Part shown: piece after piece, positions 1 to 64,000 of the stretch
How positions within the stretch are numbered: position 1 is the stretch's first letter
How the letters are laid out: the number at the start of each line of letters is the position of its first letter
Source: Pelomonas sp. Root1217
GTDB taxonomy: Bacteria > Pseudomonadota > Gammaproteobacteria > Burkholderiales > Burkholderiaceae_C
DNA: 64,000 nucleotides
Direction of reading: 5' to 3'
Assembly (NCBI RefSeq): GCF_001425705.1
Contig: NZ_LMDC01000001.1
Location: 248,001 to 312,000, forward strand
Position numbers and translations under genes: made by a program
Notes under the pieces: model-generated
What the model saw: the letters and a program-made list of their open reading frames with translations, nothing else
Told to the model about the DNA's origin: nothing
Database searches by the model: none

Positions 1-313
1 GGCCGGCGGGCCGCATCCGCCCGGCGGCGGTGAGCACCGCCACCTTGTCCACATTGACCTGCGACCAGCGGCTGCCCGCGCGGCGAGGCACGTACTTCTG
101 CAGGTAGTGGTGCTCGTCCAGCGACCGGCGCTGGCCGGAGATCCAGCCGAAGCACAAGCCCACGTCGACCGCCTCGTCGCTCGTCAGCGACGGCAGGCCC
201 GACCCTTTCTTGGCGATCTTGAGCCAGACGCCTGCCTGGAGATCGACATGCGCTTCCAGCCAGGCCTCGAATTCAACGGCGTCGCGAAAGGCGATCACCG
301 GTGCTTCAACCAC
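1..313 (-). CDS. YdeI/OmpD-associated family protein (partial)
   Basis: The gene runs off the left edge of the window, and about 104 N-terminal residues are visible. The reading frame shows the family pattern of a tryptophan-containing WLKIAKKGSG segment, a DEAVDVGLCFGWI(S/D)GQRR core, then a YVPRRAGSRWSQVN segment and AAGRMRPAG. Proteins of this family are small cytosolic proteins of poorly defined function, some linked to bacteriocin or envelope stress tolerance. A GTG at 311-313 is the most plausible visible start, because the stop of the upstream protease gene lies only 10 bases away at 323. The close spacing suggests co-transcription with that gene. The C-terminus is not in the window. 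Confidence 0.8.
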   Translation of the reverse strand, partial: MVEAPVIAFRDAVEFEAWLEAHVDLQAGVWLKIAKKGSGLPSLTSDEAVDVGLCFGWISGQRRSLDEHHYLQKYVPRRAGSRWSQVNVDKVAVLTAAGRMRPAG

Positions 314-322
314 GACTGCCGC

Positions 323-2173
323 TCACAGCCGCTCCCGCAGCACGAGCACGACGCTGCGGTGCTCGGTGCCGCGACGCATGCCCAGCGCGATGCGCTCGCC
401 GTCCGCCCGGGTGCGCAGCAGCGCGCGTGTCGCGGACAGGTCGTCGGCCCGCACCGCCCGGGCGTCGAGAGTGAGGAGCCGGTCGCCGACGGCGATCCCT
501 GCCGCCTCCGCCGGGCCGCCGGGGGAGACGTGGGCCACGACGAAGCCCTCGTCGGCCGCGTTGAGCCACATGCCCGAGCGATCGAAGCGGCCCGCGTCGA
601 CAGGCGGCGGGACGATGGGCTTGAGGTACATGCGCTGGCGCGAGTAGTCAAAGCTTGTCACGAAGCGCTTGAGCAGCCCGCTGCCGATGTTGCCGTCGAA
701 GTTGGCGTCGCTGAAGGAGCCCGCCTTGGCGCCCGACAGCGCCGCCACCGGTGCGGTGATGTTGACCGGCCCGATCGACAGCGACGGCAGCCGCACGACC
801 TCCGACATCGACGGGCCGCCGACGCCCCAGCCGGTCATGGCGGTGATGGCGCCGGGGAAACGCTCCCGCAGTCGGTGGGCGGCGACGAAGGGGCTCGTCA
901 GGTCCACCTCGCTGCGCGAGCCGGTGTCGATGTCGAACAGCGCCGGGATGTCGCCCACGCGGCCTTCGACCTGCGGCAGGTGGTCGTAGAACATGAAGGG
1001 GATGGCCGTGCCCGCGTCCTTGGCGTCGAAGGCGTCGAAGCGGCTGAACGTCAACGTGTTGTGCTGGTAGTCAATGCGCAGCGCCAGGCGGCGCAGCAGC
1101 TCGAAGCCGACCATGCCGTCGACCTTGATGCCTTCGACCGCCGGGTCGTAGATGTCCATGGTGATCGCAGTCTGGTCGTGCATGCGGACCGGGCCGAGCG
1201 CGATCTCGCGCACCTTCGCATAGCCGCTGGTCGTCGTCTTCTCGCCGGCACCCGCGGACGGTGAGGCGCCCTGGGCGTCGAGGCCTGCCTCGGCCACTAC
1301 CCGGGACGAAAGGATGGTGTGGCCACCCGTGTCGACGATGAAGGTGTAGGGGCCGTGGCCGTTGACGTTCGCCTCGACGTAGATGTGGTTGTTCAGCAGC
1401 CGGAACGGCACGGTGGCTGCGCTCGCGCCGTCGGCCAGGGTGACGCCCTGCGGCGGGTCGGCCGGCATGGCGTAAGCGGTGCGGGGCCGGCGCGGTGAGG
1501 AGCTGACGTCGAGCAGGCGCATCGTCGCCAGGCCGGACTCACCGGTGCCGCCGTCGATGACGACGCGGCCAGCCACCTGCGCGCCGCCCTGACGGACGTA
1601 GTCGTCGTAGCTCGTGCGGGTGTCGAAGAACATCTGGCGCTCGGCGATGCGGGCGAGCAGCCCGCTGCCGGCGTCGAACCAGGCGTCAAAACGCAAGCCG
1701 CCGCGAGGCGTCACGGCGAGGTGCTCCAGCGCGCGGCCGTCCAGCGTCTCGCGGCCCAGCGCCTCGATGCGGGCGCCGCCGCGATCCGGGCGCCACCACA
1801 GGTTGGCCAGTCGGTAGGCTTCGTTAATCGCCAGGCGCACCCGGTCGCCGCCCTGCTGGGGCGTGCAGGCGCCCGAGATGTCGCGTATCCAGGGCATGCG
1901 GCCGTCGAAGCCGTTCGCCACCGTGATCGGGCCGAGTTCACTGTCCGTGACGAAGGCGCCGCTGGCTGTGTCGAAGCGCGTGGTGACGGTGCCGGCCAGC
2001 CCCTGGCCCGAATAGGCGTAGCGCAACGCCAGGCTGCCCGACTTGGCGGTTTGGCCCGTCGCAGCCCGGTGCGCGGCAAGCACCTCCTGTGCGGTGGCCG
2101 CACCCGACGCGCAGGGCAGGGCCAGCAGGGCGGCGGCCATCCACCAGGTGCGCCAACTTGAAAACATGGTCAT
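323..2173 (-). CDS. Secreted retropepsin-like aspartyl protease with C-terminal PDZ domain
   Basis: A 616-residue protein. It starts with a signal peptide (MTMFSSW, a hydrophobic core, then cleavage near GAATA). Two aspartyl-protease half-sites are visible: VDTGG with Asp281 and IDTGS with Asp416, matching the duplicated retropepsin-like fold. Residues about 525-610 form a PDZ-like domain (GFVVAHVSPGGPAEAAGI, VGDRLL). The family is periplasmic or outer-membrane facing and is presumed to be a peptidase; the substrate is unknown. I chose the ATG at 2173 because GAGGGA sits 8 bases upstream and the signal peptide follows directly; the open frame extends upstream but overlaps the divergent regulator. 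It may form an operon with the YdeI-like gene. Confidence 0.85.
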   Translation of the reverse strand: MTMFSSWRTWWMAAALLALPCASGAATAQEVLAAHRAATGQTAKSGSLALRYAYSGQGLAGTVTTRFDTASGAFVTDSELGPITVANGFDGRMPWIRDISGACTPQQGGDRVRLAINEAYRLANLWWRPDRGGARIEALGRETLDGRALEHLAVTPRGGLRFDAWFDAGSGLLARIAERQMFFDTRTSYDDYVRQGGAQVAGRVVIDGGTGESGLATMRLLDVSSSPRRPRTAYAMPADPPQGVTLADGASAATVPFRLLNNHIYVEANVNGHGPYTFIVDTGGHTILSSRVVAEAGLDAQGASPSAGAGEKTTTSGYAKVREIALGPVRMHDQTAITMDIYDPAVEGIKVDGMVGFELLRRLALRIDYQHNTLTFSRFDAFDAKDAGTAIPFMFYDHLPQVEGRVGDIPALFDIDTGSRSEVDLTSPFVAAHRLRERFPGAITAMTGWGVGGPSMSEVVRLPSLSIGPVNITAPVAALSGAKAGSFSDANFDGNIGSGLLKRFVTSFDYSRQRMYLKPIVPPPVDAGRFDRSGMWLNAADEGFVVAHVSPGGPAEAAGIAVGDRLLTLDARAVRADDLSATRALLRTRADGERIALGMRRGTEHRSVVLVLRERL

Positions 2174-2200
2174 GCAGGCATCCCTCAGAATCAGGCCAGT

Positions 2201-2962
2201 TTGTGGCCGATCGCACCGCCCGTCTTGAACCGAATTCACCTGCCCGAAAGCGCACCCGGCGCCACCTGCCGCCCGCTGACCGCCGGGCCGATGCGCCATC
2301 CGCCGCTTGAGCGGCTGGGCCGGCACCGGCATGACGAAGCCTTCATTGCGCTGGTGCTTGCCGGCAGCTATGTCGAGGCGGGCGACACGGGGCGGCACCA
2401 CTTGCGGGCGGGGGATGTACTCGCCCACCGCCGCTGGGAGTACCACCTGGATGAAGTGGCCGGCAGCGGCGCCCAGGTGCTGATACTGCCTTTACCTGCG
2501 GCCTGGGGAGGCGCCGTCCACGCCACCGCCAGCGATCCGGACGCGGTGGTCAGGCTGGCGGAGCGGGACGTACCTGCGGCGCTGGACCTGCTGACTGCCA
2601 GCCTGGTGGAGGCACCGATTCCCCCCTCCGACTGGCCCGATCTGCTGGCGGCACGGCTGCGCCAGGATCCCGATGCGCTGGTCGCTTCATGGGCGTGCGA
2701 ACTCGGCCTGCACCCAGGCAGCCTGGCGCGTGGCTTTCGCCAGGTCTTCGGCGTGACGCCGGCAGCTTACCGCCTGTTCCAGCGCACCCATCGCGCCCTC
2801 GGCCACATCGCCCGGGGCGACGCCGGCCTGGCGGCCGTGGCGGCCCAGTGCGGCTTTGCCGACCAGGCCCACATGAGCCGCGCCATCCGCCGCATGACCG
2901 GGCTGGCGCCCTCACAGCTGCTCGGCGCCCTCAGTGGCAAGGGCGACCGGCCAACGGGATGA
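2201..2962 (+). CDS. AraC-family transcriptional regulator with N-terminal cupin
   Basis: About 253 residues. The first half carries a cupin-like sensor (RHRHDEAFIALVLAGSYVEAGD, then RAGDVLAHR). The last 90 residues carry two helix-turn-helix motifs typical of HTH_18: LHPGSLARGFRQVFGVTPAAYR, then VAAQCGFADQAHMSRAIRRMTG. It should bind DNA in response to a small ligand. The start is uncertain: ATG at 2201, TTG near 2224 and ATG at 2291 all stay in frame, and the sensor homology starts near residue 38. It is divergent from the retropepsin-like gene, with starts only about 27 bases apart, so it probably regulates that promoter. Confidence 0.85.
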   Translation: MWPIAPPVLNRIHLPESAPGATCRPLTAGPMRHPPLERLGRHRHDEAFIALVLAGSYVEAGDTGRHHLRAGDVLAHRRWEYHLDEVAGSGAQVLILPLPAAWGGAVHATASDPDAVVRLAERDVPAALDLLTASLVEAPIPPSDWPDLLAARLRQDPDALVASWACELGLHPGSLARGFRQVFGVTPAAYRLFQRTHRALGHIARGDAGLAAVAAQCGFADQAHMSRAIRRMTGLAPSQLLGALSGKGDRPTG

Positions 2963-2974
2963 CGTCTTGCTGGC

Positions 2975-3472
2975 TCAGCGCACGCCCTGCAGCGCGGCGC
3001 CACGGGCCCGGACGACGGGCCAGTTCGCGACGATCTTGGTGGGAGTCAGCTGGACCTCGCCCTTTTCCTCGGCCGCCAGCACGGCCTCCTCGGATTTGAG
3101 CGTGTGCGGTGTGACGCCGGGCTTCCAGCGCACCATGACCAGCACCCACAGCGGGCTGTAGGTCGCGTCCGCATTGGCGCCGCCCACGGGCCGCGGGATC
3201 GAGGGCAATACGGTGGCCTGCTCGTCGCCCGGGAACTTGTAGGCCTTCTCGACGGGCATGCCGGGCTTGAGCGTCTGGGCCAGGGCGGGCACGTAGTTGA
3301 TGCCCTGCTTCTTGGCGATGCCCGGGTCGGAGATGTCCGTGCTGACGTAATGCACGATCTCGCCCTCGAACCACGCTTCCTTCAGGGGCAGGGTGACTTC
3401 GTCGGCTGCCCAGCTGGTGGCAGCGCCCAGCAGCAGGGCAGCACTCAGTGCACGGATGACGGGTTTAGGCAT
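2975..3472 (-). CDS. Periplasmic protein of unknown function
   Basis: 165 residues from the ATG at 3472. The N-terminus is a signal peptide (MPKPVIRALSAALLLGAATSWA). The mature protein begins DEVTLPLKEAWFEGE and has a WVLVMVRWKPG segment that looks like a beta-sandwich edge. It has no cysteines, catalytic motif or membrane helix. I recognise the general appearance of a small exported family of unknown role but cannot name it with certainty. It converges with the AraC gene, leaving 12 bases between the stops. The longer open frame starting at 3568 was rejected because it precedes the signal peptide with charged, low-quality sequence. Confidence 0.7.
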   Translation of the reverse strand: MPKPVIRALSAALLLGAATSWAADEVTLPLKEAWFEGEIVHYVSTDISDPGIAKKQGINYVPALAQTLKPGMPVEKAYKFPGDEQATVLPSIPRPVGGANADATYSPLWVLVMVRWKPGVTPHTLKSEEAVLAAEEKGEVQLTPTKIVANWPVVRARGAALQGVR

Positions 3473-3777
3473 TGCGGTTTCTCGTAGAAGGCGAGACGCG
3501 ATTCTTGCGCACTGGCGGCAGCTCTGATCGAGCGCCTGGACCTCAAGAATGCCGGACGATCTCAACACCCACGTTGACGAGGATCAGTTGCCCACCCATC
3601 AAGCGGCGGATTTCGCATTGAGCCGCCTGTCATCGATGCCCGGCGGCCCGGGCAGCCAGCTGTGTCTGCAGCTGCGTTGATACAGCCGAGTGAACTCGCG
3701 CCCCTTCTGTGCCTTTGCAACAGCGTGGGCGGTGCCTATCGTGATTCATCGCTTTCGAGCCTCACGAAGGAGCACCC
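3473..3777. other. Intergenic region, mostly featureless
   Basis: 305 bases separate the exported protein gene from the DUF3563 gene. Both strands contain only short frames without ribosome-binding sites. The right part holds the probable promoter of the DUF3563 gene (listed separately). I see nothing else in it. Confidence 0.5.
3715..3742 (+). promoter_or_regulatory. Candidate sigma70-type promoter of the DUF3563 gene
   Basis: TTGCAA at 3715-3720 and TATCGT at 3737-3742 are separated by 16 bases and lie about 36 bases before the DUF3563 start codon. The match to consensus is only moderate, so this is a pattern call without experimental support. Confidence 0.3.
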
Positions 3778-3993
3778 ATGCAACGTACCGTCACCTTGTT
3801 CCCAAAATCTGCCGTCACCGGTTCGACGTCGCGCTTGGGCGCATGGCTGCTGACCCTGCGGGACGCGTTCACACGGGATGACGACGAGCGCCTTCTCTGC
3901 GAAGCCCGGGATCTCGCCGATCTGGAAAGACGGCTGCGACGCCTGGAACAGGGCCGCACAGAACGCTTTGGCCCGCTTCCTGGCGTTTTGTGA
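3778..3993 (+). CDS. DUF3563 family small protein
   Basis: 71 residues preceded by AAGGAG at good spacing. The C-terminal half has the DUF3563 signature: a basic/acidic stretch DDDERLLCEARDLADLERRLRRLEQG. The family consists of short cytosolic proteins common in Burkholderiales and of unknown function, often seen near stress or membrane genes. It is the last core gene before the integrated element, whose left border begins only 25 bases after its stop. Before insertion it would have been the neighbour of the tRNA-Arg gene. Confidence 0.75.
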   Translation: MQRTVTLFPKSAVTGSTSRLGAWLLTLRDAFTRDDDERLLCEARDLADLERRLRRLEQGRTERFGPLPGVL

Positions 3994-4018
3994 GGCCGCA
4001 TTGCCAGGTCGAGCCTTC

Positions 4019-4035
4019 GTGGTCCCTCCGACAGG
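4019..4035. repeat. Distal attachment site (copy of tRNA-Arg 3' end)
   Basis: GTGGTCCCTCCGACAGG is identical to 23380-23396 in the tRNA-Arg gene and continues with partial matches for about eight more bases. This is the duplicated core expected when a tyrosine integrase uses a tRNA 3' end as the attachment site. Confidence 0.85.
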
Positions 4036-4095
4036 GACCGAAGATCGGCCGCTAACCCGCATGGCTACTAGCGATGCGATCCAGGCTGGTCGGCT

Positions 4096-4119
4096 TGTTC
4101 CCCTATTTGTTCCCCTACC
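4096..4119. repeat. Candidate integrase arm-type sites, left end
   Basis: Two direct copies of TGTTCCCCTA lie at 4096-4105 and 4108-4117, 12 bases apart. The second, extended to TGTTCCCCTACC (4108-4119), recurs exactly but inverted at 23205-23216 beside the integrase. Short repeats at both ends, inside the core duplications, are typical of arm sites bound by the N-terminal domain of tyrosine integrases. Confidence 0.6.
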
Positions 4120-4151
4120 TTGGAGGCGCTAGCCCCTCGGTGGCGCTGCGA

Positions 4152-4562
4152 TCAATGCTCGTACAGGGAAAAGGCGCGGTCGATCCACACGACATAAAAC
4201 GTGTCGTGAGCTTTGAAGCCAACCATCGGCGCCTTCCCGATGCATCGGAAGGCGATGATCGTCACGTCCTCTGTGATCACAGCTGGAATAGGCGACTTGA
4301 TTGCCTTGCGGCTAATTGTTTCGCTACCCTGTCCGTGGCGCGGCGCTTGAGCGATCTGCTGCCAGTTGAGCTGGCTTAGTTCATGCAGACGGTCCGCAAA
4401 CGCGGCCTTCTCCTCTGCCGTGCACGCGGACAAGCAATGCTCTTTGGCCAAGTACTCCAAGGAAAACTTGGGCTTCAGATGATGTGATGAGCCGGTGCCG
4501 CTATCAGGCGGAGCTAGACGTGCTCCGCCGCTGGCCCTCTGTGCCTGAATGCGCTTCACCAC
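4152..4562 (-). CDS. Putative toxin of a Panacea (DUF4065) toxin-antitoxin pair
   Basis: 136 residues, starting at a GTG 9 bases after the stop of the DUF4065 gene. The first 28 residues are low complexity; the conserved body starts at KPKFSLEYLAKEHCLSAC and ends with IAFRCIGKAPMVGFKAHDTFYVVWIDRAFSLYEH. The compact alpha/beta pattern, position and size match the variable toxin slot of Panacea (PanAT) loci, in which a DUF4065 antitoxin precedes a toxin of one of many unrelated folds. I do not recognise a catalytic motif, so the cellular target is unknown. The toxin call rests on context; the gene could instead be a non-toxic partner. Confidence 0.6.
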   Translation of the reverse strand: MVKRIQAQRASGGARLAPPDSGTGSSHHLKPKFSLEYLAKEHCLSACTAEEKAAFADRLHELSQLNWQQIAQAPRHGQGSETISRKAIKSPIPAVITEDVTIIAFRCIGKAPMVGFKAHDTFYVVWIDRAFSLYEH

Positions 4563-4571
4563 GGTGGAGCG

Positions 4572-5012
4572 TCAGTTGAGCCGCGTCTTGAAAAACCTCT
4601 GCAGCGCGCCGTGCGGAATTTGAGAGCTAGGCTCCTCGTCGTAAGCGTCCTTCCACGGATCTTCATCGTGGGTCATGTTGCGGAGCTTCCAAGCCGAGTA
4701 CTGCCCGTAAACCTCATAGACCTCATCCAGCAATTCGCGTGTGCCCGCATCGAGTGACATTGGGTCGAAATCGCCTGGAAGCGGGATCGGGCCGCTGCCG
4801 TAACTTTTGAACAGGTGATAGACGTCCGGCACAACTGGTCCGTGCGTCCATGCCTCAAGGCGTTCGCCAAAGAGAGGCTGGTCGTCGATGGCAAGAGAAA
4901 AGCCCTGCGCGTAGTACAGGAGCTTCTGCAGCTTCAAGTTGGACAGGGTATCGCCCGCCTCTTCATCGGCAAGGGACAGGAAATAGCGGGCAACGTCTGC
5001 TGCGGTCTGCAT
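4572..5012 (-). CDS. DUF4065 (Panacea/SocA-like) antitoxin
   Basis: 146 residues. The N-terminus carries the DUF4065 hallmark: a helix with DVARYFLSLA, then LSNLKLQKLLYYAQGFSLAI, then a WTHGPVVPDVYHLFKSYG segment. The Panacea domain is a promiscuous antitoxin domain that neutralises several unrelated toxins by direct binding, and relatives such as SocA act as adaptors. It precedes the putative toxin by 9 bases on the same strand, consistent with antitoxin-first co-translation. It is the first cargo module inside the left border and could help stabilise the element. Confidence 0.8.
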   Translation of the reverse strand: MQTAADVARYFLSLADEEAGDTLSNLKLQKLLYYAQGFSLAIDDQPLFGERLEAWTHGPVVPDVYHLFKSYGSGPIPLPGDFDPMSLDAGTRELLDEVYEVYGQYSAWKLRNMTHDEDPWKDAYDEEPSSQIPHGALQRFFKTRLN

Positions 5013-5218
5013 TGGTGGGGTGTCCTTGTGCTCGGACCAGTGGAGTGTATTGGCACTCCCTCAATCAGGAAATGCCGGCGCCTGAGATCGGGTTTCGGCC
5101 GGAGATGTCGTGGTGTCCATGCAGCGCAGTCTGCAGCATGGGTAGCTCATGAGGTGAACCTATTCCTCGCGAAGGAAGTCCGCGGTCATCCACCGGCGAA
5201 TGTGGGTCACCAAGGCGT

Positions 5219-5242
5219 GAAAAAGCCCGCGCGCGGCGGGCT
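5219..5242 (-). terminator. Rho-independent terminator after the CopG-type antitoxin gene
   Basis: On the minus strand an AGCCCGC/GCGGGCT stem with a 5-base GC loop is followed by TTTTT. It lies 20 bases beyond the stop of the gene at 5262, so it should end that toxin-antitoxin transcript. Confidence 0.75.
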
Positions 5243-5261
5243 CTTGATGGGTGACCGAGCG

Positions 5262-5675
5262 TCAGGCGGCGAGACGGCTTTCTTCTTGAACAGCAAGCGA
5301 CTCAGCCATTGCGACAGCTGCCGCCGCGGCCTTCTCTGCTTCAAGGGCGAGCTCTTTGTCGCGCTCAAGCTCCTGCTGACGGCGCACAGCCTGGTCCCGG
5401 AGGATCGCGCGCTTCTCAGCATCCACAAAGCGCTTGCAGATCTCGCGGATCAGCGGTTGATACCCCATTCCGTTCAGTTGCGCGATCGCCTTCAAATCGC
5501 GCACCAATTCTTTGGTGAATCGAATAGAAATGGGATGCAGTCCGAGGACATCGTCGACGTTGCTCGACTCCTCAGCCTTGCGGGCGTGGGCTGGATCGTT
5601 CCCAAGCGGTCCAGTAGGCCCCCAGTCATCCGCCGACGCTTCGACTCGAGCGAGCAGATCTTGGTTGATGGGCAT
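5262..5675 (-). CDS. CopG/ribbon-helix-helix-type antitoxin
   Basis: 137 residues from the ATG at 5675, which has AGGAG 7 bases upstream. After a linker, residues about 48-80 form a ribbon-helix-helix-like segment (HPISIRFTKELVRDLKAIAQ, then YQPLIREICKRFV), as in BrnA and CopG antitoxins. The C-terminal 50 residues are a long charged helix rich in Ala, Glu and Arg, likely a coiled coil. It follows the toxin-like gene at 5686 with a 10-base gap, the toxin-first order seen in BrnT/BrnA-like systems. It probably autoregulates through the TGTATATACA palindromes upstream of the operon. Confidence 0.7.
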   Translation of the reverse strand: MPINQDLLARVEASADDWGPTGPLGNDPAHARKAEESSNVDDVLGLHPISIRFTKELVRDLKAIAQLNGMGYQPLIREICKRFVDAEKRAILRDQAVRRQQELERDKELALEAEKAAAAAVAMAESLAVQEESRLAA

Positions 5676-5685
5676 GCGTTGACTC

Positions 5686-5973
5686 CTAGTGTGCGAGAAA
5701 TTCAAAAAGGTCTTGTATGGTCTTCGTGGCCGGGTAGGCGGACTTCAGATAAACGTTCTCATCGTCTTCCACGTACACAATCTTGAGCAATTTTCCGAGG
5801 TGAGTCTCTGAGACGAACCATTGCGTCGCAGGGTCCGTTTTGTGCTCTTCTCGATCATCCTCGGCGACCCTGCCACACCGGTTCAGGAAGCACTCTTGGA
5901 CTTCCCTCTCGGTGACTGACCCGTGCGAAGGATCCCCAATCTTGGCGCGAATGGTTGGCGAGATGATGAGCAT
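5686..5973 (-). CDS. Putative toxin paired with CopG antitoxin (BrnT-like context)
   Basis: 95 residues from MLIISPTIRAKI. The conserved pattern is a helix, then GSVTEREVQECFLNRCG, DDREEHKTDP, TQWFV, and a strand-rich C-terminus with LLKIVYVEDDENVYLKSAYPA. Such proteins are often annotated, without proof, as ADP-ribosyl-(dinitrogen reductase) hydrolases; size, fold pattern and neighbour fit a small RNase- or BrnT-like toxin better. An in-frame ATG at 6009 would add 12 residues, but family members begin near the ISPxIxAK motif. There is no good ribosome-binding site before 5973, and the TGTATATACA palindrome lies just 9 bases upstream. Confidence 0.6.
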   Translation of the reverse strand: MLIISPTIRAKIGDPSHGSVTEREVQECFLNRCGRVAEDDREEHKTDPATQWFVSETHLGKLLKIVYVEDDENVYLKSAYPATKTIQDLFEFLAH

Positions 5974-5981
5974 GTGTAAAT

Positions 5982-5991
5982 TGTATATACA
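5982..5991. promoter_or_regulatory. Palindromic operator candidate, proximal copy
   Basis: TGTATATACA is a perfect 10-base palindrome, part of TTGTATATACAG, 9 bases before the toxin-like gene's start codon. An identical palindrome lies 78 bases further upstream. Paired AT-rich palindromes in a GC-rich context suit a dimeric ribbon-helix-helix autorepressor. Confidence 0.55.
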
Positions 5992-6059
5992 GAAGCATTT
6001 CACCTCCATCGGCTACGGACATTCACCCAGGTAGGCGCTGGTCAGTCCGGTCAACGGAC

Positions 6060-6069
6060 TGTATATACA
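6060..6069. promoter_or_regulatory. Palindromic operator candidate, distal copy
   Basis: Second TGTATATACA, here in CTGTATATACAA, the inverted form of the flanks of the proximal copy. Together the two sites form an inverted pair bracketing the likely promoter of the toxin-antitoxin operon. Confidence 0.5.
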
Positions 6070-6277
6070 AACGGGTTGACCTGACGTAGGACAGGGCGAA
6101 AAAAACGGGTGAAAAGCACCCCCTGTTCACGGGACGCGACGCATGAGCGTTCATGGGCTGTATGGAAGCCCAGCGTGGGTCAGCGGTCGATCAGCCCGCC
6201 CTCAATCGCTTGCAGCAACGCCTGCGGCCCCGTGGTCACGGCCAGCTTGCGAGCGGCTGTCTCACTTGCTGGCGAGC

Positions 6278-6829
6278 CTAGATGTCGGATTCACGAGCTT
6301 TGGTGGCCTTTGCACGGCGCAGGAGCGCGCCCTCGGAATGCAGACCAAGGGCTGACGTCTCGATGTCCCCAGTGAAGCGCTTGATCATCAGGCTGGCGCC
6401 TGCTTGCCTAAGGTTGCAAGTGACTTGCTGGAACTTCCCGCCCATTCGGTTTTCGATTTGGCTGGTGGTGCACTGAAGCTTCGGGTACTTGCCCTTCACG
6501 GCCCCAAGAACGGCATCAAAGTTCTCGGCCTTGAAGAAGAACAAAAGGCCCTCCAAGCGTCCTTCGTTCCAGTCAAGGTTGAACGGGTCCTGGTAGCCCT
6601 GGGTCGACATCACGCCGCCAATGGTTGGCTCCGATTTCGGCAGGGCTATGAACTCGGCCGTGGTCATGCCGATGAACATGCCCTTTATGGCTATGGGTTC
6701 GCCTTTCAGTGGCGCCTTGGCCATGGACGCCGCTGGGGCGGGCGCCTCGGAAGCGGGAGGTTTGCCTGCAGCGTGAGACCAGGCGACTGACCAGGCGATC
6801 AACGCCATACAAAACCGCTTCACTCCCAT
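6278..6829 (-). CDS. Secreted protein of unknown function
   Basis: About 183 residues with an N-terminal signal peptide (residues 1-22, MGVKRFCMALIAWSVAWSHA) followed by an Ala/Pro-rich linker. The mature domain has IAIKGMFIGMTTAEF near residue 50, resembling small periplasmic domains with a structural-correspondence pattern, and two cysteines (YPKLQC and VTCNL). The start is ambiguous: GGGAGG abuts the ATG at 6829 but is ideally placed for the GTG at 6823. No family is recognised with confidence. It stands alone on the minus strand inside the element. Confidence 0.6.
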   Translation of the reverse strand: MGVKRFCMALIAWSVAWSHAAGKPPASEAPAPAASMAKAPLKGEPIAIKGMFIGMTTAEFIALPKSEPTIGGVMSTQGYQDPFNLDWNEGRLEGLLFFFKAENFDAVLGAVKGKYPKLQCTTSQIENRMGGKFQQVTCNLRQAGASLMIKRFTGDIETSALGLHSEGALLRRAKATKARESDI

Positions 6830-6916
6830 CCTCCCAAGGATTGCCTGTCTGCTCAGCCTATCAGCGACTGCGCCGCCAGCATCCGGGGAAACCAAGGGCT
6901 TCTGCTGGCGTCGGCC

Positions 6917-6946
6917 CAAAAGAAACCCCGGCACTCGGTCGGGGCT
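6917..6946 (-). terminator. Rho-independent terminator, minus strand
   Basis: On the minus strand CCCCG, a 9-base loop and CGGGG are followed by TTTCTTTT. It lies about 180 bases past the stop of the frameshifted gene at 7127, and would also insulate the secreted protein gene at 6278-6829 from upstream transcription. Confidence 0.65.
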
Positions 6947-7126
6947 GAACCCTCTTCGCTGTCACGTCGAGGCCTGCTCAGGGAGGTGAAGCAGGGGGCC
7001 GTGGCCCGCCGCTACTGTACGCGTTCAACGCCCGCGAAGCTCGCGGCAGGCGGTGCCGATGCTGGAGGGGATCCACCGAGTAAAACGTTTAAGAGATTCG
7101 CCCCCTCAGCCGGCGAGCAAATTGCT

Positions 7127-7883
7127 CTACTCGTCCTCGAGCCATTGCGGCTCGGATCGCTGTAGCGCCCGCAGTTCGGGCGGCACCGCGGCGAGATCGG
7201 CATGCAGCTTTTGGCCGATGGCCTGCAAGCGCGGCGCCTGTGCCCGTTCTGCCAGGATGACGCTGCGGCGGAGGGTCTCAAGGCGGAGGAACGCTTGAGT
7301 TCGCAACTGCAGCAACTCCTGAACGGTGCCCAGGTATTCCTGGACCCGATAGCGGTGGTCGCTGAACTCGCGTGCCGTCTTGCCAGACCGCGACACCTTG
7401 AAGGTGGACACGACCACGCCGCGCCAGCGCCTCGTCGTGCGGTGCTGGATCCACTTCACGGCCATCGGGGCATAAACACTTATGCCGGCCTTGGTGCGCT
7501 TCCAGCGCTCAATCCGGATCTTGCCGGTCCTCGGTGGCTGGTACAGGTTCAGCAGTTCGTTGATCTGGTCCAGCAGGTGATCGATGCGGCGGATGTAGGC
7601 GAGTTGCGCCGCGACGGCGGTGAGGGCGCGAAGCTCTAGGTTGCCCTGCGGCGCCGCGCAGCGTGCAGTGAAGCTGGGTCAACAGATGTGGCCAGGGATG
7701 AGCCGTCAGGCGGTGATCGATCGGCTGGTAATCGACGGAATCAGCGCCGTCCTTCACCAGCCATGGCGAGAGCCAATACTGCACGGGTCGCGCCACAGAT
7801 GGGAGCTGCCACCGGATGTCGCCGCGCTTGCGGAAAAGTCGATCCCGGGAAAAGGGCGGGTCTAGGGCCGCGTTAGGACCCAT
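7127..7883 (-). pseudogene. Frameshifted gene of unknown function
   Basis: Two overlapping minus-strand frames each look coding in only one part. From 7883 to about 7660 the frame starting MGPNAALDPPFSRDRLFRKR reads well (RWQLPSVARPVQYWLSP). From about 7650 down to 7127 the next frame reads well (AYIRRIDHLLDQINELLNL, then KIRIERWKRTKAGISVYAP, ending EPQWLEDE). Joining them requires skipping one base near 7650-7665 in a CG-rich run. The joined protein would have about 250 residues, a basic middle and a helical C-terminus. I do not recognise the family. This may be a disabled gene, programmed +1 frameshifting or a sequencing error; a shorter protein could still start at ATG 7465. Confidence 0.5.
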
Positions 7884-7917
7884 TTTCCCGGAAGTGCTTG
7901 AAGGGGTAGGAGGTGCG

Positions 7918-7936
7918 GTGTGAAATGTTTTCACAC
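7918..7936. promoter_or_regulatory. Palindromic operator candidate in divergent region
   Basis: GTGTGAAATGTTTTCACAC is a near-perfect inverted repeat (GTGTGAAA/TTTTCACAC) between the divergent gene at 7883 and the small regulator at 7953. It could be the binding site of that regulator. Confidence 0.45.
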
Positions 7937-7952
7937 TGATCAAGGCGACCCC

Positions 7953-8150
7953 ATGGAACACCTCAAGACCTCCGACATGGACCCGCTGCTTACGCCGCGT
8001 GAGGCAGCTCAGCGCCTGCTTGAAGAGGCGACGAAGACTGCCGTTCGCACTGGCGGTGTCGCAGGTCTGCGCCCGGTCGTCGTTGATGGTCGGCGCATGT
8101 TCCGCTTCTCAGACGTTGACAGCTTTGCGCGGCTGGCGCTTGCAGCATGA
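7953..8150 (+). CDS. Small helix-turn-helix/excisionase-like protein
   Basis: 65 residues from the ATG at 7953 (AAGG upstream). The sequence LLTPREAAQRLLEEATK, then VVVDGRRMFRFSDVDSFA, resembles MerR/excisionase-type winged helix-turn-helix domains that read a DNA site and often regulate or excise mobile elements. The next gene begins inside its stop codon (ATGA overlap at 8147), so translation is coupled. An earlier in-frame ATG at 7920 lies inside the palindrome and lacks a ribosome-binding site. Confidence 0.55.
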   Translation: MEHLKTSDMDPLLTPREAAQRLLEEATKTAVRTGGVAGLRPVVVDGRRMFRFSDVDSFARLALAA

Positions 8151-8389
8151 GCGACCTTTTCAACATCCTGCGCGTTTGCGATGAGGCGAATGCTACGGAG
8201 CCTCTCACTACCAGCGAGGTTCTGACAGCTCTTCGCATCGCCATCGCGGCCGGCATGGGTGAGTACGCCACGCAACTGCTGGCGACCTTCGTCGAGATGG
8301 AGGGCGCGGACGCAGAGCTGCGAGAAAGCACCGCTGCGCTGATCTTCAACCAGGCGACGGCGAACCCTGGCATTCACAAAACCCATTGA
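8147..8389 (+). CDS. Small protein of unknown function, phage-like operon
   Basis: 80 residues, acidic, predicted all-helical (TTSEVLTALRIAIAAGMGEYATQLLATFVEME). It overlaps the preceding regulator by ATGA and is followed within 15 bases by the first virion-like gene, so it belongs to the same transcript. No family recognised. Confidence 0.6.
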   Translation: MSDLFNILRVCDEANATEPLTTSEVLTALRIAIAAGMGEYATQLLATFVEMEGADAELRESTAALIFNQATANPGIHKTH

Positions 8390-8403
8390 TTGAAGGAGCG
8401 CCT

Positions 8404-9684
8404 GTGGGCCTGCTTGATTTTCTTTTCGACGACCGGAGCAACGCACCCCAACCTGGCGCCGGAGCACAAGGCGGGTTGCTCAGCACTGCCGCACCCGCGC
8501 GTCCCGCAGGTTTGCTTGGCACAAGTTGGGAAGATCCGCGGACCGCCGCCAGCCTGAATGCGGCCATGGGCCTACTTACGCCGACGACGCGACGCAGGGG
8601 CGTCATGGAAGGGCTGGCACAGGCGATGGGCGCTTATCAGTCCACGCTGTCAGATGGCCGGCGTCAGCAGGAAGCCGACCAACTCAAGCAACTTCAGCAG
8701 CGCGTTGCGCTTCAGCAGGCCCAGCGCCAGGCCGAGCAGCAGAAGCGGCAACAGGACTTCATCACCAACTTGCCTTCGTTGCAGATGCAAGGTGCACAGT
8801 CCGCGCTGGCCGGCGGCGGTGGTCCGACCATGGCCAATGCCTCCAAGATGCCCGCGGTCGATCCCCAGCAAGCCCAGCTGCTCGAAGCCGTGCGGGCAGG
8901 CGTGATGCCCTACGGGGACTATCTCGCGGCCACTCGCAAGGACAACACGCCGGTTCAGGTGGCGCCGGGCGGCACGCTGTACGACGTGCGCGCTGGCAAG
9001 CCAATTTACACGGCGCCCAAGGAAGAGGCGAGTCCGAGCGCGCTCAAGGAATACAACTTTGCCAAGGCGCAGGGCTACCCCGGCTCATTCATCGACTTCC
9101 AGTTGGCGCAGAAGCGGGCCGGCGCCACCAACGTGACGGTCAGCACCGAGAAGGGCTACGGCGAGAAGATCGCCTCCGGCATGGCGGACCGCGACCTGTC
9201 GGCTATCGACGCCGCCAGGAACGCGCCGGACCAGATCGCATCGGCTCAGCGCATTCGTTCCATCCTCTCCAGTCAGAAGCCGATCACCGGCACCGGCGCA
9301 GACACGCGCCTCGCGCTGTCGAAGGCTCTCTACACGGCTGGTCTGACGAAAGGTGAGGATGTAGTCGCGACGGAGAACCTGCAGCGCGAGCTATCGCAAG
9401 CGACGCTGGCAGCTGTCAAGTCGTCCGGGCTTGGGGCCGGCAGCGGCTTCAGCAACGCAGACCGCGACTTCCTGGAGAAGGCTGCGGCCGGCACTATTGC
9501 GGTCAACGCGGAAACGTTGGCCAAGACGGCCGAGCTGAACGAACGCCTCGGCCGCCGCCACATCGACGTGGGAAATGCAGCGCTGAAGCGCGTAAAGAGC
9601 GCGCCGGGCATGGGCACCTTGCCCTTTGGCCCTGAAATCGCCCAACCGGCTGGCAACGTTGTGGACTTCGGGAGCCTCAAGTAA
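8404..9684 (+). CDS. Phage virion-like internal protein (putative ejection protein)
   Basis: 426 residues from the GTG at 8404, which has AAGGAG 7 bases upstream; the TTG at 8386 is a poorer choice. Order: a Gly/Ala-rich N-terminus (MGLLDFLFDDRS), a helical region rich in Gln (residues about 80-120, probable coiled coil), a middle segment with QVAPGGTLYDV, then KEYNFAKAQGYPGSFIDFQLAQ, which is common in phage structural proteins, and a helical C-terminus. It fits internal or ejection proteins of podovirus-like phages. It overlaps the next gene by one base (TAATG). The specific role is inferred from pattern and neighbour only. Confidence 0.55.
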   Translation: MGLLDFLFDDRSNAPQPGAGAQGGLLSTAAPARPAGLLGTSWEDPRTAASLNAAMGLLTPTTRRRGVMEGLAQAMGAYQSTLSDGRRQQEADQLKQLQQRVALQQAQRQAEQQKRQQDFITNLPSLQMQGAQSALAGGGGPTMANASKMPAVDPQQAQLLEAVRAGVMPYGDYLAATRKDNTPVQVAPGGTLYDVRAGKPIYTAPKEEASPSALKEYNFAKAQGYPGSFIDFQLAQKRAGATNVTVSTEKGYGEKIASGMADRDLSAIDAARNAPDQIASAQRIRSILSSQKPITGTGADTRLALSKALYTAGLTKGEDVVATENLQRELSQATLAAVKSSGLGAGSGFSNADRDFLEKAAAGTIAVNAETLAKTAELNERLGRRHIDVGNAALKRVKSAPGMGTLPFGPEIAQPAGNVVDFGSLK

Positions 9685-11408
9685 TGGACGTGCGCCTGCC
9701 TGACGGCACCCTCATTCAGAACGTGCCCGACGGCACGACCAAGGCCGACCTCGTCGCCAAGCTCAAGAACAACGGCATGAATGTGCCGGCGGAATGGATG
9801 AGCACCACTGCGCCGCCAACGCCGGCCGGCCCGCCAATGTCGCGGATGGAGAAGATCGGGCAGGGCGTTGTAGATCCGGTGAATGGTGGCGCACAGTTGC
9901 TGACCCACCTGCTACCTGATGGCGTCGTCAAGGCCGGGAACAACTTCAACAACTGGCTCGCTGACAAGACCGGCCTTGTTGCTAAGCTGCCTGAGGGCGG
10001 CGTTGACAAGCAGGTTCGCGAGCAGGAGAAGGCGTATCAACAGAAGCGGGCGGCCGCTGGCGAGCAGGGCGTTGACTGGTGGCGCGTCGGCGGCAATGTG
10101 GTCAGCCCGGTGAACCTGACTGTGGGCCGACTCATTCCGGGCGGCGGCGGTCTCGGTATGCGGACGATCAAGGGCGCGGTCAACGGCGGTGTATCCGGTG
10201 CTCTGTCGCCCACAGTGACCGAAGGGGACTACTGGGACGAGAAGGCAAAGCAGGTCGGTCTGGCCACCGTTGGCGGCGGGATCGTGCCCTCGGCCGTGGC
10301 CGGCGTTTCTCGCGTCGTCAGCCCTCTGGCCTCACGCGCCCAAGACTTGGCCCTGCTGCGGTCAGAAGGTATTCGCACGACGTTGGGCCAGACTCTGGGA
10401 GGCTTCGCCAACACCGTCGAGCAGAAGGCAATGTCTCTGCCGCTACTGGGCGATGCCATTCGGGCGGCTCGGCAGCGAAGCGTCGATGACTTGAACCAGG
10501 CGGTGGCCAATCGCGCGTTGACGCCGGTCGGCCAGCAACTGCCCCCGGGGATGAAGGGTCGTGAAGCTGTGGACGCCATCAAGACCGCACTGGGCGACGC
10601 CTACGACAAGGTCTTGCCCAACCTAACGGTCAAGGCAGACGGTTCGTTCATGCGCGAGCTGGCGCAGACCCACAGCATGGTGCAGACCGGCGCACTCGCC
10701 CCCACAGCGGTGCAAGCGTTTAACCGCATCCTCACCAACGATGTTCTGTCGAAGCTGCAAGGGCAGGGCGCGATGACGGGCCAAACCCTGAAGGCGGTGG
10801 AAAGCGACCTCGGCCAGCAGATCAGCCGGCTTGGGGCGTCCACCGATGCTGACCAGCGCCTGGTTGCTGACGCGCTGAAGAATGTGCGCGCCTCCCTCCG
10901 CGACTTGGCCACGCGATCCAATCCCGGCGCGGCGAAGGAACTGGCTGCCGTCAACAGCGGCTATGCGAACTTCAAGCGCCTGGAGAAGGCGGCGTCATAC
11001 GTTGGCGCTGAAGATGGCGTGTTCTCTCCGTCGCAGCTGCAGACGGCCGTCAAGGCGCTGGACCGGAGCAAGGACAAGGGGGCCTTTGCCCGCGGCGACG
11101 CACTGATGCAAGACCTTTCAGATGCCGCAAAGGGGCGGCTTGGCAACGGCGTGCCAGATAGCGGCACCGCCGGACGGTTGGCGCTTCCGGCAATGCTTGG
11201 TGCGGCGCTGTACGACCCATCGAAGTGGCCCCAGCTAGCGGCGCTGCCTGCTGCCTCGCTGCTGTACTCGCGCCCGGCGCAATACCTCGCTCGTGGCCTA
11301 TTGGCGTCGCGCCCAGCGTCGGCCGAGAAGGTAGCAGGCCTGCTCGATGAGGCCTCGCCCATGCTTGCGCCTGCAGGCGGCTTGCTTGCGGTCGGCGTAG
11401 GCAAATAG
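9684..11408 (+). CDS. Phage virion-like protein (putative internal/ejection protein)
   Basis: 574 residues. The N-terminus MDVRLPDGTLIQNVPDGTTKADLVAKL is a motif repeatedly seen at the start of phage internal or tail-tip proteins. A Gly-rich hydrophobic stretch follows (about residues 145-215: VGRLIPGGGGLGMRTIKGAV and VGLATVGGGIVPSAVAGV), then long helical regions and a second hydrophobic, Ala/Leu-rich segment near the C-terminus, features expected of proteins that cross membranes during DNA ejection. It is translationally coupled to the gene at 8404. No terminase, portal or capsid gene is present, so these two are either relics or co-opted parts. Confidence 0.55.
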   Translation: MDVRLPDGTLIQNVPDGTTKADLVAKLKNNGMNVPAEWMSTTAPPTPAGPPMSRMEKIGQGVVDPVNGGAQLLTHLLPDGVVKAGNNFNNWLADKTGLVAKLPEGGVDKQVREQEKAYQQKRAAAGEQGVDWWRVGGNVVSPVNLTVGRLIPGGGGLGMRTIKGAVNGGVSGALSPTVTEGDYWDEKAKQVGLATVGGGIVPSAVAGVSRVVSPLASRAQDLALLRSEGIRTTLGQTLGGFANTVEQKAMSLPLLGDAIRAARQRSVDDLNQAVANRALTPVGQQLPPGMKGREAVDAIKTALGDAYDKVLPNLTVKADGSFMRELAQTHSMVQTGALAPTAVQAFNRILTNDVLSKLQGQGAMTGQTLKAVESDLGQQISRLGASTDADQRLVADALKNVRASLRDLATRSNPGAAKELAAVNSGYANFKRLEKAASYVGAEDGVFSPSQLQTAVKALDRSKDKGAFARGDALMQDLSDAAKGRLGNGVPDSGTAGRLALPAMLGAALYDPSKWPQLAALPAASLLYSRPAQYLARGLLASRPASAEKVAGLLDEASPMLAPAGGLLAVGVGK

Positions 11409-11504
11409 CAGGCCCCAAGCCGCGGCGGCGGCGCCTGTGGCGACCGCTCTGACAACCTGATCGTCGTTCATGATGAGGAAGTGTCCGTTGACGCCTATCC
11501 GCGG

Positions 11505-12305
11505 TCAACGAAACCGGGCTTGCGGATCAAACTGACCGACATCGTTGTAGCAAAGGCAAGACTCGAGGCCAAAGCTTTGCCAAAGCACGTCAAGTATGGG
11601 CCGGGCGACTGTGTCCAAGTTAACTTCCCCTGTGTTCTCAATCCATTGCTCATTCAGCGCCAGTTGATCCCGGTCCGCTCTATAGCTGGCCGTTAGGTCC
11701 GTAATCGTTCCTAGACTGAACAGAAGCCCATCCACGCCACTGACGCTCGCAGATACCAGCGTCCCGCCAGCCGCGCCGACAGAGCGTGCAGCTTGGAGAC
11801 CGACCCGAATCGCGTTTCTGACGTCGTCTGTGACATACAACCCCCCAACTGCGCGTGGGCCGTGTTGAGTCGAAAATTCGTGCCCCGCACTGAAAAGCTC
11901 GACTGCTCCAGAGCGAAAAAGCTGGGTGTACGCCTGTCGCTGGCGGTTCGCTGCTTGGGCCGACACGAGGAGGCCATCAAAATTGAATGCCCAGTCTGCC
12001 GAACTCCAGCGCCCAAACACCAGTTCCTGAGCCCGTTCCTTCGCGGCACGAACATCCACGGTGCGCATGCCACTGAATCCAGCGAGCGGCATGACGTGCA
12101 CTGTGAGGGCTGCCCCACTAACCAGCCATCCGTCTTGTTGGCTTTTCGCTATGGTGGCAACCTTATGGTCCCGCGACCCGGTGACGGCGCGTGCCACCCT
12201 TGCGGCAATCTTGCGGTTCCACACCCTTGCTGAAACGTTGCGGTCCTCTCGCGCGCGTACCGGTCCCGGAATGCCCGCCGCCCCGTTGTTCCTCGTTGTT
12301 CTCAA
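11505..12305 (-). CDS. C-terminal half of an AlbA_2/Schlafen-type protein (truncated gene)
   Basis: The frame gives 266 residues, but convincing protein starts only near residue 28 (RVWNRKIAARVARAV). The rest matches the C-terminal region that follows AlbA_2 domains in putative ATP-binding regulators: TVHVMPLAGFSG, WAFNFDGLL, YTQLFRSGAVELF, then a terminal RPILDVLWQSFG, ESCLCYND, GQFDP segment. The AlbA_2 domain itself is missing here. A complementary N-terminal half lies at 20509-21084 on the other strand, ending where this one begins. The first 27 codons overlap a dispersed non-coding repeat (12220-12246 and 12318-12346), suggesting a rearrangement breakpoint rather than a natural start. 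Confidence 0.6.
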   Translation of the reverse strand: MRTTRNNGAAGIPGPVRAREDRNVSARVWNRKIAARVARAVTGSRDHKVATIAKSQQDGWLVSGAALTVHVMPLAGFSGMRTVDVRAAKERAQELVFGRWSSADWAFNFDGLLVSAQAANRQRQAYTQLFRSGAVELFSAGHEFSTQHGPRAVGGLYVTDDVRNAIRVGLQAARSVGAAGGTLVSASVSGVDGLLFSLGTITDLTASYRADRDQLALNEQWIENTGEVNLDTVARPILDVLWQSFGLESCLCYNDVGQFDPQARFR

Positions 12306-12317
12306 CGACCGCCGCGA

Positions 12318-12346
12318 CTGATTTCCGATGATTGTTTATCAACCGG
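12318..12346 (+). repeat. Dispersed repeat module, copy 1
   Basis: Contains TGATTTCnGnTGATTGTTTnTCAACCGG. Related copies lie at 19261-19289 (plus) and 21304-21335 (minus). A companion motif, CACCCTTGCTGAAACGTTG, sits about 100 bases to the left at 12222-12240 and recurs at 19013. Confidence 0.65.
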
Positions 12347-12437
12347 TCCGGTCTATCTCGCTCTACTTCAGACGCCTCGCGCGCGCGTACTGGTCTCGAA
12401 ACGGCGGCCTGGCCGCCGCAGACTCCTAGAGCAGTGC

Positions 12438-13073
12438 TCATTCCGCGACGATGAACCACCCGCGCGAACCTGTGTTCGGTTCAGCCATGCCTTCTACACA
12501 AACAACGTGCTGATCTTTGTCGTTGATGACGTTAGTCTGCCTATGTATCGCTCCCCAGCCAATGTTGCAGTTTGACGTGTCGTAGAACTTCGTACCGCAG
12601 CTTGGCCTCTTGAGCCGCTCTGCTGGCGAGAGATTGCTGTCGGCGCTGGAGTATTGGTTGTACATGTGGCAGGAGACGCGTTTGATGCGAGCACCAGGCG
12701 CGGTCGTGATGCACGCTTTTACGTCGCCCGTGCGTTCGCCGAACAGCTCTCGAATCTCGCTTGACCATTTGGGATTCGTGATCGACGTTGGAGGCGCGCA
12801 AAATTCGACGGGCGGCCCATCTTCTCCGGGCAATTTCCGGCAAGTGCGGTCGCCATATCCCACCTTGTCACCGCAAATGCTCCTCCCGAAGCTGCGGCAA
12901 GTGTTTAGTGCGTCAACGAACGCCGCTTCCTCTGTAGCACCTAGGCCCGAAAATCTCCGTTGTGTACCGTCGTCTCCGGTCCACACTGCGCTGCAGGAGT
13001 ACGTTGCAGCGTATGCCTGCAACGCAGCAAGGCTTGTCAAAAGCACTGCTACCAGACGTAGAGGGTTACCCAT
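12438..13073 (-). CDS. Secreted cysteine-rich protein of unknown function
   Basis: 211 residues with a clear signal peptide (MGNPLRLVAVLLTSLAALQAYA). The mature protein has about ten cysteines (YSCSAVW, LNTCRSFGRSICG, DRTCRKL, VEFCAPP, VKACIT, VSCHMY, PSCGTKF, SNCNIGW, HVVCVEG), so several disulphides are likely after export. A GLGATEEAAFVDALNTCR segment resembles small DUF4189-like exported domains, though the match is loose. It is the last gene of a leftward series from 14853. The role is unknown; exported cargo in mobile elements can alter surface properties or exclude phages, but nothing here proves it. Confidence 0.65.
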   Translation of the reverse strand: MGNPLRLVAVLLTSLAALQAYAATYSCSAVWTGDDGTQRRFSGLGATEEAAFVDALNTCRSFGRSICGDKVGYGDRTCRKLPGEDGPPVEFCAPPTSITNPKWSSEIRELFGERTGDVKACITTAPGARIKRVSCHMYNQYSSADSNLSPAERLKRPSCGTKFYDTSNCNIGWGAIHRQTNVINDKDQHVVCVEGMAEPNTGSRGWFIVAE

Positions 13074-13271
13074 GTTTGCGTACCTGATGTTCGGCGATGC
13101 TGATGGTGGTCATGTCCGACGGGTTCGCCAAGCTAACAATTCAGGATGACAAAGGTTGCGGTTCCGGTTAGGTGGTCCGAGTAGCGCGGAGGCCCAGATC
13201 CGCCGCATCGGCCCGTTCTTTACGGCGCATGCCCGGAAGGCCTGGCTATCGACCTTGCGTGCCTTCCACCC

Positions 13272-13709
13272 CTACTCCGCCTCAGGCGGATCGCTACTGA
13301 ACGAAACCGAGGCGATAAGCGAACTGCCGTAGTACGGCTCTTGAAAGCTGACATAGATGGAGGCCAGCTTGCCTGCGGCGGCCATGGTACGAACGAGGTC
13401 GAACTCCCGATCTGACAAGTAGACGCTGCCGTCTAGCGCCGGCTTGGCCGAAGTCCAAACGCCAACGGCTGGGATCTCGGCATTCCCCGAGCTGGGGCTG
13501 ATCTCTGGTGTCACGCGAAGCCTGAACGCAGTGACCCCCTTAACTGGCGTTTTGAGCTCCCCGCGAATGTCCATCGACATCAGGGTCGTTCGACACCCGT
13601 CGCCTGCCCTGCGGTCGCCATGAATGAAGATGTGGCCGCCCCAATCCTCGACCACCCCTGACCGGGCAACCAGTTCGCGCTTGCGCTTGGACTTCGCTGG
13701 TGCCGCCAT
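13272..13709 (-). CDS. Protein of unknown function
   Basis: 145 residues with AAAGGA before the start. It has a lysine/arginine-rich N-terminus (MAAPAKSKRKRELVARSG) without a signal peptide, then beta-rich sequence (WGGHIFIHGDRR, FRLRVTPEI, SVYLSDREFDLVRTMAAAGKLASIYVSF, split here over several strands). Length and pattern suggest a single soluble domain. It is part of the leftward cluster 14853-12438; the next gene upstream ends 31 bases before its start. No family recognised. Confidence 0.6.
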   Translation of the reverse strand: MAAPAKSKRKRELVARSGVVEDWGGHIFIHGDRRAGDGCRTTLMSMDIRGELKTPVKGVTAFRLRVTPEISPSSGNAEIPAVGVWTSAKPALDGSVYLSDREFDLVRTMAAAGKLASIYVSFQEPYYGSSLIASVSFSSDPPEAE

Positions 13710-13740
13710 ATGGTTCCTTTCGTCGAGTTGGGGGGCTGGT

Positions 13741-14049
13741 TCACTTCCAGATCGCTACGGCCAGCGCGACCACTGAAACGACACAGGACAGCTGCGCCCA
13801 CCTGGCGGCCCGCTCTGCCGCCCTCACCTCGCGGATGTAGAGCGCGTCCTTCACCGCCTTCTCAGCGTGTTCGCTCAGCGCATCGATACGCTGGAGGTAG
13901 TGCAGGGGCATCAATGCGCGCTCGCCGCGAAACTCTCCTCGGCTCAGCGCTTGTCGGAGCTTGTCCACGCCGCCCGGGTTGTGGTCCGAGATCCAGGCCA
14001 TGACGCTCTCTTCGGTCAGCATGCTGTGGCTGTCTCTGCTGTTGCTCAT
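13741..14049 (-). CDS. Small tail-anchored membrane protein
   Basis: 102 residues with GGAGG 9 bases before the start. The first 80 residues are soluble and helical (MLTEESVMAWISDHN, LMPLHYLQRIDALSEHAEKAV). The last 17 residues (LSCVVSVVALAVAIWK) form one membrane helix at the extreme C-terminus. Tail-anchored proteins of this size are common in mobile elements, but I cannot assign a function. It sits between the sigma-like gene and the basic protein in the leftward cluster. Confidence 0.6.
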   Translation of the reverse strand: MSNSRDSHSMLTEESVMAWISDHNPGGVDKLRQALSRGEFRGERALMPLHYLQRIDALSEHAEKAVKDALYIREVRAAERAARWAQLSCVVSVVALAVAIWK

Positions 14050-14163
14050 GGGCTGTTCCTCCGTCGTGCAGCGAGTCTAGGACGCGCCACGCCGGAAGGC
14101 GCTACGGCACAATTTCGCACATGCGTCGGCAACTGCCCGTTAGCCGGCGACGCTGCCTCGAGG

Positions 14164-14853
14164 CTAGACGGCGCTGGCGTCCATCGCGAAGGCCCAGGCG
14201 AACTGGGAGACGCCAAGAGCATCCCCGTCCGGCTCCGGATATTTTGCTGCCAGAACTCGGGCCTTCGTTGGCTCAAAGTCCAGCGGGACGGTCTGGAGGC
14301 CGTCAAACAGGCTGTTTTGCAAGCGCGTCCAGGCGTGGGACCAATGGACCCTGTCGCGCAGGGTACGAACCAGGATCCTCAGATGCGCCGCCAGCTCTTC
14401 GGTGTCCCAGTCAAAGCGGCTGAGTAGGATGACGTAGGCCGACGCCTGCGAATAGCTGTGCTTCGTGAGCGCCTGCGGGTCCGGCGCCTCTTCGCGCTGA
14501 AGCAGCAGGATCGCGGGATCGAAGGTCTCAGGCGCCGTGAGCAGTTGCGCCATGGTGTGCGCGGTCGAGTCGGCGTCTTCCTTGTCCCAGTCCTTGTCCA
14601 GCTTGACGGCGTAGCGGACTTGCTTGTCCGCATACTTGACGACCTCGTTGTGAAGCCAGCCCAGCACCAACTCCTGATCGGTGCGAAGGCTGAAGTTGAT
14701 CGGTGCGCCGCGCTTCGAAGCGATGCGATCCGCGATCAGCCAGGCCTCGTTCTCAACGTCCTCGGGCGTGTGCTCTCCGCGGGTCATGCGCGCGATGCGA
14801 CGAAGCTCGCTGCGGCGCTGGACGAGAAAGGCCTGGAACGGGTCCATTGGCAT
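14164..14853 (-). CDS. Unknown protein with sigma-70-region-2-like N-terminus
   Basis: 229 residues with AGGAG 8 bases upstream of ATG 14853. The N-terminus FLVQRRSELRRIARMTRGEHTPEDVENEAW looks like region 2 of small sigma factors or a related helical DNA-binding module. The region near residues 125-175 (QASAYVILLSRF, then LAAHLRILVRTLRDRVHW) could be a second helical unit. The similarity is weak, so a sigma-like regulator is only a suggestion. It is the first gene of the leftward cluster and is divergent from the gene at 15174, across a region with tandem repeats to which it could bind. Confidence 0.5.
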   Translation of the reverse strand: MPMDPFQAFLVQRRSELRRIARMTRGEHTPEDVENEAWLIADRIASKRGAPINFSLRTDQELVLGWLHNEVVKYADKQVRYAVKLDKDWDKEDADSTAHTMAQLLTAPETFDPAILLLQREEAPDPQALTKHSYSQASAYVILLSRFDWDTEELAAHLRILVRTLRDRVHWSHAWTRLQNSLFDGLQTVPLDFEPTKARVLAAKYPEPDGDALGVSQFAWAFAMDASAV

Positions 14854-15173
14854 GCAAGGAATCTCCTGCCACGCACCTTCGCGGGCGGCGCATTCTTGCC
14901 GAGGCGTGTGATGGCCAGAGGCGCAAGCGGATTGGCTTGCACCGGACCGGTCAAGATGGCCAAGATGGCCAAGATGGCCAAGGTTCAGGGTGGCACCCTT
15001 GATGGCAGCCTTGACCGGCCAGAGGCTCTGCGCCGCTCTCGGGCGAATAACTCAAGGCGGCCAAGATGGCCAACGGATGGCCACCTTGCACCCCTGAGGC
15101 GCATCTAACGTGAGCCCCAGTAGCGCCGGCAACCCGCGGACCGCAGAATCGGGCGAAATACAGGGAGGGCCAA
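14854..15173. promoter_or_regulatory. Divergent intergenic region with tandem repeats
   Basis: 320 bases between the divergent clusters. It holds three 9-base tandem units (CAAGATGGC), a fourth AAGATGGC copy at 15063-15070, and an inverted pair ACCGGTCAAG (14946-14955) / CTTGACCGGCC (15010-15020). No convincing open frame with a ribosome-binding site is seen. It could be a shared regulatory region or an iteron-type replication origin for the element. Confidence 0.5.
14952..14978 (+). repeat. 9-bp tandem repeat (iteron-like)
   Basis: Three perfect adjacent copies of CAAGATGGC followed by a partial copy CAAGG. Period 9 is not a multiple of the helical turn, but similar short iterons occur in phage and plasmid origins and in repressor arrays. 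Confidence 0.7.
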
Positions 15174-16100
15174 ATGGCAGAAACAGCACTACTCACGGAT
15201 GAACCGGGGATGCCGGTCGATACGAAGCACGCCGCGGCACGCCGCTATTCGTATACCGGGCCGGCACTCATCTTCTTCGCGTTCGTGGCGCCGTTAATGG
15301 CGACCGCCTTCGGCCTGGGCAGCGCATACACGGTCGGCCAGGATCTCGTCCGAACCCTCGGCTCTCTGTTCGGCCTTGCGGTGGTGGCTTGGCTTGTGAT
15401 GCGCAACCGCTCGGACCTCGCAAAGGCGAAGGCCAGGCTGGTAGTCGGCCTGCTGCTCTGCCTGACTGTGGCGAACAACATCGCCAACACGGCACGCGAG
15501 AACAGCGTCGCGAAGGACTTCATGCGCGGCGCCATCGCGTTCCAGGCCAAGCACGCGGGCAAATTCGAGGATCTCGGCAAACGCTTCGAAGAGAACACGG
15601 TCAACCAGTACGTCACGCCCGCAGCGCTGACCTCAGCTCAGTCCATTGCTGCTGGCCAGGCGGCGCTAGAGCGATACCGATCGCTTCTGCAGGAGCGGAA
15701 CCTGCTGCTGCAAACCTACATGGCGGATTACCGGGCCTACGTGAACAGCGTTCCAGAAGGCGAAGCCCGCCGCGGCGCCGAAGCGTCCATGGGCCCAGCA
15801 ATGGACAGCGCGAACAACCTTTACAAGACGCTGGACGTTGCGCAGCGTGCCCACGCGGACGCGCTGGGAGCCGTTTTCACCTGGGCTCAAGCCAACGTCG
15901 GCAAGCTGTCGAATCGGGGCGGCCAACTGGTTTTCCAGAGTGCTCAGCAGCAGACCGAGCTGACTGCGCTTGCGCAACGGTTGCAAGCTGCAGAGAACAG
16001 TGTTGATGAGGCCACGAAGTTTGCGCAGGCTGAGCAGGTGAAGGCAGCGGCCAAGCGCGACGCGGCGATGAAAGAGGCCGAGACGTTCCTGGGAAAGTAG
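15174..16100 (+). CDS. Two-helix inner-membrane protein with long coiled-coil domain
   Basis: 308 residues; GGGAGG precedes the start. Two membrane helices lie at about residues 33-55 and 62-78, with a third hydrophobic stretch at about 88-105 (ARLVVGLLLCLTVANNIA). The remaining 200 residues are helical, with heptad-like sequence and a C-terminal charged helix (QAEQVKAAAKRDAAMKEAETF). The topology suggests an anchored coiled-coil facing one side of the inner membrane. No family recognised. It starts the rightward cluster ending with the S1/P1 nuclease, so it may share a function with it, but that is inference. Confidence 0.65.
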   Translation: MAETALLTDEPGMPVDTKHAAARRYSYTGPALIFFAFVAPLMATAFGLGSAYTVGQDLVRTLGSLFGLAVVAWLVMRNRSDLAKAKARLVVGLLLCLTVANNIANTARENSVAKDFMRGAIAFQAKHAGKFEDLGKRFEENTVNQYVTPAALTSAQSIAAGQAALERYRSLLQERNLLLQTYMADYRAYVNSVPEGEARRGAEASMGPAMDSANNLYKTLDVAQRAHADALGAVFTWAQANVGKLSNRGGQLVFQSAQQQTELTALAQRLQAAENSVDEATKFAQAEQVKAAAKRDAAMKEAETFLGK

Positions 16101-16127
16101 CCAGCGTTCCAAGAGGGAGAGAACAAT

Positions 16128-16436
16128 ATGAACGCTCGCTCAACAGCGCTGCGGGGTCTTGCCGTCGTGGTCCTGATGATCGTTTCGGTTGACCTGACGG
16201 CTCACCCAGGCGGACTGAATGCCGAGGGGTGCCACAACAACCGCAAGACCGGCGACTACCACTGCCACCGCGCCTCGGCGATTCAGCGCGCCCAACAAGC
16301 TGCAGCAACGCCCGCACCGCCGGCCAGCGCCGTTCCCCAGCCGTCAGCACCGGCCGCGCCGACGTGCCACACCGGACCGCGAGGCGGCAGGTACACCATA
16401 ACCAAGTCGGGCAAGAAGAACTACCACGGCTGCTGA
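16128..16436 (+). CDS. Secreted YHYH-type protein with PBCV basic-adaptor-like C-terminus
   Basis: 102 residues with a signal peptide ending near VDLTAHP. A conserved His/Cys motif follows (GGLNAEGCHNNRKTGDYHCH), as in small YHYH-type domains often fused to secreted nucleases. After an Ala/Pro linker the C-terminus CHTGPRGGRYTITKSGKKNY resembles the PBCV-specific basic adaptor domain. Such domains are thought to bind metal or nucleic acid and to be exported. It lies 28 bases after the membrane protein gene, in the same operon as the S1/P1 nuclease, so a joint role in handling extracellular or periplasmic nucleic acid is plausible. Confidence 0.65.
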   Translation: MNARSTALRGLAVVVLMIVSVDLTAHPGGLNAEGCHNNRKTGDYHCHRASAIQRAQQAAATPAPPASAVPQPSAPAAPTCHTGPRGGRYTITKSGKKNYHGC

Positions 16437-16495
16437 ACAGCAGCCCCGCAGCCTTCACCACAGCCGCGGCGGCGCCCGCGCAGGGAGATCCTCCA

Positions 16496-17266
16496 ATGAG
16501 CAACACTGAAGAGCCCGTCCCCGGACGATGGTTGTACGCCTTGGGCGGCGCCCTCACTCTGGCTTATCTTGTATTGCTGGGCTTGTACTGCTTTGGTCGC
16601 TGGGCCGAGATCCGCGGCTTGGCGCCCAACAACATTGGCGACTTCCTGGCCGGTGCGTTCTCACCCCTGGCCTTCGCGTGGCTTGTCTTAGGCTTCATCC
16701 AGCAGGGGATTGAGCTCCGTCAGAACAGCGCAGCTTTGCGTTTGCAGGCTGAGGAACTGCGGTCAGCAGCAGAGCACGCGGGCGCGATGGTCGAGCTGCA
16801 GCGCAAGGAATTCGACCTTCGAATCGAGGAACTGGAAGACGCTCGCGCGAAGGCTGATGAGGCGGCCGCCGCGCAGGCTAGACGGCGTGAACAGCAGGCC
16901 AAGTGGCGTGAAGAGGAAGCCATCAAGCAAAAGCAACCGCGGTTGCGATTCACCCTTTTTCACCGCGACCATCGCCAGCACCACATCGCACGTGGGACGC
17001 TCGAGAACGACGGGCCGGCATGCACGAACGTCTCCGTCGAACTTGAGGGCATTCCAGATGTACTGTCGCTCGAGCGCCCCTTCAGCCTAGCCAACTTTCC
17101 TTCCAAGCTCAAGGAGCCGATGGCGTTCGTCAGCCACGGTTCTCACTCACTGACTCAGCCGCTAACCGTCCGCTACACCGATTCAGATGGTGTAGTCCGA
17201 ACGGTTGGCTTCATTGTGTCGGTGACGAACTCCGTGATTTCCGTAGATGAAGCTGACGACATATAG
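16496..17266 (+). CDS. Two-helix membrane protein with coiled coil
   Basis: 256 residues from the ATG at 16496; the longer open frame reaching back to 16229 overlaps the YHYH gene and is rejected. Membrane helices lie at about residues 12-32 and 48-68 (LALTLAYLVLLGLY-like, then FSPLAFAWLVLGFIQQG). A charged coiled coil follows (residues about 75-145, rich in Glu, Arg and Ala), then a beta-rich domain of about 100 residues (FTLFHRDHRQHH, VSVELEGIPDVL, LTVRYTDSDGVVRTVGF). Similar proteins are annotated only as hypothetical membrane proteins. Its last 20 bases overlap the nuclease gene, indicating translational coupling. Confidence 0.65.
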   Translation: MSNTEEPVPGRWLYALGGALTLAYLVLLGLYCFGRWAEIRGLAPNNIGDFLAGAFSPLAFAWLVLGFIQQGIELRQNSAALRLQAEELRSAAEHAGAMVELQRKEFDLRIEELEDARAKADEAAAAQARRREQQAKWREEEAIKQKQPRLRFTLFHRDHRQHHIARGTLENDGPACTNVSVELEGIPDVLSLERPFSLANFPSKLKEPMAFVSHGSHSLTQPLTVRYTDSDGVVRTVGFIVSVTNSVISVDEADDI

Positions 17267-18077
17267 AACCGAAGGCTGCTTGCGTGGCACTCGCAAACCC
17301 GTTCGATGGTTGCTCGTCGCCCTATGTGCAGTCAGCGTGTCCAGTGCTCGGGCCTGGGGTGCCGAAGGCCATCGCCTCATCGCCGAGCTGGCGCAGAAGC
17401 AGCTGACCCTCTCAGCCACCGCCGAGGTCGACCGCCTGCTGGGCCTGGAACCTGGCGCGACGATGGTGTCGGTGTCCACGTGGGCCGACGAGAAGCGGGC
17501 GCCCGCCACGGCGCCGCTGCACTACGTCAACCCGCCTGAAGGAGCCTGCGACTACGACCGGCAGCGCGACTGCCGAGACGGTCGCTGCGTCGTCGAGGCG
17601 ATCACGGCGAAGGTCGCCATCCTGAAGTCGAGGGCATCGGACGCCGAGAGGCTGGCGGCGCTGAAGTGGGTCATCCACCTGGTGGGCGACGTTCACCAAC
17701 CGCTGCATGTTGGCCTGGCGCACGACAAGGGCGGCAACCTGTACCAGGTTCGCGCCTTCGGCCGTGGAAGCAACTTACACGCGGTGTGGGATAGCGCGAT
17801 GCTAAAGCGGCTGCCCTACAGCGCAGAGCTGGTGGCCAGCGCCGCAGCGGCTGTGCCGGCCGTGTCGGTGCGTTCGGACCCGGCAGCCTGGGCGAGCGAG
17901 TCGTGCGCCCTAAGCCGCAGCGCGGACTTCTACCCCGAGGACCGGAAGGTGGACGCCGCGTACCTAGCTCGGTGGGACGCCACGCTGGTCCGCCAACTGG
18001 CACGCGCCGGCATGCGCCTCGCCGCCACCCTGAATGAGGCCCTGGGTTCAGCGCCCGCTGCCCGCGACAAAAAGTAG
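17247..18077 (+). CDS. S1/P1 nuclease, secreted zinc-dependent
   Basis: 276 residues. A basic N-terminus and signal peptide lead to a mature start at Trp37 (WGAEGHRLIAELA). All nine expected zinc ligands are visible: Trp37, His42, Asp81, His92, His144, Asp148, His154, His178 and Asp182, with the spacing of P1 nuclease. The family cleaves single-stranded DNA and RNA to 5'-mononucleotides using three zinc ions, after export. The start overlaps the preceding membrane-protein gene by 20 bases. A complete exported nuclease is unusual cargo for a tRNA-borne element; nutrient scavenging or attack on incoming DNA are possible roles. Confidence 0.9.
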   Translation: MKLTTYRTEGCLRGTRKPVRWLLVALCAVSVSSARAWGAEGHRLIAELAQKQLTLSATAEVDRLLGLEPGATMVSVSTWADEKRAPATAPLHYVNPPEGACDYDRQRDCRDGRCVVEAITAKVAILKSRASDAERLAALKWVIHLVGDVHQPLHVGLAHDKGGNLYQVRAFGRGSNLHAVWDSAMLKRLPYSAELVASAAAAVPAVSVRSDPAAWASESCALSRSADFYPEDRKVDAAYLARWDATLVRQLARAGMRLAATLNEALGSAPAARDKK

Positions 18078-18902
18078 GGCGAGGACGATGAAGCCGCCAA
18101 CCCACTTGATGGTGCTGCGGAGCTGATCAACGCGCATCGCTAGAGCCGTGATGGCTGTGGCCATTGGATCAGGCTCTTCGACGCGAAATTCCTCCTCGCT
18201 GGACGGCTCAACCACGTCCGCCGGCTCTGGCCTGCGTAGATCGCGTGGCGAAGAAGAGAAGTGAATCGCCCGCACGTAGCCACGCGCCATGTCAGGAAAC
18301 GACAGGCTGTTGTCCTCGCGGTTGGGCCGTATGAATAGGTCACCGCGCGCCGACACAGGTTCCCAGTGATGCGACGAGGTGTATAGACCGCGAAGCGACA
18401 GGCTCAACTTCACAGCGTACAACTGACCGCTACGGACATCAGCGATCAGGGAGTCAATGAAGGCGGGCGGGAGGTAGCAGGCGATCCACCATTCGTCGTC
18501 GTTGCCAATTTCCCAGTCTGCGCGGCTGAAGCTCAGCATCGCACCGCCCAATTGAGTGTCAAGACTCGACAGCGCTGCTTCGCCCTCTGGGGCGGGTTTT
18601 GACTTCCAGTCGCCCGGGTCGAAGGAAATGGTCAGCCGGCGGGACTTGGACCTAGGGTCACCGACTACCGAAATTGACCGGTCCTCTAGCACCGCAACCC
18701 CGCGCAGCCGCCTGCCGATTGACGGCTCGGCACCTTCGGCCGGTTCGTTCAAAACGGTCAGCACCTCGAGCGTCTGGACATCGAGCCAGATGCTGTGACT
18801 GGGGTAGTAGGTGGCCTGCTTGCCGTCCTTGTCGGTGAAGAGGATTTCGCCGCTGTCCCCATCCTTGAGGTCGATGATGACCTTCTCGTCGCCATAATCC
18901 AT
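18048..18902 (-). CDS. Unknown protein with C-terminal membrane anchor
   Basis: 284 residues; GGGGAGG precedes the start. The bulk is a soluble, beta-rich region (VIIDLKDGDSGEILFTDKDG, RLTISFDPGDW, WWIACYLPPAFIDSL, LYAVKLSLSLRGLY). Near residue 235 a short acidic linker leads to a helix and a terminal membrane segment (WVGGFIVLALLFVAGSG). No family recognised. It converges with the S1/P1 nuclease gene, and the two 3' ends overlap by 30 bases. This is the third membrane-anchored unknown in the element, after 13741 and 16496. Confidence 0.6.
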   Translation of the reverse strand: MDYGDEKVIIDLKDGDSGEILFTDKDGKQATYYPSHSIWLDVQTLEVLTVLNEPAEGAEPSIGRRLRGVAVLEDRSISVVGDPRSKSRRLTISFDPGDWKSKPAPEGEAALSSLDTQLGGAMLSFSRADWEIGNDDEWWIACYLPPAFIDSLIADVRSGQLYAVKLSLSLRGLYTSSHHWEPVSARGDLFIRPNREDNSLSFPDMARGYVRAIHFSSSPRDLRRPEPADVVEPSSEEEFRVEEPDPMATAITALAMRVDQLRSTIKWVGGFIVLALLFVAGSGR

Positions 18903-18983
18903 TGCTCGCCCTCCCCGTCCTTCAACGCATCGTAGAGCGGCGCCAAACGCCTTCCAAGCCGGTCACGCCGGCGCATTGATGGG

Positions 18984-19185
18984 CGGCGCCTTTAGGGGCT
19001 CAAGAAACTCGGCACCCTTGCTGAAACCTTGTGGTCCGCCAACAGCCCTACTCCCTCTTTAGGGCATGACAAAACCTGGGCTGCGTTCACGCAGAAGGCT
19101 TGGTGCTGGTGCTGGTGCTGCGCAAAGCCTTCCACTGTTCCTGAGTGGTTCGCGCTCGTGACGGCCCTTTAGGGGCTTGGAAAAC
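18984..19185 (-). repeat. CCCTAAAGG motif array, three minus-oriented copies
   Basis: Copies at 18984-19012, 19053-19076 and 19162-19185, read on the minus strand, share GTTTTCnnnAGcCCCTAAAGGnnC or its GTTTTGTCA variant. They face away from the plus-oriented copies at 21339-21898. Confidence 0.6.
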
Positions 19186-19260
19186 GAGGCGCGATGGGTG
19201 CACAAATCTGTGCAGGGGGGTGCAGGAATTCCGGCAGGCCCCTGGCCTTAGGGTGCCGGC

Positions 19261-19289
19261 TTTGATTTCGGCTGATTGTTTTCAACCGG
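19261..19289 (+). repeat. Dispersed repeat module, copy 2
   Basis: TTTGATTTC, three bases, then TGATTGTTTTCAACCGG; the closest relatives are 12318-12346 (plus) and the inverted copy at 21304-21335. Confidence 0.65.
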
Positions 19290-19450
19290 CCGGCCTGTAA
19301 ATCCCTGTACTTTGCTGGAGCCCACCCGCCGCCTCGCATAGAGGTTTGTGGCCATCAATCACGCTGTTGCAAGAGAGGAAGTGCGGTTGCCGGCATCTGC
19401 GCCCAGCCCAGAATGGGTCCGCGTAGATCACCGCCACCAAGGGAGACGAA

Positions 19451-19891
19451 ATGGAGCTGATTGAGTTCGATGCTGACCGCCTGGCACGCCTATCGCGCCA
19501 ATGCGGTCAAGTGCGCGACCTGTTCGCATCGCTGATGCAGTACCTACCGGCATTGGCGGAAGACGACTTCCCGGTCAAAGGGATCACCGCCAGGCTGGCT
19601 GACGATCGCGAATGCATACATGTTCAGTACCGCTCTATTGGGATAGACCTCGTGCTTACGCAGCTGCGGGTGGACGGCACCAGCAAGGGCAAGGTCACAG
19701 CCATGCTGGTGAAGCATCCACTCCTCGCCAAGCCGCACAGTTTGGGGAGCTTCACGTTTGATCGCACTGGGATAACCGATCTGCAGAACACCGGAGACTT
19801 TGATACCGCGATTGGCAGCCTGGGTGTGCCCGTTGTGATGACGTTCCTAGAGAAGGCCGTGTACTTAGACGCTGTGCCGGCCCAAAGCTAG
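19451..19891 (+). CDS. Protein of unknown function
   Basis: 146 residues; GGGAGA precedes the start. No signal peptide or membrane helix. Alternating hydrophobic strands (IHVQYRSIGIDLVLTQLRVD, TAMLVKHPLLAKP, GSFTFDRTGI) suggest a small alpha/beta domain. No family recognised. It opens a short rightward series of tiny genes (19451-21084) enclosed between the two repeat-rich regions. Confidence 0.55.
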   Translation: MELIEFDADRLARLSRQCGQVRDLFASLMQYLPALAEDDFPVKGITARLADDRECIHVQYRSIGIDLVLTQLRVDGTSKGKVTAMLVKHPLLAKPHSLGSFTFDRTGITDLQNTGDFDTAIGSLGVPVVMTFLEKAVYLDAVPAQS

Positions 19892-20011
19892 TCACAGACC
19901 ACAGGCCGCCGACGAAGGTCACGCGCCGCCAGGCCTGCCGACCGGCGTTGAAGGCAAGACGGCGGACGCAGCGCAAGAATCCGTACTTTTCAAGCTCGCA
20001 AGGGAGGCACC

Positions 20012-20224
20012 GTGCCAATTCAAATGAAAGTCGTCTACATCGCCAAGCCAGCGCTGGAGGGGAAGTTCACTGGTCAGGCCGTCATGACCTGGGAAGACCA
20101 CGTCGGATCGCAGCCGAAGACCTTCACCTTTGACACGCCCTTCGCCACCCGGGACGAAGCAATGGTTGACGCAAGGAAACGCCTTGTTGATGCATTCGCA
20201 GACGGAACGAATCGCAACTACTAG
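20012..20224 (+). CDS. Small protein of unknown function
   Basis: 70 residues starting at a GTG preceded by GGGAGG with 6-base spacing, which decides the start. The sequence alternates strands and one helix (MKVVYIAKPALEGKFTG, then TRDEAMVDARKRLVDAF), a pattern seen in small phage-borne proteins. No family recognised. Confidence 0.5.
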   Translation: MPIQMKVVYIAKPALEGKFTGQAVMTWEDHVGSQPKTFTFDTPFATRDEAMVDARKRLVDAFADGTNRNY

Positions 20225-20247
20225 CACCAGCATCAAGGGAGGTTTTT

Positions 20248-20445
20248 ATGAGCCGATGTGAGCGATGCGACCCGGTGCTTGAGCATCCAGAGAGGAACTG
20301 GGACTCGACGCTTGATGAGGTCCGGACCTTGCGCTCCGGCATAGGGTTCAACATGACACTCTGGCGCTGTCGCGACTGCTTTGCGATGTACACGCGCAGC
20401 GAAAAGGCGAACCCTAAAAGCGTCATTTGGTCTACCGGAGACTAG
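20248..20445 (+). CDS. Small CxxC/zinc-ribbon-like protein
   Basis: 65 residues with GGGAGG before the ATG. Two cysteine pairs (RCERCD near the N-terminus and WRCRDCFAMYTR near residue 40) could bind one zinc ion as a zinc ribbon. The size suits a nucleic-acid-binding or adaptor protein. Only 23 bases separate it from the preceding small gene, so they are probably co-transcribed. No precise family recognised. Confidence 0.55.
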   Translation: MSRCERCDPVLEHPERNWDSTLDEVRTLRSGIGFNMTLWRCRDCFAMYTRSEKANPKSVIWSTGD

Positions 20446-20508
20446 GACAGCTGCCGCGCCTGCGCTACCGCAACCAGCCCACCATCAGGGCGCTTCTCGG
20501 GGATTCAA

Positions 20509-21084
20509 TTGATTCACGACCAGTTTGAGGAAATTGACGCGACGATCATTGAATCTCTAGTGGAGAACCGGCTGTCCGAATCGACGACGGTAGAGTTCAA
20601 GGCAACCCTTCCGGACAGGTCTGACAGAGGCATCGTCGAGTTCCTGAAAGACGCCTGCGCCATGGCCAACAGCGGTGGTGGCGACATCGTCTACGGGGTA
20701 CGTGAGCTCGACGGCGTCGCCGACTCGCTACAGCCGATAGAAGACGAAACTGAGGACAAGGCGTTGCTGAGGTTGGGGCAGATGCTTGACTCCGGCATCG
20801 AGCCTCGCATCGCTGGAGCGCGCTTCCTCCCAATCAAGACGGGCAACGGCTATGTACTAGTGCTGCGGGTGCCGCAGTCTTTCGCAGGCCCGCACCGAGT
20901 CAACCGCAATGGGATGCACCGCTTCCCTCTTCGCAATGAGAGGCATGTCTCAGACATGAGCTATGACCAGCTGCGTACTGCGTTCGATCGCACATCAAGC
21001 TTGGCAGTTGCCGCGCGCGAGTTCCGCAGGGAACGGCTTTCCATAAGGTCCAGACAGGACGGGGAGGCAGCGGGGAGGGGCTGA
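20509..21084 (+). CDS. N-terminal half of an AlbA_2/Schlafen-type protein (truncated gene)
   Basis: 191 residues from a TTG with a weak ribosome-binding site. The sequence has the AlbA_2 hallmarks: ESTTVEFKATLP, DACAMANSGGGDIVYGV, a TKxGNGYVLVLRVPQS-like strand and a terminal YDQLRTAF helix. AlbA_2 domains bind nucleic acid and occur in regulators and in anti-phage or tRNA-targeting Schlafen relatives. Full-length members have about 200 further residues that begin right after the FRRERL helix; here translation stops shortly after it. The missing part matches the product at 11505-12305 on the opposite strand, so the gene has probably been split. Confidence 0.65.
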   Translation: MIHDQFEEIDATIIESLVENRLSESTTVEFKATLPDRSDRGIVEFLKDACAMANSGGGDIVYGVRELDGVADSLQPIEDETEDKALLRLGQMLDSGIEPRIAGARFLPIKTGNGYVLVLRVPQSFAGPHRVNRNGMHRFPLRNERHVSDMSYDQLRTAFDRTSSLAVAAREFRRERLSIRSRQDGEAAGRG

Positions 21085-21303
21085 CACAGCCCGACAAAAG
21101 GCCTTCTGTCAGTTTTGGCAGTGGCTCGCAGAGGGTGCGCGTGAAAATTCTTCACGGCCCGGCGTGCTGATCCTGGCCTTTTTAAAAAAGGCTGGAAAAG
21201 GCGATGCGCAAGGTAGGGGCAAGGGTGAGCGTCTGAAGTAGACCTAAGTAGACGGCGGCCGGCGCATCGTCGCGTTGGCTGATCCGTCAGCCCGCACCTC
21301 AGG

Positions 21304-21335
21304 CGCTTGAAAACAATCAAAGGAAATCAAAGCGG
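21304..21335 (-). repeat. Dispersed repeat module, copy 3 (inverted)
   Basis: On the minus strand this reads CGCTTTGATTTC, a short spacer, then TTGATTGTTTTCAAGCG, closely matching 19261-19289 and less closely 12318-12346. A companion CACCCTTGC element lies next to it on the same strand near 21215-21236. Confidence 0.65.
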
Positions 21336-21338
21336 CGG

Positions 21339-21898
21339 CTTTCTTGAGTCCCTAAAGGGGCCGAGGTTCGGCACAGTGCCGGAAAGTGCCAAAGCCAGCG
21401 GCTCAGCAAAGTGCTGATGAAGTGCTGAGGCAGGCCAAGGAGTCAGCTCGAAAAGCTGCACGCCATCAACGACATGGCGGAATAAACAACGGTGGAAATT
21501 GGGCGGCTGGCGGCTTGCTGCGCAGTACGCGCGCGTGAGGCGCTGCGCGAATCTGTGCACCGCTCGGCTCAACTACCGACTTTCCGGTAGTTGGTGGCCC
21601 CGACCCTGAGCGTTCCGCGCGCGCGTGAGATCGGCCCCGCACCGTTGCGGCGTCCTTTCCACAGATGCAGGAAAGGCCAGCAGCACCGCCCGGAGTTTTC
21701 CGAGTCCCTAAAGGACGGGGAGTTTTCGGAGTCCATAAAGAGCCGTGGTGCTGGCGCCCCAGGTGGCCAGGCTCAACCGGTCAGAAACACCGAATGGTCA
21801 AGGCGGGCCTGCGCCGGCACCAAGGAGTTTTGTCACACCAGAAAGCGCCAGCGCAGCGCGTTGCAGCGAGCGGTTTTGTCAGCCCTTAAAGGGGCGCC
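21339..21898 (+). repeat. CCCTAAAGG motif array, plus-oriented copies
   Basis: Copies at 21339-21363, 21695-21718, 21722-21745 and 21873-21898, plus a degenerate one at 21827-21849. Two neighbours have a start-to-start spacing of 27 bases. Consensus GTTTTCnnGAGTCCCTAAAGG. Spacing between the others is irregular, so this is not a CRISPR array. Confidence 0.6.
21570..21593. repeat. Perfect 9-bp DNA hairpin
   Basis: CAACTACCG and CGGTAGTTG flank the six-base loop ACTTTC. No T-run follows, so it is not an obvious terminator. Confidence 0.6.
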
Positions 21899-21947
21899 AT
21901 CCACTCAGGAACAGTGGAGGAGGCGCGCGCTAAGGTTGCACTAAGGC

Positions 21948-23195
21948 TCATCGCTTGGCGCTGGCGAGCGCAATCACCTTGGCGCCATCGCGAAGCTGAT
22001 CAAGGTAGTCCGCCCACACTTGCATAAGTTGACGGCGCAGCACCATGTATTCCGCTCGGTCGTATGCCTCGCCCAGGGGGCCGCTTTTCGTGTGCGCTAG
22101 CTGAGCCTCAATGACCTCGGGGTCAGTGCCCGGAATCCGTTCGACCATGACAGTTCGTGCCATCGCTCGGAAGCCGTGGGCGGTCATCTCGTCTCCGTCA
22201 AAGCCGAGGGACCGAAGCGCTGCGTTCAGCGTGTTGTCGCTCATAGGCCTGCCGCCGCCGCGGACGCTGGGGAAGACGTACTTCCCTTGCCCGGTAAGCG
22301 GGAGCAGATTGCGCAGCATCGCCACAGCCTGCAGCGGCAGTGGGACGAAGTGAGGAGGACCGTTGAGCTTGCCGTGCTTGCGGCGCTTCATCGCCCAGGG
22401 CGGCAGCGTCAGCATGGCGTCCTCAAGGTCGATCCACGCCCACTCCAGCGCCCGCATGTTCCCTGGACGCTGGAAGAGCATGGCGCTGAGCGCCAGTGCC
22501 ACCACTGTCGTCGGCTGGCCGGTGTAGGTCGGCAGAGCCAGCAGGAGGCGTCGCACATCCTCAGGCTTCTTCAGTGCGGGGTGATGCCGGACGACGTGGG
22601 GCTTCAGTGCGCCGATGAGATCGCCTGCGGGGTTCGTCCGGCCGCGACCTGTCTGGATGGCGTAGCGGAAGACCTGGCCGGCGTACTCCCGAACGTCGTG
22701 GGCCATCTGCGTAGACCCGCGCCCCTCGATGCGACGGATTGCCGCCAGCAGGACCGGTGCGTCCACGTCCACGATCGGCAGCGGGCCAATCCAGGGGAAG
22801 AGGTCCTTCTCGACGGCGCGCAGCCACTGGGCCGCATGGCTTTCGCTCCAGCCGGGCGCCTTGATGCCGTGCAGCTCGCGGGCGATCGCTTCGAAGGTGT
22901 TCGCGGACTTTGTCGCCTGCGTGGCGCTCTCGATCTTGCGGGCCTGGACTGGATCGGTGCCGGCTTCGTGAAGCTTGCGAGCCGTATCGCGACCCTCTCG
23001 GGCGTCCTTCAAGCCAACCGTCGGATAGGCCCCGAGGGCGAGGCGCTTCTCCTTGCCCCCGCTGAAGTACTTCCAAAACCAACGCTTGGAGCCGCTGGCG
23101 GCCACCTCAAGGTACAGGTTGCCAGAGTCGGCGAATCGAGCCCGCGGCTTGTCGGTGGGGCACTTGGCATTTCTGCATGCCGCGTCGGTGAGCAT
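21948..23195 (-). CDS. P4-type tyrosine integrase
   Basis: 415 residues, the usual length for P4-type (DUF4102) integrases. The N-terminal arm-binding domain is visible as MLTDAACRNAK, then FADSGNLYLEV and KRLALGAYPTVGLKDAR. The catalytic domain shows the box I Arg in QRPGNMRALEW, the box II HGFRAMART, and the Tyr in GEAYDRAEYMVLRRQLM. It integrates and, with an excisionase, excises the element at the tRNA-Arg 3' end. The start codon lies 185 bases from the tRNA gene, the classic arrangement. The small helix-turn-helix protein at 7953 could be its directionality factor. Confidence 0.95.
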   Translation of the reverse strand: MLTDAACRNAKCPTDKPRARFADSGNLYLEVAASGSKRWFWKYFSGGKEKRLALGAYPTVGLKDAREGRDTARKLHEAGTDPVQARKIESATQATKSANTFEAIARELHGIKAPGWSESHAAQWLRAVEKDLFPWIGPLPIVDVDAPVLLAAIRRIEGRGSTQMAHDVREYAGQVFRYAIQTGRGRTNPAGDLIGALKPHVVRHHPALKKPEDVRRLLLALPTYTGQPTTVVALALSAMLFQRPGNMRALEWAWIDLEDAMLTLPPWAMKRRKHGKLNGPPHFVPLPLQAVAMLRNLLPLTGQGKYVFPSVRGGGRPMSDNTLNAALRSLGFDGDEMTAHGFRAMARTVMVERIPGTDPEVIEAQLAHTKSGPLGEAYDRAEYMVLRRQLMQVWADYLDQLRDGAKVIALASAKR

Positions 23196-23204
23196 GGAAA
23201 CCTC

Positions 23205-23275
23205 GGTAGGGGAACAGACCGCGCTAAGTCTACGGCGGCGGCGAACGTTCCCCTAAATATTCCCCTTGTTCCCCT
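23205..23275. repeat. Candidate integrase arm-type sites, tRNA end
   Basis: GGTAGGGGAACA at 23205-23216 is the exact inverted copy of the left-end TGTTCCCCTACC. GTTCCCCTA (23247-23255), ATTCCCCTT (23259-23267) and TGTTCCCCT (23267-23275) follow. They fill the gap between the integrase start and the attachment core. Confidence 0.6.
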
Positions 23276-23379
23276 GCGATGTATGGCACGGCTTCCGGAT
23301 GCTTGGAGAAGAAAAAAGCGCCTCGGCCCTATGAAGACTGAAGCGCTTTGGATGCTCTAAGAGACTTGCGGAATTGATT

Positions 23380-23396
23380 GTGGTCCCTCCGACAGG
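23380..23396. repeat. Attachment site at the tRNA-Arg 3' end
   Basis: GTGGTCCCTCCGACAGG, overlapping the acceptor stem and T-arm of tRNA-Arg(CCT) and identical to 4019-4035. Confidence 0.85.
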
Positions 23397-23455
23397 AATC
23401 GAACCTGTATCTGCCGCTTAGGAGGCGGCCGTTCTATCCATTGAACTACGGAGAG
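23381..23455 (-). tRNA. tRNA-Arg (anticodon CCT)
   Basis: 75 bases with encoded CCA. The acceptor stem pairs CTCTCCG with CGGAGGG (one U-G pair); the anticodon arm has the 5-bp stem GCCGC/GCGGC around the loop CTCCTAA, giving anticodon CCT, and the T-arm contains GGTTCGATTCC. It decodes AGG. The gene is intact even though the element is inserted at its 3' end, because the element supplies the same terminal bases. Confidence 0.95.
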
Positions 23456-23557
23456 CACCGTTGGCGCCGTGAGGACGCCGGTCAGGCGGCGCGCATTCTC
23501 GCATGGGGTCTCGCGGGCTTTCTGGCAGCATCCGCCCTACTCAAGGAGACACGCGAC

Positions 23558-23905
23558 ATGACGCACCAAGGAAGTTGCCACTGCGGCCGCATCAAGTTCG
23601 AGGTCGAGGGCGAGATCGGCTCTGCCTTGTCCTGCAACTGTTCGATCTGCCAGCGCAAGGGATCGCTGCTGTGGTTCGTGCCGCGCAGCGCATTGAAGCT
23701 GCTGACGCCGGAGCAGAACGCCAGCAGCTACACGTTCAACAAGCATGTCATCCAGCACCGCTTCTGCCCGACCTGTGGCATGCATCCCTATGGCGAAGGC
23801 AAGGGGCCGGACGGCTCGGCGATGGCGGCCATCAACATCCGCTGCCTGGAGGACATCGACCTGAAGGCCGTGCCCGTCACGGAGTTCGACGGGCGCTCGA
23901 AGTAG
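23558..23905 (+). CDS. GFA family protein (DUF636, zinc-binding, Mss4-like fold)
   Basis: 115 residues from MTHQGSCHCG; the open frame upstream reads through the tRNA gene and is rejected. The zinc-binding pattern of the GFA family is complete: CHCG near residue 8, CNCSIC near residue 28 and CPTCG near residue 76. The family is named for glutathione-dependent formaldehyde-activating enzyme, but most members are of unproven function and may be glutathione adduct-handling enzymes. It is the first core gene to the right of the integrated element. Confidence 0.85.
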   Translation: MTHQGSCHCGRIKFEVEGEIGSALSCNCSICQRKGSLLWFVPRSALKLLTPEQNASSYTFNKHVIQHRFCPTCGMHPYGEGKGPDGSAMAAINIRCLEDIDLKAVPVTEFDGRSK

Positions 23906-23909
23906 GCCT

Positions 23910-24233
23910 TCAGAACTGCGCGACCAGATGGGGTTGGCCGCCCACGCGCGTCAGCACGCGGCGTGGTTGATGCAGGGTGCCGCCCCGCGTTGCGCGGGCC
24001 ACAGCGGCCTGGACGGCGTCGAGCAGGGCGGTGAGAAGCGGGCGCTCGCCATTGCAACGCGAGCGGGGAATGACCAAGGCGAGGTCCACGGCCTCGCTGC
24101 TTTGCAGTTCCAGGCTGGCGTGAACGACCAGCGTGGACGGTGTGCTGAGGGAGACGTCGAGATCGGCATCGACAACATCGGCAGCGACCGGCAACTGGGG
24201 CACGGTCTGCGCAGAGAGTGAGTTTGTAAACAT
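23910..24233 (-). CDS. Small protein of unknown function
   Basis: 107 residues, starting near MFTNSLSAQTVPQLP. The middle alternates acidic and hydrophobic residues (DADLDVSLSTPSTLVVHASLEL) and the C-terminus is basic. There is no signal peptide or known motif. It ends 5 bases from the convergent GFA gene. The gene at 24312 lies upstream on the same strand, 78 bases away. A composition-driven false frame is possible. Confidence 0.4.
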   Translation of the reverse strand: MFTNSLSAQTVPQLPVAADVVDADLDVSLSTPSTLVVHASLELQSSEAVDLALVIPRSRCNGERPLLTALLDAVQAAVARATRGGTLHQPRRVLTRVGGQPHLVAQF

Positions 24234-24311
24234 GGCCGGAATCCTCGGGGAGGGGTTTGGCGCCCGCTGTCGGGCGGGCCAGGTTGCGGCTGTAGGACGG
24301 CGCCTGATCGC

Positions 24312-24617
24312 TCAGGAATGCATCGCCGGCAGCGCCTGCTTGACGGTCGGTTTGTCGAACAGGCGGCCGATCAGCGCCCGCGCAAAAAAGTAGTCGTTGC
24401 GCAGCTTGTCGCCGAGGGCATCAAGGCCGACGCGGCCTTGGCGATCGCAGGGGATGTCCAGGCCGGCGCCTTGGTAGGTCAGCGGCTCGAAGTGCAGCAG
24501 ATGGGTGAGCTCTGGCTCAGCCGGCAGGGTTTCGGCGATGGTCGCCTTTTGTGCGGACTGAGGAAGCGGTAGCGAAGCGGGTGCTGTTGTTGGAGTGGCG
24601 AACTGAACCTGGGTCAT
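24312..24617 (-). CDS. Small protein of unknown function
   Basis: 101 residues, Pro/Ala/Thr-rich at the N-terminus (MTQVQFATPTTAPASLP), then LLHFEPLTYQGAGLDIPCDRQG and a helical end (NDYFFARALIGRLFD). GGAGG is found close to the start. No family recognised. It is followed by the similarly sized gene at 23910 on the same strand. Confidence 0.5.
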   Translation of the reverse strand: MTQVQFATPTTAPASLPLPQSAQKATIAETLPAEPELTHLLHFEPLTYQGAGLDIPCDRQGRVGLDALGDKLRNDYFFARALIGRLFDKPTVKQALPAMHS

Positions 24618-24756
24618 GGTGAACCTCCATCGGAATCAACAGGGGTTGGTGAAACAACTTTGGTCTCAACGGGGTTCCAGATGTGTAGGCAGGCCGGGAT
24701 GGCGTAGGGGTGCGCCATCGCGTCGCCTTGTAGGAGGCCGCTGGCTCTCAGCAGAT

Positions 24757-24872
24757 ACAAAGCCGGCCCGGATGCGGCTTTGTCTGACAGGCTGTTCGGT
24801 CTTGCCTCATGCCATCCGGCAAGCATGCCGGATGTCCTTCGGCAGGCGTCGAACAGGCCGCAGGGCCTGTTC
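24757..24872. repeat. Three tandem perfect hairpins
   Basis: Three separate perfect stems: ACAAAGCCG/CGGCTTTGT (24757-24783), CATCCGGC/GCCGGATG (24813-24834) and GAACAGGCC/GGCCTGTTC (24851-24872). They lie just past the tamB stop on its 3' side, so they may act in termination or mRNA protection, although none has a T-run. The rest of 24618-24883 holds nothing else recognisable. Confidence 0.6.
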
Positions 24873-24883
24873 TCGGTCCTGCC

Positions 24884-27800
24884 TCAGTCCCATTTCCACT
24901 GCCAGATCAGGTCCAGCGCGTTGTCGTCCCCGCCCTGGGCCCGCAACGTGAAGCGCTGGGCGATGCGGTAGATGAGCTGCCAGGAGCCCGTGGTGGCGTT
25001 CAGGCCGCGTTCATAGCCGACATACCAGCGCCGCGAGATCTGCTTGCCCAGGCGCACGATGGTGGCCTTGGTGTCATCGTCGCTCTGCGACAGCGACAGC
25101 TCATCCAGGCCGAGGTTGCGCAGCACCTTGCCCGTCGGGCCTTCGCCTTCGCCGCTGAGCAAGGCCAAGGCGGCGCGTTGCAGCAGCGCGGTGTCGGTGC
25201 GGCCCAGGCCGTCGGGACCGCGGCCGAGCAGCAGCCAGGAGAGCTTGTCGGTGTCGCTCATCTCGGGCGAGGAATACAGGCTCACGCGCGGCGCCAACGC
25301 CGTGCCGCCCACGTAGACGCCGACGCGCACATCGAGGTTGGGCCGCACGGCCAGCAGGTCCAGCGAAGGGTTGTCGTAGGCGCCGGTGAAGCTGATGTCG
25401 CCGCGCTCGATGTCCAGCTTCTGGCCATAGGCCGCGTACTGGCCGCCATCGGCGTCGAGCTTGCCCGTCACGCGCAGCGGGCCGTTGTTCTGGCTGACCT
25501 GCAGCTGGCCACGCAGCGTCGTCGCCAGGCCCCGGCCGCGCACCTTGAAGTCGCGGCCGAAGTCCAGCGCGACGTTGACGACGCTGTTGCGTGCGGCCCT
25601 GGGTGCGGGCGGTGCGGTGGGCGCAGCGTCTCTCGGGCCGCGCAGCACGATGACGTCATCGGCCAGGGCCGGCGCGTCGCCGCGGCTGAAGTCGAACAGG
25701 CCTTCGTCGGCGTGCAGCTTGCCTTCCAGCTTGAGCCCCTTCGCGTCGAGGTCCAGCGCCGCCTGGCCGCTGGCGACGAGGCGGCGGTCCACGCGCGACA
25801 GCACGCGCAGCTTGTCGGCCGTCATCTCGATGTGGGCCTTGGGCTGGGCGCCCAACTCGGCCGTGCCGCTGGCGCGCAGCCAGCCATCGCCGCCGCGCGC
25901 TTCGAGCTTGGAGAGCTCGGCATGCTGGCCCTTCAAGTCGAGCGTGAAGCGGCCTTCGGTCACGTCCACGCCGAAAAGCAGATGGCGCAGCGCGAGGTTC
26001 TCGCCTTCGGCGCGGCCGGTCAGGTCGGGTGCACCCAAGCGCCCCGAAAGCTGCACGGTGGCCGCGGCGCGCCCCCCCAATCGCCAGCCTGCGGGCACCC
26101 AGCTGCCCCAGGTGCCCAGGTGGGCAATATTGGCCTGCAGCACGCCCTGCACCGGCGTTTGCGCATCGGGCCACATCTTGGCCGGGCGCAACGTCAGCGC
26201 GCCGCCAAAGCTGCCCAACTCGCTGCCGGCGATGCCTTGCGCGAACTGCCAGATGCCGTCGCGCACGTTGACGGCCAGGCGCAGGTCGGTCAGGCCCAGC
26301 GCCCGCTGGCCGAATTCGTCGGTCACGCGCAGGTCGCCGCTTTGACGCTCGATCAGCAGCTCGGCCGTCAGCCGGTCGGTCAGCAGCAGCGAGGCATGGC
26401 CGGCCACGTGCAGGTCGCCGCCCCAGCCGAAATCGGGTTGCCAGCGCGCCATCAACGGCGCGGCGGCCACGTCCTCGAGCTGCAGTTCGGCGCGGGCCTC
26501 GGGGTGATCGCCGCCGGTCCAGCTCAGGGCCTGCCAGCGCACGAAGGCACCGCCCACCTCGGCGCGGCCGGGTTCGGCCTGCAGGCGCGGTCCGTCGCTG
26601 GCCCAGCGCAGGGCTATGTCCTTGGCAGCCAGCAGTGGCGGCGTGTTGGGGCGCAGCGGGCCGATGGCTATGCGTGCAATGCGGCCGCTCCAGGCCTGCC
26701 CATCCCAGCGGCCGCGGGCCTGGAGCTGGGCGTTCAGCGCCAGGTCTTGCGAGTCGCGCGCCGATGCATCCCGAATGATCTTGCCGTTGACCTCGGCCTT
26801 CACATCATGGGCGCTGCGCCGGCCCTGCAGGTCGAGCTTGGCGCTGGTGAGCTGGGCGAGCGGGTCGCGCAGCTGGCTGATGTCCAGGTTCAGCGCGACC
26901 GGGCCGTCACCGTCGGCGCCGGGCAGGGGCAATTCCCAGCGCGCCTTCAAGTTGGCGATGCTGGTGCCCATGGCTTTGGCGGATGCGAGCGTCAGCCGCC
27001 CCCCGCCGCCTGCCTGCCAACCCTTGGTGCCGCGCACCAGCTGAAAGCTGCCCTCGCCCTCGCCCTGGCCAGCGATCGGCTGCTGATCAAACAGGGCCAG
27101 CAGCGGGTTCAGCTCGGCCAGCGCGCCGGCCTTCAGTGCGGCCGTGCCGGTGATGGCTTCGGCCCGAGCCAGGCCGCTGGTCTGCACGCGGTTGTTGCCC
27201 AGGCGCCCATCGATGTCGAAAGCCGCCGGGTCGGTCGCGCGGTCCCGCGCCAGTTTGGCGCGGCCTTCAAGCGGCAAGCCGGCGAACTGGCTGGGCAGCA
27301 GGCGGACATAGCTGTTGCCGCTGAGCGTGGCCAGGGTCTTGCCGCGCACGTCCACATCGGCTTCGGCACTGAGTCGTGTCGGGCCGGGCAGGCGAGCCCA
27401 GGCCGAACCGGGCGCGCCGCGCCATAGCAGATGCGGGTCGAACTGGCGCAGCTGAACCTTGAGTTTCGCGGCACCGGCGGTGTCGACGCGACCGCTGAAC
27501 TGCAGCGTGGCGTCGCCGCTGGCCAGCTGGGCGTCCTCGATCTGCCACTTCGTGCCTTCGCCCTGGGCTTTGGCCTTCACGCGCAGCGGGCGGTTCTGCA
27601 CCGTGCCGGCGAGGTCAAGCCTGGCGCTCAAGGGGCCGGCCCTGCTGCCCGCGAGCGTGAGCGGCCCATCCAGGCGCGCCGGCGTGGCACGCGCGTCCAG
27701 CGCTTCGGGGCGCAGGCCGTGCACGCGGGCATCGAGCTGCCAGCGGCCATCGGCCTCACGCGCTCCCTTGCCTTGCACTCGGCCACCGCCGGGCAGTTCG

Positions 27801-28780
27801 GCGTCCAGCGCGGTCAGGCGCACGCTGGTGAGTTGGTCGGGGCGGCCGGCCAGTGCGATGACGAGGCGGTTGACGGGCAGGGCGCCCTGGTCCCAGCGGC
27901 CAGCAGCGCTGTTGTGCAGGTCGGCCTGCAACGTGGCTTCGGCATCACGGGCCGGTGCCTTCAGCTGCGCTTCTCCGCTCAGGGCCGTGCGCGGCAGGCC
28001 AGGCATGAGGGCCGCCAGGTCGAGCTTGTCGGACTTCAGTTGCAGCGCGTTGAGGGGCCAGGGCGCAAAGGGCTGGACCTCGCCGTCGGCCTTCAGCGTC
28101 TGGTGGGCGGCTTCCAGTTCAGCCTTGGCCTTGAGCCTGGCGAGAGGGCCAGTCACGGCGGCGACTGCCGTCCAGGGCAGGTCGGTCGCCTCGGTCTGCT
28201 GCACGCGCAGCGTCGCGTCGGTCTGCAGCGGCGCGGCGCTGTCGATGCGGGCCTTGCCGGCCAGCGTCAGGTGTTGCCAGCGAGCCGCCTTCAGCTCGAT
28301 GTGATGGGTGCCCCGGCGGGGCAGGCTGAGCTGGGCATCCAGGCCGAGCAGCGGTGGCTGGTCCGGCGACCAGCTCAGCTTGGCGATGCGCAGGCTGGCG
28401 ATCTGCCCGCCCAGCGGCAGCGTCAGGTCGGGTGGAATGACGACAGGCTTGTTGCTGGCCTCGCTGCGAACGATGACTTCATCCACCGACAACTCGCGCG
28501 CCAGCAGCAGGCCATCGCCGGCACTGACGCCCAGGCCTTTCCAGCGCAGGCCGCGCAGCTCGGCCGAGCCACCGGCCCAGGTGAGGATAAGGCGGCGCGC
28601 GCTGAACTCGCCCATCAGCGAACCCTCGGGGGCCTCGATCTGCACGCCGGGCAGATGGGCCAGCAGCCAGGCGCCACCGGAAGGGCGCTGCAGCAGCCAG
28701 GCGATGAAGCCGGCGATCAGCGCGAGCAGCAAGGCCAGCGTGATCAGGCTGGCGCGCAGGATGCGAAGGGACCGCCTCAT
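24884..28780 (-). CDS. tamB: Translocation and assembly module protein TamB
   Basis: About 1298 residues. It starts with a basic N-terminus and one membrane helix (about residues 8-30, LRASLITLALLLALIAGF), as expected for an inner-membrane-anchored, periplasm-spanning protein. The body is a very long repetitive beta-rich region, typical of AsmA-like lipid-transfer proteins, ending in the DUF490/TamB domain (VNVALDFGRDFKVRGRGL, LDLLAVRPNLDVRVGVYVGG, MSDTDKLSWLLLGR). I chose ATG 28780 because GGAG lies 7 bases upstream. TamB works with the Omp85 protein TamA in outer-membrane protein and phospholipid transport; tamA is directly upstream, separated by a 165-base gap with a large hairpin. Confidence 0.92.
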   Translation of the reverse strand: MRRSLRILRASLITLALLLALIAGFIAWLLQRPSGGAWLLAHLPGVQIEAPEGSLMGEFSARRLILTWAGGSAELRGLRWKGLGVSAGDGLLLARELSVDEVIVRSEASNKPVVIPPDLTLPLGGQIASLRIAKLSWSPDQPPLLGLDAQLSLPRRGTHHIELKAARWQHLTLAGKARIDSAAPLQTDATLRVQQTEATDLPWTAVAAVTGPLARLKAKAELEAAHQTLKADGEVQPFAPWPLNALQLKSDKLDLAALMPGLPRTALSGEAQLKAPARDAEATLQADLHNSAAGRWDQGALPVNRLVIALAGRPDQLTSVRLTALDAELPGGGRVQGKGAREADGRWQLDARVHGLRPEALDARATPARLDGPLTLAGSRAGPLSARLDLAGTVQNRPLRVKAKAQGEGTKWQIEDAQLASGDATLQFSGRVDTAGAAKLKVQLRQFDPHLLWRGAPGSAWARLPGPTRLSAEADVDVRGKTLATLSGNSYVRLLPSQFAGLPLEGRAKLARDRATDPAAFDIDGRLGNNRVQTSGLARAEAITGTAALKAGALAELNPLLALFDQQPIAGQGEGEGSFQLVRGTKGWQAGGGGRLTLASAKAMGTSIANLKARWELPLPGADGDGPVALNLDISQLRDPLAQLTSAKLDLQGRRSAHDVKAEVNGKIIRDASARDSQDLALNAQLQARGRWDGQAWSGRIARIAIGPLRPNTPPLLAAKDIALRWASDGPRLQAEPGRAEVGGAFVRWQALSWTGGDHPEARAELQLEDVAAAPLMARWQPDFGWGGDLHVAGHASLLLTDRLTAELLIERQSGDLRVTDEFGQRALGLTDLRLAVNVRDGIWQFAQGIAGSELGSFGGALTLRPAKMWPDAQTPVQGVLQANIAHLGTWGSWVPAGWRLGGRAAATVQLSGRLGAPDLTGRAEGENLALRHLLFGVDVTEGRFTLDLKGQHAELSKLEARGGDGWLRASGTAELGAQPKAHIEMTADKLRVLSRVDRRLVASGQAALDLDAKGLKLEGKLHADEGLFDFSRGDAPALADDVIVLRGPRDAAPTAPPAPRAARNSVVNVALDFGRDFKVRGRGLATTLRGQLQVSQNNGPLRVTGKLDADGGQYAAYGQKLDIERGDISFTGAYDNPSLDLLAVRPNLDVRVGVYVGGTALAPRVSLYSSPEMSDTDKLSWLLLGRGPDGLGRTDTALLQRAALALLSGEGEGPTGKVLRNLGLDELSLSQSDDDTKATIVRLGKQISRRWYVGYERGLNATTGSWQLIYRIAQRFTLRAQGGDDNALDLIWQWKWD

Positions 28781-28817
28781 CGAGCGCTCCAATCGCCACA
28801 GACGAAACAGCCAACAA

Positions 28818-28884
28818 AGCCACAGAGGCACAGAGACACAGAGGTGCAGTCTTTTCTCTGTGCCTCTGTGCCTCTGTGGCTGTG
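28818..28884. repeat. Large inverted repeat of CACAGAGGC units
   Basis: A left arm (28818-28843) built of CACAGAGGCACAGAG units and a right arm (28856-28884) of CTCTGTGCCTCTGTG units pair over about 25 bases with a short loop. It lies between tamA and tamB and resembles the CACAGAG-type interspersed repeats found in many bacterial genomes. In mRNA it would form a strong stem-loop that could tune the tamA:tamB ratio. Confidence 0.75.
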
Positions 28885-28900
28885 TTCAAGAAAGGCCATC

Positions 28901-28966
28901 ACAACGTGATCCCCACACTATTCGACGACGTCGCAACGCCTAGCTTCACAGCGTGATCCCCACACT
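28901..28966. repeat. Duplicated tamA 3' tail
   Basis: CGTGATCCCCACACT occurs at 28905-28919 and again at 28951-28965, where it encodes the tamA C-terminus. Both copies, read on the minus strand, spell S-V-G-I-T-L-stop, in different frames. Confidence 0.75.
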
Positions 28967-31027
28967 GAAGTGCAGCCGCCACTTGCCGGTCTCCTGCGCT
29001 CGCGCCAGGTCTACGCGCAGCGGGCCGACGGGGCTGCGCCAGCGCACGCCGGCGCCATAGCCGACGACGGCGCGGTAGTCCTGCCAGCGCGAGGCAGCAT
29101 TGCCGGCGTCGACGAAGACGGCGCCCCACAGGCTGGGGAAGCTCGGCATGATCGGGTGAGCAATCTCCAGGCTGCCGGTGGCCAGCACGCGGCCGCCGAC
29201 GGTCAGGCCGTTCTTCTGCGGGCCCAGGCTGCGGTAGGCATAGCCGCGCACCGACTCGTCGCCGCCGGCCAGGAAGAGCAGCTTCTCGGGCACACCGACC
29301 TGTTCCTTCGACACCACCTGAGCCACCTCGGCACGCGCCGACGCGAACCAGCCACCGAAAGGCTTGTAGACGCCCAGCTTGAACTGCATGCGGCCGAAGG
29401 GACCGCTGTCGTCGGTGCCGCCGCCCTTCGCATAGCCGAAGCCGACAAGGGCCAGGGCTTGATGGCCATCGGTAGGCAGCAGGGTGCTGTCCAGCCGGCG
29501 GCGTATCCACTGCTGGTTGATGGAAAGCGCCAGGTTGGTGTTGACCTCGCTGCCAGCGGTCTCGCGGGCACGCAGCAGCTCGACATAGCTCAGGCGCTCG
29601 TCGCGCGTCGACTCGTAGAGGCGGCCCAGGCGCACGCCGAGATTGGTGGCGATGGTGTCGCCTGTGCGGTCCTGCTCGTACTGCAGCGAGGCGAGGTTGC
29701 GTTTCAGGTCGGGCTGCGGGTGGGAGCTCAATTCCAGCTCGGCGCCGCGCAGGTCGCGGCTGAATTGCAGCTTGGTGCGCGCACGCACGGGCAGGTCGAA
29801 GGGGCGGCGGTGCAGGTGCTCGACGCTGATGCTCTGGCCGGTGTTGCTGTGATAGCCCACCGCCACCGTGGCCTGCTGCAGGGCCGACTCGGTCAGCGTG
29901 ACCTGCACGGGCGTGGTGCCGTCGGCGGCCGGCGCCTCGGGCAGCAGCTGCACGCGTACCGCGTCGAAGAGCTGGGTCTTGGCCAGGCGCTCCTGGAACT
30001 CGGCGAGTTTTTGCTCGGTGTAGCCGTCGCCGGTGTCGAAGCCGGCCAGGCGCTCGACGGTATTGCGGCTCTGGCGCTTGAGCCCTTCGATGTGCAGCGC
30101 GCCGAGCCTGGCGCGGTTGCCGCTGGCCAGCACGAGGTGGAGTTCGGCGGTCTGCGTGTCGGGGTCGACGCGGGCGGCCGTCTCGGCCCAGCGCGCCAGC
30201 GGATAGCCGCCATTGCGCGCGCGCAGCAGCAGATCGCTCTTGGCCGAGGCCCACTGCGATTGCGTGAAGGCGGCGCCGTTCTTCAGCGTCCAGGCGCCGC
30301 GCAGGACCTCGCGCAGGGCTTGGGCCTGCTCGTCGGCCAGACCTTCGGTGAACTCGAGCTCGAGCTTGTCGACCCTTGTCACCGGGCCCGGCTTGACGGT
30401 GAGCAGCAGCCGCGTCTCGTCCGCCGGGTCGCGGTCCACATCGGCCTTGGCGTTGAAGTAGCCCTCGGTCTCCAGCAGCGTCTCGGCCTGGGCGGGCGCG
30501 GCGGCGGCCAGGCGAGCCAGCTCCACCCGGCTCAGCGCCGCCTCGCTGGCGCGGTAGCGGGCGAGGTCGAGGTTCTGGGCCAGCAGCGTGCGCAGGCGCG
30601 CGGCCTCGCGGCCTTCGCCGTCGATGCGGATGTCGACGCTGTAGACGGCCGGTGCATCGGCAGGGATGTCCGGTGCCGGTGGAGCAGGGGCCTGCGGCGG
30701 AGCCTGCGTGGCACAGGCACTCAGCAGCACTGCGGCGAGCAGTGCGGGCAGGAGCCTGGGGGGCGGCGGGTGTAGCCCGCGTTGGACCTGGCAGGGGCCG
30801 TGGGCTAGGCGCCGAGGAGGCCGCGGGCTCGCGCCCGCAACGACGAGCAACAACGCCCACGCCCCCTGCCAGGCCCAACCCGAAGGGCCAGGGCGATTTG
30901 CGGCATCCGTCGGCGTTGCCGGCTCTTTGCGTGGCGCCTGCCACGCCGCATCGCCCGCGCCTTGCCGCATGCCGCAACTCGCTCTGGAGCGGGCTGCACA
31001 CGTCGCCCTCCAGGCTCCTCCGATCAT
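28946..31027 (-). CDS. tamA: Omp85-family outer-membrane assembly protein TamA
   Basis: The mature protein of about 590 residues begins near 30721. POTRA-like domains cover its first 250 residues (VYSVDIRIDGEG, LLLTVKPGPVTRVDKLELEF, LGALHIEGLKRQS), then a beta-barrel with the VGYHSNTGQSI, FLAGGDESVRGYAYRSLGP and GAGVRWRSPVGPLRVDLA motifs of Omp85 proteins, ending in the beta-signal FSVGITL. It inserts outer-membrane proteins together with TamB. The start is unresolved: ATG 31027 overlaps the upstream stop (ATGA) but does not look like a signal peptide, ATG 30970 and TTG 30853 are possible, and the hydrophobic LLPALLAAVLLSAC lipobox-like signal near 30720-30760 has no ATG of its own. Confidence 0.88.
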   Translation of the reverse strand: MIGGAWRATCAARSRASCGMRQGAGDAAWQAPRKEPATPTDAANRPGPSGWAWQGAWALLLVVAGASPRPPRRLAHGPCQVQRGLHPPPPRLLPALLAAVLLSACATQAPPQAPAPPAPDIPADAPAVYSVDIRIDGEGREAARLRTLLAQNLDLARYRASEAALSRVELARLAAAAPAQAETLLETEGYFNAKADVDRDPADETRLLLTVKPGPVTRVDKLELEFTEGLADEQAQALREVLRGAWTLKNGAAFTQSQWASAKSDLLLRARNGGYPLARWAETAARVDPDTQTAELHLVLASGNRARLGALHIEGLKRQSRNTVERLAGFDTGDGYTEQKLAEFQERLAKTQLFDAVRVQLLPEAPAADGTTPVQVTLTESALQQATVAVGYHSNTGQSISVEHLHRRPFDLPVRARTKLQFSRDLRGAELELSSHPQPDLKRNLASLQYEQDRTGDTIATNLGVRLGRLYESTRDERLSYVELLRARETAGSEVNTNLALSINQQWIRRRLDSTLLPTDGHQALALVGFGYAKGGGTDDSGPFGRMQFKLGVYKPFGGWFASARAEVAQVVSKEQVGVPEKLLFLAGGDESVRGYAYRSLGPQKNGLTVGGRVLATGSLEIAHPIMPSFPSLWGAVFVDAGNAASRWQDYRAVVGYGAGVRWRSPVGPLRVDLARAQETGKWRLHFSVGITL
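30785..30876. repeat. Long inverted repeat upstream of the tamA signal sequence
   Basis: ACCTGGCAGGGGCCGTGGGC (30786-30805) pairs with GCCCACGCCCCCTGCCAGGC (30855-30874) with few mismatches and a 49-base loop. This argues that the segment is non-coding or a leader rather than part of the protein. Confidence 0.6.
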
Positions 31028-32214
31028 TTGCTGAGCAGCCGCATCGCGCCTTCGAGTCCGGAAAGGGTCAGCGGGAACATGCGCTGCTGCATCAGCTGCT
31101 GGATCAGCGCGATGCTCTGCCGGTACTGCCAGACGCCTTGCGGCTCGGGGTTGATCCATGCGTACTTGGGGAAGGCGTGAGTCAGGCGTTGAATCCATTC
31201 CGCGCCAGGCTCGTCGTTGTTGTATTCGACGCTGCCGCCGGCCTGCAGGATCTCGTAGGGGCTCATGGTCGCGTCGCCGACGAAGATGAGCTTGTAGTCG
31301 CGGTTGTACTTGCGGATCAGGTCGAAGGTGTTGAGCTTCTCGGCGAAGCGGCGCCGGTTGTTCTTCCAGACGAAGTCGTAGACGCAGTTGTGAAAGTAAT
31401 AGAACTCGAGGTGCTTGAACTCGGTCTTGGCGGCGCTGAAGAGTTCTTCCACGCGGCTCACGTGTTCGTCCATCGTGCCGCCCACGTCCATCAACAGCAG
31501 CACCTTGACCTTGTTGTGGCGCTCGGGCTGCATGCGGATGTCCAGCATGCCGGCGTTGGCGGCGGTGCCGTGGATGGTGCCGTCGAGATCCAGCTCCAGC
31601 TCCGAGCCCTCGCGCGCAAAGCGGCGCAGGCGCCGCAGGGCCACCTTGATGTTGCGCGTGCCGAGTTCCAGCGTGTCGTCGTAGTCGCGGTAGGCGCGCT
31701 GCTCCCAGACCTTGACGGCGCTCTTGTTGCCGCCCGAGCCACCGATGCGGATGCCTTGGGGGTTGTAGCCGCTGTTGCCAAAGGGGCTGGTGCCACCGGT
31801 GCCGATCCAGCGGTTGCCGCCCTCGTGGCGCTCCTTCTGCTCCTCGAAGCGCTTCTTGAGCGTCTCCATCAGCTCGTTCCAGCCCATCTTCTCGATGGCG
31901 GCCTTCTGCTCGGGCGTCAGCTCGATCTCGAGCTGCTTGCGCAGCCATTCCAGCGGCACCTCGGCCGTGAAGTCGGTCAGCATCTCCACGCCCTTGAAGT
32001 AGGCAGCGAAGGCGCGGTCGAACTTGTCGAACTGGGTTTCGTCCTTGACCAGGGACGTGCGGGCCAGGTGGTAGAAGTCGTCGATGCTCGCCACGCCGCC
32101 GTTGTCGGGGCCGCCGATGACGCCCGCTTCCAAGGCTTCCAGCAGCGTCAGGTACTCGGGCACCGTCACCTTGAGCTTGGCGGCACGCAGCGTGTAGAAG
32201 AACTGGATCAGCAT
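31024..32214 (-). CDS. VWA domain-containing CoxE-like protein
   Basis: 396 residues. The N-terminus has the CoxE-like pattern (FFYTLRAAKLKVTVPEYLTLL). A middle segment has GTGGTSPFGNSGYNPQGIRIGG. The C-terminal half is a von Willebrand A domain: the metal-site motif is DVGGTMDEH, with Gly-Gly-Thr where many have Gly-x-Ser, followed by FYYFHNCVYDFVW and VGDATMSPYEI. Such proteins partner MoxR-type AAA ATPases as metal-dependent chaperones or cofactor inserters. A MoxR gene occurs at 38443, about 6 kb upstream in a different operon, so the usual adjacency is broken. Confidence 0.88.
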   Translation of the reverse strand: MLIQFFYTLRAAKLKVTVPEYLTLLEALEAGVIGGPDNGGVASIDDFYHLARTSLVKDETQFDKFDRAFAAYFKGVEMLTDFTAEVPLEWLRKQLEIELTPEQKAAIEKMGWNELMETLKKRFEEQKERHEGGNRWIGTGGTSPFGNSGYNPQGIRIGGSGGNKSAVKVWEQRAYRDYDDTLELGTRNIKVALRRLRRFAREGSELELDLDGTIHGTAANAGMLDIRMQPERHNKVKVLLLMDVGGTMDEHVSRVEELFSAAKTEFKHLEFYYFHNCVYDFVWKNNRRRFAEKLNTFDLIRKYNRDYKLIFVGDATMSPYEILQAGGSVEYNNDEPGAEWIQRLTHAFPKYAWINPEPQGVWQYRQSIALIQQLMQQRMFPLTLSGLEGAMRLLSK

Positions 32215-32329
32215 CGGTGCGGACTCGGGGACTGCAGGTCGAAAACGATTATGCAGCGCGAGTCTCGTCGGAGTTAGGGATGCCGTCTTTCGGGCCGAGC
32301 GCCGGGCCGCTCCCTAGCCGGCCCGCGCT

Positions 32330-32463
32330 GGCGATGTGCTTGCGGCTCAATGCCGCAAGCATCGCCGTCCCCTCGGGGGCTGAGGCCGGACACGACAAGT
32401 CCTGTGGACTTGTCGTGCCTGCCGAAGAGAAGCCGCTTTGCCGGCTTCGCGGTCTGCAAGACC
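32330..32463. repeat. Cluster of four hairpins in a GC-rich intergenic repeat
   Basis: Stems at 32330-32366 (15 bp with a small bulge), 32391-32417 (perfect 12 bp, CACGACAAGTCC/GGACTTGTCGTG), 32429-32448 (7 bp) and 32451-32463 (5 bp). The left flank contains GGGCCGCTCCC, as does the insertion in the S9 peptidase gene. They fill the 294-base gap 32215-32508 between the VWA gene and the lipoprotein gene stop. None has a T-run. Confidence 0.65.
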
Positions 32464-32508
32464 GGTCAGACGCACCGCGTTCAGCGGGGTGCGGCTGGAC
32501 GAGGGGTA

Positions 32509-33744
32509 TCAGTTACAGGGCACCACACGGAACTCGACACGCCGGTCCAGGGCATCCACCGCGTTGTCGCTGCCACTGCCGACCAGGTTTTCGCGCCAGC
32601 CCATGCCGCTGGCCTTGACGCGCTGGGCCAGGGGCGAGGCTTCGGCGGCCAGACGCTGCTGGATGAAAGTGGCGCGCTGCAGCGAGAGCGCGTCATTGGT
32701 CTGCTCCGAGCCGGTATGGCTGGTGTGGCCGACGATGACCATGCAGACCCGGGCGCCGGCGCCCTCCTTGGCGATCTGCCTGAGCCACATCGGATACGCG
32801 CCGCTGACCTTGGGGTCGGACCAGAACTCCGTGCTGCCGGGGTTGAAGAGGAACTTCACGTCCAGCTTGTTGGCGCGCAGCCCGTAGGCCACGATCTGGC
32901 CAAAGGCCCACTCGGCCTCGGCGGTGCGCCCGAGCTTGACGTTGTTGAGGTAGATGCCATTGAGGGTGCGCAGCTGTTCACCCCCGCTCTGGGTGCGGGC
33001 CTCCTGGTACTTGGCCAGCGATTCCGGGTAGCGCTCGGCGTTGTAGAGGGAGCCGGCTTCGTTGATGACGCTGGCCACGGCGACGCGTTCCATGTAGACG
33101 CTGTTGGCCGCTCCGCCCGGCGCCGTCAAGGCCGTGCTGATGTAGCCGTCGACCACCTTGTCCTTCACCAGCACCGGGCTGTCCTGATAGATGGCCAACG
33201 GCGTGTGGTTGAGGCCATCGTCGCGGGCCAGCGCCGAGGCCTGGGCCACCACCTGGCCCGTCTTGATCTCCACCAGGGACAGGTTGATCTGCAGCGACTT
33301 CTTGCCCGGAACGCCGAGCAGCCGCGTCAGCGTGCCGGTCAGCAGGTATTGCACCTTGGCCAGGTTCTCGGTCTTGAAGGGCAGCAGATCAAAACCGCCT
33401 TCCTTTCGCGCGGCCAGGCGCTCGCCAATGCGGTGCTCGAGCAGTTGCGTGGTCTGGGTCTGCTGGCCGCTGGTCGCGTCGATCATGGGGTCGACGACGA
33501 CGTTCTTCCTGACGATCTTGGACTCCATCTTCGCCAGGAAAGCGGGCAGTTTCTGCGTCTGGCCGACCAGGCCATCGGTGGCCACGACGATGGCCTCGCT
33601 GAAGGACAGCTCGTTGGTCGAGACGGTCGGCTGCGTCGGCGCCGTCGCGAGGCATCCTGCCAGCACGGCCAGGATGCCGAGCAGGGCGGTGCGCCCCAAG
33701 TGCACTGAAAAATTGATGCGATTCGTGTGGCCGGCGCTACTCAT
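32509..33744 (-). CDS. Lipoprotein with LpoB/CsgG-like N-domain and OmpA C-terminal domain
   Basis: 411 residues from ATG 33744, which overlaps the kinase stop as ATGA and has AAGGA 6 bases upstream. The signal peptide ends in a lipobox (LAVLAGC). Residues about 55-210 resemble the FlgO/CsgG/LpoB-like domain (LLPFKTENLAKVQYLLTGTL, INLSLVEIKTGQVVAQAS). Residues about 215-275 form a tetratricopeptide-like helical stretch. The C-terminal 120 residues are an OmpA-like peptidoglycan-binding domain (VIVGHTSHTGSEQTNDALS, DNAVDALDRRVEFRVV). It is translationally coupled to a membrane Ser/Thr kinase that may sense or control this envelope protein. Confidence 0.82.
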   Translation of the reverse strand: MSSAGHTNRINFSVHLGRTALLGILAVLAGCLATAPTQPTVSTNELSFSEAIVVATDGLVGQTQKLPAFLAKMESKIVRKNVVVDPMIDATSGQQTQTTQLLEHRIGERLAARKEGGFDLLPFKTENLAKVQYLLTGTLTRLLGVPGKKSLQINLSLVEIKTGQVVAQASALARDDGLNHTPLAIYQDSPVLVKDKVVDGYISTALTAPGGAANSVYMERVAVASVINEAGSLYNAERYPESLAKYQEARTQSGGEQLRTLNGIYLNNVKLGRTAEAEWAFGQIVAYGLRANKLDVKFLFNPGSTEFWSDPKVSGAYPMWLRQIAKEGAGARVCMVIVGHTSHTGSEQTNDALSLQRATFIQQRLAAEASPLAQRVKASGMGWRENLVGSGSDNAVDALDRRVEFRVVPCN

Positions 33745-35405
33745 CGACATTCCTTTTTCAGGTAAGCGGTCTCACTCGCCGTCAGCGGCTCTAGTGAGGC
33801 TTTTTGCAGAATATCACTGCACTTTGCGCCTTTGGCCTCGCCGGGCGCGGGCGCGGTCACGGCAGGGCGCGGCTTGGGTGCGGCCGGCGCCACGGCGACG
33901 GGCGTCGGCGCTGGGGCTGTGGGCGCGGGCATCGGCGCAGTTGGCGCTGGGGCCTTGGAAGCGGGCGTGTCCGGTGCGGAGGCTGCCGAGGCGGCCTGGA
34001 CTGGGCTGGAAGCGATCAGCTCTGGAGCTGGAGCCGCAGCGGCGGCCGACGCCGGCGCGGGTGGCGGCGCCGGCTCGGCGGGTGCCGGTGCCCGGAGCAG
34101 GCGATATCCACCCCAGGCCGCCGCAGCCAGGCCCACCACGCCCGCCGCGCTCAGGACGAGAGCGCGGCGCGGCGGGGCCGGCACGGACGCTTGCACAGGC
34201 GCAACGCTGGACGTTGGACGAGGTGTTGGCGGTGGCGGAGCGGGCAGCACCGGGGGCGGCACCACAGGCGGGTGCACAGGAGCCGCGGCAGGCGGCGGCG
34301 GTCGCGGGATCGGACGTGTCGGCTCCCGTGGCGCGAGCAGCGGGTTGTTGGGTGCCACCTGGGTCGGGTCGAAGTCCGGCAGCAGCACCGTTTCGTCGCC
34401 GGTCGGGAGGCCCAAGGCCTGCAGCTCGAGCAGATCGATGGCCTGCGTGTCGTCGGCGGTGAGCAGCGTGCGGAACTCGGCAATGGATTGCGGGCGGTCC
34501 TTCGGGTGGATGGCCAGCGCGCGGTCGACGGCCCCGAGGAAGGCGTTGCCGCAGCGGCCCGCCGCCACGGTAGCGAGCGGCTGCAGTTGGTCGTTGAGCA
34601 GCCGCTCGACGGAAGCCACCGTGCGGCGGCCGCTGATGGCCGCGTAGAGCACGCTGGCCAGCGCGAAGATGTCGGTCCAGGGGCCCTGCGTGACGCCGGG
34701 CATGTCGCCGTATTGCTCGATGGGCGCAAAGCCCGGCTTGAGCATGGCCGTCAGCGCGTGCGTGAGGTCGCCGATGACGCGGCGTGCGGCGCCGAAGTCC
34801 AGCAGCAGCGGCCCGTGGTCGGTGAGCAGGATGTTGTCCGGCGCGATGTCGCGGTGGTAGCAGTGCTCGTTGTGCAGCACTTCCAGCGCATCCAGCAGCG
34901 GCATCAGCCAGGCGCGCACCTCGGTTTCGGTCGACGGCCGGCCGAGCCTGGCCAGCGCCTCCTTCAGCGTCTGCCCCTGGTAGTAGGGCATGGCCATGTA
35001 GGCGGTGCCGTTGCCCTCCCAGAACTGATGCACCTTGAGCAGCGCCGGGTGGTCGAAGCGGGCCAGCAGCTTGGCCTCGTTGACAAAGCTGCGCAGCCCG
35101 ATCGCGAAGGTCTCCGCGTGGTTGGGCGACTTGACCAGCACCGTCAGCGAATTGCCGGCGCGTGCAGCCATCGACGACGGCAGGTATTCCTTGATGGCAA
35201 CCTGCCGTTCCAGCGCGACGTCGGTGGCGAGATAGACGATGCCGAAACCGCCTTCTCCCAGCACCCGGTCAATGCGGTAGTCGTGGATGCGCGTGCCGGG
35301 CGGCAGGGTGTGTCCCGGCGTCAGCGGGGCCTGCATGGCGACGGTGGGCTCTGCCGGGTCTTCTGGGGCTTTGCGCCCGGGTGGACCGCCCGCCGCTTCG
35401 CTCAT
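33741..35405 (-). CDS. Transmembrane Hanks-type Ser/Thr protein kinase
   Basis: 554 residues. The kinase domain spans residues about 42-320: glycine loop GEGGFG at 50-55, Lys72 in AIKEY, HRD at 184-186, Asn191 and DFG at 203-205, all intact. A Pro-rich segment follows (about 360-410), then one membrane helix (ALVLSAAGVVGLAAAAWGGY), then an Ala/Pro-rich exterior of about 90 residues ending in a short Cys-containing tail (CSDIL and KKEC). It lacks PASTA repeats, so the sensed signal is unclear. Its stop overlaps the start of the OmpA-like lipoprotein gene by ATGA, pointing to a shared envelope function. Confidence 0.92.
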   Translation of the reverse strand: MSEAAGGPPGRKAPEDPAEPTVAMQAPLTPGHTLPPGTRIHDYRIDRVLGEGGFGIVYLATDVALERQVAIKEYLPSSMAARAGNSLTVLVKSPNHAETFAIGLRSFVNEAKLLARFDHPALLKVHQFWEGNGTAYMAMPYYQGQTLKEALARLGRPSTETEVRAWLMPLLDALEVLHNEHCYHRDIAPDNILLTDHGPLLLDFGAARRVIGDLTHALTAMLKPGFAPIEQYGDMPGVTQGPWTDIFALASVLYAAISGRRTVASVERLLNDQLQPLATVAAGRCGNAFLGAVDRALAIHPKDRPQSIAEFRTLLTADDTQAIDLLELQALGLPTGDETVLLPDFDPTQVAPNNPLLAPREPTRPIPRPPPPAAAPVHPPVVPPPVLPAPPPPTPRPTSSVAPVQASVPAPPRRALVLSAAGVVGLAAAAWGGYRLLRAPAPAEPAPPPAPASAAAAAPAPELIASSPVQAASAASAPDTPASKAPAPTAPMPAPTAPAPTPVAVAPAAPKPRPAVTAPAPGEAKGAKCSDILQKASLEPLTASETAYLKKECR

Positions 35406-35553
35406 TGCTGCGGCCGACCGGACGGCGGCGCTTCATGCAGGGCAGGCAGCGTGGAGCGGAACTGGATCAGCATGGGGCGGCGCCGGGATCGAGGTTCTGG
35501 AGATTATGCAGAGCCGGCACCGTCTCGCCCGCCTGCTGGACGTCGGGCTTGTC

Positions 35554-37626
35554 CTAGGCGGTGTAGCGGGCCAGCCAGTTGAAGAACTCGCCGTACCAGA
35601 GCCGGCTGTTGCGTGGTTTGAGCACCCAGTGGTTCTCGTCCGGGAACCACACCAGCCTCGAAGGCACTGCCAGCGATTTCAGCGTGTTGTAGTAGGCCAG
35701 GCCCTGCGCGTCGGGCACGCGGTAGTCCAGCTGGCCGTGCATGACAAGCGTGGGCGTCTTGAAGTGCTTCGCGAATGCGTGAGGGCTCTGCGCGGCGACG
35801 CGGGCCGGGTCATCCCAATAGGCTGCACCCAGCTCCTTGCGGTGCCAGCTGTAGGCGTCGTCGGCATACATGGCCTGCCAGTCGTAGCAGCCGGCGTGGC
35901 AGACGTAGGCCTGGTAGCGCCCGGCCTTCACGTGGCCGTTCATCCAGGCCACCATGTAGCCGCCATAGCTGCCGCCAGCGGCGACGACGCGCTTGCGGTC
36001 GACCCATGACTTCTTCAACAGCCAGTCAGTGCCGGCCTCGACATCCTGCAACTCGTACTCGCCCCAGTGGCCGGTGATGCTGTCCAGGAACTCGTGGCCG
36101 AAGCTGGACGAGCCGTGGTAGTTCACGCAGGCCACCACATAGCCTTGCGCTGCGCCGCCCGCTGGGCCGCTCCCGAGGGCGGCAGCGTCCCCACGGGGGA
36201 CCGCTGCTGTACCCAGCGGCGAGGGGCTGGCAAACACCTGGTGGTTCCAGCGCCAGTGCCAGCTGTCGCCAAAGGCAGTGTGCGGGCCGCCGTGGATGAC
36301 GTGCATCACGGGCCACTTCTTCTTCGGATCGAAGTCCGGCGGGTAGGTCAGCCACATCTGCACATCGTCGCCACGCGCGCCCTGAATCGTCACTTCCTCG
36401 TGGCGGCCAAAGGCATGGGCCGCGAGGCGCTCGTCATTCAGCGACTCGATGCGGCGCAGGCCATCGTCGGCCAGCACCGACAGCCGCGGCGGGAACTGCA
36501 TGCCGTCGTGGTTGACGACGAGGAAGCCGGCCGACAGCGCGAAGCTGCCGACATGGCCTCCCTCGAAAACCCGTTCGGCGGTGCGGTCGCCGAGCGCGAA
36601 CTGCCAGAGGTGGCGGCGGCCGCGCTCCTCGGCGGCGAAGTACACCGACTGGTCGTCCTCGGCCCAGCGCAGCGGTGCGCTGACCTCATGGTCCCAATCC
36701 TCGCTGAAGACGGCCCAGCGGCCTTGCTGGTCCAGCACGGCGAGCTGGTTCGGGTGGTTGTGGCCCAGGGCTTGGTGGCTGGCCAGGAAGGCCAGATGCG
36801 CGCCACCATGGCTGTAGCGCGGTGCGGCGAAGTCCCAGTCGCCGTCCTGCAGCAGCGTCTGGCCCTGGCGCGTTTTCACGTCGATCTCGGCCAGCGCAAA
36901 GCGGCCGTCCAGCTTCTTCTCGGGCGCCGGGTCGAAGGCGAAGGCGATGCGCCGGCCGTCGGGCGACACGTCAAAGCAGTTCACATCCGGTTCGGCGCGG
37001 CTCAGTTCCCAGGCCGTGCCCTCGAACAGGTCGCGCACCTTGCCCGTCTCGACATCCATCACATGCAGATGCGGCACACGGTCCATCGGCAGGTGATGGT
37101 CCCAGAAGCGGTAGAAAGGCTCGTCGGTGACGTAGGCGCTTTCCTTGCGGCTCTTGAAGTCGCGCAGCCGTGCGGCTTGGGCCGCGCCCTTCAGATCGGG
37201 CCAGACCCAGGATACGAAGGCGATGCGCCGGCCGTCGGGAAACCACTTGAAGGACTCGACGCCGGTGGGCACATGGCCGACGCGACGCGCCTCGCCGCCG
37301 TCCGGCGGGATCACATAGAGCTGCGTCTCCTCGTCGATAAATCGACCATTCGGACCGGCCTGCTCGCGCTTGGCGGTGAAGGCAATCAGGTCGCCGCGCG
37401 GGCTCCATTGCGGGTTGCCGTCCTTCTCGCCTGCTTCGGTCAGGCGGCGCGGCTCGCCGCCCAGTGTCGAGAACAACCACAGGCTGCTCTGCGCCCGATT
37501 GGCTTCCATCGAGTAGCGCGTGACGCCAGCGGTGGCCTGGGCGCCATCGGGGCTGAGGCTGGGGTCGCCGATGCGATCCAGGGCCCAGAGTGCATCAACA
37601 TCAAAGGCCCTGGATTTGTTCTTCAT
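35554..37626 (-). CDS. S9 family prolyl oligopeptidase-type peptidase
   Basis: 690 residues from ATG 37626, overlapping the GNAT stop by ATGA. The N-terminal 400 residues form a beta-propeller with repeated SPDG/WSPRGD motifs. The C-terminal alpha/beta-hydrolase domain carries the triad Ser553 (GGSYGG), Asp634 (QLDYRVP) and His666 (DENHW). The family cleaves short peptides, probably in the cytosol as no signal peptide is seen. Residues about 467-492 are an insertion (starting SPSPLGTAAVPRGDAA) absent from the expected NHQVFAAQGYVVACV sequence and encoded by a GC-rich palindromic repeat. Whether the enzyme tolerates it is unknown. Confidence 0.9.
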   Translation of the reverse strand: MKNKSRAFDVDALWALDRIGDPSLSPDGAQATAGVTRYSMEANRAQSSLWLFSTLGGEPRRLTEAGEKDGNPQWSPRGDLIAFTAKREQAGPNGRFIDEETQLYVIPPDGGEARRVGHVPTGVESFKWFPDGRRIAFVSWVWPDLKGAAQAARLRDFKSRKESAYVTDEPFYRFWDHHLPMDRVPHLHVMDVETGKVRDLFEGTAWELSRAEPDVNCFDVSPDGRRIAFAFDPAPEKKLDGRFALAEIDVKTRQGQTLLQDGDWDFAAPRYSHGGAHLAFLASHQALGHNHPNQLAVLDQQGRWAVFSEDWDHEVSAPLRWAEDDQSVYFAAEERGRRHLWQFALGDRTAERVFEGGHVGSFALSAGFLVVNHDGMQFPPRLSVLADDGLRRIESLNDERLAAHAFGRHEEVTIQGARGDDVQMWLTYPPDFDPKKKWPVMHVIHGGPHTAFGDSWHWRWNHQVFASPSPLGTAAVPRGDAAALGSGPAGGAAQGYVVACVNYHGSSSFGHEFLDSITGHWGEYELQDVEAGTDWLLKKSWVDRKRVVAAGGSYGGYMVAWMNGHVKAGRYQAYVCHAGCYDWQAMYADDAYSWHRKELGAAYWDDPARVAAQSPHAFAKHFKTPTLVMHGQLDYRVPDAQGLAYYNTLKSLAVPSRLVWFPDENHWVLKPRNSRLWYGEFFNWLARYTA
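36151..36228 (-). repeat. In-frame palindromic repeat inserted in the S9 peptidase gene
   Basis: 78 bases (26 codons) of GC-rich repeat sequence interrupt the conserved catalytic domain without breaking the frame. The sequence contains GGGCCGCTCCC, also present in the hairpin cluster near 32306-32316, and inverted segments such as CAGCGTCCCC/GGGGGACCGCTG. Confidence 0.65.
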
Positions 37627-38219
37627 GGTCTCTGTCGAGTCAGTTGCCAGTTCAGGTGGGCCTTGACCTCGGGCCATTCGCCCACGGTCAGGCTGTACAT
37701 GACGGTGTCGCGCACCGTGCCGTCGCGCCGCGGCGCATGGTGGCGGATCACGCCGTCGCGCCTGGCGCCAAGGCGCTCGATGGCGCGCTGCGAGGCGTGG
37801 TTGAAGTTGTCGGTGCGCCAGCCCACCAGCTTGGCGCCCAGAGTCTCGAAGGCATGCGTCAGCAGCAGCAGCTTGGCGGTCGTATTGACGGCACTGCGCT
37901 GCACGCGCTGGGCATACCAGGTGTAGCCGATCTCGACACGCTCGATGGCCGGCACGATGTCGTGGTAGCTCGTTGACCCCAGCACCTCGCCGGTGGCGGC
38001 GTCCAGCACGGCGAAGGGCAGGCGATGGCCGGCGGCCTGCCCAGCCAGGGCCGCTTCGACATAGGCGACGGTCTCGTCGGGCGCCGGCACGCTGGTGAAG
38101 CGCAAGTTCCAGAGTTCGCCGTCCGCGGCCGCGGCCTGCAGGCCGGGCACATGGTCCAACGTCAGTGGCACGAGGTGGATGGGGCCGGCGGCCAACGTCA
38201 CGGGCAGGACGGGTTTCAT
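37623..38219 (-). CDS. GNAT family N-acetyltransferase
   Basis: 198 residues from ATG 38219, overlapping the upstream stop by ATGA. The RimJ/RimL-type pattern is visible: an N-terminal HLVPLTLDHVPGL, VLDAATGEVLGSTSYHDI, VEIGYTWYAQRVQRSAVNT and LGAKLVGWRTDNFNHASQRAIERLGA with a final MYSLTVGEWP. These enzymes move an acetyl group from acetyl-CoA to an amine; the substrate here is unknown. Its own stop overlaps the start of the S9 peptidase gene, so four genes from 39297 to 35554 form one tightly coupled operon. Confidence 0.88.
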   Translation of the reverse strand: MKPVLPVTLAAGPIHLVPLTLDHVPGLQAAAADGELWNLRFTSVPAPDETVAYVEAALAGQAAGHRLPFAVLDAATGEVLGSTSYHDIVPAIERVEIGYTWYAQRVQRSAVNTTAKLLLLTHAFETLGAKLVGWRTDNFNHASQRAIERLGARRDGVIRHHAPRRDGTVRDTVMYSLTVGEWPEVKAHLNWQLTRQRP

Positions 38220-38443
38220 GGCTTGCCCTTCAACATCAGCCGCCGTGCCAGCCAGCGACCGCCGCCGCAGCCGGCGACGATGAGCAGCAGGCCGACGAGC
38301 TGCCGCGCGTCCCATGCCGTGCTGGCGATGAAGTCGATGCCGAACTGCCGGCCCAGCCACCAGCCGGCCAGAGCACCCAGGACGAAGCCGACGGCATCCG
38401 CCAGCCCTTCGCGCATCGCGCGGTCGAAATCCTGCTGTGCCAT
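38216..38443 (-). CDS. Small membrane protein of unknown function
   Basis: 75 residues. A short charged N-terminus (MAQQDFDRAMREG) precedes two hydrophobic segments, residues about 15-31 (AVGFVLGALAGWWLG) and 47-60 (ARQLVGLLLIVAGCGGG), ending in a basic tail. It resembles small two-helix proteins such as AtpZ/AtpI-like ones, but no family is certain. It overlaps the MoxR gene stop by one base (TGATG) and the GNAT start by ATGA. Confidence 0.7.
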   Translation of the reverse strand: MAQQDFDRAMREGLADAVGFVLGALAGWWLGRQFGIDFIASTAWDARQLVGLLLIVAGCGGGRWLARRLMLKGKP

Positions 38444-39297
38444 CAGCGGTTGTTGCGCTGCATGAAGACGAGCTTCTCGAACAGCGTCAGGTCCTGCTCG
38501 TTCTTCAAGAGCGCCCCCACCAGCGGCGGGATGCTGACCTTCTCGTCCTTGGCCTGCAACGCGTCCACCGGCACGTCCTCGGCCAGCAGCAGCTTGAGCC
38601 AGTCGATGAGCTCCGACGTGCTGGGCTTCTTCTTCAAGCCGGGCAGGTTGCGCACGTCGTAGAAGTTCTTCAGCGCGGCGGCCAGCAGGTCCTTCTTCAG
38701 GGTCGGGAAGTGCACGTCGACGATCTTCTTCATCGTCTCGGCATCGGGGAACTTGATGTAGTGGAAGAAGCAGCGGCGCAGGAAGGCGTCCGGCAGTTCC
38801 TTCTCGTTGTTGGACGTGATGAAGACGAGCGGCCGGTGCCTGGCCTTGATCAGCTGGCGCGTCTCGTAGACATAGAACTCCATGCGGTCGATCTCGCGCA
38901 GCAGGTCGTTGGGGAACTCGATGTCGGCCTTGTCGATCTCGTCGATCAGGAGCACGACCGGCTCGTCGGCCTCGAAGGCCTGCCACAGCACGCCTTTGAC
39001 GATGTAGTTCTCGATGTTGCGAACGCGCTCGCTGCCCTCGATGCCGGCGAGCTGGCTGTCGCGCAACCGGCTGACAGCGTCGTACTCGTACAGGCCCTGC
39101 TGGGCCTTGGTGGTGCTCTTGATATGCCACTGCAGCAGCGGCATGCCTAAAGCGCCGGCCACCTCCTCGGCCAGCATGGTCTTGCCGGTGCCGGGTTCGC
39201 CCTTGATGAGCAGCGGGCGCTGCAGCGTGGCCGCCGCATTGACCGCGAGCATCAGGTCGGCCGTGGCGACGTACTGGTCGGAACCTTGGAATTTCAT
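38443..39297 (-). CDS. MoxR family AAA+ ATPase
   Basis: 284 residues. Walker A GEPGTGKT lies at about residue 36, Walker B VVLLIDEIDKAD near 113, followed by sensor ITSNNEKELPDAFLRRC near 165 and a C-terminal lid region. MoxR ATPases act with VWA proteins as chaperones that insert cofactors or assemble complexes. It leads the operon with the small membrane protein, GNAT and peptidase genes. The likely VWA partner is at 31024. The -10 element TATACT and an 18-bp palindrome lie upstream. Confidence 0.92.
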   Translation of the reverse strand: MKFQGSDQYVATADLMLAVNAAATLQRPLLIKGEPGTGKTMLAEEVAGALGMPLLQWHIKSTTKAQQGLYEYDAVSRLRDSQLAGIEGSERVRNIENYIVKGVLWQAFEADEPVVLLIDEIDKADIEFPNDLLREIDRMEFYVYETRQLIKARHRPLVFITSNNEKELPDAFLRRCFFHYIKFPDAETMKKIVDVHFPTLKKDLLAAALKNFYDVRNLPGLKKKPSTSELIDWLKLLLAEDVPVDALQAKDEKVSIPPLVGALLKNEQDLTLFEKLVFMQRNNR

Positions 39298-39342
39298 TGG
39301 GAAAACCGGGGCAAAACCCGAACTGAAGAGGGGCCGGACCAG

Positions 39343-39360
39343 TATAGGAGGCCTCCTATA
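39343..39360. promoter_or_regulatory. Perfect 18-bp palindrome in the divergent moxR/cytochrome promoter
   Basis: TATAGGAGGCCTCCTATA is a perfect palindrome. Rightward, its end forms TATAAT (39357-39362), a -10 box for the cytochrome gene; leftward, the complement gives TATACT, a -10 for the MoxR operon. A dimeric regulator bound here would cover both promoters. Confidence 0.6.
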
Positions 39361-39407
39361 ATCGCCGCCGCTCCGGAATACGACACCAACCCGAACCTCT
39401 TGGGACC

Positions 39408-40052
39408 ATGAAAAAACTGCTGCAGATCTCGCTCGCCCTGGCCACCGCCGTTGCTGCCTTTGCGGCCCAGGCCCAGGATGTGAAAGCGGGCGAGAAGAAG
39501 GTCGCGATGTGCATCGGCTGCCACGGCATCGTCGGCTACCAGGCCAGCTTTCCCGAGATCCACAAGGTGCCGATGATCGCGGGCCAGAACGCCAAGTACA
39601 TCGTCTCTGCCCTGCAGGCCTATGCCAAGGGCGACCGCAAGCACCCGACGATGCGCGGCATTGCCGCCTCGCTCAGCGAGCAGGACATGAACGACGTGGC
39701 CGCTTTCTACGAGCAGCAGGCCAAGCTGCCGGCGGTGGCCGACAGCATTCCGGCCGCGCCGGCCAACGTGGCCGAATTGCTGACCAAGGGCGCCTGCGTG
39801 TCCTGCCACGGCGCCAACTTCAGCAAGCCCATTGACCCAACCTACCCCAAGCTGGCTGGCCAGCACGCCGACTATCTGACCGTCGCGCTGAAGTCCTACA
39901 AGACCGAGCACAACGCCAGCGTCGGCCGCAGCAATGGCGTCATGGCCGGCCAGGTCAAGCAGTTCAGCAATGCCGAGCTGAAGGCCATCGCCAGCTACAT
40001 CAGCACGCTGCCCACCGAGCTGGCCACCGTGCCGCAGGGCAAGTTCCGCTGA
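39408..40052 (+). CDS. Di-haem cytochrome c4-type protein
   Basis: 214 residues with a signal peptide (MKKLLQISLALATAVAAFAAQAQ). Two CXXCH haem-binding sites are present: C35-I-G-C-H39 and C130-V-S-C-H134, one per similar half, with likely Met ligands in MRGIAASLSEQDMNDVAAFY and NGVMAGQVKQFSNAEL. Cytochromes c4 are periplasmic, often membrane-associated, electron carriers to terminal oxidases. It has its own promoter, divergent from the MoxR operon, and is followed by a strong terminator. Confidence 0.92.
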   Translation: MKKLLQISLALATAVAAFAAQAQDVKAGEKKVAMCIGCHGIVGYQASFPEIHKVPMIAGQNAKYIVSALQAYAKGDRKHPTMRGIAASLSEQDMNDVAAFYEQQAKLPAVADSIPAAPANVAELLTKGACVSCHGANFSKPIDPTYPKLAGQHADYLTVALKSYKTEHNASVGRSNGVMAGQVKQFSNAELKAIASYISTLPTELATVPQGKFR

Positions 40053-40076
40053 CCAAGCGCGACTGCCGCACCAACG

Positions 40077-40099
40077 AGCCGCCTTCAAGGCGGCTTTTT
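40077..40099 (+). terminator. Rho-independent terminator of the cytochrome gene
   Basis: AGCCGCC, the loop TTCA, then AGGCGGCT and a TTTTT run, 25 bases after the cytochrome stop. Confidence 0.85.
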
Positions 40100-40193
40100 G
40101 TTGCCCGCAGCAAAAGCGTGCAGGGCTGCACGATCGTTGCGAAGCTTTTCATGCGTCACGCGCGGATACTCGGCGCGCACAGACGACGCTGTC

Positions 40194-41393
40194 ATGTTGA
40201 AAAAGATCTCGACCTCTGAAGTGAGGCTGGGCATGTATCTCCAGGCGATGGAGGGGGCCTGGCTCTCTCATCCGTTCTGGAAGACCAAGTTCGTGCTGCT
40301 CGATCCGGCCGACCTTGCCGCCCTGCAAGCCAGCGGCGTGCCGGCCGTCTGGATCGACGACAGCAAGGGCGGGGATGTGGCCGCGCCTGCACCGGTCGCC
40401 GCCGTGGCGGTGGCCGCGTCGCCGCCCGCGGTTGCCGCCCCGCCGCCGCGTGTCAGCATGGAGTCCGAGCTCGACCGCGCCACCCAGGTGCTGGGCCGGG
40501 CCAAGGTGGCCGTCATGGCCTTGTTCAACGAGGCGCGGCTGGGCAAGGCCATCGACAGCGAGGTCTGCCTGCCCATCGTTGACGAGGTCACGTCTTCGCT
40601 GGCGCGCAACCCGTCGGCCTTCCTCAGCCTCGCTCGGCTCAAGGACAAGGACACCTACACCTATATGCACTCGGTCGCCGTCTGCGGCCTGATGGTGTCC
40701 CTGGGCCGGCAGATGGGGCTGTCCGATGCCGAAGTGCGTGAAGCTGGCCTGGCCGGGCTGCTGCACGACGTCGGCAAGATGCAGATGCCCATGGAGGTGC
40801 TGAACAAGCCCGGCGCGCTGACCGATGCCGAATTCAATGTCATGCGCGGCCACCCCGAGCGCGGCTTCGACTTGCTCAAGGACGGTGCCAAGGTGCCGGC
40901 CTCGGCCCTGGACGTCTGCCTGCACCATCACGAGAAGATGGACGGCACGGGCTACCCGCACAAGCTGGCCGGCGACCGGATCAGCCAGTTCGCGCGCATG
41001 GGCGCCGTTTGCGACGTCTACGACGCCATCACGTCCACCCGGCCCTACAAAAACGCCTGGGATCCAGCCGGCTCGCTGCAGCGCATGTCGCAGTGGAAGG
41101 GCCAGTTCGACCCGGCGATCTTCCAGGCCTTCGTCAAGAGCGTCGGCATCTACCCGACCGGCACGCTGGTGCGCCTGCAGTCCGGCCGCCTGGCGGTGGT
41201 GGTCGAGCAGAACGCCGCCTCCCTCGTCGCGCCTCGCGTCAAGGTCTTCTACTCGACCAAGTCGAGCATGCCGATCCCCTTGCAGCTCATCGACCTGGCC
41301 ACTTCCACCGATCGCATCGCCGGCCGCGAGCCGCCCGAGGACTGGAACTTCACCCACCTCGACGAGCTCTGGAACCCGAACGCCAAACGGTAA
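40194..41393 (+). CDS. HD-GYP domain c-di-GMP phosphodiesterase with DUF3391
   Basis: 399 residues from ATG 40194; the 32 upstream in-frame residues run through the intergenic region and are rejected. The N-terminus is a DUF3391 domain ([16 protein letters not shown]). The HD-GYP domain spans about residues 140-330: HD pair His191-Asp192 in LLHDVGK, then [12 protein letters not shown] at 244-255 with an intact GYP, followed by [15 protein letters not shown]. It should hydrolyse c-di-GMP to GMP in the cytosol. It stands alone with no receiver domain, so it is probably regulated through the N-domain. Confidence 0.93.
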
Positions 41394-41449
41394 CGAAGGG
41401 GCTTTGTCCGCCCTCCTAAACTGCCAGCCCTGCAGTTGGGAGATCGGTA

Positions 41450-43018
41450 ATGAAGCGATGGCTAGGTGTAGCTCTTTTGGCATGGGCCTGCGGTGTGCCC
41501 GCGCAGACGCTGCGCTGGGCCAGCCAGGGCGATCCGCAAACCATGGACCCGGATTCGCAGAACGAGAGCCTGACCAACATGGTCAACGGCCAGATCTACG
41601 AGCGGCTGACCAACCGCGATGCCAAGCTGGGCCTGGTGCCGGGCCTGGCCACGGAGTGGAAGCAGACCGGGCCGCTGGCCTGGCGCTTCAAGCTGCGCCC
41701 CGGCGTCAAGTTCCACGACGGCACGCCGCTGACGGCCGACGATGTGGTGTTCTCGGTTCAGCGCGCCAAGGAGCCGACTTCGCAGATCGCCGTCTGGGCC
41801 AATGCCGTGGGCACAGCCAAAAAGGTCGACGATCTGACGGTGGACTTCCAGCTGACCACGTTCAATCCCATCTTCCTGCAGCACATCGACCAGTTGTGGA
41901 TCATGAGCCGCAAGTGGTGCGAGGCGCACAAGGTCACCAAGCCGCTGGATTTCAAGAACAAGGAAGAGAGCTTCACGGCCCTGAACACCAATGGCACCGG
42001 CCCCTTCATGCTGGCCAGCCGCCAGCCGGGCATCAAGACGGTGCTCAAGCGCAACCCGAACTGGTGGAACAAGTTAGCAGGCAATGTCCAGGAGGTCGTC
42101 TACACCCCCATCGCCACCGACGCGACCCGTCTGGCCGCCCTGGTGTCTGGCGAGGTCGATTTCGTGCTCGACCCCGCGCCGCGCGACATCGCGCGCCTGC
42201 GCAACACCGCCGGCGTCAAGGTCATCGAGGGCCCGGAGAACCGCCTCGTCTTCATCGGCATGGACCAGTCGCGCGACAAGCTGCTCTACGGCAATGTGCC
42301 GGGTGACAAGAACCCCTTCAAGGATGTGCGCGTGCGCCGCGCGCTGTACCAGGCGATCGACATCGAGACGATCCGGGCCAAGCTGATGAGCGGTCTGTCC
42401 GTGCCCACTGGCGCCTTGACGCCGTCCAGCATGGCCTCCTTTGACGACCCGGCCCTGCAGGCCCGGCTGCCTCACGACCTTGCCGGTGCGAAGAAGCTGA
42501 TGCAGGAGGCGGGCTATGCCGACGGCTTCGAGGTGACGCTGGACTGCCCCAACAACCGCTACATCAATGACGAGGAGATCTGCACGGCGCTGGCTTCGAT
42601 GTGGGCGCAGCTGAAGATCAAGGTCAAGGTCAACGCCATGCCCCGCGTCATCTACTTCCCCAAGCTGGAGAAGTACGACACCAGCCTGTACATGTACGGC
42701 TGGGGCGGCTCGGTGACGGATGCCGAGAGCATCCTGACGCCGCTGTACCGCAGCCGCGGTGACAAGGGTGTGGGCAACTACAACTTCGGCGGGTTTCGCA
42801 ACGACAAGGCGGACGCACTGGCGGCGCAGTCCAGCGTCGAGCCCGACCCGAAGAAGCGGGAGCAGCAGATCCGCGGCGCGCTGACCGAGCTGCGCGAGCA
42901 GGTCAACGTCATTCCGTTGCACCGTCAGGTGGTGCCGTGGGCCGCGCGGGCAAATGTCACGGCCGTGCACCGGCCGGACAACTGGCTGGAACTGGCCTGG
43001 GTGCAGATCAACCGCTGA
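41450..43018 (+). CDS. ABC transporter solute-binding protein, family 5 (peptide/nickel type)
   Basis: 522 residues with a signal peptide (MKRWLGVALLAWACGVPAQ). The family-5 order is visible: LRWASQGDPQTMDPDSQN, then YERLTNRD, a DDVVFSVQRAK segment, NPNWWNKLAGNVQEV, FKDVRVRRALYQAIDIETI, and a final NNRYINDEE region. It binds oligopeptides or similar solutes in the periplasm. No permease or ATPase genes lie nearby, so it is an orphan binding protein using another transporter or acting as a sensor. Confidence 0.92.
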   Translation: MKRWLGVALLAWACGVPAQTLRWASQGDPQTMDPDSQNESLTNMVNGQIYERLTNRDAKLGLVPGLATEWKQTGPLAWRFKLRPGVKFHDGTPLTADDVVFSVQRAKEPTSQIAVWANAVGTAKKVDDLTVDFQLTTFNPIFLQHIDQLWIMSRKWCEAHKVTKPLDFKNKEESFTALNTNGTGPFMLASRQPGIKTVLKRNPNWWNKLAGNVQEVVYTPIATDATRLAALVSGEVDFVLDPAPRDIARLRNTAGVKVIEGPENRLVFIGMDQSRDKLLYGNVPGDKNPFKDVRVRRALYQAIDIETIRAKLMSGLSVPTGALTPSSMASFDDPALQARLPHDLAGAKKLMQEAGYADGFEVTLDCPNNRYINDEEICTALASMWAQLKIKVKVNAMPRVIYFPKLEKYDTSLYMYGWGGSVTDAESILTPLYRSRGDKGVGNYNFGGFRNDKADALAAQSSVEPDPKKREQQIRGALTELREQVNVIPLHRQVVPWAARANVTAVHRPDNWLELAWVQINR

Positions 43019-43094
43019 TTTCGGCCCTTTAACCGGCCACCACCTGCGAGGCCGGCGCGGCAAACTGGCTCAAGCCCAGATTCCTGTCCGCGCC

Positions 43095-45011
43095 ATGCTG
43101 TACCGCCTTGCTGCTTTTGCCCTGACCCTGCTGCTCGCCTCCTGTGGAGGCGGCGGTGGCGGTGGTTCGGACGCGCCGGTGCTGGACAAGCCGCCCACGT
43201 TGCGCGGCGTGGCCGCTACCGGCGCCCCGCTGGTCAACGCGCAGGTCAGCGTCGTCGACGGCCAGGGCAAGGCCGTGGGCACGGCCACCACCCATGGCGC
43301 CGACGGCAGCTACAGCCTGACGCTGAGCACCACCAGCCCCACCGCACCGCTGTTCATCCAGGCGCGCGGCATGGATGCCGCGGGCACCATGCAGGTGCTG
43401 CATTCCACGGTGCCGACCATCAGTGCCGCCATGGTCGGCCATGTGACGCCGCTGACCAACGCCGTCGTCGCGCTGGCTCTCGGCACCGAACCTGCCCCGG
43501 TGTTCGCGGCCGCTGCCACCAGTGCCAGCCAGCTGACCCAGATGGCCAGCGCCGCCTCTGCCGCGGGTACCTTCCTGAAGACCCTGGTCAAGACCCAGGT
43601 CAGCGACCTGAAGATCACCGACGCTGCGGCCCTGGACCTGCTGGCGGATTCGACCTTCGCCGCCAACAAGGGCGCCCACGATCTGCTTATCGAGAGCGTG
43701 CGCATCGACCTCGCGCGCTCCAAGCTCAATATGCCGGTGCTGCAGATCGGCAACAAGTTCCTCGCCGCGCCGACGGCCGAAGTCGTCGTCGAGCTGCCCA
43801 CGGCCCAGACTGAGTTGCTCAAGGCCAGCGGCACGCCGGCCACCGCCATCACCTCCACGTTGAAGGCCGCGACCAGCGCGACGACATTGCTCGGCACCTT
43901 GGCCGGGCTGGATGACCTTGGCGCCGCGCTGAACCAGCTCATCGCCCAGGGGCGCGACGTCAGCACCATCCTGACGAACACACTCGTCACTGGCTACGAC
44001 AAGCACAACGGCCGCAGCAAGGTCGATATCGCCGGCATCCTGTCGACCTACACGACGGGCAATCGCCAGTTCGGCCGCTTCCAGCTGCTGGGCTGCGCCG
44101 ACGACGCACCGACCGCCGGCAACTGCGCCAAGGTGCTGGTGGGCGCCGTCATCAGCGATTCCACCGGCGCAGTCGTCGACCTGTTCAGCGACGCGGTCAG
44201 CTACAACAAGTCGGCCACGACGACCAACAAGTGGAACCTGATCGGCAACGGCAAGAAGCTGGCCGTCGACGTGTATCCGCTGGGCTTTCTGGCGCTGGCT
44301 GCCGATGGCACGCCCAGCAGTGCCGTGGTGCCCAACCCGGGCATCGGCCTGCAGGTGGAGGTCCAGGCGCAGACGGCCGATCCCGTGCCCGGCATTCCGG
44401 CGACGCAGCTGCTCAGCTCGGCCACGGTGCAGTTGCCCGGCGGCTTCAGCATCCCCTTCGGCTATTGCAACCGGCTCCTGCTGTGCGTGTCCTCCACGCC
44501 CGGCGCCACCAACCTGATCCCGACGGGCGGCGTGGGTGACATCGCCATCCAGCGCTCGGCGGTCGGCTGGATCGGCAGTGCCGACAGCGTGCGGGGCGCC
44601 AAGTTCATCACCAGCTACACGATCTCCGGCGTGGCCGAGACGCGCAACGCCTGGCTGCGCGCCGATGTGCTGGGCGAGCCGGCTGCCACGCGCTTTCCGA
44701 GCCTTGACAGTGTGTCGGCAGCCAGCCCGGTGTTCGCCGCCTCGCTGCAGAGCGGCACGCTGATGATCAACTGGTCGGCCTGGGCGGCGGCCAACCCCGA
44801 CCTGCGCCTCATCGAGATCAAGCGCGTCTTCACGCCTGCCGCCGGCGGCGCGCCCACGGTGCTGGACACGACTGTGCCGCTGCCACCCAAGACGGCGGCG
44901 ACGCTGAGCGCGGCGTATACGCCAGTGGGCAGCGTCACTTCCGAGCTGTGGCTGCAGGCCATGGACGCGCAGGGGCGACGTTTCCATACCCGTTACAGCG
45001 GCAAACCGTGA
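43095..45011 (+). CDS. Large surface lipoprotein with carboxypeptidase-like repeat
   Basis: 638 residues from ATG 43095. The signal peptide ends in LLLASC, the Cys being followed by eight glycines, a lipoprotein linker. A beta-sandwich like carboxypeptidase regulatory domains comes next (PLVNAQVSVVDGQGKAVGT, DGSYSLTL). The rest alternates helical (residues about 130-330, Thr/Ala-rich) and beta-rich segments with two likely disulphide pairs. Function unknown; such proteins are often exposed at the cell surface. A CCGGTT/AACCGG hairpin follows the stop. Confidence 0.75.
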   Translation: MLYRLAAFALTLLLASCGGGGGGGSDAPVLDKPPTLRGVAATGAPLVNAQVSVVDGQGKAVGTATTHGADGSYSLTLSTTSPTAPLFIQARGMDAAGTMQVLHSTVPTISAAMVGHVTPLTNAVVALALGTEPAPVFAAAATSASQLTQMASAASAAGTFLKTLVKTQVSDLKITDAAALDLLADSTFAANKGAHDLLIESVRIDLARSKLNMPVLQIGNKFLAAPTAEVVVELPTAQTELLKASGTPATAITSTLKAATSATTLLGTLAGLDDLGAALNQLIAQGRDVSTILTNTLVTGYDKHNGRSKVDIAGILSTYTTGNRQFGRFQLLGCADDAPTAGNCAKVLVGAVISDSTGAVVDLFSDAVSYNKSATTTNKWNLIGNGKKLAVDVYPLGFLALAADGTPSSAVVPNPGIGLQVEVQAQTADPVPGIPATQLLSSATVQLPGGFSIPFGYCNRLLLCVSSTPGATNLIPTGGVGDIAIQRSAVGWIGSADSVRGAKFITSYTISGVAETRNAWLRADVLGEPAATRFPSLDSVSAASPVFAASLQSGTLMINWSAWAAANPDLRLIEIKRVFTPAAGGAPTVLDTTVPLPPKTAATLSAAYTPVGSVTSELWLQAMDAQGRRFHTRYSGKP

Positions 45012-45135
45012 ATTGAGTCGCGGACCGGTTCGCAACCGGCGTTGTTGTGAAATGTGACAGCGACTGCGAGCGGGGCCAAAGCTAAGCTTTCGGCACCGTT
45101 TCCCATCGCCGCCGACCTTGCCGGCGACCGCCCCC

Positions 45136-47103
45136 GTGAAAAGCCGCCTAACTGCGCTGGCGTGGTTGTCCACGCTGGCCCTGACTTCAGCGGCCCATGC
45201 CGCTCCAGCCGCCGCCGACGCCTCGGACGACCAGGCGCTAGAAGCGCTTCTGAAACGGGAAGTGCAGGGCCCGTCCCGCTATGCCCAGAGCCTGATGGAC
45301 GCGCCGGCGTCGGTCAGTGTGCTCGAGCGCGGTGTCTCCGATGCCCTCGGCCACCAGACTGTCGGTGACCAGCTGGCCCGACTGCCGGGCGTCTACCTCA
45401 GTAACTCGCGCACCTACAGCGCCCTGGGGCTGCGCGGCTTCAACAGGCCGGGCGACTACAGCGCCCGCCTGCTGATGGCCATCGACGGCCAGCGCGTCAA
45501 TGACGCCATCTTTGACCAGGGGCTGCCGCAGCTGGAGCTGCCCATCGTCGCCGAATGGGTCAAGCGGGTGGAACTCGTCCACGGCCCGGGCTCCTCGATC
45601 TACGGCAGCAATGCGCTGCTGGGCGTCGTCAACGTTGTGACCCTGAATGGCGCCGACGCGCCGGGCCTCACGGCCCAGGGCAGCGTGGGCGAAAACGGCA
45701 CGCGTCGCGCCGAGATGCATTACGGTGCCTCTGCCGCCGACAGTGACTTGTTCATCGGCCTGAACCTGCAGCGCACCGCTGGCGAGGACCTGTTCCTGCC
45801 CGAACTCGGCACGGCCGATGGCTGGGTGCGCGGTCTCGATGGCGAGCGCCAGGTGGCGCTGCTGGCCAAATTCCGCAACGGGCCATGGCGGGTCGCGTTG
45901 AACGCGGTGCGCCGCGACAAGGATGCCGCGACCGCACCCTACGGCACCGAGCCCGGCGTGCCTGGCACCCACTACACAGACAGCCTGGTGCTGGGCGAGC
46001 TCAGCTACGACGGGGGCTGGCAAGGTGATGTACGCCCCTCGGCGCGACTCAGTGTGGCTGGCTATGAGTTCCGCGGCAGCTATGTCTTCGGGCCCGCGCC
46101 CGATCTCGTCAACAGGGACCTGGCCCGCGCCCAATGGACGACGCTGGAGGCCCGCATGCTTTGGCGAGGCCTGCTCAACCACCAGCTGATGGTCGGCGCC
46201 GAGCTGCGCACCTCGCCCCAGGGCGTGCAGCGCAATTACGACGTCGATCCCTATGCGCTGCAGCTGGATTCGCATGTCACCCAGGACGCCGCGGGCGTCT
46301 ACGCGCAAGACCAGTGGCGACTTTCATCGGTGCTGCAGCTGACCACCGGCCTGCGCCTGGACCATGTGCGCGGCTTCGCGCCCGCCGTGTCGCCGCGCGC
46401 CGTGCTGGCTCTGCGGCCCGACGAGCGCGAATCCTTCAAGCTGATGTGGGCGCAGTCCTTCCGTACGCCCAACCTGTACGAGCGCTTCTACGACGACGGC
46501 GGGGTTTCACAGCTGCGCAACAACGACCTGAAGCCCGAGCGGCTCAATTCCGTCGAGGCTGCCTGGGAATATGTGCTTTACAGCGGCCATGCGCTCAGTG
46601 CCAACGCCTACTACACGCGCATGAACCGCTTGATCGAGCAGCAGCCCGTTGGCAGCGAGAGCGAGGCGGTGGTGCAGTACCGCAATGTCGGCAGCGTCAG
46701 GCTGCGGGGCGTGGATGTGGGCGTGGAGAAGCGCGCAACGGACGGCTGGCTCTGGCACCTCAGCGCGTCCTGGATGGATGGCCGCGACGACGCTGGCCAG
46801 CGCCTGAGCAATTCGCCCTCGTGGATGCTCAAGGGCGACCTCGTCTCACCGGTGTGGCAGCGCTGGCAGCTCGGCATGGAATGGAACCTGGTCGGCCGCC
46901 GTACCGGGCGCGTCGAGGTACCCGCCACGACCCTCGTCAATGCTCATCTGCGCTACCACGTCGACCCGCGCCAGAGCCTGGCCTTGCACGTAAGCAATGC
47001 GCTGGACCGCCGCAACCTCGACCCGGCGACCCCCGACACGTCGCTGAGCGCCATCCCTCAGCCCCGGCGCGCCTGGCGCCTGGACTGGCGCTTCACGCTC
47101 TGA
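45136..47103 (+). CDS. TonB-dependent outer-membrane receptor
   Basis: 655 residues from a GTG at 45136, which gives a proper signal peptide (MKSRLTALAWLSTLALTSAAHA); TTG 45118 is the alternative. The plug domain is clear (VSVLERGVSDALG, LARLPGVYLSN, GLRGFNRPGDYSARLLMAIDGQRVND, VKRVELVHGPGSSIYGSNALLGVVNVVT). A 22-strand barrel follows, with FRTPNLYERFYDDGG and the C-terminal beta-signal DWRFTL. The ligand cannot be predicted. It is followed by a YfiR gene and a membrane c-di-GMP enzyme, making it a probable signal input of that module. Confidence 0.92.
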   Translation: MKSRLTALAWLSTLALTSAAHAAPAAADASDDQALEALLKREVQGPSRYAQSLMDAPASVSVLERGVSDALGHQTVGDQLARLPGVYLSNSRTYSALGLRGFNRPGDYSARLLMAIDGQRVNDAIFDQGLPQLELPIVAEWVKRVELVHGPGSSIYGSNALLGVVNVVTLNGADAPGLTAQGSVGENGTRRAEMHYGASAADSDLFIGLNLQRTAGEDLFLPELGTADGWVRGLDGERQVALLAKFRNGPWRVALNAVRRDKDAATAPYGTEPGVPGTHYTDSLVLGELSYDGGWQGDVRPSARLSVAGYEFRGSYVFGPAPDLVNRDLARAQWTTLEARMLWRGLLNHQLMVGAELRTSPQGVQRNYDVDPYALQLDSHVTQDAAGVYAQDQWRLSSVLQLTTGLRLDHVRGFAPAVSPRAVLALRPDERESFKLMWAQSFRTPNLYERFYDDGGVSQLRNNDLKPERLNSVEAAWEYVLYSGHALSANAYYTRMNRLIEQQPVGSESEAVVQYRNVGSVRLRGVDVGVEKRATDGWLWHLSASWMDGRDDAGQRLSNSPSWMLKGDLVSPVWQRWQLGMEWNLVGRRTGRVEVPATTLVNAHLRYHVDPRQSLALHVSNALDRRNLDPATPDTSLSAIPQPRRAWRLDWRFTL

Positions 47104-47111
47104 GCCTGGCC

Positions 47112-47678
47112 ATGCGCGGCAGTCGAGCAGCGGTGAGGGGTAGAGCGGGCTGGCGCTGGCGTGCCGGCTGCACGATCCTGCTCGGCCTGCTGTCGGGCCA
47201 GCCGGCCATGGCGCAGAGTGCCAGCCCGGAGGCTTTGAAAGCCGAGGTCGTCTACCGCCTGCTGATGTTCGTCACCTGGCCTGCCGACCGCGAGCTGGCG
47301 GGGCGGCCGCTGCAGCTGTGCACCCTCGGTGAAGGCCGGATGGACAGCGCGCTGCAGTCCCTGGCGGGCCGGCCGATCCGGCACCTCACCGTCGATGTGC
47401 GCCCTCAGGCCCGTGCCGACCAGCTCGCCGGCTGCCACCTGCTCTACCTGCCCACACCGCAGCCGGCCTTGCGCCCGGTGCTGGCCGACCTGCCGGTGCT
47501 CGTGGTGTCGGATGTGGCGGTGATGCTGGAGCAAGGTGCCATGATCAACCTGCAGATCGAGGACGGCCGTATCGTCTTCGACGTGGACCTCGACGCCGCG
47601 CGCCGCGTCGGCCTGGCCATCAGCACCAAGCTGCTGCGCCTGGCCCGCTACGTGCGCCACCAGACGACATCGCCGTGA
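47112..47678 (+). CDS. YfiR family periplasmic regulator (DUF4154)
   Basis: 188 residues. A basic N-terminus and signal peptide end near QPAMAQS. The DUF4154 pattern follows: LKAEVVYRLLMFVTWP, LQLCTLGEG, LAGCHLLYLP, and the terminal block MINLQIEDGRIVFDVDLDAARRVGLAISTKLLRLA (shown in pieces). YfiR proteins bind the periplasmic part of a partner diguanylate cyclase (YfiN) and repress it, with release controlled by outer-membrane signals. Here it lies between a TonB receptor and a GGDEF-EAL protein whose GTG start overlaps its stop, so all three should act together. Confidence 0.88.
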   Translation: MRGSRAAVRGRAGWRWRAGCTILLGLLSGQPAMAQSASPEALKAEVVYRLLMFVTWPADRELAGRPLQLCTLGEGRMDSALQSLAGRPIRHLTVDVRPQARADQLAGCHLLYLPTPQPALRPVLADLPVLVVSDVAVMLEQGAMINLQIEDGRIVFDVDLDAARRVGLAISTKLLRLARYVRHQTTSP

Positions 47679-49486
47679 AGCCGCAATTTGCCGATGCCTT
47701 TGAGCGCCTGCGCGAACTCGTTGTCGCGCTGGCCGCCTTGGTGGTCTTTGCGCTGTTGCTCAGCGTGCTGCAGTACTGGCGCCTGCATGGACGCCAGCTC
47801 GAGGACCTGCGCACCCAGGCCGACATCGTCGCCCAGACGGTCTCGGCCGCGCTGGTTTTCGACAGCCGCAGCGATGCCGGCGAAAGCCTGGCGGCCCTGC
47901 AGCAAAGCCCGTCCATCGTGCATGCCCGGCTGCTGAAGGGCGACGGCGGCGTCTTCACACAGTTCTCGCGCACCGCGGCCGAGGTCTCCTGGTTGCACGA
48001 GGCTGCCGGCACGGCGAGCGTGCAGGTGCCGGTCATGGCTGACGGCCGGCGCGTGGGCATGCTGGTCGTAGAGGCCAGCCGCCTGCCGATGTGGATGGAC
48101 GTGGCGCAGTTCCTTGCCGCCACCATGGGCACCCTGCTGGCCACGGCCGGGCTGGCCTGGTGGCTGTCCAAGCGGCTGCGGGTGCAGATCAAGGAGGTCG
48201 AGCGCCGCACCCGCTATCTCGCGCGCTTTGACGCATTGACCGACCTGCCCAACCGTGAGCACATGCGCGGGCTGCTGGAGCGCGTGCTGCACCAGCAGGG
48301 CCGCACCACCTTGCTGATCCTGGACCTCGACGATTTCAAGCAGATCAACGACCAGCACCGCCATGCTGCCGGTGACGCCGTGCTGCAGGCCATTGGCCAG
48401 CGGCTCAGGCTGCTGTGCCGGCCCGGCGACCAGATCGCCCGGCTGTCTGCCGATGAATTCGCGCTGCTGCTGGTGCCAGGCATGGAGGACGAGGCCTTGC
48501 GCACCCATGTCGCCCAGTTGCAGGCCGAACTCACGCAGCCGGTGCTGCACGACGGCCATTGGCTGCACCTGCATGTCTCCAGCGGCGGCGTCTCATTGCC
48601 CGAGCACGCGCGCGATGCGAGCGAGGCCTTGCGCAGTGCCGATGCCGCACTGCGGCATGCCAAGCAGATTGGCAAGGACAGCTTCCAGCTGTTCACGCCG
48701 CAGATCGGCGAGGCCCTGCGCCTGCGGCTGGCGCTGGAGCACGATATGCGCGAAGGCCTGGCGCGCGGGCAGTTCGGCCTGGCTTACCAGCCGCAGTACG
48801 ACGCCGCGCGCCGCATCCACGGCTTCGAAGCGTTGGCGCGCTGGCGCCACCCCGAGCGGGGCTGGGTGCCGCCGGCCGAGTTCATTCCGGTGGCGGAGAA
48901 CTCGGGCCTGATCGTCGAGCTCAGCCTGGCGCTGCTGGCCGTGCTGCGCCGCGACCTCGACGGCCTGCGTGCCCGGGGCCTGAGCTGCCCGCCCGTGGCC
49001 GTCAACCTGTCCTGGGAGCAATGCCGCAAGCCGCAGCACCGCGAGCGCTTCCTGCAGCAGCTCAAAGCCCTGCAGCTGGGGCCGGACGAGGTCGAATTCG
49101 AGCTGACAGAAAGCGCCGGCTTTGAGGACATCGACAAGCCCGACTCCTTCGTCTTCACGCTTCAAGGCCTGGGCTACCACCTGGCCATCGACGACTTCGG
49201 CACGGGCTACAGCTCGCTGGCCTATCTGCGCCGCATCCGCTGCCGCAAGCTCAAGATCGACCGCCTTTTCGTGCATGGCCTGTCGGGCAATGCCGACTCC
49301 CACATGCTGGTCGAATCCATGGTGCGCGTCGCGCACGCGATGCGCATGGTCGTCGTGGCCGAAGGCGTGGAATTGCCGGCGGACGAGGCGGCCCTGATCG
49401 CGATGGGCTGCGACCTGATGCAGGGGTTTGGTTTCTGCAGGCCAGTGCCGCCGGATGAGATGCCGGGATTGCTGTCGGCCGACTGA
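47675..49486 (+). CDS. Membrane GGDEF-EAL protein, degenerate GGDEF
   Basis: 603 residues, starting at a GTG overlapping the YfiR stop. TM1 lies at about 12-34, a periplasmic YfiN/CHASE8-like sensor domain at 35-145, and TM2 at 146-168. The GGDEF domain (about 190-345) has SADEF in place of GGDEF, so cyclase activity is doubtful, while the DLDDFKQINDQ motif is kept. The EAL domain (about 355-600) keeps FEALARW, VNLSWEQ, ELTES, DDFGTGYSS, KIDRLFV and AEGVE, hence probably hydrolyses c-di-GMP. The periplasmic partner is YfiR and the probable outer input the TonB receptor. Confidence 0.92.
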   Translation: MKPQFADAFERLRELVVALAALVVFALLLSVLQYWRLHGRQLEDLRTQADIVAQTVSAALVFDSRSDAGESLAALQQSPSIVHARLLKGDGGVFTQFSRTAAEVSWLHEAAGTASVQVPVMADGRRVGMLVVEASRLPMWMDVAQFLAATMGTLLATAGLAWWLSKRLRVQIKEVERRTRYLARFDALTDLPNREHMRGLLERVLHQQGRTTLLILDLDDFKQINDQHRHAAGDAVLQAIGQRLRLLCRPGDQIARLSADEFALLLVPGMEDEALRTHVAQLQAELTQPVLHDGHWLHLHVSSGGVSLPEHARDASEALRSADAALRHAKQIGKDSFQLFTPQIGEALRLRLALEHDMREGLARGQFGLAYQPQYDAARRIHGFEALARWRHPERGWVPPAEFIPVAENSGLIVELSLALLAVLRRDLDGLRARGLSCPPVAVNLSWEQCRKPQHRERFLQQLKALQLGPDEVEFELTESAGFEDIDKPDSFVFTLQGLGYHLAIDDFGTGYSSLAYLRRIRCRKLKIDRLFVHGLSGNADSHMLVESMVRVAHAMRMVVVAEGVELPADEAALIAMGCDLMQGFGFCRPVPPDEMPGLLSAD

Positions 49487-49487
49487 T

Positions 49488-49601
49488 CTAACTGCACAGC
49501 GCCAGCATCCCGGCCCACGCGAGTTGCAGGCCCGCGTTCTGCCAAGCGCACCATGCGCCAACCAGGGCCACCAGAGCGAGCAGCAACCAGCGCACCGTCA
49601 T
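49488..49601 (-). CDS. Very small membrane protein
   Basis: 37 residues starting at an ATG that overlaps the MFS stop (ATGA). One hydrophobic segment (WLLLALVALVGAWCAW) covers residues 5-20, and a second partly hydrophobic stretch follows. Too short to classify. Position after the MFS gene suggests co-translation. It converges with the GGDEF-EAL gene, leaving one base between the stops. Confidence 0.5.
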   Translation of the reverse strand: MTVRWLLLALVALVGAWCAWQNAGLQLAWAGMLALCS

Positions 49602-50839
49602 GCCAGCACCGGCCGACCGGTGTGCTCGACGGACTGGTCGCGGATGGGCAGGTGCAGCAGCACGGAAGCCACGCCCAAGCCCACCGAGATGAACCACATC
49701 CACGCATAGGACCGCGTTGCGTCATACACCAGGCCACCCAGCCAGGCGCCCAGGAAACCGCCGAGCTGGTGGCCCAGGAACACCAGGCCGAATAAGGTGC
49801 CGATGTAGCGCACGCCGAAGATCTGCGCGATGACGCCGCTGGTCAGCGGCACGGTGCCCAGCCACGTGGCGCCCATGACCAGCGCGAAGCCGTACAGCGA
49901 GGCATTGCTGAGCGGCAGCGCCATGAAGAGCAGCATGGCCACCGTCCTGACCGCATACAGCCCAGCCAGCAGGTACTTGCGGCGGTACAGGTCGCCCAGG
50001 CGGCCGCAGACATAGGTGCCCACGGCGTTGGCGGCGGCGATCAGCGCGATGGCGTTGACGCCGGCGGACGCGTCCATGCCCGCATCCTGGAGGTAGGCCG
50101 GCAGATGCGCGCCCAGGAAGGCGAGCTGGAAGCCGCAGCTCAGGAAGCCGAGGTTCAGCAGCCAGAAGCCGCTGTGCCCCAGGGCCGTGCCCACCACCGA
50201 CCGAGGCGAAGCGCCTGCGTCCATCGCACCCACCGCGCCGGCCTCCGTGCGAGCTCTCCTGTCGTCCAGGCACCAGGCCGTGGCGGCGGACAGTGCGATG
50301 ACGGCGGCCATCGCCTGCAGTGTGCGTGACCAGCCCAGCCCGTCGATGCCAACCTGACACAGCGGCACGAGCATGAACTGGATCAGCCCGCCGATGGCGC
50401 CGGCCACGCCCTGAGCCGTGCCGCGCGAGGCCGCCGGCACCAGACGCGACAAGGCGCCATAGACCACCGCGAAGGTCGTGCCCGTCAATGCCACGCCCAC
50501 CACCAGGCCCGCGCCCAGCGCCAGCATCGTGGTGGACGGCGCCCAGGCCTCGATCACCAGTCCCGCGGCATAGAGCAGGCAGCCGGCAGCGATGACCTGG
50601 CCGGTGCCGCGCCGGTCCGCCAGATAGCCGGCCAGGGGCTGCACGGCGCCCCACACCAGCACCTGCAGGCCCAGCGCGAACGAAAAGCTCGTCCGGCCCC
50701 AGCCATGCTCCGCCAGCAGCGGCAGCATGAACAGCCCCTGCACGTGGCGCGTGCCCATGGACAGGCCCAGCACGATGCCGGCGCAGGCCAGCAGCAGCGT
50801 GGGCGGCACGGGAGAGGAGGCGGGTGGCTTGAGGGGCAT
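49598..50839 (-). CDS. MFS transporter
   Basis: 413 residues with about 12 membrane helices (for example LLLACAGIVLGLSMG, LALGAGLVVGVALTG, FLGHQLGGFLGAWLGGLVYDA). The A-motif-like loop GYLADRRGTG lies between helices 2 and 3. This pattern fits an oxalate/formate or monocarboxylate-type subfamily, although the substrate is not assignable. It is downstream of the LysR gene at 50929 on the same strand, so that regulator or its neighbour may control it. Confidence 0.9.
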   Translation of the reverse strand: MPLKPPASSPVPPTLLLACAGIVLGLSMGTRHVQGLFMLPLLAEHGWGRTSFSFALGLQVLVWGAVQPLAGYLADRRGTGQVIAAGCLLYAAGLVIEAWAPSTTMLALGAGLVVGVALTGTTFAVVYGALSRLVPAASRGTAQGVAGAIGGLIQFMLVPLCQVGIDGLGWSRTLQAMAAVIALSAATAWCLDDRRARTEAGAVGAMDAGASPRSVVGTALGHSGFWLLNLGFLSCGFQLAFLGAHLPAYLQDAGMDASAGVNAIALIAAANAVGTYVCGRLGDLYRRKYLLAGLYAVRTVAMLLFMALPLSNASLYGFALVMGATWLGTVPLTSGVIAQIFGVRYIGTLFGLVFLGHQLGGFLGAWLGGLVYDATRSYAWMWFISVGLGVASVLLHLPIRDQSVEHTGRPVLA

Positions 50840-50928
50840 GGCGAGCAGGTGTGGAGGGCGGGAACCCCCATGGTCCTGATCTCTGCATGCCGTGGGCTGA
50901 AGCCTGGCCCCGCGCCGCGCAGCCGCGC

Positions 50929-51873
50929 TCAGCTGACGTTCTTTTCGGCGGCCTGTTCCGCCAGCCAGTGCACGAAGGCCTGCAGCGGCGCTCGCTCGGC
51001 CCGCTCCCGCCACAGCACGGCCTGGTAGGCCTTGCCCGGCGCCGCATGCGTGCCCACCCGGCGCAGTTGGCCGTTGGCGATCTTGGCGCCCAGCAAGCGC
51101 GACGGCGCGATCACCAGGCCCAGGCCCTGGCAGGCGGCCTCGATGGCCAGGTGCAGGTCGTTGCAGCTCAGCAACGGGTCGACGCTCGCGAGCGCTGGGT
51201 CGATGGTGACCAGCCACTGGCGCCAACTGGCCACCGGGTGCTCCACGAGCGGCAGCAGCCGAGCGATCTCGCCGGGTGAGAGCCCATCGGCGCGGGCTGC
51301 CAGGGCCGGCGCCGCGGCGGCAATGTGCTCGTCGGTCCACAGCGGCACGGCCAGCATGTCCTCGTCCACGCTGCCACCGTAGCGCAGCCCGATGTCCACG
51401 CCGCCGTCCTTGAGCGACTGGAACTTCGCCGTGGAGGTGAGGATCACGTCGATGCGCGGGTGGCGTTGCGCGAATAGCCCCAGGCGCGGTGCCAGCCAGA
51501 GTCGTGCCAGGGCTTGCGAGGCGGTCACGTGCAGTTGGGCCCGGCCTACGGGCAAGCGCTCGTACAGCCCATCGCGCAGCCGGTGGGCAAAGGCCTGCAC
51601 CGCATGGAAGTAGTGTTCGCCCGCGTCCGTCAGTTGCACCGCCGGCGCCAGCTGGCGCACCAGCTTCACGCCGAGGCGCGCCTCCAGCGCGGCGATGGAC
51701 TGCGTCAGCGCGGCCGCCGACAGCCGCAGCTCGCCAGCGGCCCTGGTCAGGCTGAGATGGCGCGCCGTGGCCTCGAAAGCCTGGACGCAATGCAGCGGGG
51801 GCGGGCTCAGCGACGCTGCACCGCGTGGACCGACCGTCTGACGAGCGCCCTGCATCCAGATAATCTTAGCCAT
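50929..51873 (-). CDS. LysR-family transcriptional regulator (GcvA-like)
   Basis: 314 residues from ATG 51873, or 308 from ATG 51855. The winged helix-turn-helix is LHCVQAFEATARHLSLTRAA followed by LRLSAAALTQSIAALEARLG and VKLVRQLAPAVQLTDAGEHY. The effector domain contains VDIGLRYGG and the usual beta-alpha folds. GcvA-type regulators often control amino-acid or transport genes. Its start codon overlaps, on the opposite strand, the start codon of another LysR gene (51872), leaving no normal promoter region if the first ATGs are used. Confidence 0.88.
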   Translation of the reverse strand: MAKIIWMQGARQTVGPRGAASLSPPPLHCVQAFEATARHLSLTRAAGELRLSAAALTQSIAALEARLGVKLVRQLAPAVQLTDAGEHYFHAVQAFAHRLRDGLYERLPVGRAQLHVTASQALARLWLAPRLGLFAQRHPRIDVILTSTAKFQSLKDGGVDIGLRYGGSVDEDMLAVPLWTDEHIAAAAPALAARADGLSPGEIARLLPLVEHPVASWRQWLVTIDPALASVDPLLSCNDLHLAIEAACQGLGLVIAPSRLLGAKIANGQLRRVGTHAAPGKAYQAVLWRERAERAPLQAFVHWLAEQAAEKNVS

Positions 51874-52813
51874 GCCGACATCCAGGCGCACCGCCACGCC
51901 GACCGCTGCCGTCGTGCCTCCGGCCAGCGTGCCGGACCTGCCGATGCACGAACTGCTGGCGCTCGAGGCGGTGTTCCGGCTTGGGTCCGTGCAGGCGGCC
52001 GCCGAGGCGCTGCACGTCACGCCGTCGGGCGTCAGCCACCGCATCGCCAGCCTGGAGCAGCGCATTGGCAGCCCGCTGCTGCGCCGCCGCGGGCGCGGGG
52101 TGGTGCTGACGGAGCTGGCCGAGTCCTGTGTCGCCGCCATCAGCCCGGGCCTGGTGGCCTTCGCTGCCGCCACGCAGGCGCTGCTGGATCGCGAGCACCG
52201 GGTCATCCGCATCGCGACCGCCGCCGCCATCGGCGTGGCCTGGCTGCTCCCGCGATTGCAGCGTTATGCCCAGCTGCACCCCGAGGCGCGCTTCGAGCTG
52301 CTGACCGTGGCGACGGCCGATGAACTGGCGACCGACCGCTGGGACCTGCTCATCCACTACGGCAACGCGCCGCGCCGGGGCGCACGGCGCGGCACACTGT
52401 TCCAGGAGACGCTGATCCAGGTCGGCGCGCCCGTGCCGGCCAAGCAGACCGGGCCGCGCCCCTTGCTGCGCCTGAGCCAGCTCGACCTTGCCGGCCCTGC
52501 CGCCGAGCGCCGCAGCACGCGCGGCGACGCTCATCATGCGCAACTCGTCTTCGACGACGCGCTGGCCATGCTGGAGGCTGCGTCAGCCGGTGCGGGCCTG
52601 GCCTGGGCCACCGAAACCGCCGCACGCCCCTACCTTGCGCAAGGGCGCCTCGTGCGGTCCAGCCCCGACGATCGCGAGGGCCTGCGCTATACGGCGGACC
52701 TGTCGGAGGCCGGTCAGCTCAAGCCGCTGGCGGCGGCGTTTTATGCGTGGTTGCTGGAGCATGTGGGCGAAGGCCAGGGCGGAGCGGTGACGCCCGGTTG
52801 CACGAAAAAATAG
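51872..52813 (+). CDS. LysR-family transcriptional regulator
   Basis: 313 residues from ATG 51872, but homology starts near MHELLALEAV (ATG 51944), so a shorter start is possible. The DNA-binding helix-turn-helix is LGSVQAAAEALHVTPSGVSHRIASLEQRIG and the effector-binding part contains WDLLIHYGNAPRRGA. It is head-to-head with the LysR gene at 50929. The lipoxygenase gene follows 70 bases after its stop, so it may control that enzyme. Confidence 0.85.
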   Translation: MPTSRRTATPTAAVVPPASVPDLPMHELLALEAVFRLGSVQAAAEALHVTPSGVSHRIASLEQRIGSPLLRRRGRGVVLTELAESCVAAISPGLVAFAAATQALLDREHRVIRIATAAAIGVAWLLPRLQRYAQLHPEARFELLTVATADELATDRWDLLIHYGNAPRRGARRGTLFQETLIQVGAPVPAKQTGPRPLLRLSQLDLAGPAAERRSTRGDAHHAQLVFDDALAMLEAASAGAGLAWATETAARPYLAQGRLVRSSPDDREGLRYTADLSEAGQLKPLAAAFYAWLLEHVGEGQGGAVTPGCTKK

Positions 52814-52883
52814 ATGCGCCCGCCGCGCGGCGTGCTTCCTGGCTAGGCTGATGGGCAAACCGGCCCCTGATCGGACCCCAACA

Positions 52884-54863
52884 ATGAAGCGCAGAGACAT
52901 CCTCCACTGGGCCACGTCGGCAGGCGCCTTGAACGTGATCGGCAGCGCAGCCACCTCAGCCTCGGCGGCCGTGCCTGTCACCAAGCCCGTGCTGCCGCAG
53001 AAGGCGGACCTGATCAGCGCCACGGCGCGGCGGCTGCAGCTCGTCACGCAGCAGGCGCAATACCTGTGGACCGAGTCTCACCGTAACCTCGCCGGCGTGC
53101 CCATGGCAGCCGCGGTGCCCGCGGGCGAGTCGCCCACGCTGGAGCATCAGCTCAGGACCTCAGCGCTCGCGATGGAGGCAGTCACCAACCTCGCGGCGTC
53201 CATGGCGCCCAGTGCGCTTGCGGCCAGCAGCCTGCCGACGCTGCAGGCCTTGCGCAGCCGGCTCGCGGCCACACAGGCCAGTTTCGACAGCCTGCCTGCG
53301 GCCGAGCTCACGCCGCTGGCCAATCTCACGGCGACGGTGGGCGGCATCGCAACGCAGCTCCAGCAGATCCACTACCAGCTCACCGTGCGGGTCTCCACGG
53401 CACCTCAGCCCAAGACGGTGGCGCAGTACGACGCACTGTTCGTGACGCTGGACAAGCCAGCGATAGCGAGCCAGCTGCATGACGACGACACCTTCGCGTA
53501 CATGCGTGTGGGCGGGCCCAACCCCATGCTGATCCGGCAGGTGGCTGCGCTGCCGGCCAAGTTCCCGCTGAGCGATGCGCAATACCGCCAGGCGATGGGT
53601 GGTGAGGGCAACAACGACAGCCTGCTCGACGCCGCCGGCAGTGGCCGGCTCTACCTGCTGGACTATGAAAGCCTGGGCGGCATGGCGCCGGCCGGCCCGG
53701 TGAACAAGCCGCTGACGGGCGCCGGCTACGGCTATGCGCCCATCGCGCTGTTCGCGCGCCCCCAGGCCGGCCGCTCGCTGGTGCCGGTCGCCATCCAGGG
53801 CGGGCAGGACCCGGCCCTCAGCCCCCTGGTGCTGCGGGCCACCGATCCGGCCAACGCCAACGCCTACTGGGCGTGGCAGTCGGCCAAGACCGCGGTGCAG
53901 GTGGCCGACTTCAACTACCACGAAATGTTCGTGCACCTGGGCCGAACGCACCTGATGTCCGAGGCCTTCGCGATGGCCACGCAGCGCCAGCTCGCGGTCG
54001 TGCACCCGCTGAACCGGCTGCTCGCGCCCCACCTCGAGGGCACGCTGTTCATCAACGATGCGGCCGCGCTGGTCATCATGGGGCCGCTCACCACGGGCGA
54101 CACCATCCTGGCCGCGTCCATCGAGACGCTGCAGCGCGAATGCGGCCGTGATCGCCTGGCCTTCGACTTCTACGACAACATGCTGCCGAACGATCTGCGC
54201 GCACGCGGCGTGGATGACGCCGGTCGGCTGCCGGACTACCCCTACCGCGACGACGCGCTGCTGGTCTGGAATGCCATCCAGCAATGGGTGAGCGAATACC
54301 TCGCCGTGTACTACGCCAGCGACGCCGACGTGACGAGCGACTACGAACTCAAGGCCTGGGCCAGCGAGCTGGCCGTGAGTGGCAAGGTCAAGGGCTTCCG
54401 GCCCATCACCACGCGCAGCCAGCTCGCCTTGGTGGTGACGGCCATCATCTTCAATGCCAGCGCCCAGCACGCGGCCGTCAACTTCCCGCAGTCCTCGTTG
54501 ATGACCTACGCCCCGTTCTACGCCGGCATGGGCGGCGCGTGGGCGCCTGCCGGCGCGGTGGGGCAGAGCGAGGCCACCTGGTCGCAGATGCTGCCCAGCC
54601 GGCTGGCGGCGCAGGAGCAGATCCTGCTGTTCCACATCCTCGGCGGCGTGTACTACCGCATGCTGGGCGAATACCGCGACAACGTGCCCCCGTACCCGCC
54701 GGTGCTGCTCGACCCCGCCATCACCCGGCCCGGCGGCCCGCTGGAGCGCTTTCGCAGCGCGCTGGCCGGCGTCGAGAACACCATCCGGCAGCGCAACCTG
54801 GCGCGCACGCGGCCGTATGAACACCTCCTGCCGAGCCGCATCCCGTCGAGCACCAACATCTAG
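52884..54863 (+). CDS. Secreted bacterial lipoxygenase
   Basis: 659 residues from ATG 52884, with an RR-containing export signal (MKRRDILHWATSAGALN). The 38-residue lipoxygenase signature is complete: His346, His351, His356, His374 and His383 with the canonical x4-x4-x17-x8 spacing. The distal iron ligands are also present: His529 and Asn533 in AQHAAVNFPQ, and the C-terminal Ile659. These enzymes add oxygen to polyunsaturated fatty acids such as linoleate or arachidonate using non-haem iron. Bacterial members are rare and usually exported (for example LoxA of Pseudomonas aeruginosa). It follows a LysR gene that might regulate it. Confidence 0.92.
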   Translation: MKRRDILHWATSAGALNVIGSAATSASAAVPVTKPVLPQKADLISATARRLQLVTQQAQYLWTESHRNLAGVPMAAAVPAGESPTLEHQLRTSALAMEAVTNLAASMAPSALAASSLPTLQALRSRLAATQASFDSLPAAELTPLANLTATVGGIATQLQQIHYQLTVRVSTAPQPKTVAQYDALFVTLDKPAIASQLHDDDTFAYMRVGGPNPMLIRQVAALPAKFPLSDAQYRQAMGGEGNNDSLLDAAGSGRLYLLDYESLGGMAPAGPVNKPLTGAGYGYAPIALFARPQAGRSLVPVAIQGGQDPALSPLVLRATDPANANAYWAWQSAKTAVQVADFNYHEMFVHLGRTHLMSEAFAMATQRQLAVVHPLNRLLAPHLEGTLFINDAAALVIMGPLTTGDTILAASIETLQRECGRDRLAFDFYDNMLPNDLRARGVDDAGRLPDYPYRDDALLVWNAIQQWVSEYLAVYYASDADVTSDYELKAWASELAVSGKVKGFRPITTRSQLALVVTAIIFNASAQHAAVNFPQSSLMTYAPFYAGMGGAWAPAGAVGQSEATWSQMLPSRLAAQEQILLFHILGGVYYRMLGEYRDNVPPYPPVLLDPAITRPGGPLERFRSALAGVENTIRQRNLARTRPYEHLLPSRIPSSTNI

Positions 54864-54890
54864 AGTGGCGCAAGGCGGGCGTGAACGGCC

Positions 54891-55385
54891 TCAGTTCGAC
54901 CCGTGCCCGTAGCTGAAGGCGCGCGTGATCGTCCAGGCATTGCCCTGCTGGCGCCACAGCATGGTGAACTCGGCGCGGCCCTCGCAGGGATGCGTCGTGC
55001 CGCCCGGCTTGTAGTGGCAGAAGCGATGCTCGCCGCGGGCCAGCGCGCCGAAGCCCTTGATCGGCCATACCTTCAGCGTGCCCGGCACGAGCTCGCGCTG
55101 GAACTTGCCGCAGACATTGGCCCGGGTCTGCGCGATCATCACGTCGCGCGTCCACGTGACGCCGCCGAGGTCGTGATAGAACTCGACGGCAGGGTCGAAG
55201 AAGCTCGCGTATTTGTCGAGCTGGCCGGCTGCCTCGCAATGGTTGAAGGCCTCAAAGGCCGCGGCGTCGAGCGCGGCGATCGTGGCACTGAGATCGGCCT
55301 CGGCCGGCGAGGGCTCCGCCGCGTGGGCGGCCATGGCGACGCCAGCGAGGGTGCACGCGATAAAGCGGTGGCGTAGAGAGTTCAT
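54891..55385 (-). CDS. Secreted NTF2-like protein (SnoaL-type fold)
   Basis: 164 residues with a signal peptide (MNSLRHRFIACTLAGVAMAAHA). The NTF2-like pattern follows: AAFEAFNHCEAAGQLDKYASFFDPAVEFYHD, WTRDVMIAQTRANV, then a strand-rich C-terminus (AEFTMLWRQQGNAWTITRAF). Two cysteines (NVCGKF, HPCEG) could form a disulphide. The function is unknown; the fold hosts varied enzymes and ligand-binding proteins. It converges with the lipoxygenase gene. Confidence 0.75.
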   Translation of the reverse strand: MNSLRHRFIACTLAGVAMAAHAAEPSPAEADLSATIAALDAAAFEAFNHCEAAGQLDKYASFFDPAVEFYHDLGGVTWTRDVMIAQTRANVCGKFQRELVPGTLKVWPIKGFGALARGEHRFCHYKPGGTTHPCEGRAEFTMLWRQQGNAWTITRAFSYGHGSN

Positions 55386-55555
55386 CGGTCTGCCTTGGGG
55401 CGCGTGAAGAAGGCCGCATCCTCGCGAAGGCCTGGCGGCCCCGCCATCATGCCGCGACGGTCGGTGGCCTGGCGCCGACAGGCTGTCGATGGGGCACGAC
55501 GAAACGTGCCGCGCAACGCTCCATCCGTTCGGCAGCGCCACCAAAGCGCCTCGCG

Positions 55556-55948
55556 CTATGGCTTGGCTCCGAGCACAACCGGCACCGTGTCGATCAAGCG
55601 GCGAGACACCACCATGGGCAAGGTCGATTCAAAGAACTTTCTGAAATGCGCGGTCTGGATGTGCTGTGCGTATGCTTGCTCGTCTGCGTAGATCTCGAAG
55701 ACGCGTATGTGAGTCGGACGTTCCCGTTCAGCCACGGCGTAGAGGGCCAGGACTTTGGGCTCGATCCGCACCGCGGCTTCAACGCCCTCCGCGATGGCAG
55801 CCTTGAAAGCCTCGAGTTGCGCCGGATCAATCTCGAGCTCGGCGATTCTGATGAAGGGCATCTTCGACTCCACGGCGGTTGCGCTGCCCGGAAGGGCCAG
55901 CATGGAAAGTGTCGACGCGACGGCAATCGCGGCGGCGCGCGTGCTCAT
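55556..55948 (-). CDS. Exported antibiotic biosynthesis monooxygenase-like protein
   Basis: 130 residues from MSTRAAAIAVAST, with a signal peptide ending near GSATA. The rest is a ferredoxin-like ABM domain: FIRIAELEIDPAQLEAFKAAIAEGVEAAV, VLALYAVAERERPTHIRVFEIYADEQAYAQHI (pieces), then HFRKFFESTLPMV. Such domains form dimeric quinol monooxygenases that need no cofactor. An exported form is less common; it may act on quinones or phenols in the periplasm. Confidence 0.75.
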   Translation of the reverse strand: MSTRAAAIAVASTLSMLALPGSATAVESKMPFIRIAELEIDPAQLEAFKAAIAEGVEAAVRIEPKVLALYAVAERERPTHIRVFEIYADEQAYAQHIQTAHFRKFFESTLPMVVSRRLIDTVPVVLGAKP

Positions 55949-56152
55949 GAGTGACGGCTTGCGATTCCACACGGCGTCCATCCCTTCTGTCGGCGTTCTG
56001 CCTGCGCGTTCAACGCTCGGAACTCATGTCAGCGGGCGGCCCTCAGCGGACTGAAATCGTAGGTGGCCACCCGCGATGCCATTGGAGAAGGAAAGTCGCG
56101 GCTGATGTGCCGCCACTTCTACAAGGCCTGACCTTCAAGCGCTCAAGAGGCG

Positions 56153-57061
56153 CTAGCCTTCGACGGCGCCTGGAAGCCTGGACACCAACGTGTCGATCGC
56201 CAGGCGCAGACGCAAGGGCATGTGCTGGCTGACCGGCCACAGCGCATGGCATTCAACCGACGCATGCGGACGCTCCTCGAAGAGCGCGATGAGGCGACCG
56301 TCTTGCAGACTGTCCCGAACGAGCCAATGCGGCAGCCATGCGATCCCGAGCCCGGCGGCAGCCGCGTCGGCGACGACGGCAAGGTCATCAAAACGGAAAC
56401 GGGAACTCAAGGTGACCTCGATCAACTTGCCTTCGACGTCCGGCAGCGTCCAGGGCTGCACATAGTCGGCCCGCCAATACAGCAAGGCGTCATGCCCATC
56501 GAAGGACTGGGTGTCGGCCGGATGGCCGCGAGCCGCGAGGTAGTGCGGCGAGGCGCACAACACCTTTCTCTGGCTACTCAGCCGGCGGCTGCGAAGCTGC
56601 CCCGTCGCCGGCCCCAACTTGCCATTGCGGATCGCGAGATCGATGCGCTCGGCAATGATGTCCGTCGGGCGGTCGCTGAAACACAGGTCGAGTTCCAGAT
56701 TCGGGTGTTCGCGCGCGAGTTCCAGCAGGATGGGTGCCACGCAAAGCCGACCGAAGAGCACGGGCATCGCGACGCGCAGCCGCCCGCTGACCTCTTGCCG
56801 GCCGGATTCAAGCAGCGCCTCCGCTTCGCGGAGCTCATCCATGGCGCGAACGCAGCGCTCGTAATAGATCTGGCCGTCTTCGGTCAGGCTCAGCGCCCGC
56901 GTCGTGCGGTGAAAGAGCCGCACGCCCAGCCGGGTTTCGAGCCGTGCAATGGCCTTGGCGACAGCGGAACGCGTCAACGCCAGCCGCTCTGCGGCGCGCG
57001 CAAAACCACCGGCATCCACCGTTTCCACAAAAACCGCCACGCCGTCGAGTCTGTCCAGCAT
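56153..57061 (-). CDS. LysR-family transcriptional regulator of the 57196-60175 operon
   Basis: 302 residues. The winged helix-turn-helix is FVETVDAGGFARAAERLALTRSAVAKAIARLE (pieces) followed by LGVRLFHRTTRALSLTEDG. The effector domain has ERIDLAIRNGKL and ends with LRLAIDTLVSRLPG. It is divergent from the operon starting at 57196. The gap between them contains a TTAAT/ATTAA inverted pair (57100-57104 and 57118-57122) that fits a LysR binding box. Confidence 0.9.
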   Translation of the reverse strand: MLDRLDGVAVFVETVDAGGFARAAERLALTRSAVAKAIARLETRLGVRLFHRTTRALSLTEDGQIYYERCVRAMDELREAEALLESGRQEVSGRLRVAMPVLFGRLCVAPILLELAREHPNLELDLCFSDRPTDIIAERIDLAIRNGKLGPATGQLRSRRLSSQRKVLCASPHYLAARGHPADTQSFDGHDALLYWRADYVQPWTLPDVEGKLIEVTLSSRFRFDDLAVVADAAAAGLGIAWLPHWLVRDSLQDGRLIALFEERPHASVECHALWPVSQHMPLRLRLAIDTLVSRLPGAVEG

Positions 57062-57099
57062 CGTTCTATTGTCGAATTTTGGGAATCATAACCAAGACG

Positions 57100-57122
57100 T
57101 TAATGCGCCACTGACGAATTAA
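57100..57122. promoter_or_regulatory. Candidate LysR operator
   Basis: TTAAT and ATTAA arms with a 13-base spacer in the 134-base divergent gap between the LysR gene and the catabolic-looking operon. The T-N11-A-like symmetry suits LysR regulators. Confidence 0.4.
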
Positions 57123-57195
57123 TGGAAACCGTAGCATGCCGCGAGCGTCCCGCCACGGGGACCGGCCTGACCCGTTCTTCTACAAAAGACCACTC

Positions 57196-57495
57196 ATGAA
57201 ACTGCTTTGCCTCGACATCCCCCAGCCCAGCGCCACGCTGGAACAGTACCAACCGCACCTGCACGGCGAAGCCCGCCACGGTTGGCAGCTCTACAAGAGC
57301 GGCATCGTCCGTGACATCTATTTCCGCCAGGACCGCCCGGGCGTCGCCATCCTCGCCGAGGCCGAGTCCGTCGAAGCCGCCAGGAAGGCCCTGGCCGAGT
57401 TCCCGTTGGCCAAGGCCGGCCTCATCGGCTGGGACGTCATCCCGCTGGGCCCGTTCCTGAACTGGGAAATGCTTTTCGCCGCCGGCAACGCCTGA
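57196..57495 (+). CDS. Small ferredoxin-like-fold protein, putative isomerase or YciI-like
   Basis: 99 residues from MKLLCLDIPQP; ATG 57136 adds an unlikely N-terminus. The pattern of strand-helix-strand repeats (LIGWDVIPLG at the end and EAESVEAARKALAEFPLAKAG in the middle) resembles muconolactone-isomerase or YciI-like dimeric folds. It could catalyse a small rearrangement in the pathway encoded by the next three genes. It lies 6 bases before the hydrolase gene. Confidence 0.6.
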   Translation: MKLLCLDIPQPSATLEQYQPHLHGEARHGWQLYKSGIVRDIYFRQDRPGVAILAEAESVEAARKALAEFPLAKAGLIGWDVIPLGPFLNWEMLFAAGNA

Positions 57496-57501
57496 TTCGC
57501 G

Positions 57502-58413
57502 ATGCTCCAAGCCGTCTCGTTTCCGAATCGAGCAATCCAGCTCTCAGGGCACCTTCACCTGCCGGACGACTTCCGGGAGGACAGGCAATACCCCGCCCTC
57601 GTCGGCATTCACCCCGCCGGCGGCGTGAAGGAACAGACGATAGGCCTGTATGCCAGGAGGCTGGCGGCGCATGGCTTCGTCGTTGTCGTCTTCGACGCGT
57701 CCTACCAAGGTGCGAGCGGCGGCGAGCCCCGCCTGCTGGAGGACCCGTCGGCGCGCGTGGAAGATGCCCGCGCTGCCGCCGACTTTCTCTCGACGCTGCC
57801 CTACGTCGACGTGGAGCGCATGGGGGTCTTTGGCGTTTGCGCCGGCGGCGGCTACGCGCTCGCCGTCGCCCAGTCGGAGCGCCGCTTCAAGGCGGTGGGC
57901 GTGGTCAGCGCCACGCCGATGGGCGAGGCAGCCAGGACCATTGTTGGCAACCCCATCCCCGTTGCTGCCTTGATCGGCACCCTGCAAGCGGCGGCGCAGC
58001 AGCGCACGGCCGAAGCCAGGGGTGCAGAGCCGCTCTACGCGCCATTCGTTCCCGAGCAGTTGGAAGACATCGACGACAACACGCCGACCTTTCTTCGCGA
58101 AGCCTACGATTACTACCGCACACCGCGGGGCCAGCACCCCAACGCCAAGGGCCGCTTCCTGATGACCAGCCTGGACAAGATGCTGGCCTTCACGGTCTTC
58201 CACCTGATTCCGGATCTGCTGACCCAGCCGCTGCTGCTGATTGCCGGGAGCATCGCCGACACCAAGGTCTACAGCGAGCAGGCGTTCGCACTGTCGAAAG
58301 GCCCGAAAGAGCTGTTCGTCATCGAAGGCGCCACCCACGTTGCGCTCTACGACCGGCCTGAGTACGTGGATCAGGCGATTGCCAAGCTCGCCTCCTTCTT
58401 CAGCAACCTGTGA
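57502..58413 (+). CDS. Alpha/beta hydrolase, dienelactone-hydrolase-like with Cys nucleophile
   Basis: 303 residues. An alpha/beta-hydrolase core is visible: PALVGIHPAGGVKEQ (oxyanion hole region), FVVVVFDASYQGASGG, and the nucleophile elbow GVCAGGGYA with Cys113 in place of the usual Ser. The C-terminal His lies in GATHVALYDRP. A Cys nucleophile is the hallmark of dienelactone hydrolases, which open lactones in aromatic breakdown. The protein is longer than classical DLH (about 235 residues) because of an insertion near residues 160-230. Confidence 0.82.
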   Translation: MLQAVSFPNRAIQLSGHLHLPDDFREDRQYPALVGIHPAGGVKEQTIGLYARRLAAHGFVVVVFDASYQGASGGEPRLLEDPSARVEDARAAADFLSTLPYVDVERMGVFGVCAGGGYALAVAQSERRFKAVGVVSATPMGEAARTIVGNPIPVAALIGTLQAAAQQRTAEARGAEPLYAPFVPEQLEDIDDNTPTFLREAYDYYRTPRGQHPNAKGRFLMTSLDKMLAFTVFHLIPDLLTQPLLLIAGSIADTKVYSEQAFALSKGPKELFVIEGATHVALYDRPEYVDQAIAKLASFFSNL

Positions 58414-58428
58414 TCACAGCCCTCACCC

Positions 58429-59124
58429 ATGACCCGACAAGCCTCTGAACTCAAGCCCGTCCTCTTCGTCGTCACCAGCAACCCGTTCAAGGGGGCGACA
58501 GGCATCCCCACCGGCTTCAACCTGGCGGAGGTCACCCACCCGCTGGAGAAGCTGCAGCAAGCCGGCATCCGCGTCGAGATCGCCTCCATCCAGGGCGGTG
58601 CGGCGCCGCTCGACGGGCTGGAGGACATGGCGGACCCGGTGGTTGCCCGCTATTGGGCGGATGCCGATTTCCGCCACGCCATTGCCAACACGCTGCGCAT
58701 CGACGATGTCGACCCTGCGCGCTACTCGGCGGTCATGTTCGCGGGTGGCCACGGCACGATGTGGGACTTCCCCGACAGCGCCGGCGCGCAGAAGGTCATC
58801 CGCGAGATCGACGCGGCGGGCGGCATCGTCAGCGCCGTGTGCCACGGCCCGGCGGCCCTGGTCAATGCGCGCCGTGCCGACGGCAGCCTGCTGGTGGCGG
58901 GCAGGCGCGTGGCGGCCTTCACCGATGGCGAGGAAGAGGAAGTCCAGTCCACCCACGTCGTGCCCTTCCTGCTGGCATCCACGCTCAACGAGCGCGGCGC
59001 GTTGCATCAGGACTCGCCCAACTGGTCCAACAACGTGGTGGTCGACGGCCGGTTGATCACGGGCCAAAACCCGCAGTCCGCCGCCAGCCTCGGCGAAGCG
59101 CTGCGCGACACGCTGCTGGCGTGA
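58429..59124 (+). CDS. DJ-1/PfpI family protein (type 1 glutamine amidotransferase-like)
   Basis: 231 residues. The Hsp31/DJ-1 pattern is visible: VLFVVTSNPFKGATGIPTGFNLAEVTHP with Glu34, YSAVMFAGGHGTMWDFP, and the nucleophile elbow AVCHGPAAL with Cys138-His139. Members act as glyoxalase III, deglycases, chaperones or isocyanide hydratases. In this operon it may remove a reactive aldehyde intermediate. The gene follows the hydrolase by 15 bases. Confidence 0.88.
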   Translation: MTRQASELKPVLFVVTSNPFKGATGIPTGFNLAEVTHPLEKLQQAGIRVEIASIQGGAAPLDGLEDMADPVVARYWADADFRHAIANTLRIDDVDPARYSAVMFAGGHGTMWDFPDSAGAQKVIREIDAAGGIVSAVCHGPAALVNARRADGSLLVAGRRVAAFTDGEEEEVQSTHVVPFLLASTLNERGALHQDSPNWSNNVVVDGRLITGQNPQSAASLGEALRDTLLA

Positions 59125-59143
59125 TCGGCCGCCGGGGTACGGC

Positions 59144-60175
59144 ATGAAGCTGATGTGCGTCGAAGAGCATGTGCTGGATGCCGCCATCGGCGCGGCGTCG
59201 CAAAGTCTCGTGCGTGCCGACGCGCCGTATCTCCCCGACTGGGGCAGCCGCGTCATCGACGGCCAGCAGGCGTCCGCCCCTGGCCGCCCGCATGTCGTCG
59301 CGCCCAGCGAGTCGGCGCGCAAGGCGCTGGACATGGGCGCGGCCCGCCTGGTCGATATGGATGCGGCAGGCATCGCCATGCAAGTCCTCTCCTACGGCGG
59401 CTTCCCGCAGCTGCTGCCGGCGGCGCAGGCCATAGACCTGAACCGCGCCGCCAACGACAAGCTGGCCGCGGCCGCGCAAGCCCACCCTTCGCGATTCGCC
59501 GGGTTCGCCACGCTGCCCTGGCAGGCGCCCGAGGCCGCCGCCCGTGAGCTGGAGCGGGCAGTGAAGGAATTGGGCCTCAAGGGGGCCCTCATCAACGGGC
59601 GCCCCGGCGAGACCTTCCTGGACGACCCGCGCTACGCGCCCGTGCTTGCCGCTTTCGACGAGCTGAACGTGCCGCTGTACGTTCACCCCGGCCTGCCGCT
59701 GCCGGCCGTGCAGGCGCCTTACTACGGCGGCTTCGAGCGCGAGCTCAGCGCACGCCTGTCGATGTTTGCCTGGGGCTGGCACAACGAGGCCGGCATCCAG
59801 GTGGTGCGCATGCTGCTGGCCGGCGTGTTCGATCGCTACCCCCGCTTGCAGGTCATTAGCGGCCACTGGGGTGAGATGGCGCCGTTCTTCCTCCAAAGGC
59901 TGGAGGACGCCATCCCTCAGGAAGCCTCCGGCCTGAAGCGCCCCATCGTGCAGACCTACCGCGAGCACGTTTACGTGTCGCCCAGCGGCATGCTCACCTT
60001 GCCGCATTTCCAGTTCATCCATGCGCTGATGGGCGCGGAGCGCATCCTGTACTCCATCGACTACCCCTACCAAAGCCTGGACGGCGCGCGCGCCTTCATC
60101 GAGGGCCTGCCCGTCAGCGACGCGGACAAGGCCCTGATCGCCCATGGCAACGCCGAGCGCCTGCTTGGCCTGTAG
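59144..60175 (+). CDS. Amidohydrolase_2 family protein, gamma-resorcylate-decarboxylase-like
   Basis: 343 residues. A TIM-barrel amidohydrolase with an E-x-H first metal motif (Glu7, His9 in CVEEHV), as in gamma-resorcylate decarboxylase, instead of the more usual H-x-H. Other metal ligands fit His181 (LYVHPG), His in ISGHWGE and Asp306 (YSIDYPY). It should decarboxylate or hydrolyse an aromatic or related acid. It is the last gene of the LysR-controlled operon. Confidence 0.85.
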   Translation: MKLMCVEEHVLDAAIGAASQSLVRADAPYLPDWGSRVIDGQQASAPGRPHVVAPSESARKALDMGAARLVDMDAAGIAMQVLSYGGFPQLLPAAQAIDLNRAANDKLAAAAQAHPSRFAGFATLPWQAPEAAARELERAVKELGLKGALINGRPGETFLDDPRYAPVLAAFDELNVPLYVHPGLPLPAVQAPYYGGFERELSARLSMFAWGWHNEAGIQVVRMLLAGVFDRYPRLQVISGHWGEMAPFFLQRLEDAIPQEASGLKRPIVQTYREHVYVSPSGMLTLPHFQFIHALMGAERILYSIDYPYQSLDGARAFIEGLPVSDADKALIAHGNAERLLGL

Positions 60176-60277
60176 AGCTGGGCCCAGGACAGTCGAACAA
60201 GCGCACGAATCGGCGCGGGGCTCGAAGAGATGGACTGCGTGGTGTCGCGGTAGGAGCTGATTGCGCTGTTCAGCCCA

Positions 60278-61222
60278 TCATGTCCGAAGGCCGGCTTGGC
60301 CGGCCGGCTGAAGCACCGGCATCATGCCCACAACAAAGTCGATGAAGGCTCTGACCTTGGCCGGGACGTGGGTCCGGCTGGGGTAGTAGACGTAGAGGGG
60401 AAAGGTCTCGTCAGCCCAGTCCGGCAAGACGGGCTCCAGCGTGCCTGCGCGCAGATGCGAGTCGACCCCGATGTCGATCACCTGGGCGATGCCGTGGCCA
60501 GCGAGACAGGCGCCAATCTTGATTCCGGCGTCCGTGACCGTCAGGTTGCCGCGAACGGCCACCTTCACTTTTTCGTCGCCTCGCCAGAACTCCCATTCGA
60601 AGGGCCTGCCGGTGGCGGGATCGATGGCCATGATGCACTCATGACCGTCGTCCACCAGATCCTGCGGCGAGCTGGGTCGACCGCGGTGCGCCAGATAGGA
60701 CGGCGCGGCAACGGTCAGAACGCGCGGGCTGTAGAGCCTGCGGCAGACCAGGGTCGAGATGGATGGAGGGCCAAACCTGACGGCGAGATCAAATCCGTCG
60801 CTCACCAGGTCCGACAGACCGTTCCTCGTCTCCAGCCTCAGTTCGAGAGACGGGTGGCCCTTCAGGAACTGCGCCAGCTCCGGCGCCAACACGAGGCTGG
60901 CGAACCGGGCATCGCAGGCGACGCGCAGCGTGCCGCTGACGGCCGAGGCCTGGCAGGAGGCGGCGGCCGTCGCATCCTCTATCCCCTGGAGCAGAGGCAG
61001 CACCGTGGAGAGCAATGCATGCCCCGCATCCGTCACTTCGACGTGTCGGCTTGTGCGATGCACGAGCTTGGCGCTGAGACGGTCCTCCAAGCGCTGGATC
61101 GAGCGGCTCACAGCAGGCTGCGTCTTGCCCAGACGAGAAGCCGCACGGCCAAAGCTCTTCGCTTCGGCGATCGCATTGAGCGCCAGCAGGCCGATGACAA
61201 GCGCCCCATCAAGGTCATCCAT
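60278..61222 (-). CDS. LysR-family transcriptional regulator
   Basis: 314 residues from MDDLDGALVIGLL; the longer frame upstream is rejected because it overlaps the promoter of the next gene. The helix-turn-helix is AEAKSFGRAASRLGKTQPAVSRSIQRLEDRL (pieces) and the effector domain includes DGFDLAVRFGPPS. It is divergent from the NTF2-like gene at 61326. The gap contains TACGAATCGTTCGAATA near 61294, with CGAA/TTCG symmetry. Confidence 0.88.
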   Translation of the reverse strand: MDDLDGALVIGLLALNAIAEAKSFGRAASRLGKTQPAVSRSIQRLEDRLSAKLVHRTSRHVEVTDAGHALLSTVLPLLQGIEDATAAASCQASAVSGTLRVACDARFASLVLAPELAQFLKGHPSLELRLETRNGLSDLVSDGFDLAVRFGPPSISTLVCRRLYSPRVLTVAAPSYLAHRGRPSSPQDLVDDGHECIMAIDPATGRPFEWEFWRGDEKVKVAVRGNLTVTDAGIKIGACLAGHGIAQVIDIGVDSHLRAGTLEPVLPDWADETFPLYVYYPSRTHVPAKVRAFIDFVVGMMPVLQPAGQAGLRT

Positions 61223-61325
61223 GATCGATGTGTTCTGGTAATGGCAGCGATAACCCGTTCGCTGTAGCGGAGCGCGGAAGGATTCCTCACTATACGAATC
61301 GTTCGAATACTGATGAAAGCCAGCG

Positions 61326-61700
61326 ATGACCCAGACCCAAGCCGTAGCCACTCTGATCGAGGACTATTTCAACCTGGCCTATGAGCCGAAGAGCCGTGAC
61401 TTCAACAAGGTCTTCCACCCGAGCTGCTTCGTGCAGTGGCTCGACGGGGGGCGGTTGAACATGCTGTCCTCACAGGACTATGCAGCGCTCATCCATGGGC
61501 GGCCGAGCCCCGAGTCGACGGGTGCGCCGAGGGACGAAGCGATCCTCTCGGTCGAGCACGTCTCGGACAGCCTTTCAACAGCGAACGTGAGGGTGCGGAT
61601 TGGCCAAAAGCTGTTCAACGACCACTTCGTCCTGCACAAGGTGGATGGCAGCTGGCTGATCACGGTCAAGGCATCCTTTGTGGCGGGTACTTTCGACTGA
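61326..61700 (+). CDS. NTF2-like protein (putative lumazine-binding type)
   Basis: 124 residues. The fold pattern of SnoaL/lumazine-binding-like proteins is clear: VATLIEDYFNLAYEPKSRDFNKVFHP, then CFVQWLDGGRLNMLSSQDYAALI, and strands VSDSLSTANVRVRI, FNDHFVLHKVDGSWLITVKAS (pieces). These often bind small ligands or catalyse isomerisations. It is divergent from a LysR gene and probably its target. It lies 98 bases before the stress protein gene. Confidence 0.8.
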   Translation: MTQTQAVATLIEDYFNLAYEPKSRDFNKVFHPSCFVQWLDGGRLNMLSSQDYAALIHGRPSPESTGAPRDEAILSVEHVSDSLSTANVRVRIGQKLFNDHFVLHKVDGSWLITVKASFVAGTFD

Positions 61701-61798
61701 AAGGGGCGTTTTGCTGTCGCGGTGACTTGATGCAGCGCAAATGCCGCAGCCTGTACCACGCGCAACATGCCGGCACCCGCCACGCTGAAAGGGTCGCC

Positions 61799-62221
61799 AT
61801 GAAGATCGTTCTCGCAGTCGACGGCAGCGCCTATACCAAGCGCATGCTCAGCTACATCGCCGCCCACGACGAGCTCGTGGGCAAGGGCAACGAGTTCGTT
61901 GCGCTGAACGTCACGGCGGAAGTGCCACCTCACGCCGCCCGACATCTCCCGCGCGATGTGCTGCAGCAGTACTACGCCGACGAGGGTGAGAAGGTGCTCG
62001 CCCCGGTGCGTGAGTTTGCGCGCATGCAAGGCTGGCCGCTGCGTGAGCGCCACGCGGTGGGCTACCCGGGAGACATGTTGGCGGAGATCACCAACGAGGA
62101 AAAGCCCGACCTGCTGGTAATGGGCTCTCACGGTCACGGCGTACTCGCCAGCGCATTGCTGGGCTCGGTGTCGTCGCGCCTGCTGGCCCACACCAAGGCT
62201 CCGGTGCTGCTGATCCGCTGA
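61799..62221 (+). CDS. Universal stress protein A family protein (first)
   Basis: 140 residues from ATG 61799. The UspA fold has the N-terminal IVLAVDGSAYTKRML and the C-terminal ATP-binding motif MGSHGHGVLASALLGSVSSRLL (G-x2-G-x9-GS). UspA proteins protect cells under growth arrest and oxidative stress. A second, differently sequenced copy follows 18 bases after its stop. Confidence 0.9.
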   Translation: MKIVLAVDGSAYTKRMLSYIAAHDELVGKGNEFVALNVTAEVPPHAARHLPRDVLQQYYADEGEKVLAPVREFARMQGWPLRERHAVGYPGDMLAEITNEEKPDLLVMGSHGHGVLASALLGSVSSRLLAHTKAPVLLIR

Positions 62222-62238
62222 CATGGGGAGAGAGAGTC

Positions 62239-62688
62239 ATGCGTGAAGACTTCAATCACGTGCTGGTGGCGACCGACGGGTCGCCGCTTGCGGATGTAGC
62301 ACTCGAACTGGCGCAGCGTGTCGGCTGCGGTGGACGGGTCACTGCGCTGCTTGTGATGCATGACTACGGGCTGCCTGAATACTTGCGGGCAGCCATTGCT
62401 CATCGCCCCGATGCGCAGGCGCTGCGCGAGGAGATCGCCGCGGAGGGGCGCCGCTTGCTGGACGAAGCCATCGCGCGGACCACCAGGGACGGCGCGTGGA
62501 TCGAGCGGCGCGTGGTGCTCAGTGACAAGGCGCCGCACCATGAGATCGTCACCGCCGCACAACGGGAGGGGTGTGACCTCATCGTGATGGCGACTCATGG
62601 CAAGGGCGGGCGCATGGCCGGCCTGGTGGGCAGCCAGGCACAGGCCGTTGTCTTGCAGGCGAGCGTGCCGGTGCTGGTGGCGCGTTGA
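62239..62688 (+). CDS. Universal stress protein A family protein (second)
   Basis: 149 residues. Similar fold: HVLVATDGSPLADVALELAQR at the start and the ATP-binding-type end MATHGKGGRMAGLVGSQAQAVV. Gene order and spacing suggest an operon with the first copy. It diverges from the first copy in sequence, so the pair is not a recent duplication. Confidence 0.9.
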   Translation: MREDFNHVLVATDGSPLADVALELAQRVGCGGRVTALLVMHDYGLPEYLRAAIAHRPDAQALREEIAAEGRRLLDEAIARTTRDGAWIERRVVLSDKAPHHEIVTAAQREGCDLIVMATHGKGGRMAGLVGSQAQAVVLQASVPVLVAR

Positions 62689-62689
62689 C

Positions 62690-62990
62690 GCCTCAGGCCT
62701 CCCGCAGCCACCTTGGCGGGTACGTGCTTGACGTCCACTTTCACCCCGTGACGCGCCAGCCAAAGGCCGATGTGTGCGCCAGGGATGTCGCCATGCGCCA
62801 GGTCGGCGCCCTCCGGTGTCTCGAACACGGCCACTTCGACGTTCGTGGCCTTCTTCAGGAAAGGCAGCGCATCGTGCATGGCCCGCGCGGCCTCCCGGTG
62901 GCAATCGGTCGCGCCGTGCCTGAGCTGTGCTTGGACGCCATGTCGGCGCCGAGGATGTTGAGCTGCATCAATGCGGCGCGCCGGGCAGTG
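62690..62990 (-). pseudogene. Degraded universal stress protein gene
   Basis: On the minus strand the frame near 62950-62700 reads CHREAARAMHDALPFLKKA, then ETPEGADLAHGDIPGAHIGLWLARHGVKVDV, as in the middle of tandem-domain Usp proteins. The start is missing or in another frame (MQLNILGADMASKH) and the ATP-binding C-terminus is absent. It converges with two intact Usp genes. Likely a remnant after frameshift and deletion. Confidence 0.6.
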
Positions 62991-63188
62991 CCTACCCTTG
63001 AACACATGAGCAAGATTCTCGTCGTCACCTGCTCCTTCACCGGCACCGGCGCTCGACTGACGGAGTTGCTGTGCCGGTCGCGCAACCGGACATCGGCTCA
63101 GGTAAGTCCTGGGTCACGACTTGAGAGGTGGGGTGCGGCCCTTCGTGCTGTCGCCTGAAACGGCGGGCTGAACCTCTCAGGAAACATC
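62991..63188. other. Intergenic sequence, no gene seen
   Basis: About 200 bases with only short, poorly supported frames. It lies between the degraded stress-protein gene and a tiny membrane-peptide frame. Confidence 0.4.
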
Positions 63189-63284
63189 ATGGGTGTACTG
63201 CTGTGGCTGTTGCTGATCGCCGTGATTGTGGCGTTGCTGTGGGCCGGATTCCTTCTGTTCATCGCCTTGCTCACCCGCGATTGA
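63189..63284 (+). CDS. Very small membrane peptide
   Basis: 31 residues, almost entirely hydrophobic (VLLWLLLIAVIVALLWAG), with AGGA 8 bases before the ATG and a charged end (TRD). It resembles small single-helix proteins, but short frames occur by chance. The 255 bases up to the ABC gene contain no other credible gene. Confidence 0.4.
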   Translation: MGVLLWLLLIAVIVALLWAGFLLFIALLTRD

Positions 63285-63539
63285 AAGCGTCATCATTGAC
63301 GTGCGGATTGGCTCGTGAGAGCTGGCGAGCCAGGCCGTGCATCGCGGCCCGGTCGGTGGCACGTCGACGTTGGCGCGGGCTGGGATCGATCCACGCCGTT
63401 CGTCTGAGTTGAGCCAGCGCAAGCCAGACGGCTTTGCGCCATCGCAACATGGTGACGCCATGATCGTCCCCGAGTCGTCCCTCCAGCCGCGCTGCGCCGC
63501 TGCACTTCGGTCTTCCGGCCGGAAGTCGGCTGTCTTGCC

Positions 63540-64000
63540 ATGACCGGGCAGGGGACGGGGACGGACCTCTTCCGGGCGCGCGGGCTGAGCAAGGTCTACC
63601 GCACCGGCGAGATCGAGGTGCAGGCCCTGCGCGGCGTCGACCTCGACGTGGCCCGGGGCGAATTCATCGTGCTGCTGGGCGCGTCCGGCAGCGGCAAGTC
63701 CACGCTCCTGAACATCCTCGGCGGCCTGGACACGCCGACCAGCGGCGAGATCCTGTTTGCAGGCCAGGCGCTGAATGGCGCCAGCGAGGCGGTACTGACG
63801 GCTTATCGGCGCGAGCACGTGGGTTTCGTCTTCCAGTTCTACAACCTGATCCCCAGCCTGACCGTGCGCGAGAACGTCGCCCTGGTCACCGACATTGCGC
63901 GTGACCCCATGCCTGCCGACGAGGCGGTCGACCTCGTCGGCCTGACGCCGCGGCGCGACCACTTCCCGTCGCAGTTGTCGGGCGGCGAGCAGCAGCGCGT
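63540..64000 (+). CDS. ABC transporter ATP-binding protein, MacB/LolD-like (partial)
   Basis: Cut by the right window edge after about 153 residues. Walker [10 protein letters not shown], the Q-loop in [16 protein letters not shown] and the signature LSGGEQQR are all visible. The start region [28 protein letters not shown] is typical of MacB/LolD/FtsE-like ATPases that power lipoprotein sorting or macrolide-type export. The permease would be expected beyond the window. Confidence 0.88.

What the first reader, a model, noticed from the sequence alone, without database searches (positions are those of the whole stretch)
4019..23396. A 19.4 kb tRNA-Arg(CCT) integrated element with unusual cargo
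A 17-bp duplicated tRNA 3' end, a P4-type integrase next to the tRNA and matching arm-type repeats define both borders directly from sequence. The cargo is neither a complete phage nor a typical ICE: two toxin-antitoxin pairs, two virion-like proteins, an exported nuclease and many unknown genes. This could be a phage satellite or a defence/competition island.
Basis: partly seen in the sequence, partly recalled or inferred. Interest (0 to 1): 0.75.

Follow-up and report, generated by a model that had tools for sequence, protein, structure and literature searches.

The report
Satellite-like island carrying phage DNA-ejection genes
A 19-kb mobile island in a relative of the bacterium Pelomonas carries, as its only recognised virus-particle genes, a pair resembling the proteins that podophages use to push DNA into a cell; four related islands carry genes of the same kind, so they may be phage parasites that bring their own DNA-injection machinery.

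Summary
The island is real: a 17-bp tRNA-Arg(CCT) repeat bounds 19,361 bp, and relative G012 has the exact empty site. The two "virion-like" genes (8404-9684, 9684-11408) are an overlapping pair matching podophage DNA-ejection genes (places of P22 gp20 and gp16); no capsid, portal or terminase gene was recognised. They follow three small genes, A-B-C (7620-8389). Integrase, A and B queries, not ejection queries, gave five more A/B elements; four of five carry ejection-type genes after the cassette: G008 gp7-type alone, G002 and G126 a gp20-position gene plus gp16-type (cut short in G126), G425 all three. G287 has A without them. P22 hybrids show the same exchange units: gp7 alone, gp16 with gp20, or all three (PMC10883804). 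Best reading: a phage-satellite lineage supplying its own ejection proteins to helper particles. No helper, induction or packaging was shown; this copy lacks recognisable AlpA and replication genes and may be non-autonomous. Rivals: virion-poisoning defence, prophage remnants. Nine searches of open-access papers listed no description of such satellites.

The parts
4019..4035 (.). attL, 17-bp copy of the tRNA-Arg 3' end
23380..23396 (.). attR, 17-bp repeat overlapping the tRNA-Arg(CCT) 3' end
23381..23455 (-). tRNA-Arg(CCT), intact integration target
4095..4117 (.). two arm-type direct repeats TTGTTCCCCTA
23206..23276 (.). arm-type repeats (AGGGGAACA / TGTTCCCCT) on the integrase side
21948..23195 (-). 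P4-type tyrosine integrase
7620..7865 (+). cassette gene A, 81-aa protein
   Evidence: aligned with G008, G002, G126; profile hits also in G287 and G425; G425 sequence printed
7953..8150 (+). cassette gene B, 65 aa, HTH-like by eye only
   Evidence: homologues in G008, G002, G126; no match in 50,697 phage records at E<=1 (queried as 7920-8150)
8147..8389 (+). cassette gene C, 80 aa; start overlaps the stop of B
   Evidence: a small ORF lies at this place in all five ejection elements; sequence homology seen only between the C genes of G002 and G425
8404..9684 (+). gp20-position ejection protein (GTG start after AAGGAG; longer TTG start at 8386 possible and used in the searches)
9684..11408 (+). 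gp16-type ejection protein; start overlaps the stop of the previous gene (TAATG)
   Evidence: no PHROG match of its own
14164..14853 (-). 229-aa protein of unknown family, shared with the G008 element (62%) where it lies next to the integrase
4152..4562 (-). neighbour and likely partner of the SocA/Panacea antitoxin (weak NsnC and MAG6450 matches; phrog_8366 of unknown function)
4572..5012 (-). SocA/Panacea antitoxin
5262..5705 (-). CopG-like protein, below the curated cut-off
5686..6009 (-). small protein overlapping the CopG-like gene; BrnT-like by recall only
   Evidence: no family above cut-off
17247..18077 (+). S1/P1 nuclease, cargo
16128..16436 (+). YHYH-domain protein by its sequence, cargo
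   Evidence: NF033223 in one of 26 ORFs (member not itemised); assigned here by eye
20509..21084 (+). Schlafen AlbA_2-domain protein, cargo

Best explanation
The region is an integrated mobile element of a phage-satellite lineage that supplies its own DNA-ejection proteins. Shown: site-specific integration at tRNA-Arg(CCT); a gene order A-B-C-(gp20-position)-(gp16-type) with overlapping starts and stops at B/C and at the pair; ejection-type genes after the cassette in five integrase elements (this one included), with no capsid, portal or large-terminase family recognised in the ORFs scanned. Inferred: when a podophage infects or is induced, the element's B-C-ejection genes are expressed, its gp20/gp16 pair is built into the helper's capsids during assembly, and the particles deliver DNA through a conduit made of element proteins. 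That could let element particles enter cells whose prophages exclude the helper (SieA-type exclusion acts on gp16/gp20), or tie particle function to the element. The window copy lacks recognisable AlpA and replication genes, so it probably depends on others for excision control and replication, or is a non-autonomous derivative.
For: Exact empty site and an occupied sister site. gp16-type: profile match to the G425/G002 proteins at 99% probability, E 6.7e-18, which themselves hit phrog_26400 'DNA ejection protein' at 5.1e-34 and 1.3e-27; three phage records match, two annotated DNA injection or ejection protein and one lytic transglycosylase. gp20-position: 43% local identity to the phage DSL-LC05 protein encoded directly upstream of its 'putative DNA transfer protein'. 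G008 and G425 gp7-type: phrog_598 'DNA ejection' 2.7e-34 and 4.2e-41. The elements were found with flank, integrase, A or B queries, not ejection queries; 4 of 5 A/B elements besides the window carry ejection-type genes after the cassette. Window: 26 ORFs against PHROGs give 15 families, none structural. Relatives: 59 ORFs of G008, G002, G126 and G425 against Pfam give 19 families, none capsid, portal, large terminase or tail; AlpA, DnaB, Toprim and SLT are present. The units carried match those that swap in P22: gp7 alone, gp16+gp20, or all three work; gp16 alone or gp20 alone do not (PMC10883804 section 12). SieA exclusion acts on gp16/gp20, and HK620 ejection proteins gave partial resistance.
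Against: No helper, no induction, no packaging evidence. The window element has no recognised AlpA, primase, replication or TerS-type gene (one weak helicase-labelled PHROG hit is the AlbA_2 protein), and A to gp16 is only 3.8 of 19.4 kb. G287 carries A without ejection genes. Exclusion bypass is weak: 3 of the 4 foreign ejection sets tested in P22 were still blocked by SieA. Both ends are seen only for the window, G008 (13-bp repeat) and G287; no far att was found for G002, G126 or G425. gp20 identity in G002 and G126 is by position only (no PHROG match; no phage match for G002). B of G425 is not significantly related to the other B proteins. C is mostly positional. The G126 gp16-type gene is cut short. 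In relatives the PHROG list also names 'lytic tail protein', endolysin and tail-fibre families, which match the transglycosylase domain of the gp16-type proteins; only 25 of 86 PHROG families were shown. G002 carries a DUF5681 protein, a family seen near terminases (recalled). Contigs that look like temperate podophages with a gp16-type gene and an integrase exist (L132, L135), so decay of a prophage is conceivable.
Confidence: 0.55

Rival explanations
1. Virion-poisoning defence island: the element expresses foreign ejection proteins during infection so that progeny of an incoming podophage assemble with mismatched, non-functional ejection complexes; the island protects its host together with TA and other cargo.
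For: P22 with only Sf6 gp16 or only Sf6 gp20 makes virion-like but non-infectious particles. The island carries a SocA/Panacea pair and other cargo. The satellite and defence readings are not exclusive.
Against: Element sets are those that remain functional in P22 (pair, gp7 alone, or trio), not single gp16 or gp20. PADLOC finds four weak families in 26 ORFs, best NsnC 1.3e-7. AlpA, DnaB and Toprim families among the relatives' ORFs point to satellites.
Confidence: 0.2
2. Prophage remnants: temperate podophages decayed and only ejection genes happen to remain beside the integrase.
For: Contigs that look like temperate podophages with a gp16-type gene and an integrase exist in IMG/VR (L132, L135). 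The window copy lacks replication genes. The G126 gp16-type gene is broken.
Against: Same A gene, and B in four, before ejection genes in elements with different integrases and sites; 0 of 80 phage loci with gp16-type genes carry A, B or C by tblastn (small proteins are easily missed), B absent from 50,697 phage records; window ORFs intact and coupled; no structural remains recognised.
Confidence: 0.15
3. Generic integrative island that picked up phage genes as neutral cargo; the two genes have no role in its transfer.
For: Most of the island is unrelated cargo; in the stretches fetched, five of seven integrase-relative loci have no ejection-gene match.
Against: Cassette and gene-unit recurrence in four other elements.
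Confidence: 0.1

Closest known systems
PICI and PICI-like satellites (including E. coli EcCIMP1, PMC11773190, passages seen)
   Same: integrase, att at a specific site; AlpA and primase/replication families among the relatives; no recognised capsid genes
   Different: [quoted passage not shown] here ejection genes are carried, and this copy lacks AlpA and primase
PICMI (PMC10803314, passages seen)
   Same: integrase element without capsid-remodelling genes that depends on phage particles (the dependence is inferred here)
   Different: PICMI is modelled on int, alpA, prim and fis; the term 'ejection' occurs 0 times in that paper
cf-PICI and Mulch/Flayer satellites (PMC11389934, PMC10690885, passages seen)
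   Same: satellites that encode part of the particle themselves
   Different: those encode capsid and packaging genes; here only internal ejection proteins
P22 ejection proteins gp7, gp20, gp16 (PMC10883804, abstract and section 12 read)
   Same: three-gene ejection set; the elements carry the exchange units shown for P22
   Different: sequence similarity to P22 itself was not tested; here the genes sit outside a phage genome
P4-like satellites
   Same: P4-type integrase with arm-binding domain at a tRNA
   Different: no P4-type primase family in the Pfam scans; capsid-sizing genes were not tested for

Membership tests
phage satellite (general) | integrase between att repeats, movable | tested here: met
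phage satellite (general) | no complete virion gene set | tested here: met
   window: (26 ORFs, all 15 PHROG families listed); relatives: 59 ORFs, all 19 Pfam families listed; 25 of 86 PHROG families listed
phage satellite (general) | induced, packaged and transferred by a helper phage | not testable with these tools
   needs experiment
PICI / PICMI | AlpA-type regulator | tested here: not met
   no AlpA in the window; Phage_AlpA in 2 of 59 relative ORFs, G008 at 1e-8
PICI / PICMI | primase or replication gene | tested here: not met
   none in the window; DnaB, Toprim and replication families among relatives
cf-PICI | own capsid, portal, terminase | tested here: not met
P22-type ejection proteins | gp16-type family membership | tested here: met
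   through the phrog_26400 members; direct PHROG match absent
P22-type ejection proteins | gp20 directly upstream of gp16, related to phage proteins at that place | tested here: met
   its only PHROG (24864) has no function and its model matches phage proteins, none with an ejection name
P22-type ejection proteins | present in virions and required for DNA delivery | not testable with these tools
   needs experiment
complete prophage | capsid, portal, terminase, lysis genes | tested here: not met
ICE / IME | relaxase or conjugation genes | tested here: not met
   no such family among the window ORFs

The most novel reading that the evidence does not exclude
A previously undescribed lineage of phage satellites whose only virion genes are the ejection proteins, carried as functional exchange units (gp7; gp20+gp16; all three) behind a conserved A-B-C cassette, so that helper particles are refitted with a satellite-specific DNA-delivery conduit and can enter cells that exclude the helper.
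Probability: 0.45. Interest if true: 0.88.

Novelty: new variant of a known kind. Interest (0 to 1): 0.72.

Why it matters
Satellites in the papers seen steal or resize capsids, redirect packaging, or bring their own capsids. One that rebuilds only the injection machinery would be a new point of control: it acts in the next cell, not in the producing one. It would also link satellites to superinfection exclusion, which in P22 targets gp16 and gp20, and it makes a direct prediction: lysates of element-bearing cells should contain particles with element-encoded ejection proteins.

Tried and rejected
Structure models of both ejection proteins were of middling quality (pLDDT 70.7 and 70.0). They matched phage proteins, none with an ejection name, and the gp16-type model matched no solved structure (best E 0.066; the gp20 model was not compared with solved structures), so they add little. 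Single-protein scans found 1 relative (gp16-type, viral contigs), 0 (gp16-type, genome contigs) and 0 (gp20-position, viral contigs). Profile scans with B found only G008 (Pelomonas sp. Root1444) in genome contigs and none in viral contigs, and with A none in viral contigs. B hits in G567 and G721 lie in open frames of 874 and 647 aa, and their 3-kb loci have no ejection match: treated as chance. A helper prophage was looked for with the gp10 protein of Rhodoferax phage P26218: 0 of 60 genomes, without a positive control. phrog_598 rang only in G008 of 20 genus genomes. For the 59-ORF set I left out 16 of the 70 picks (3 integrases and 13 that I judged spurious by eye, mostly antisense), added five small ORFs by hand and shortened two. 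In the IMG/VR survey 59 of 80 loci have an upstream structural homologue; of the other 21 none was examined one by one. gp20 of the window matches only 4 of those 80 loci. No plasmid record holds the pair at DNA level. The IS110 and the phage nature of L132 and L135 are judged by eye.
Full report
What is there. A 17-bp repeat of the tRNA-Arg(CCT) 3' end lies at 4019-4035 and 23380-23396, the integrase with arm-binding domain lies next to the tRNA, and the arm-type repeat TGTTCCCCT occurs four times in 64 kb, each time near one of the two att repeats. Relative G012 has the empty site: its matches to the two flanks overlap by exactly 17 bp.

The virion-like pair. Gene 9684-11408 has 1,495 relatives at E<=1e-3 in the protein collection (only the 7,998 candidates sharing most words were scored) and 92 in IMG/VR contigs (80 kept). 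It has no PHROG match of its own, but its profile matches the G425 and G002 proteins (99%, E 6.7e-18) that hit the PHROG family 'DNA ejection protein'. Gene 8404-9684 matches a protein of phage DSL-LC05 at 43% over 162 residues; there it lies directly between 'DNA transfer protein p32' (the gp7 place) and 'putative DNA transfer protein' (the gp16 place). The two window genes share one base at stop and start (TAATG), and B and C overlap at ATGA. In contigs G227, L132 and L135 a gp16-type gene, preceded by another gene at the gp20 place, lies inside what looks like a structural gene cluster; the gp20-place protein of G227 hits phrog_2534, 'released from the phage upon host infection'.

The cassette and the family. 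Directly before the pair lie A, B and C. The searches were made with flanks, integrase, A and B, not with ejection genes. B: 3 of 20 genus genomes (window genome, G008, G002) and 3 of 399 family genomes with the G008 protein (own, G008, G126). A: 5 of 399 family genomes (own, G008, G126, G287, G425). Besides the window this gives five elements, each with an integrase: G008, G002, G126, G425, G287. Four of five carry ejection-type genes after the cassette. G008: A-B-C then a gp7-type gene (phrog_598, 2.7e-34), with AlpA and HTH_39 genes upstream and a gene that looks replication-type by eye. G002, at tRNA-Arg(TCT): A-B-C, a 275-aa gene, a gp20-position gene, a gp16-type gene with a transglycosylase domain. 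G126, at tRNA-His: A-B-C, a 113-aa gene, a gp20-position gene related to that of G002 (65% over 413 residues), and a gp16-type fragment beside what looks like an IS110. G425: A, an inserted gene, an HTH gene at the place of B, C, then gp7-, gp20- and gp16-type genes; its gp20-position protein is 50% identical over 177 residues to the protein encoded directly downstream of 'DNA injection protein' in MW202573. G287 is a 4.5-kb element with a 49-bp att repeat and A, but no ejection genes. Integrase alone does not predict ejection genes: of seven relatives' integrase loci fetched, two (G008, G002) have them; the other five had no match in the stretches held.

Nothing else of a virion was recognised. 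Of the window, 26 ORFs against PHROGs gave 15 families, among them integrase, one helicase-labelled hit at 9.8e-5 and families of unknown function, none structural. Pfam on 59 ORFs of G008, G002, G126 and G425 gave 19 families, none of them capsid, portal, large terminase or tail; it includes one DUF5681 protein, a family seen near terminases (recalled). PHROGs gave 86 families for the same set, of which 25 are shown: replication, AlpA-type and ejection families, and transglycosylase, endolysin and 'lytic tail' families that match the transglycosylase domain of the gp16-type proteins. Conversely, 0 of 80 phage loci around gp16-type genes hold A, B or C, while 59 of 80 hold a gp10-, adaptor- or tail-hub-like gene. 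Small proteins are easily missed by such searches.

Mechanism. Published work on P22 (PMC10883804, abstract and section 12 read) shows that foreign ejection proteins are built into P22 particles; that gp7 can be exchanged alone; that gp16 or gp20 alone give non-infectious particles but the pair works; and that all three work. SieA exclusion targets gp16 and gp20; of four foreign sets one (HK620) gave partial resistance and three were still blocked. The elements here carry just those exchange units. I therefore infer that they are satellites that equip helper particles with their own delivery conduit. Shown: anatomy, recurrence, integration. Inferred: expression during helper growth, incorporation, benefit. 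Not shown at all: the helper.

Limits. This copy has no recognised AlpA, replication or packaging gene and much unrelated cargo, so it may be non-autonomous. Far ends of the G002, G126 and G425 elements are unknown. gp20 in G002 and G126 is named by position. n is five ejection elements. Nine literature searches returned no paper that, from its listing or from the passages seen, describes satellites with ejection genes; one search listed 15 of 70 papers, and the library is open-access papers without preprints.

Noticed in passing
L101 (G126) 2429-7257: A second integrase gene (2572-3954) starts next to tRNA-Ser(GCT), and what looks like an IS110 transposase (6139-7257) lies beside the truncated gp16-type gene of the tRNA-His element.
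   Followed up: partly
L191 (G287) 4410-8916: A 4.5-kb element with a 49-bp att repeat at tRNA-Thr(CGT): integrase, small regulator, relaxase-like gene by eye, and gene A.
   Followed up: partly
L101 (G126) 11182-12060: A PAPS-reductase-like gene between the helicase and gene A (PAPS_reduct in 1 of 59 ORFs, assigned by eye); it may be a DNA-modification or defence gene.
   Followed up: no
L075 (G008) 8389-9501: A protease-like gene (phrog_25502 at 3e-68, Nal1_C) near the far end of the element.
   Followed up: no
window 14164-14853; L094 13833-14486; L096 10157-10912: A protein of unknown family recurs in 5 of 299 family genomes, own included: beside the integrase in G008 and within 1 kb of tRNA genes in L094; sigma-like by eye only.
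   Followed up: partly
L132, L135: IMG/VR contigs that look like temperate podophages with a gp16-type gene and an integrase; possible helpers or ancestors.
   Followed up: partly
window 11505-19891: Cargo of mostly unknown genes, several with membrane or export segments by eye, an S1/P1 nuclease and a YHYH-domain protein.
   Followed up: no
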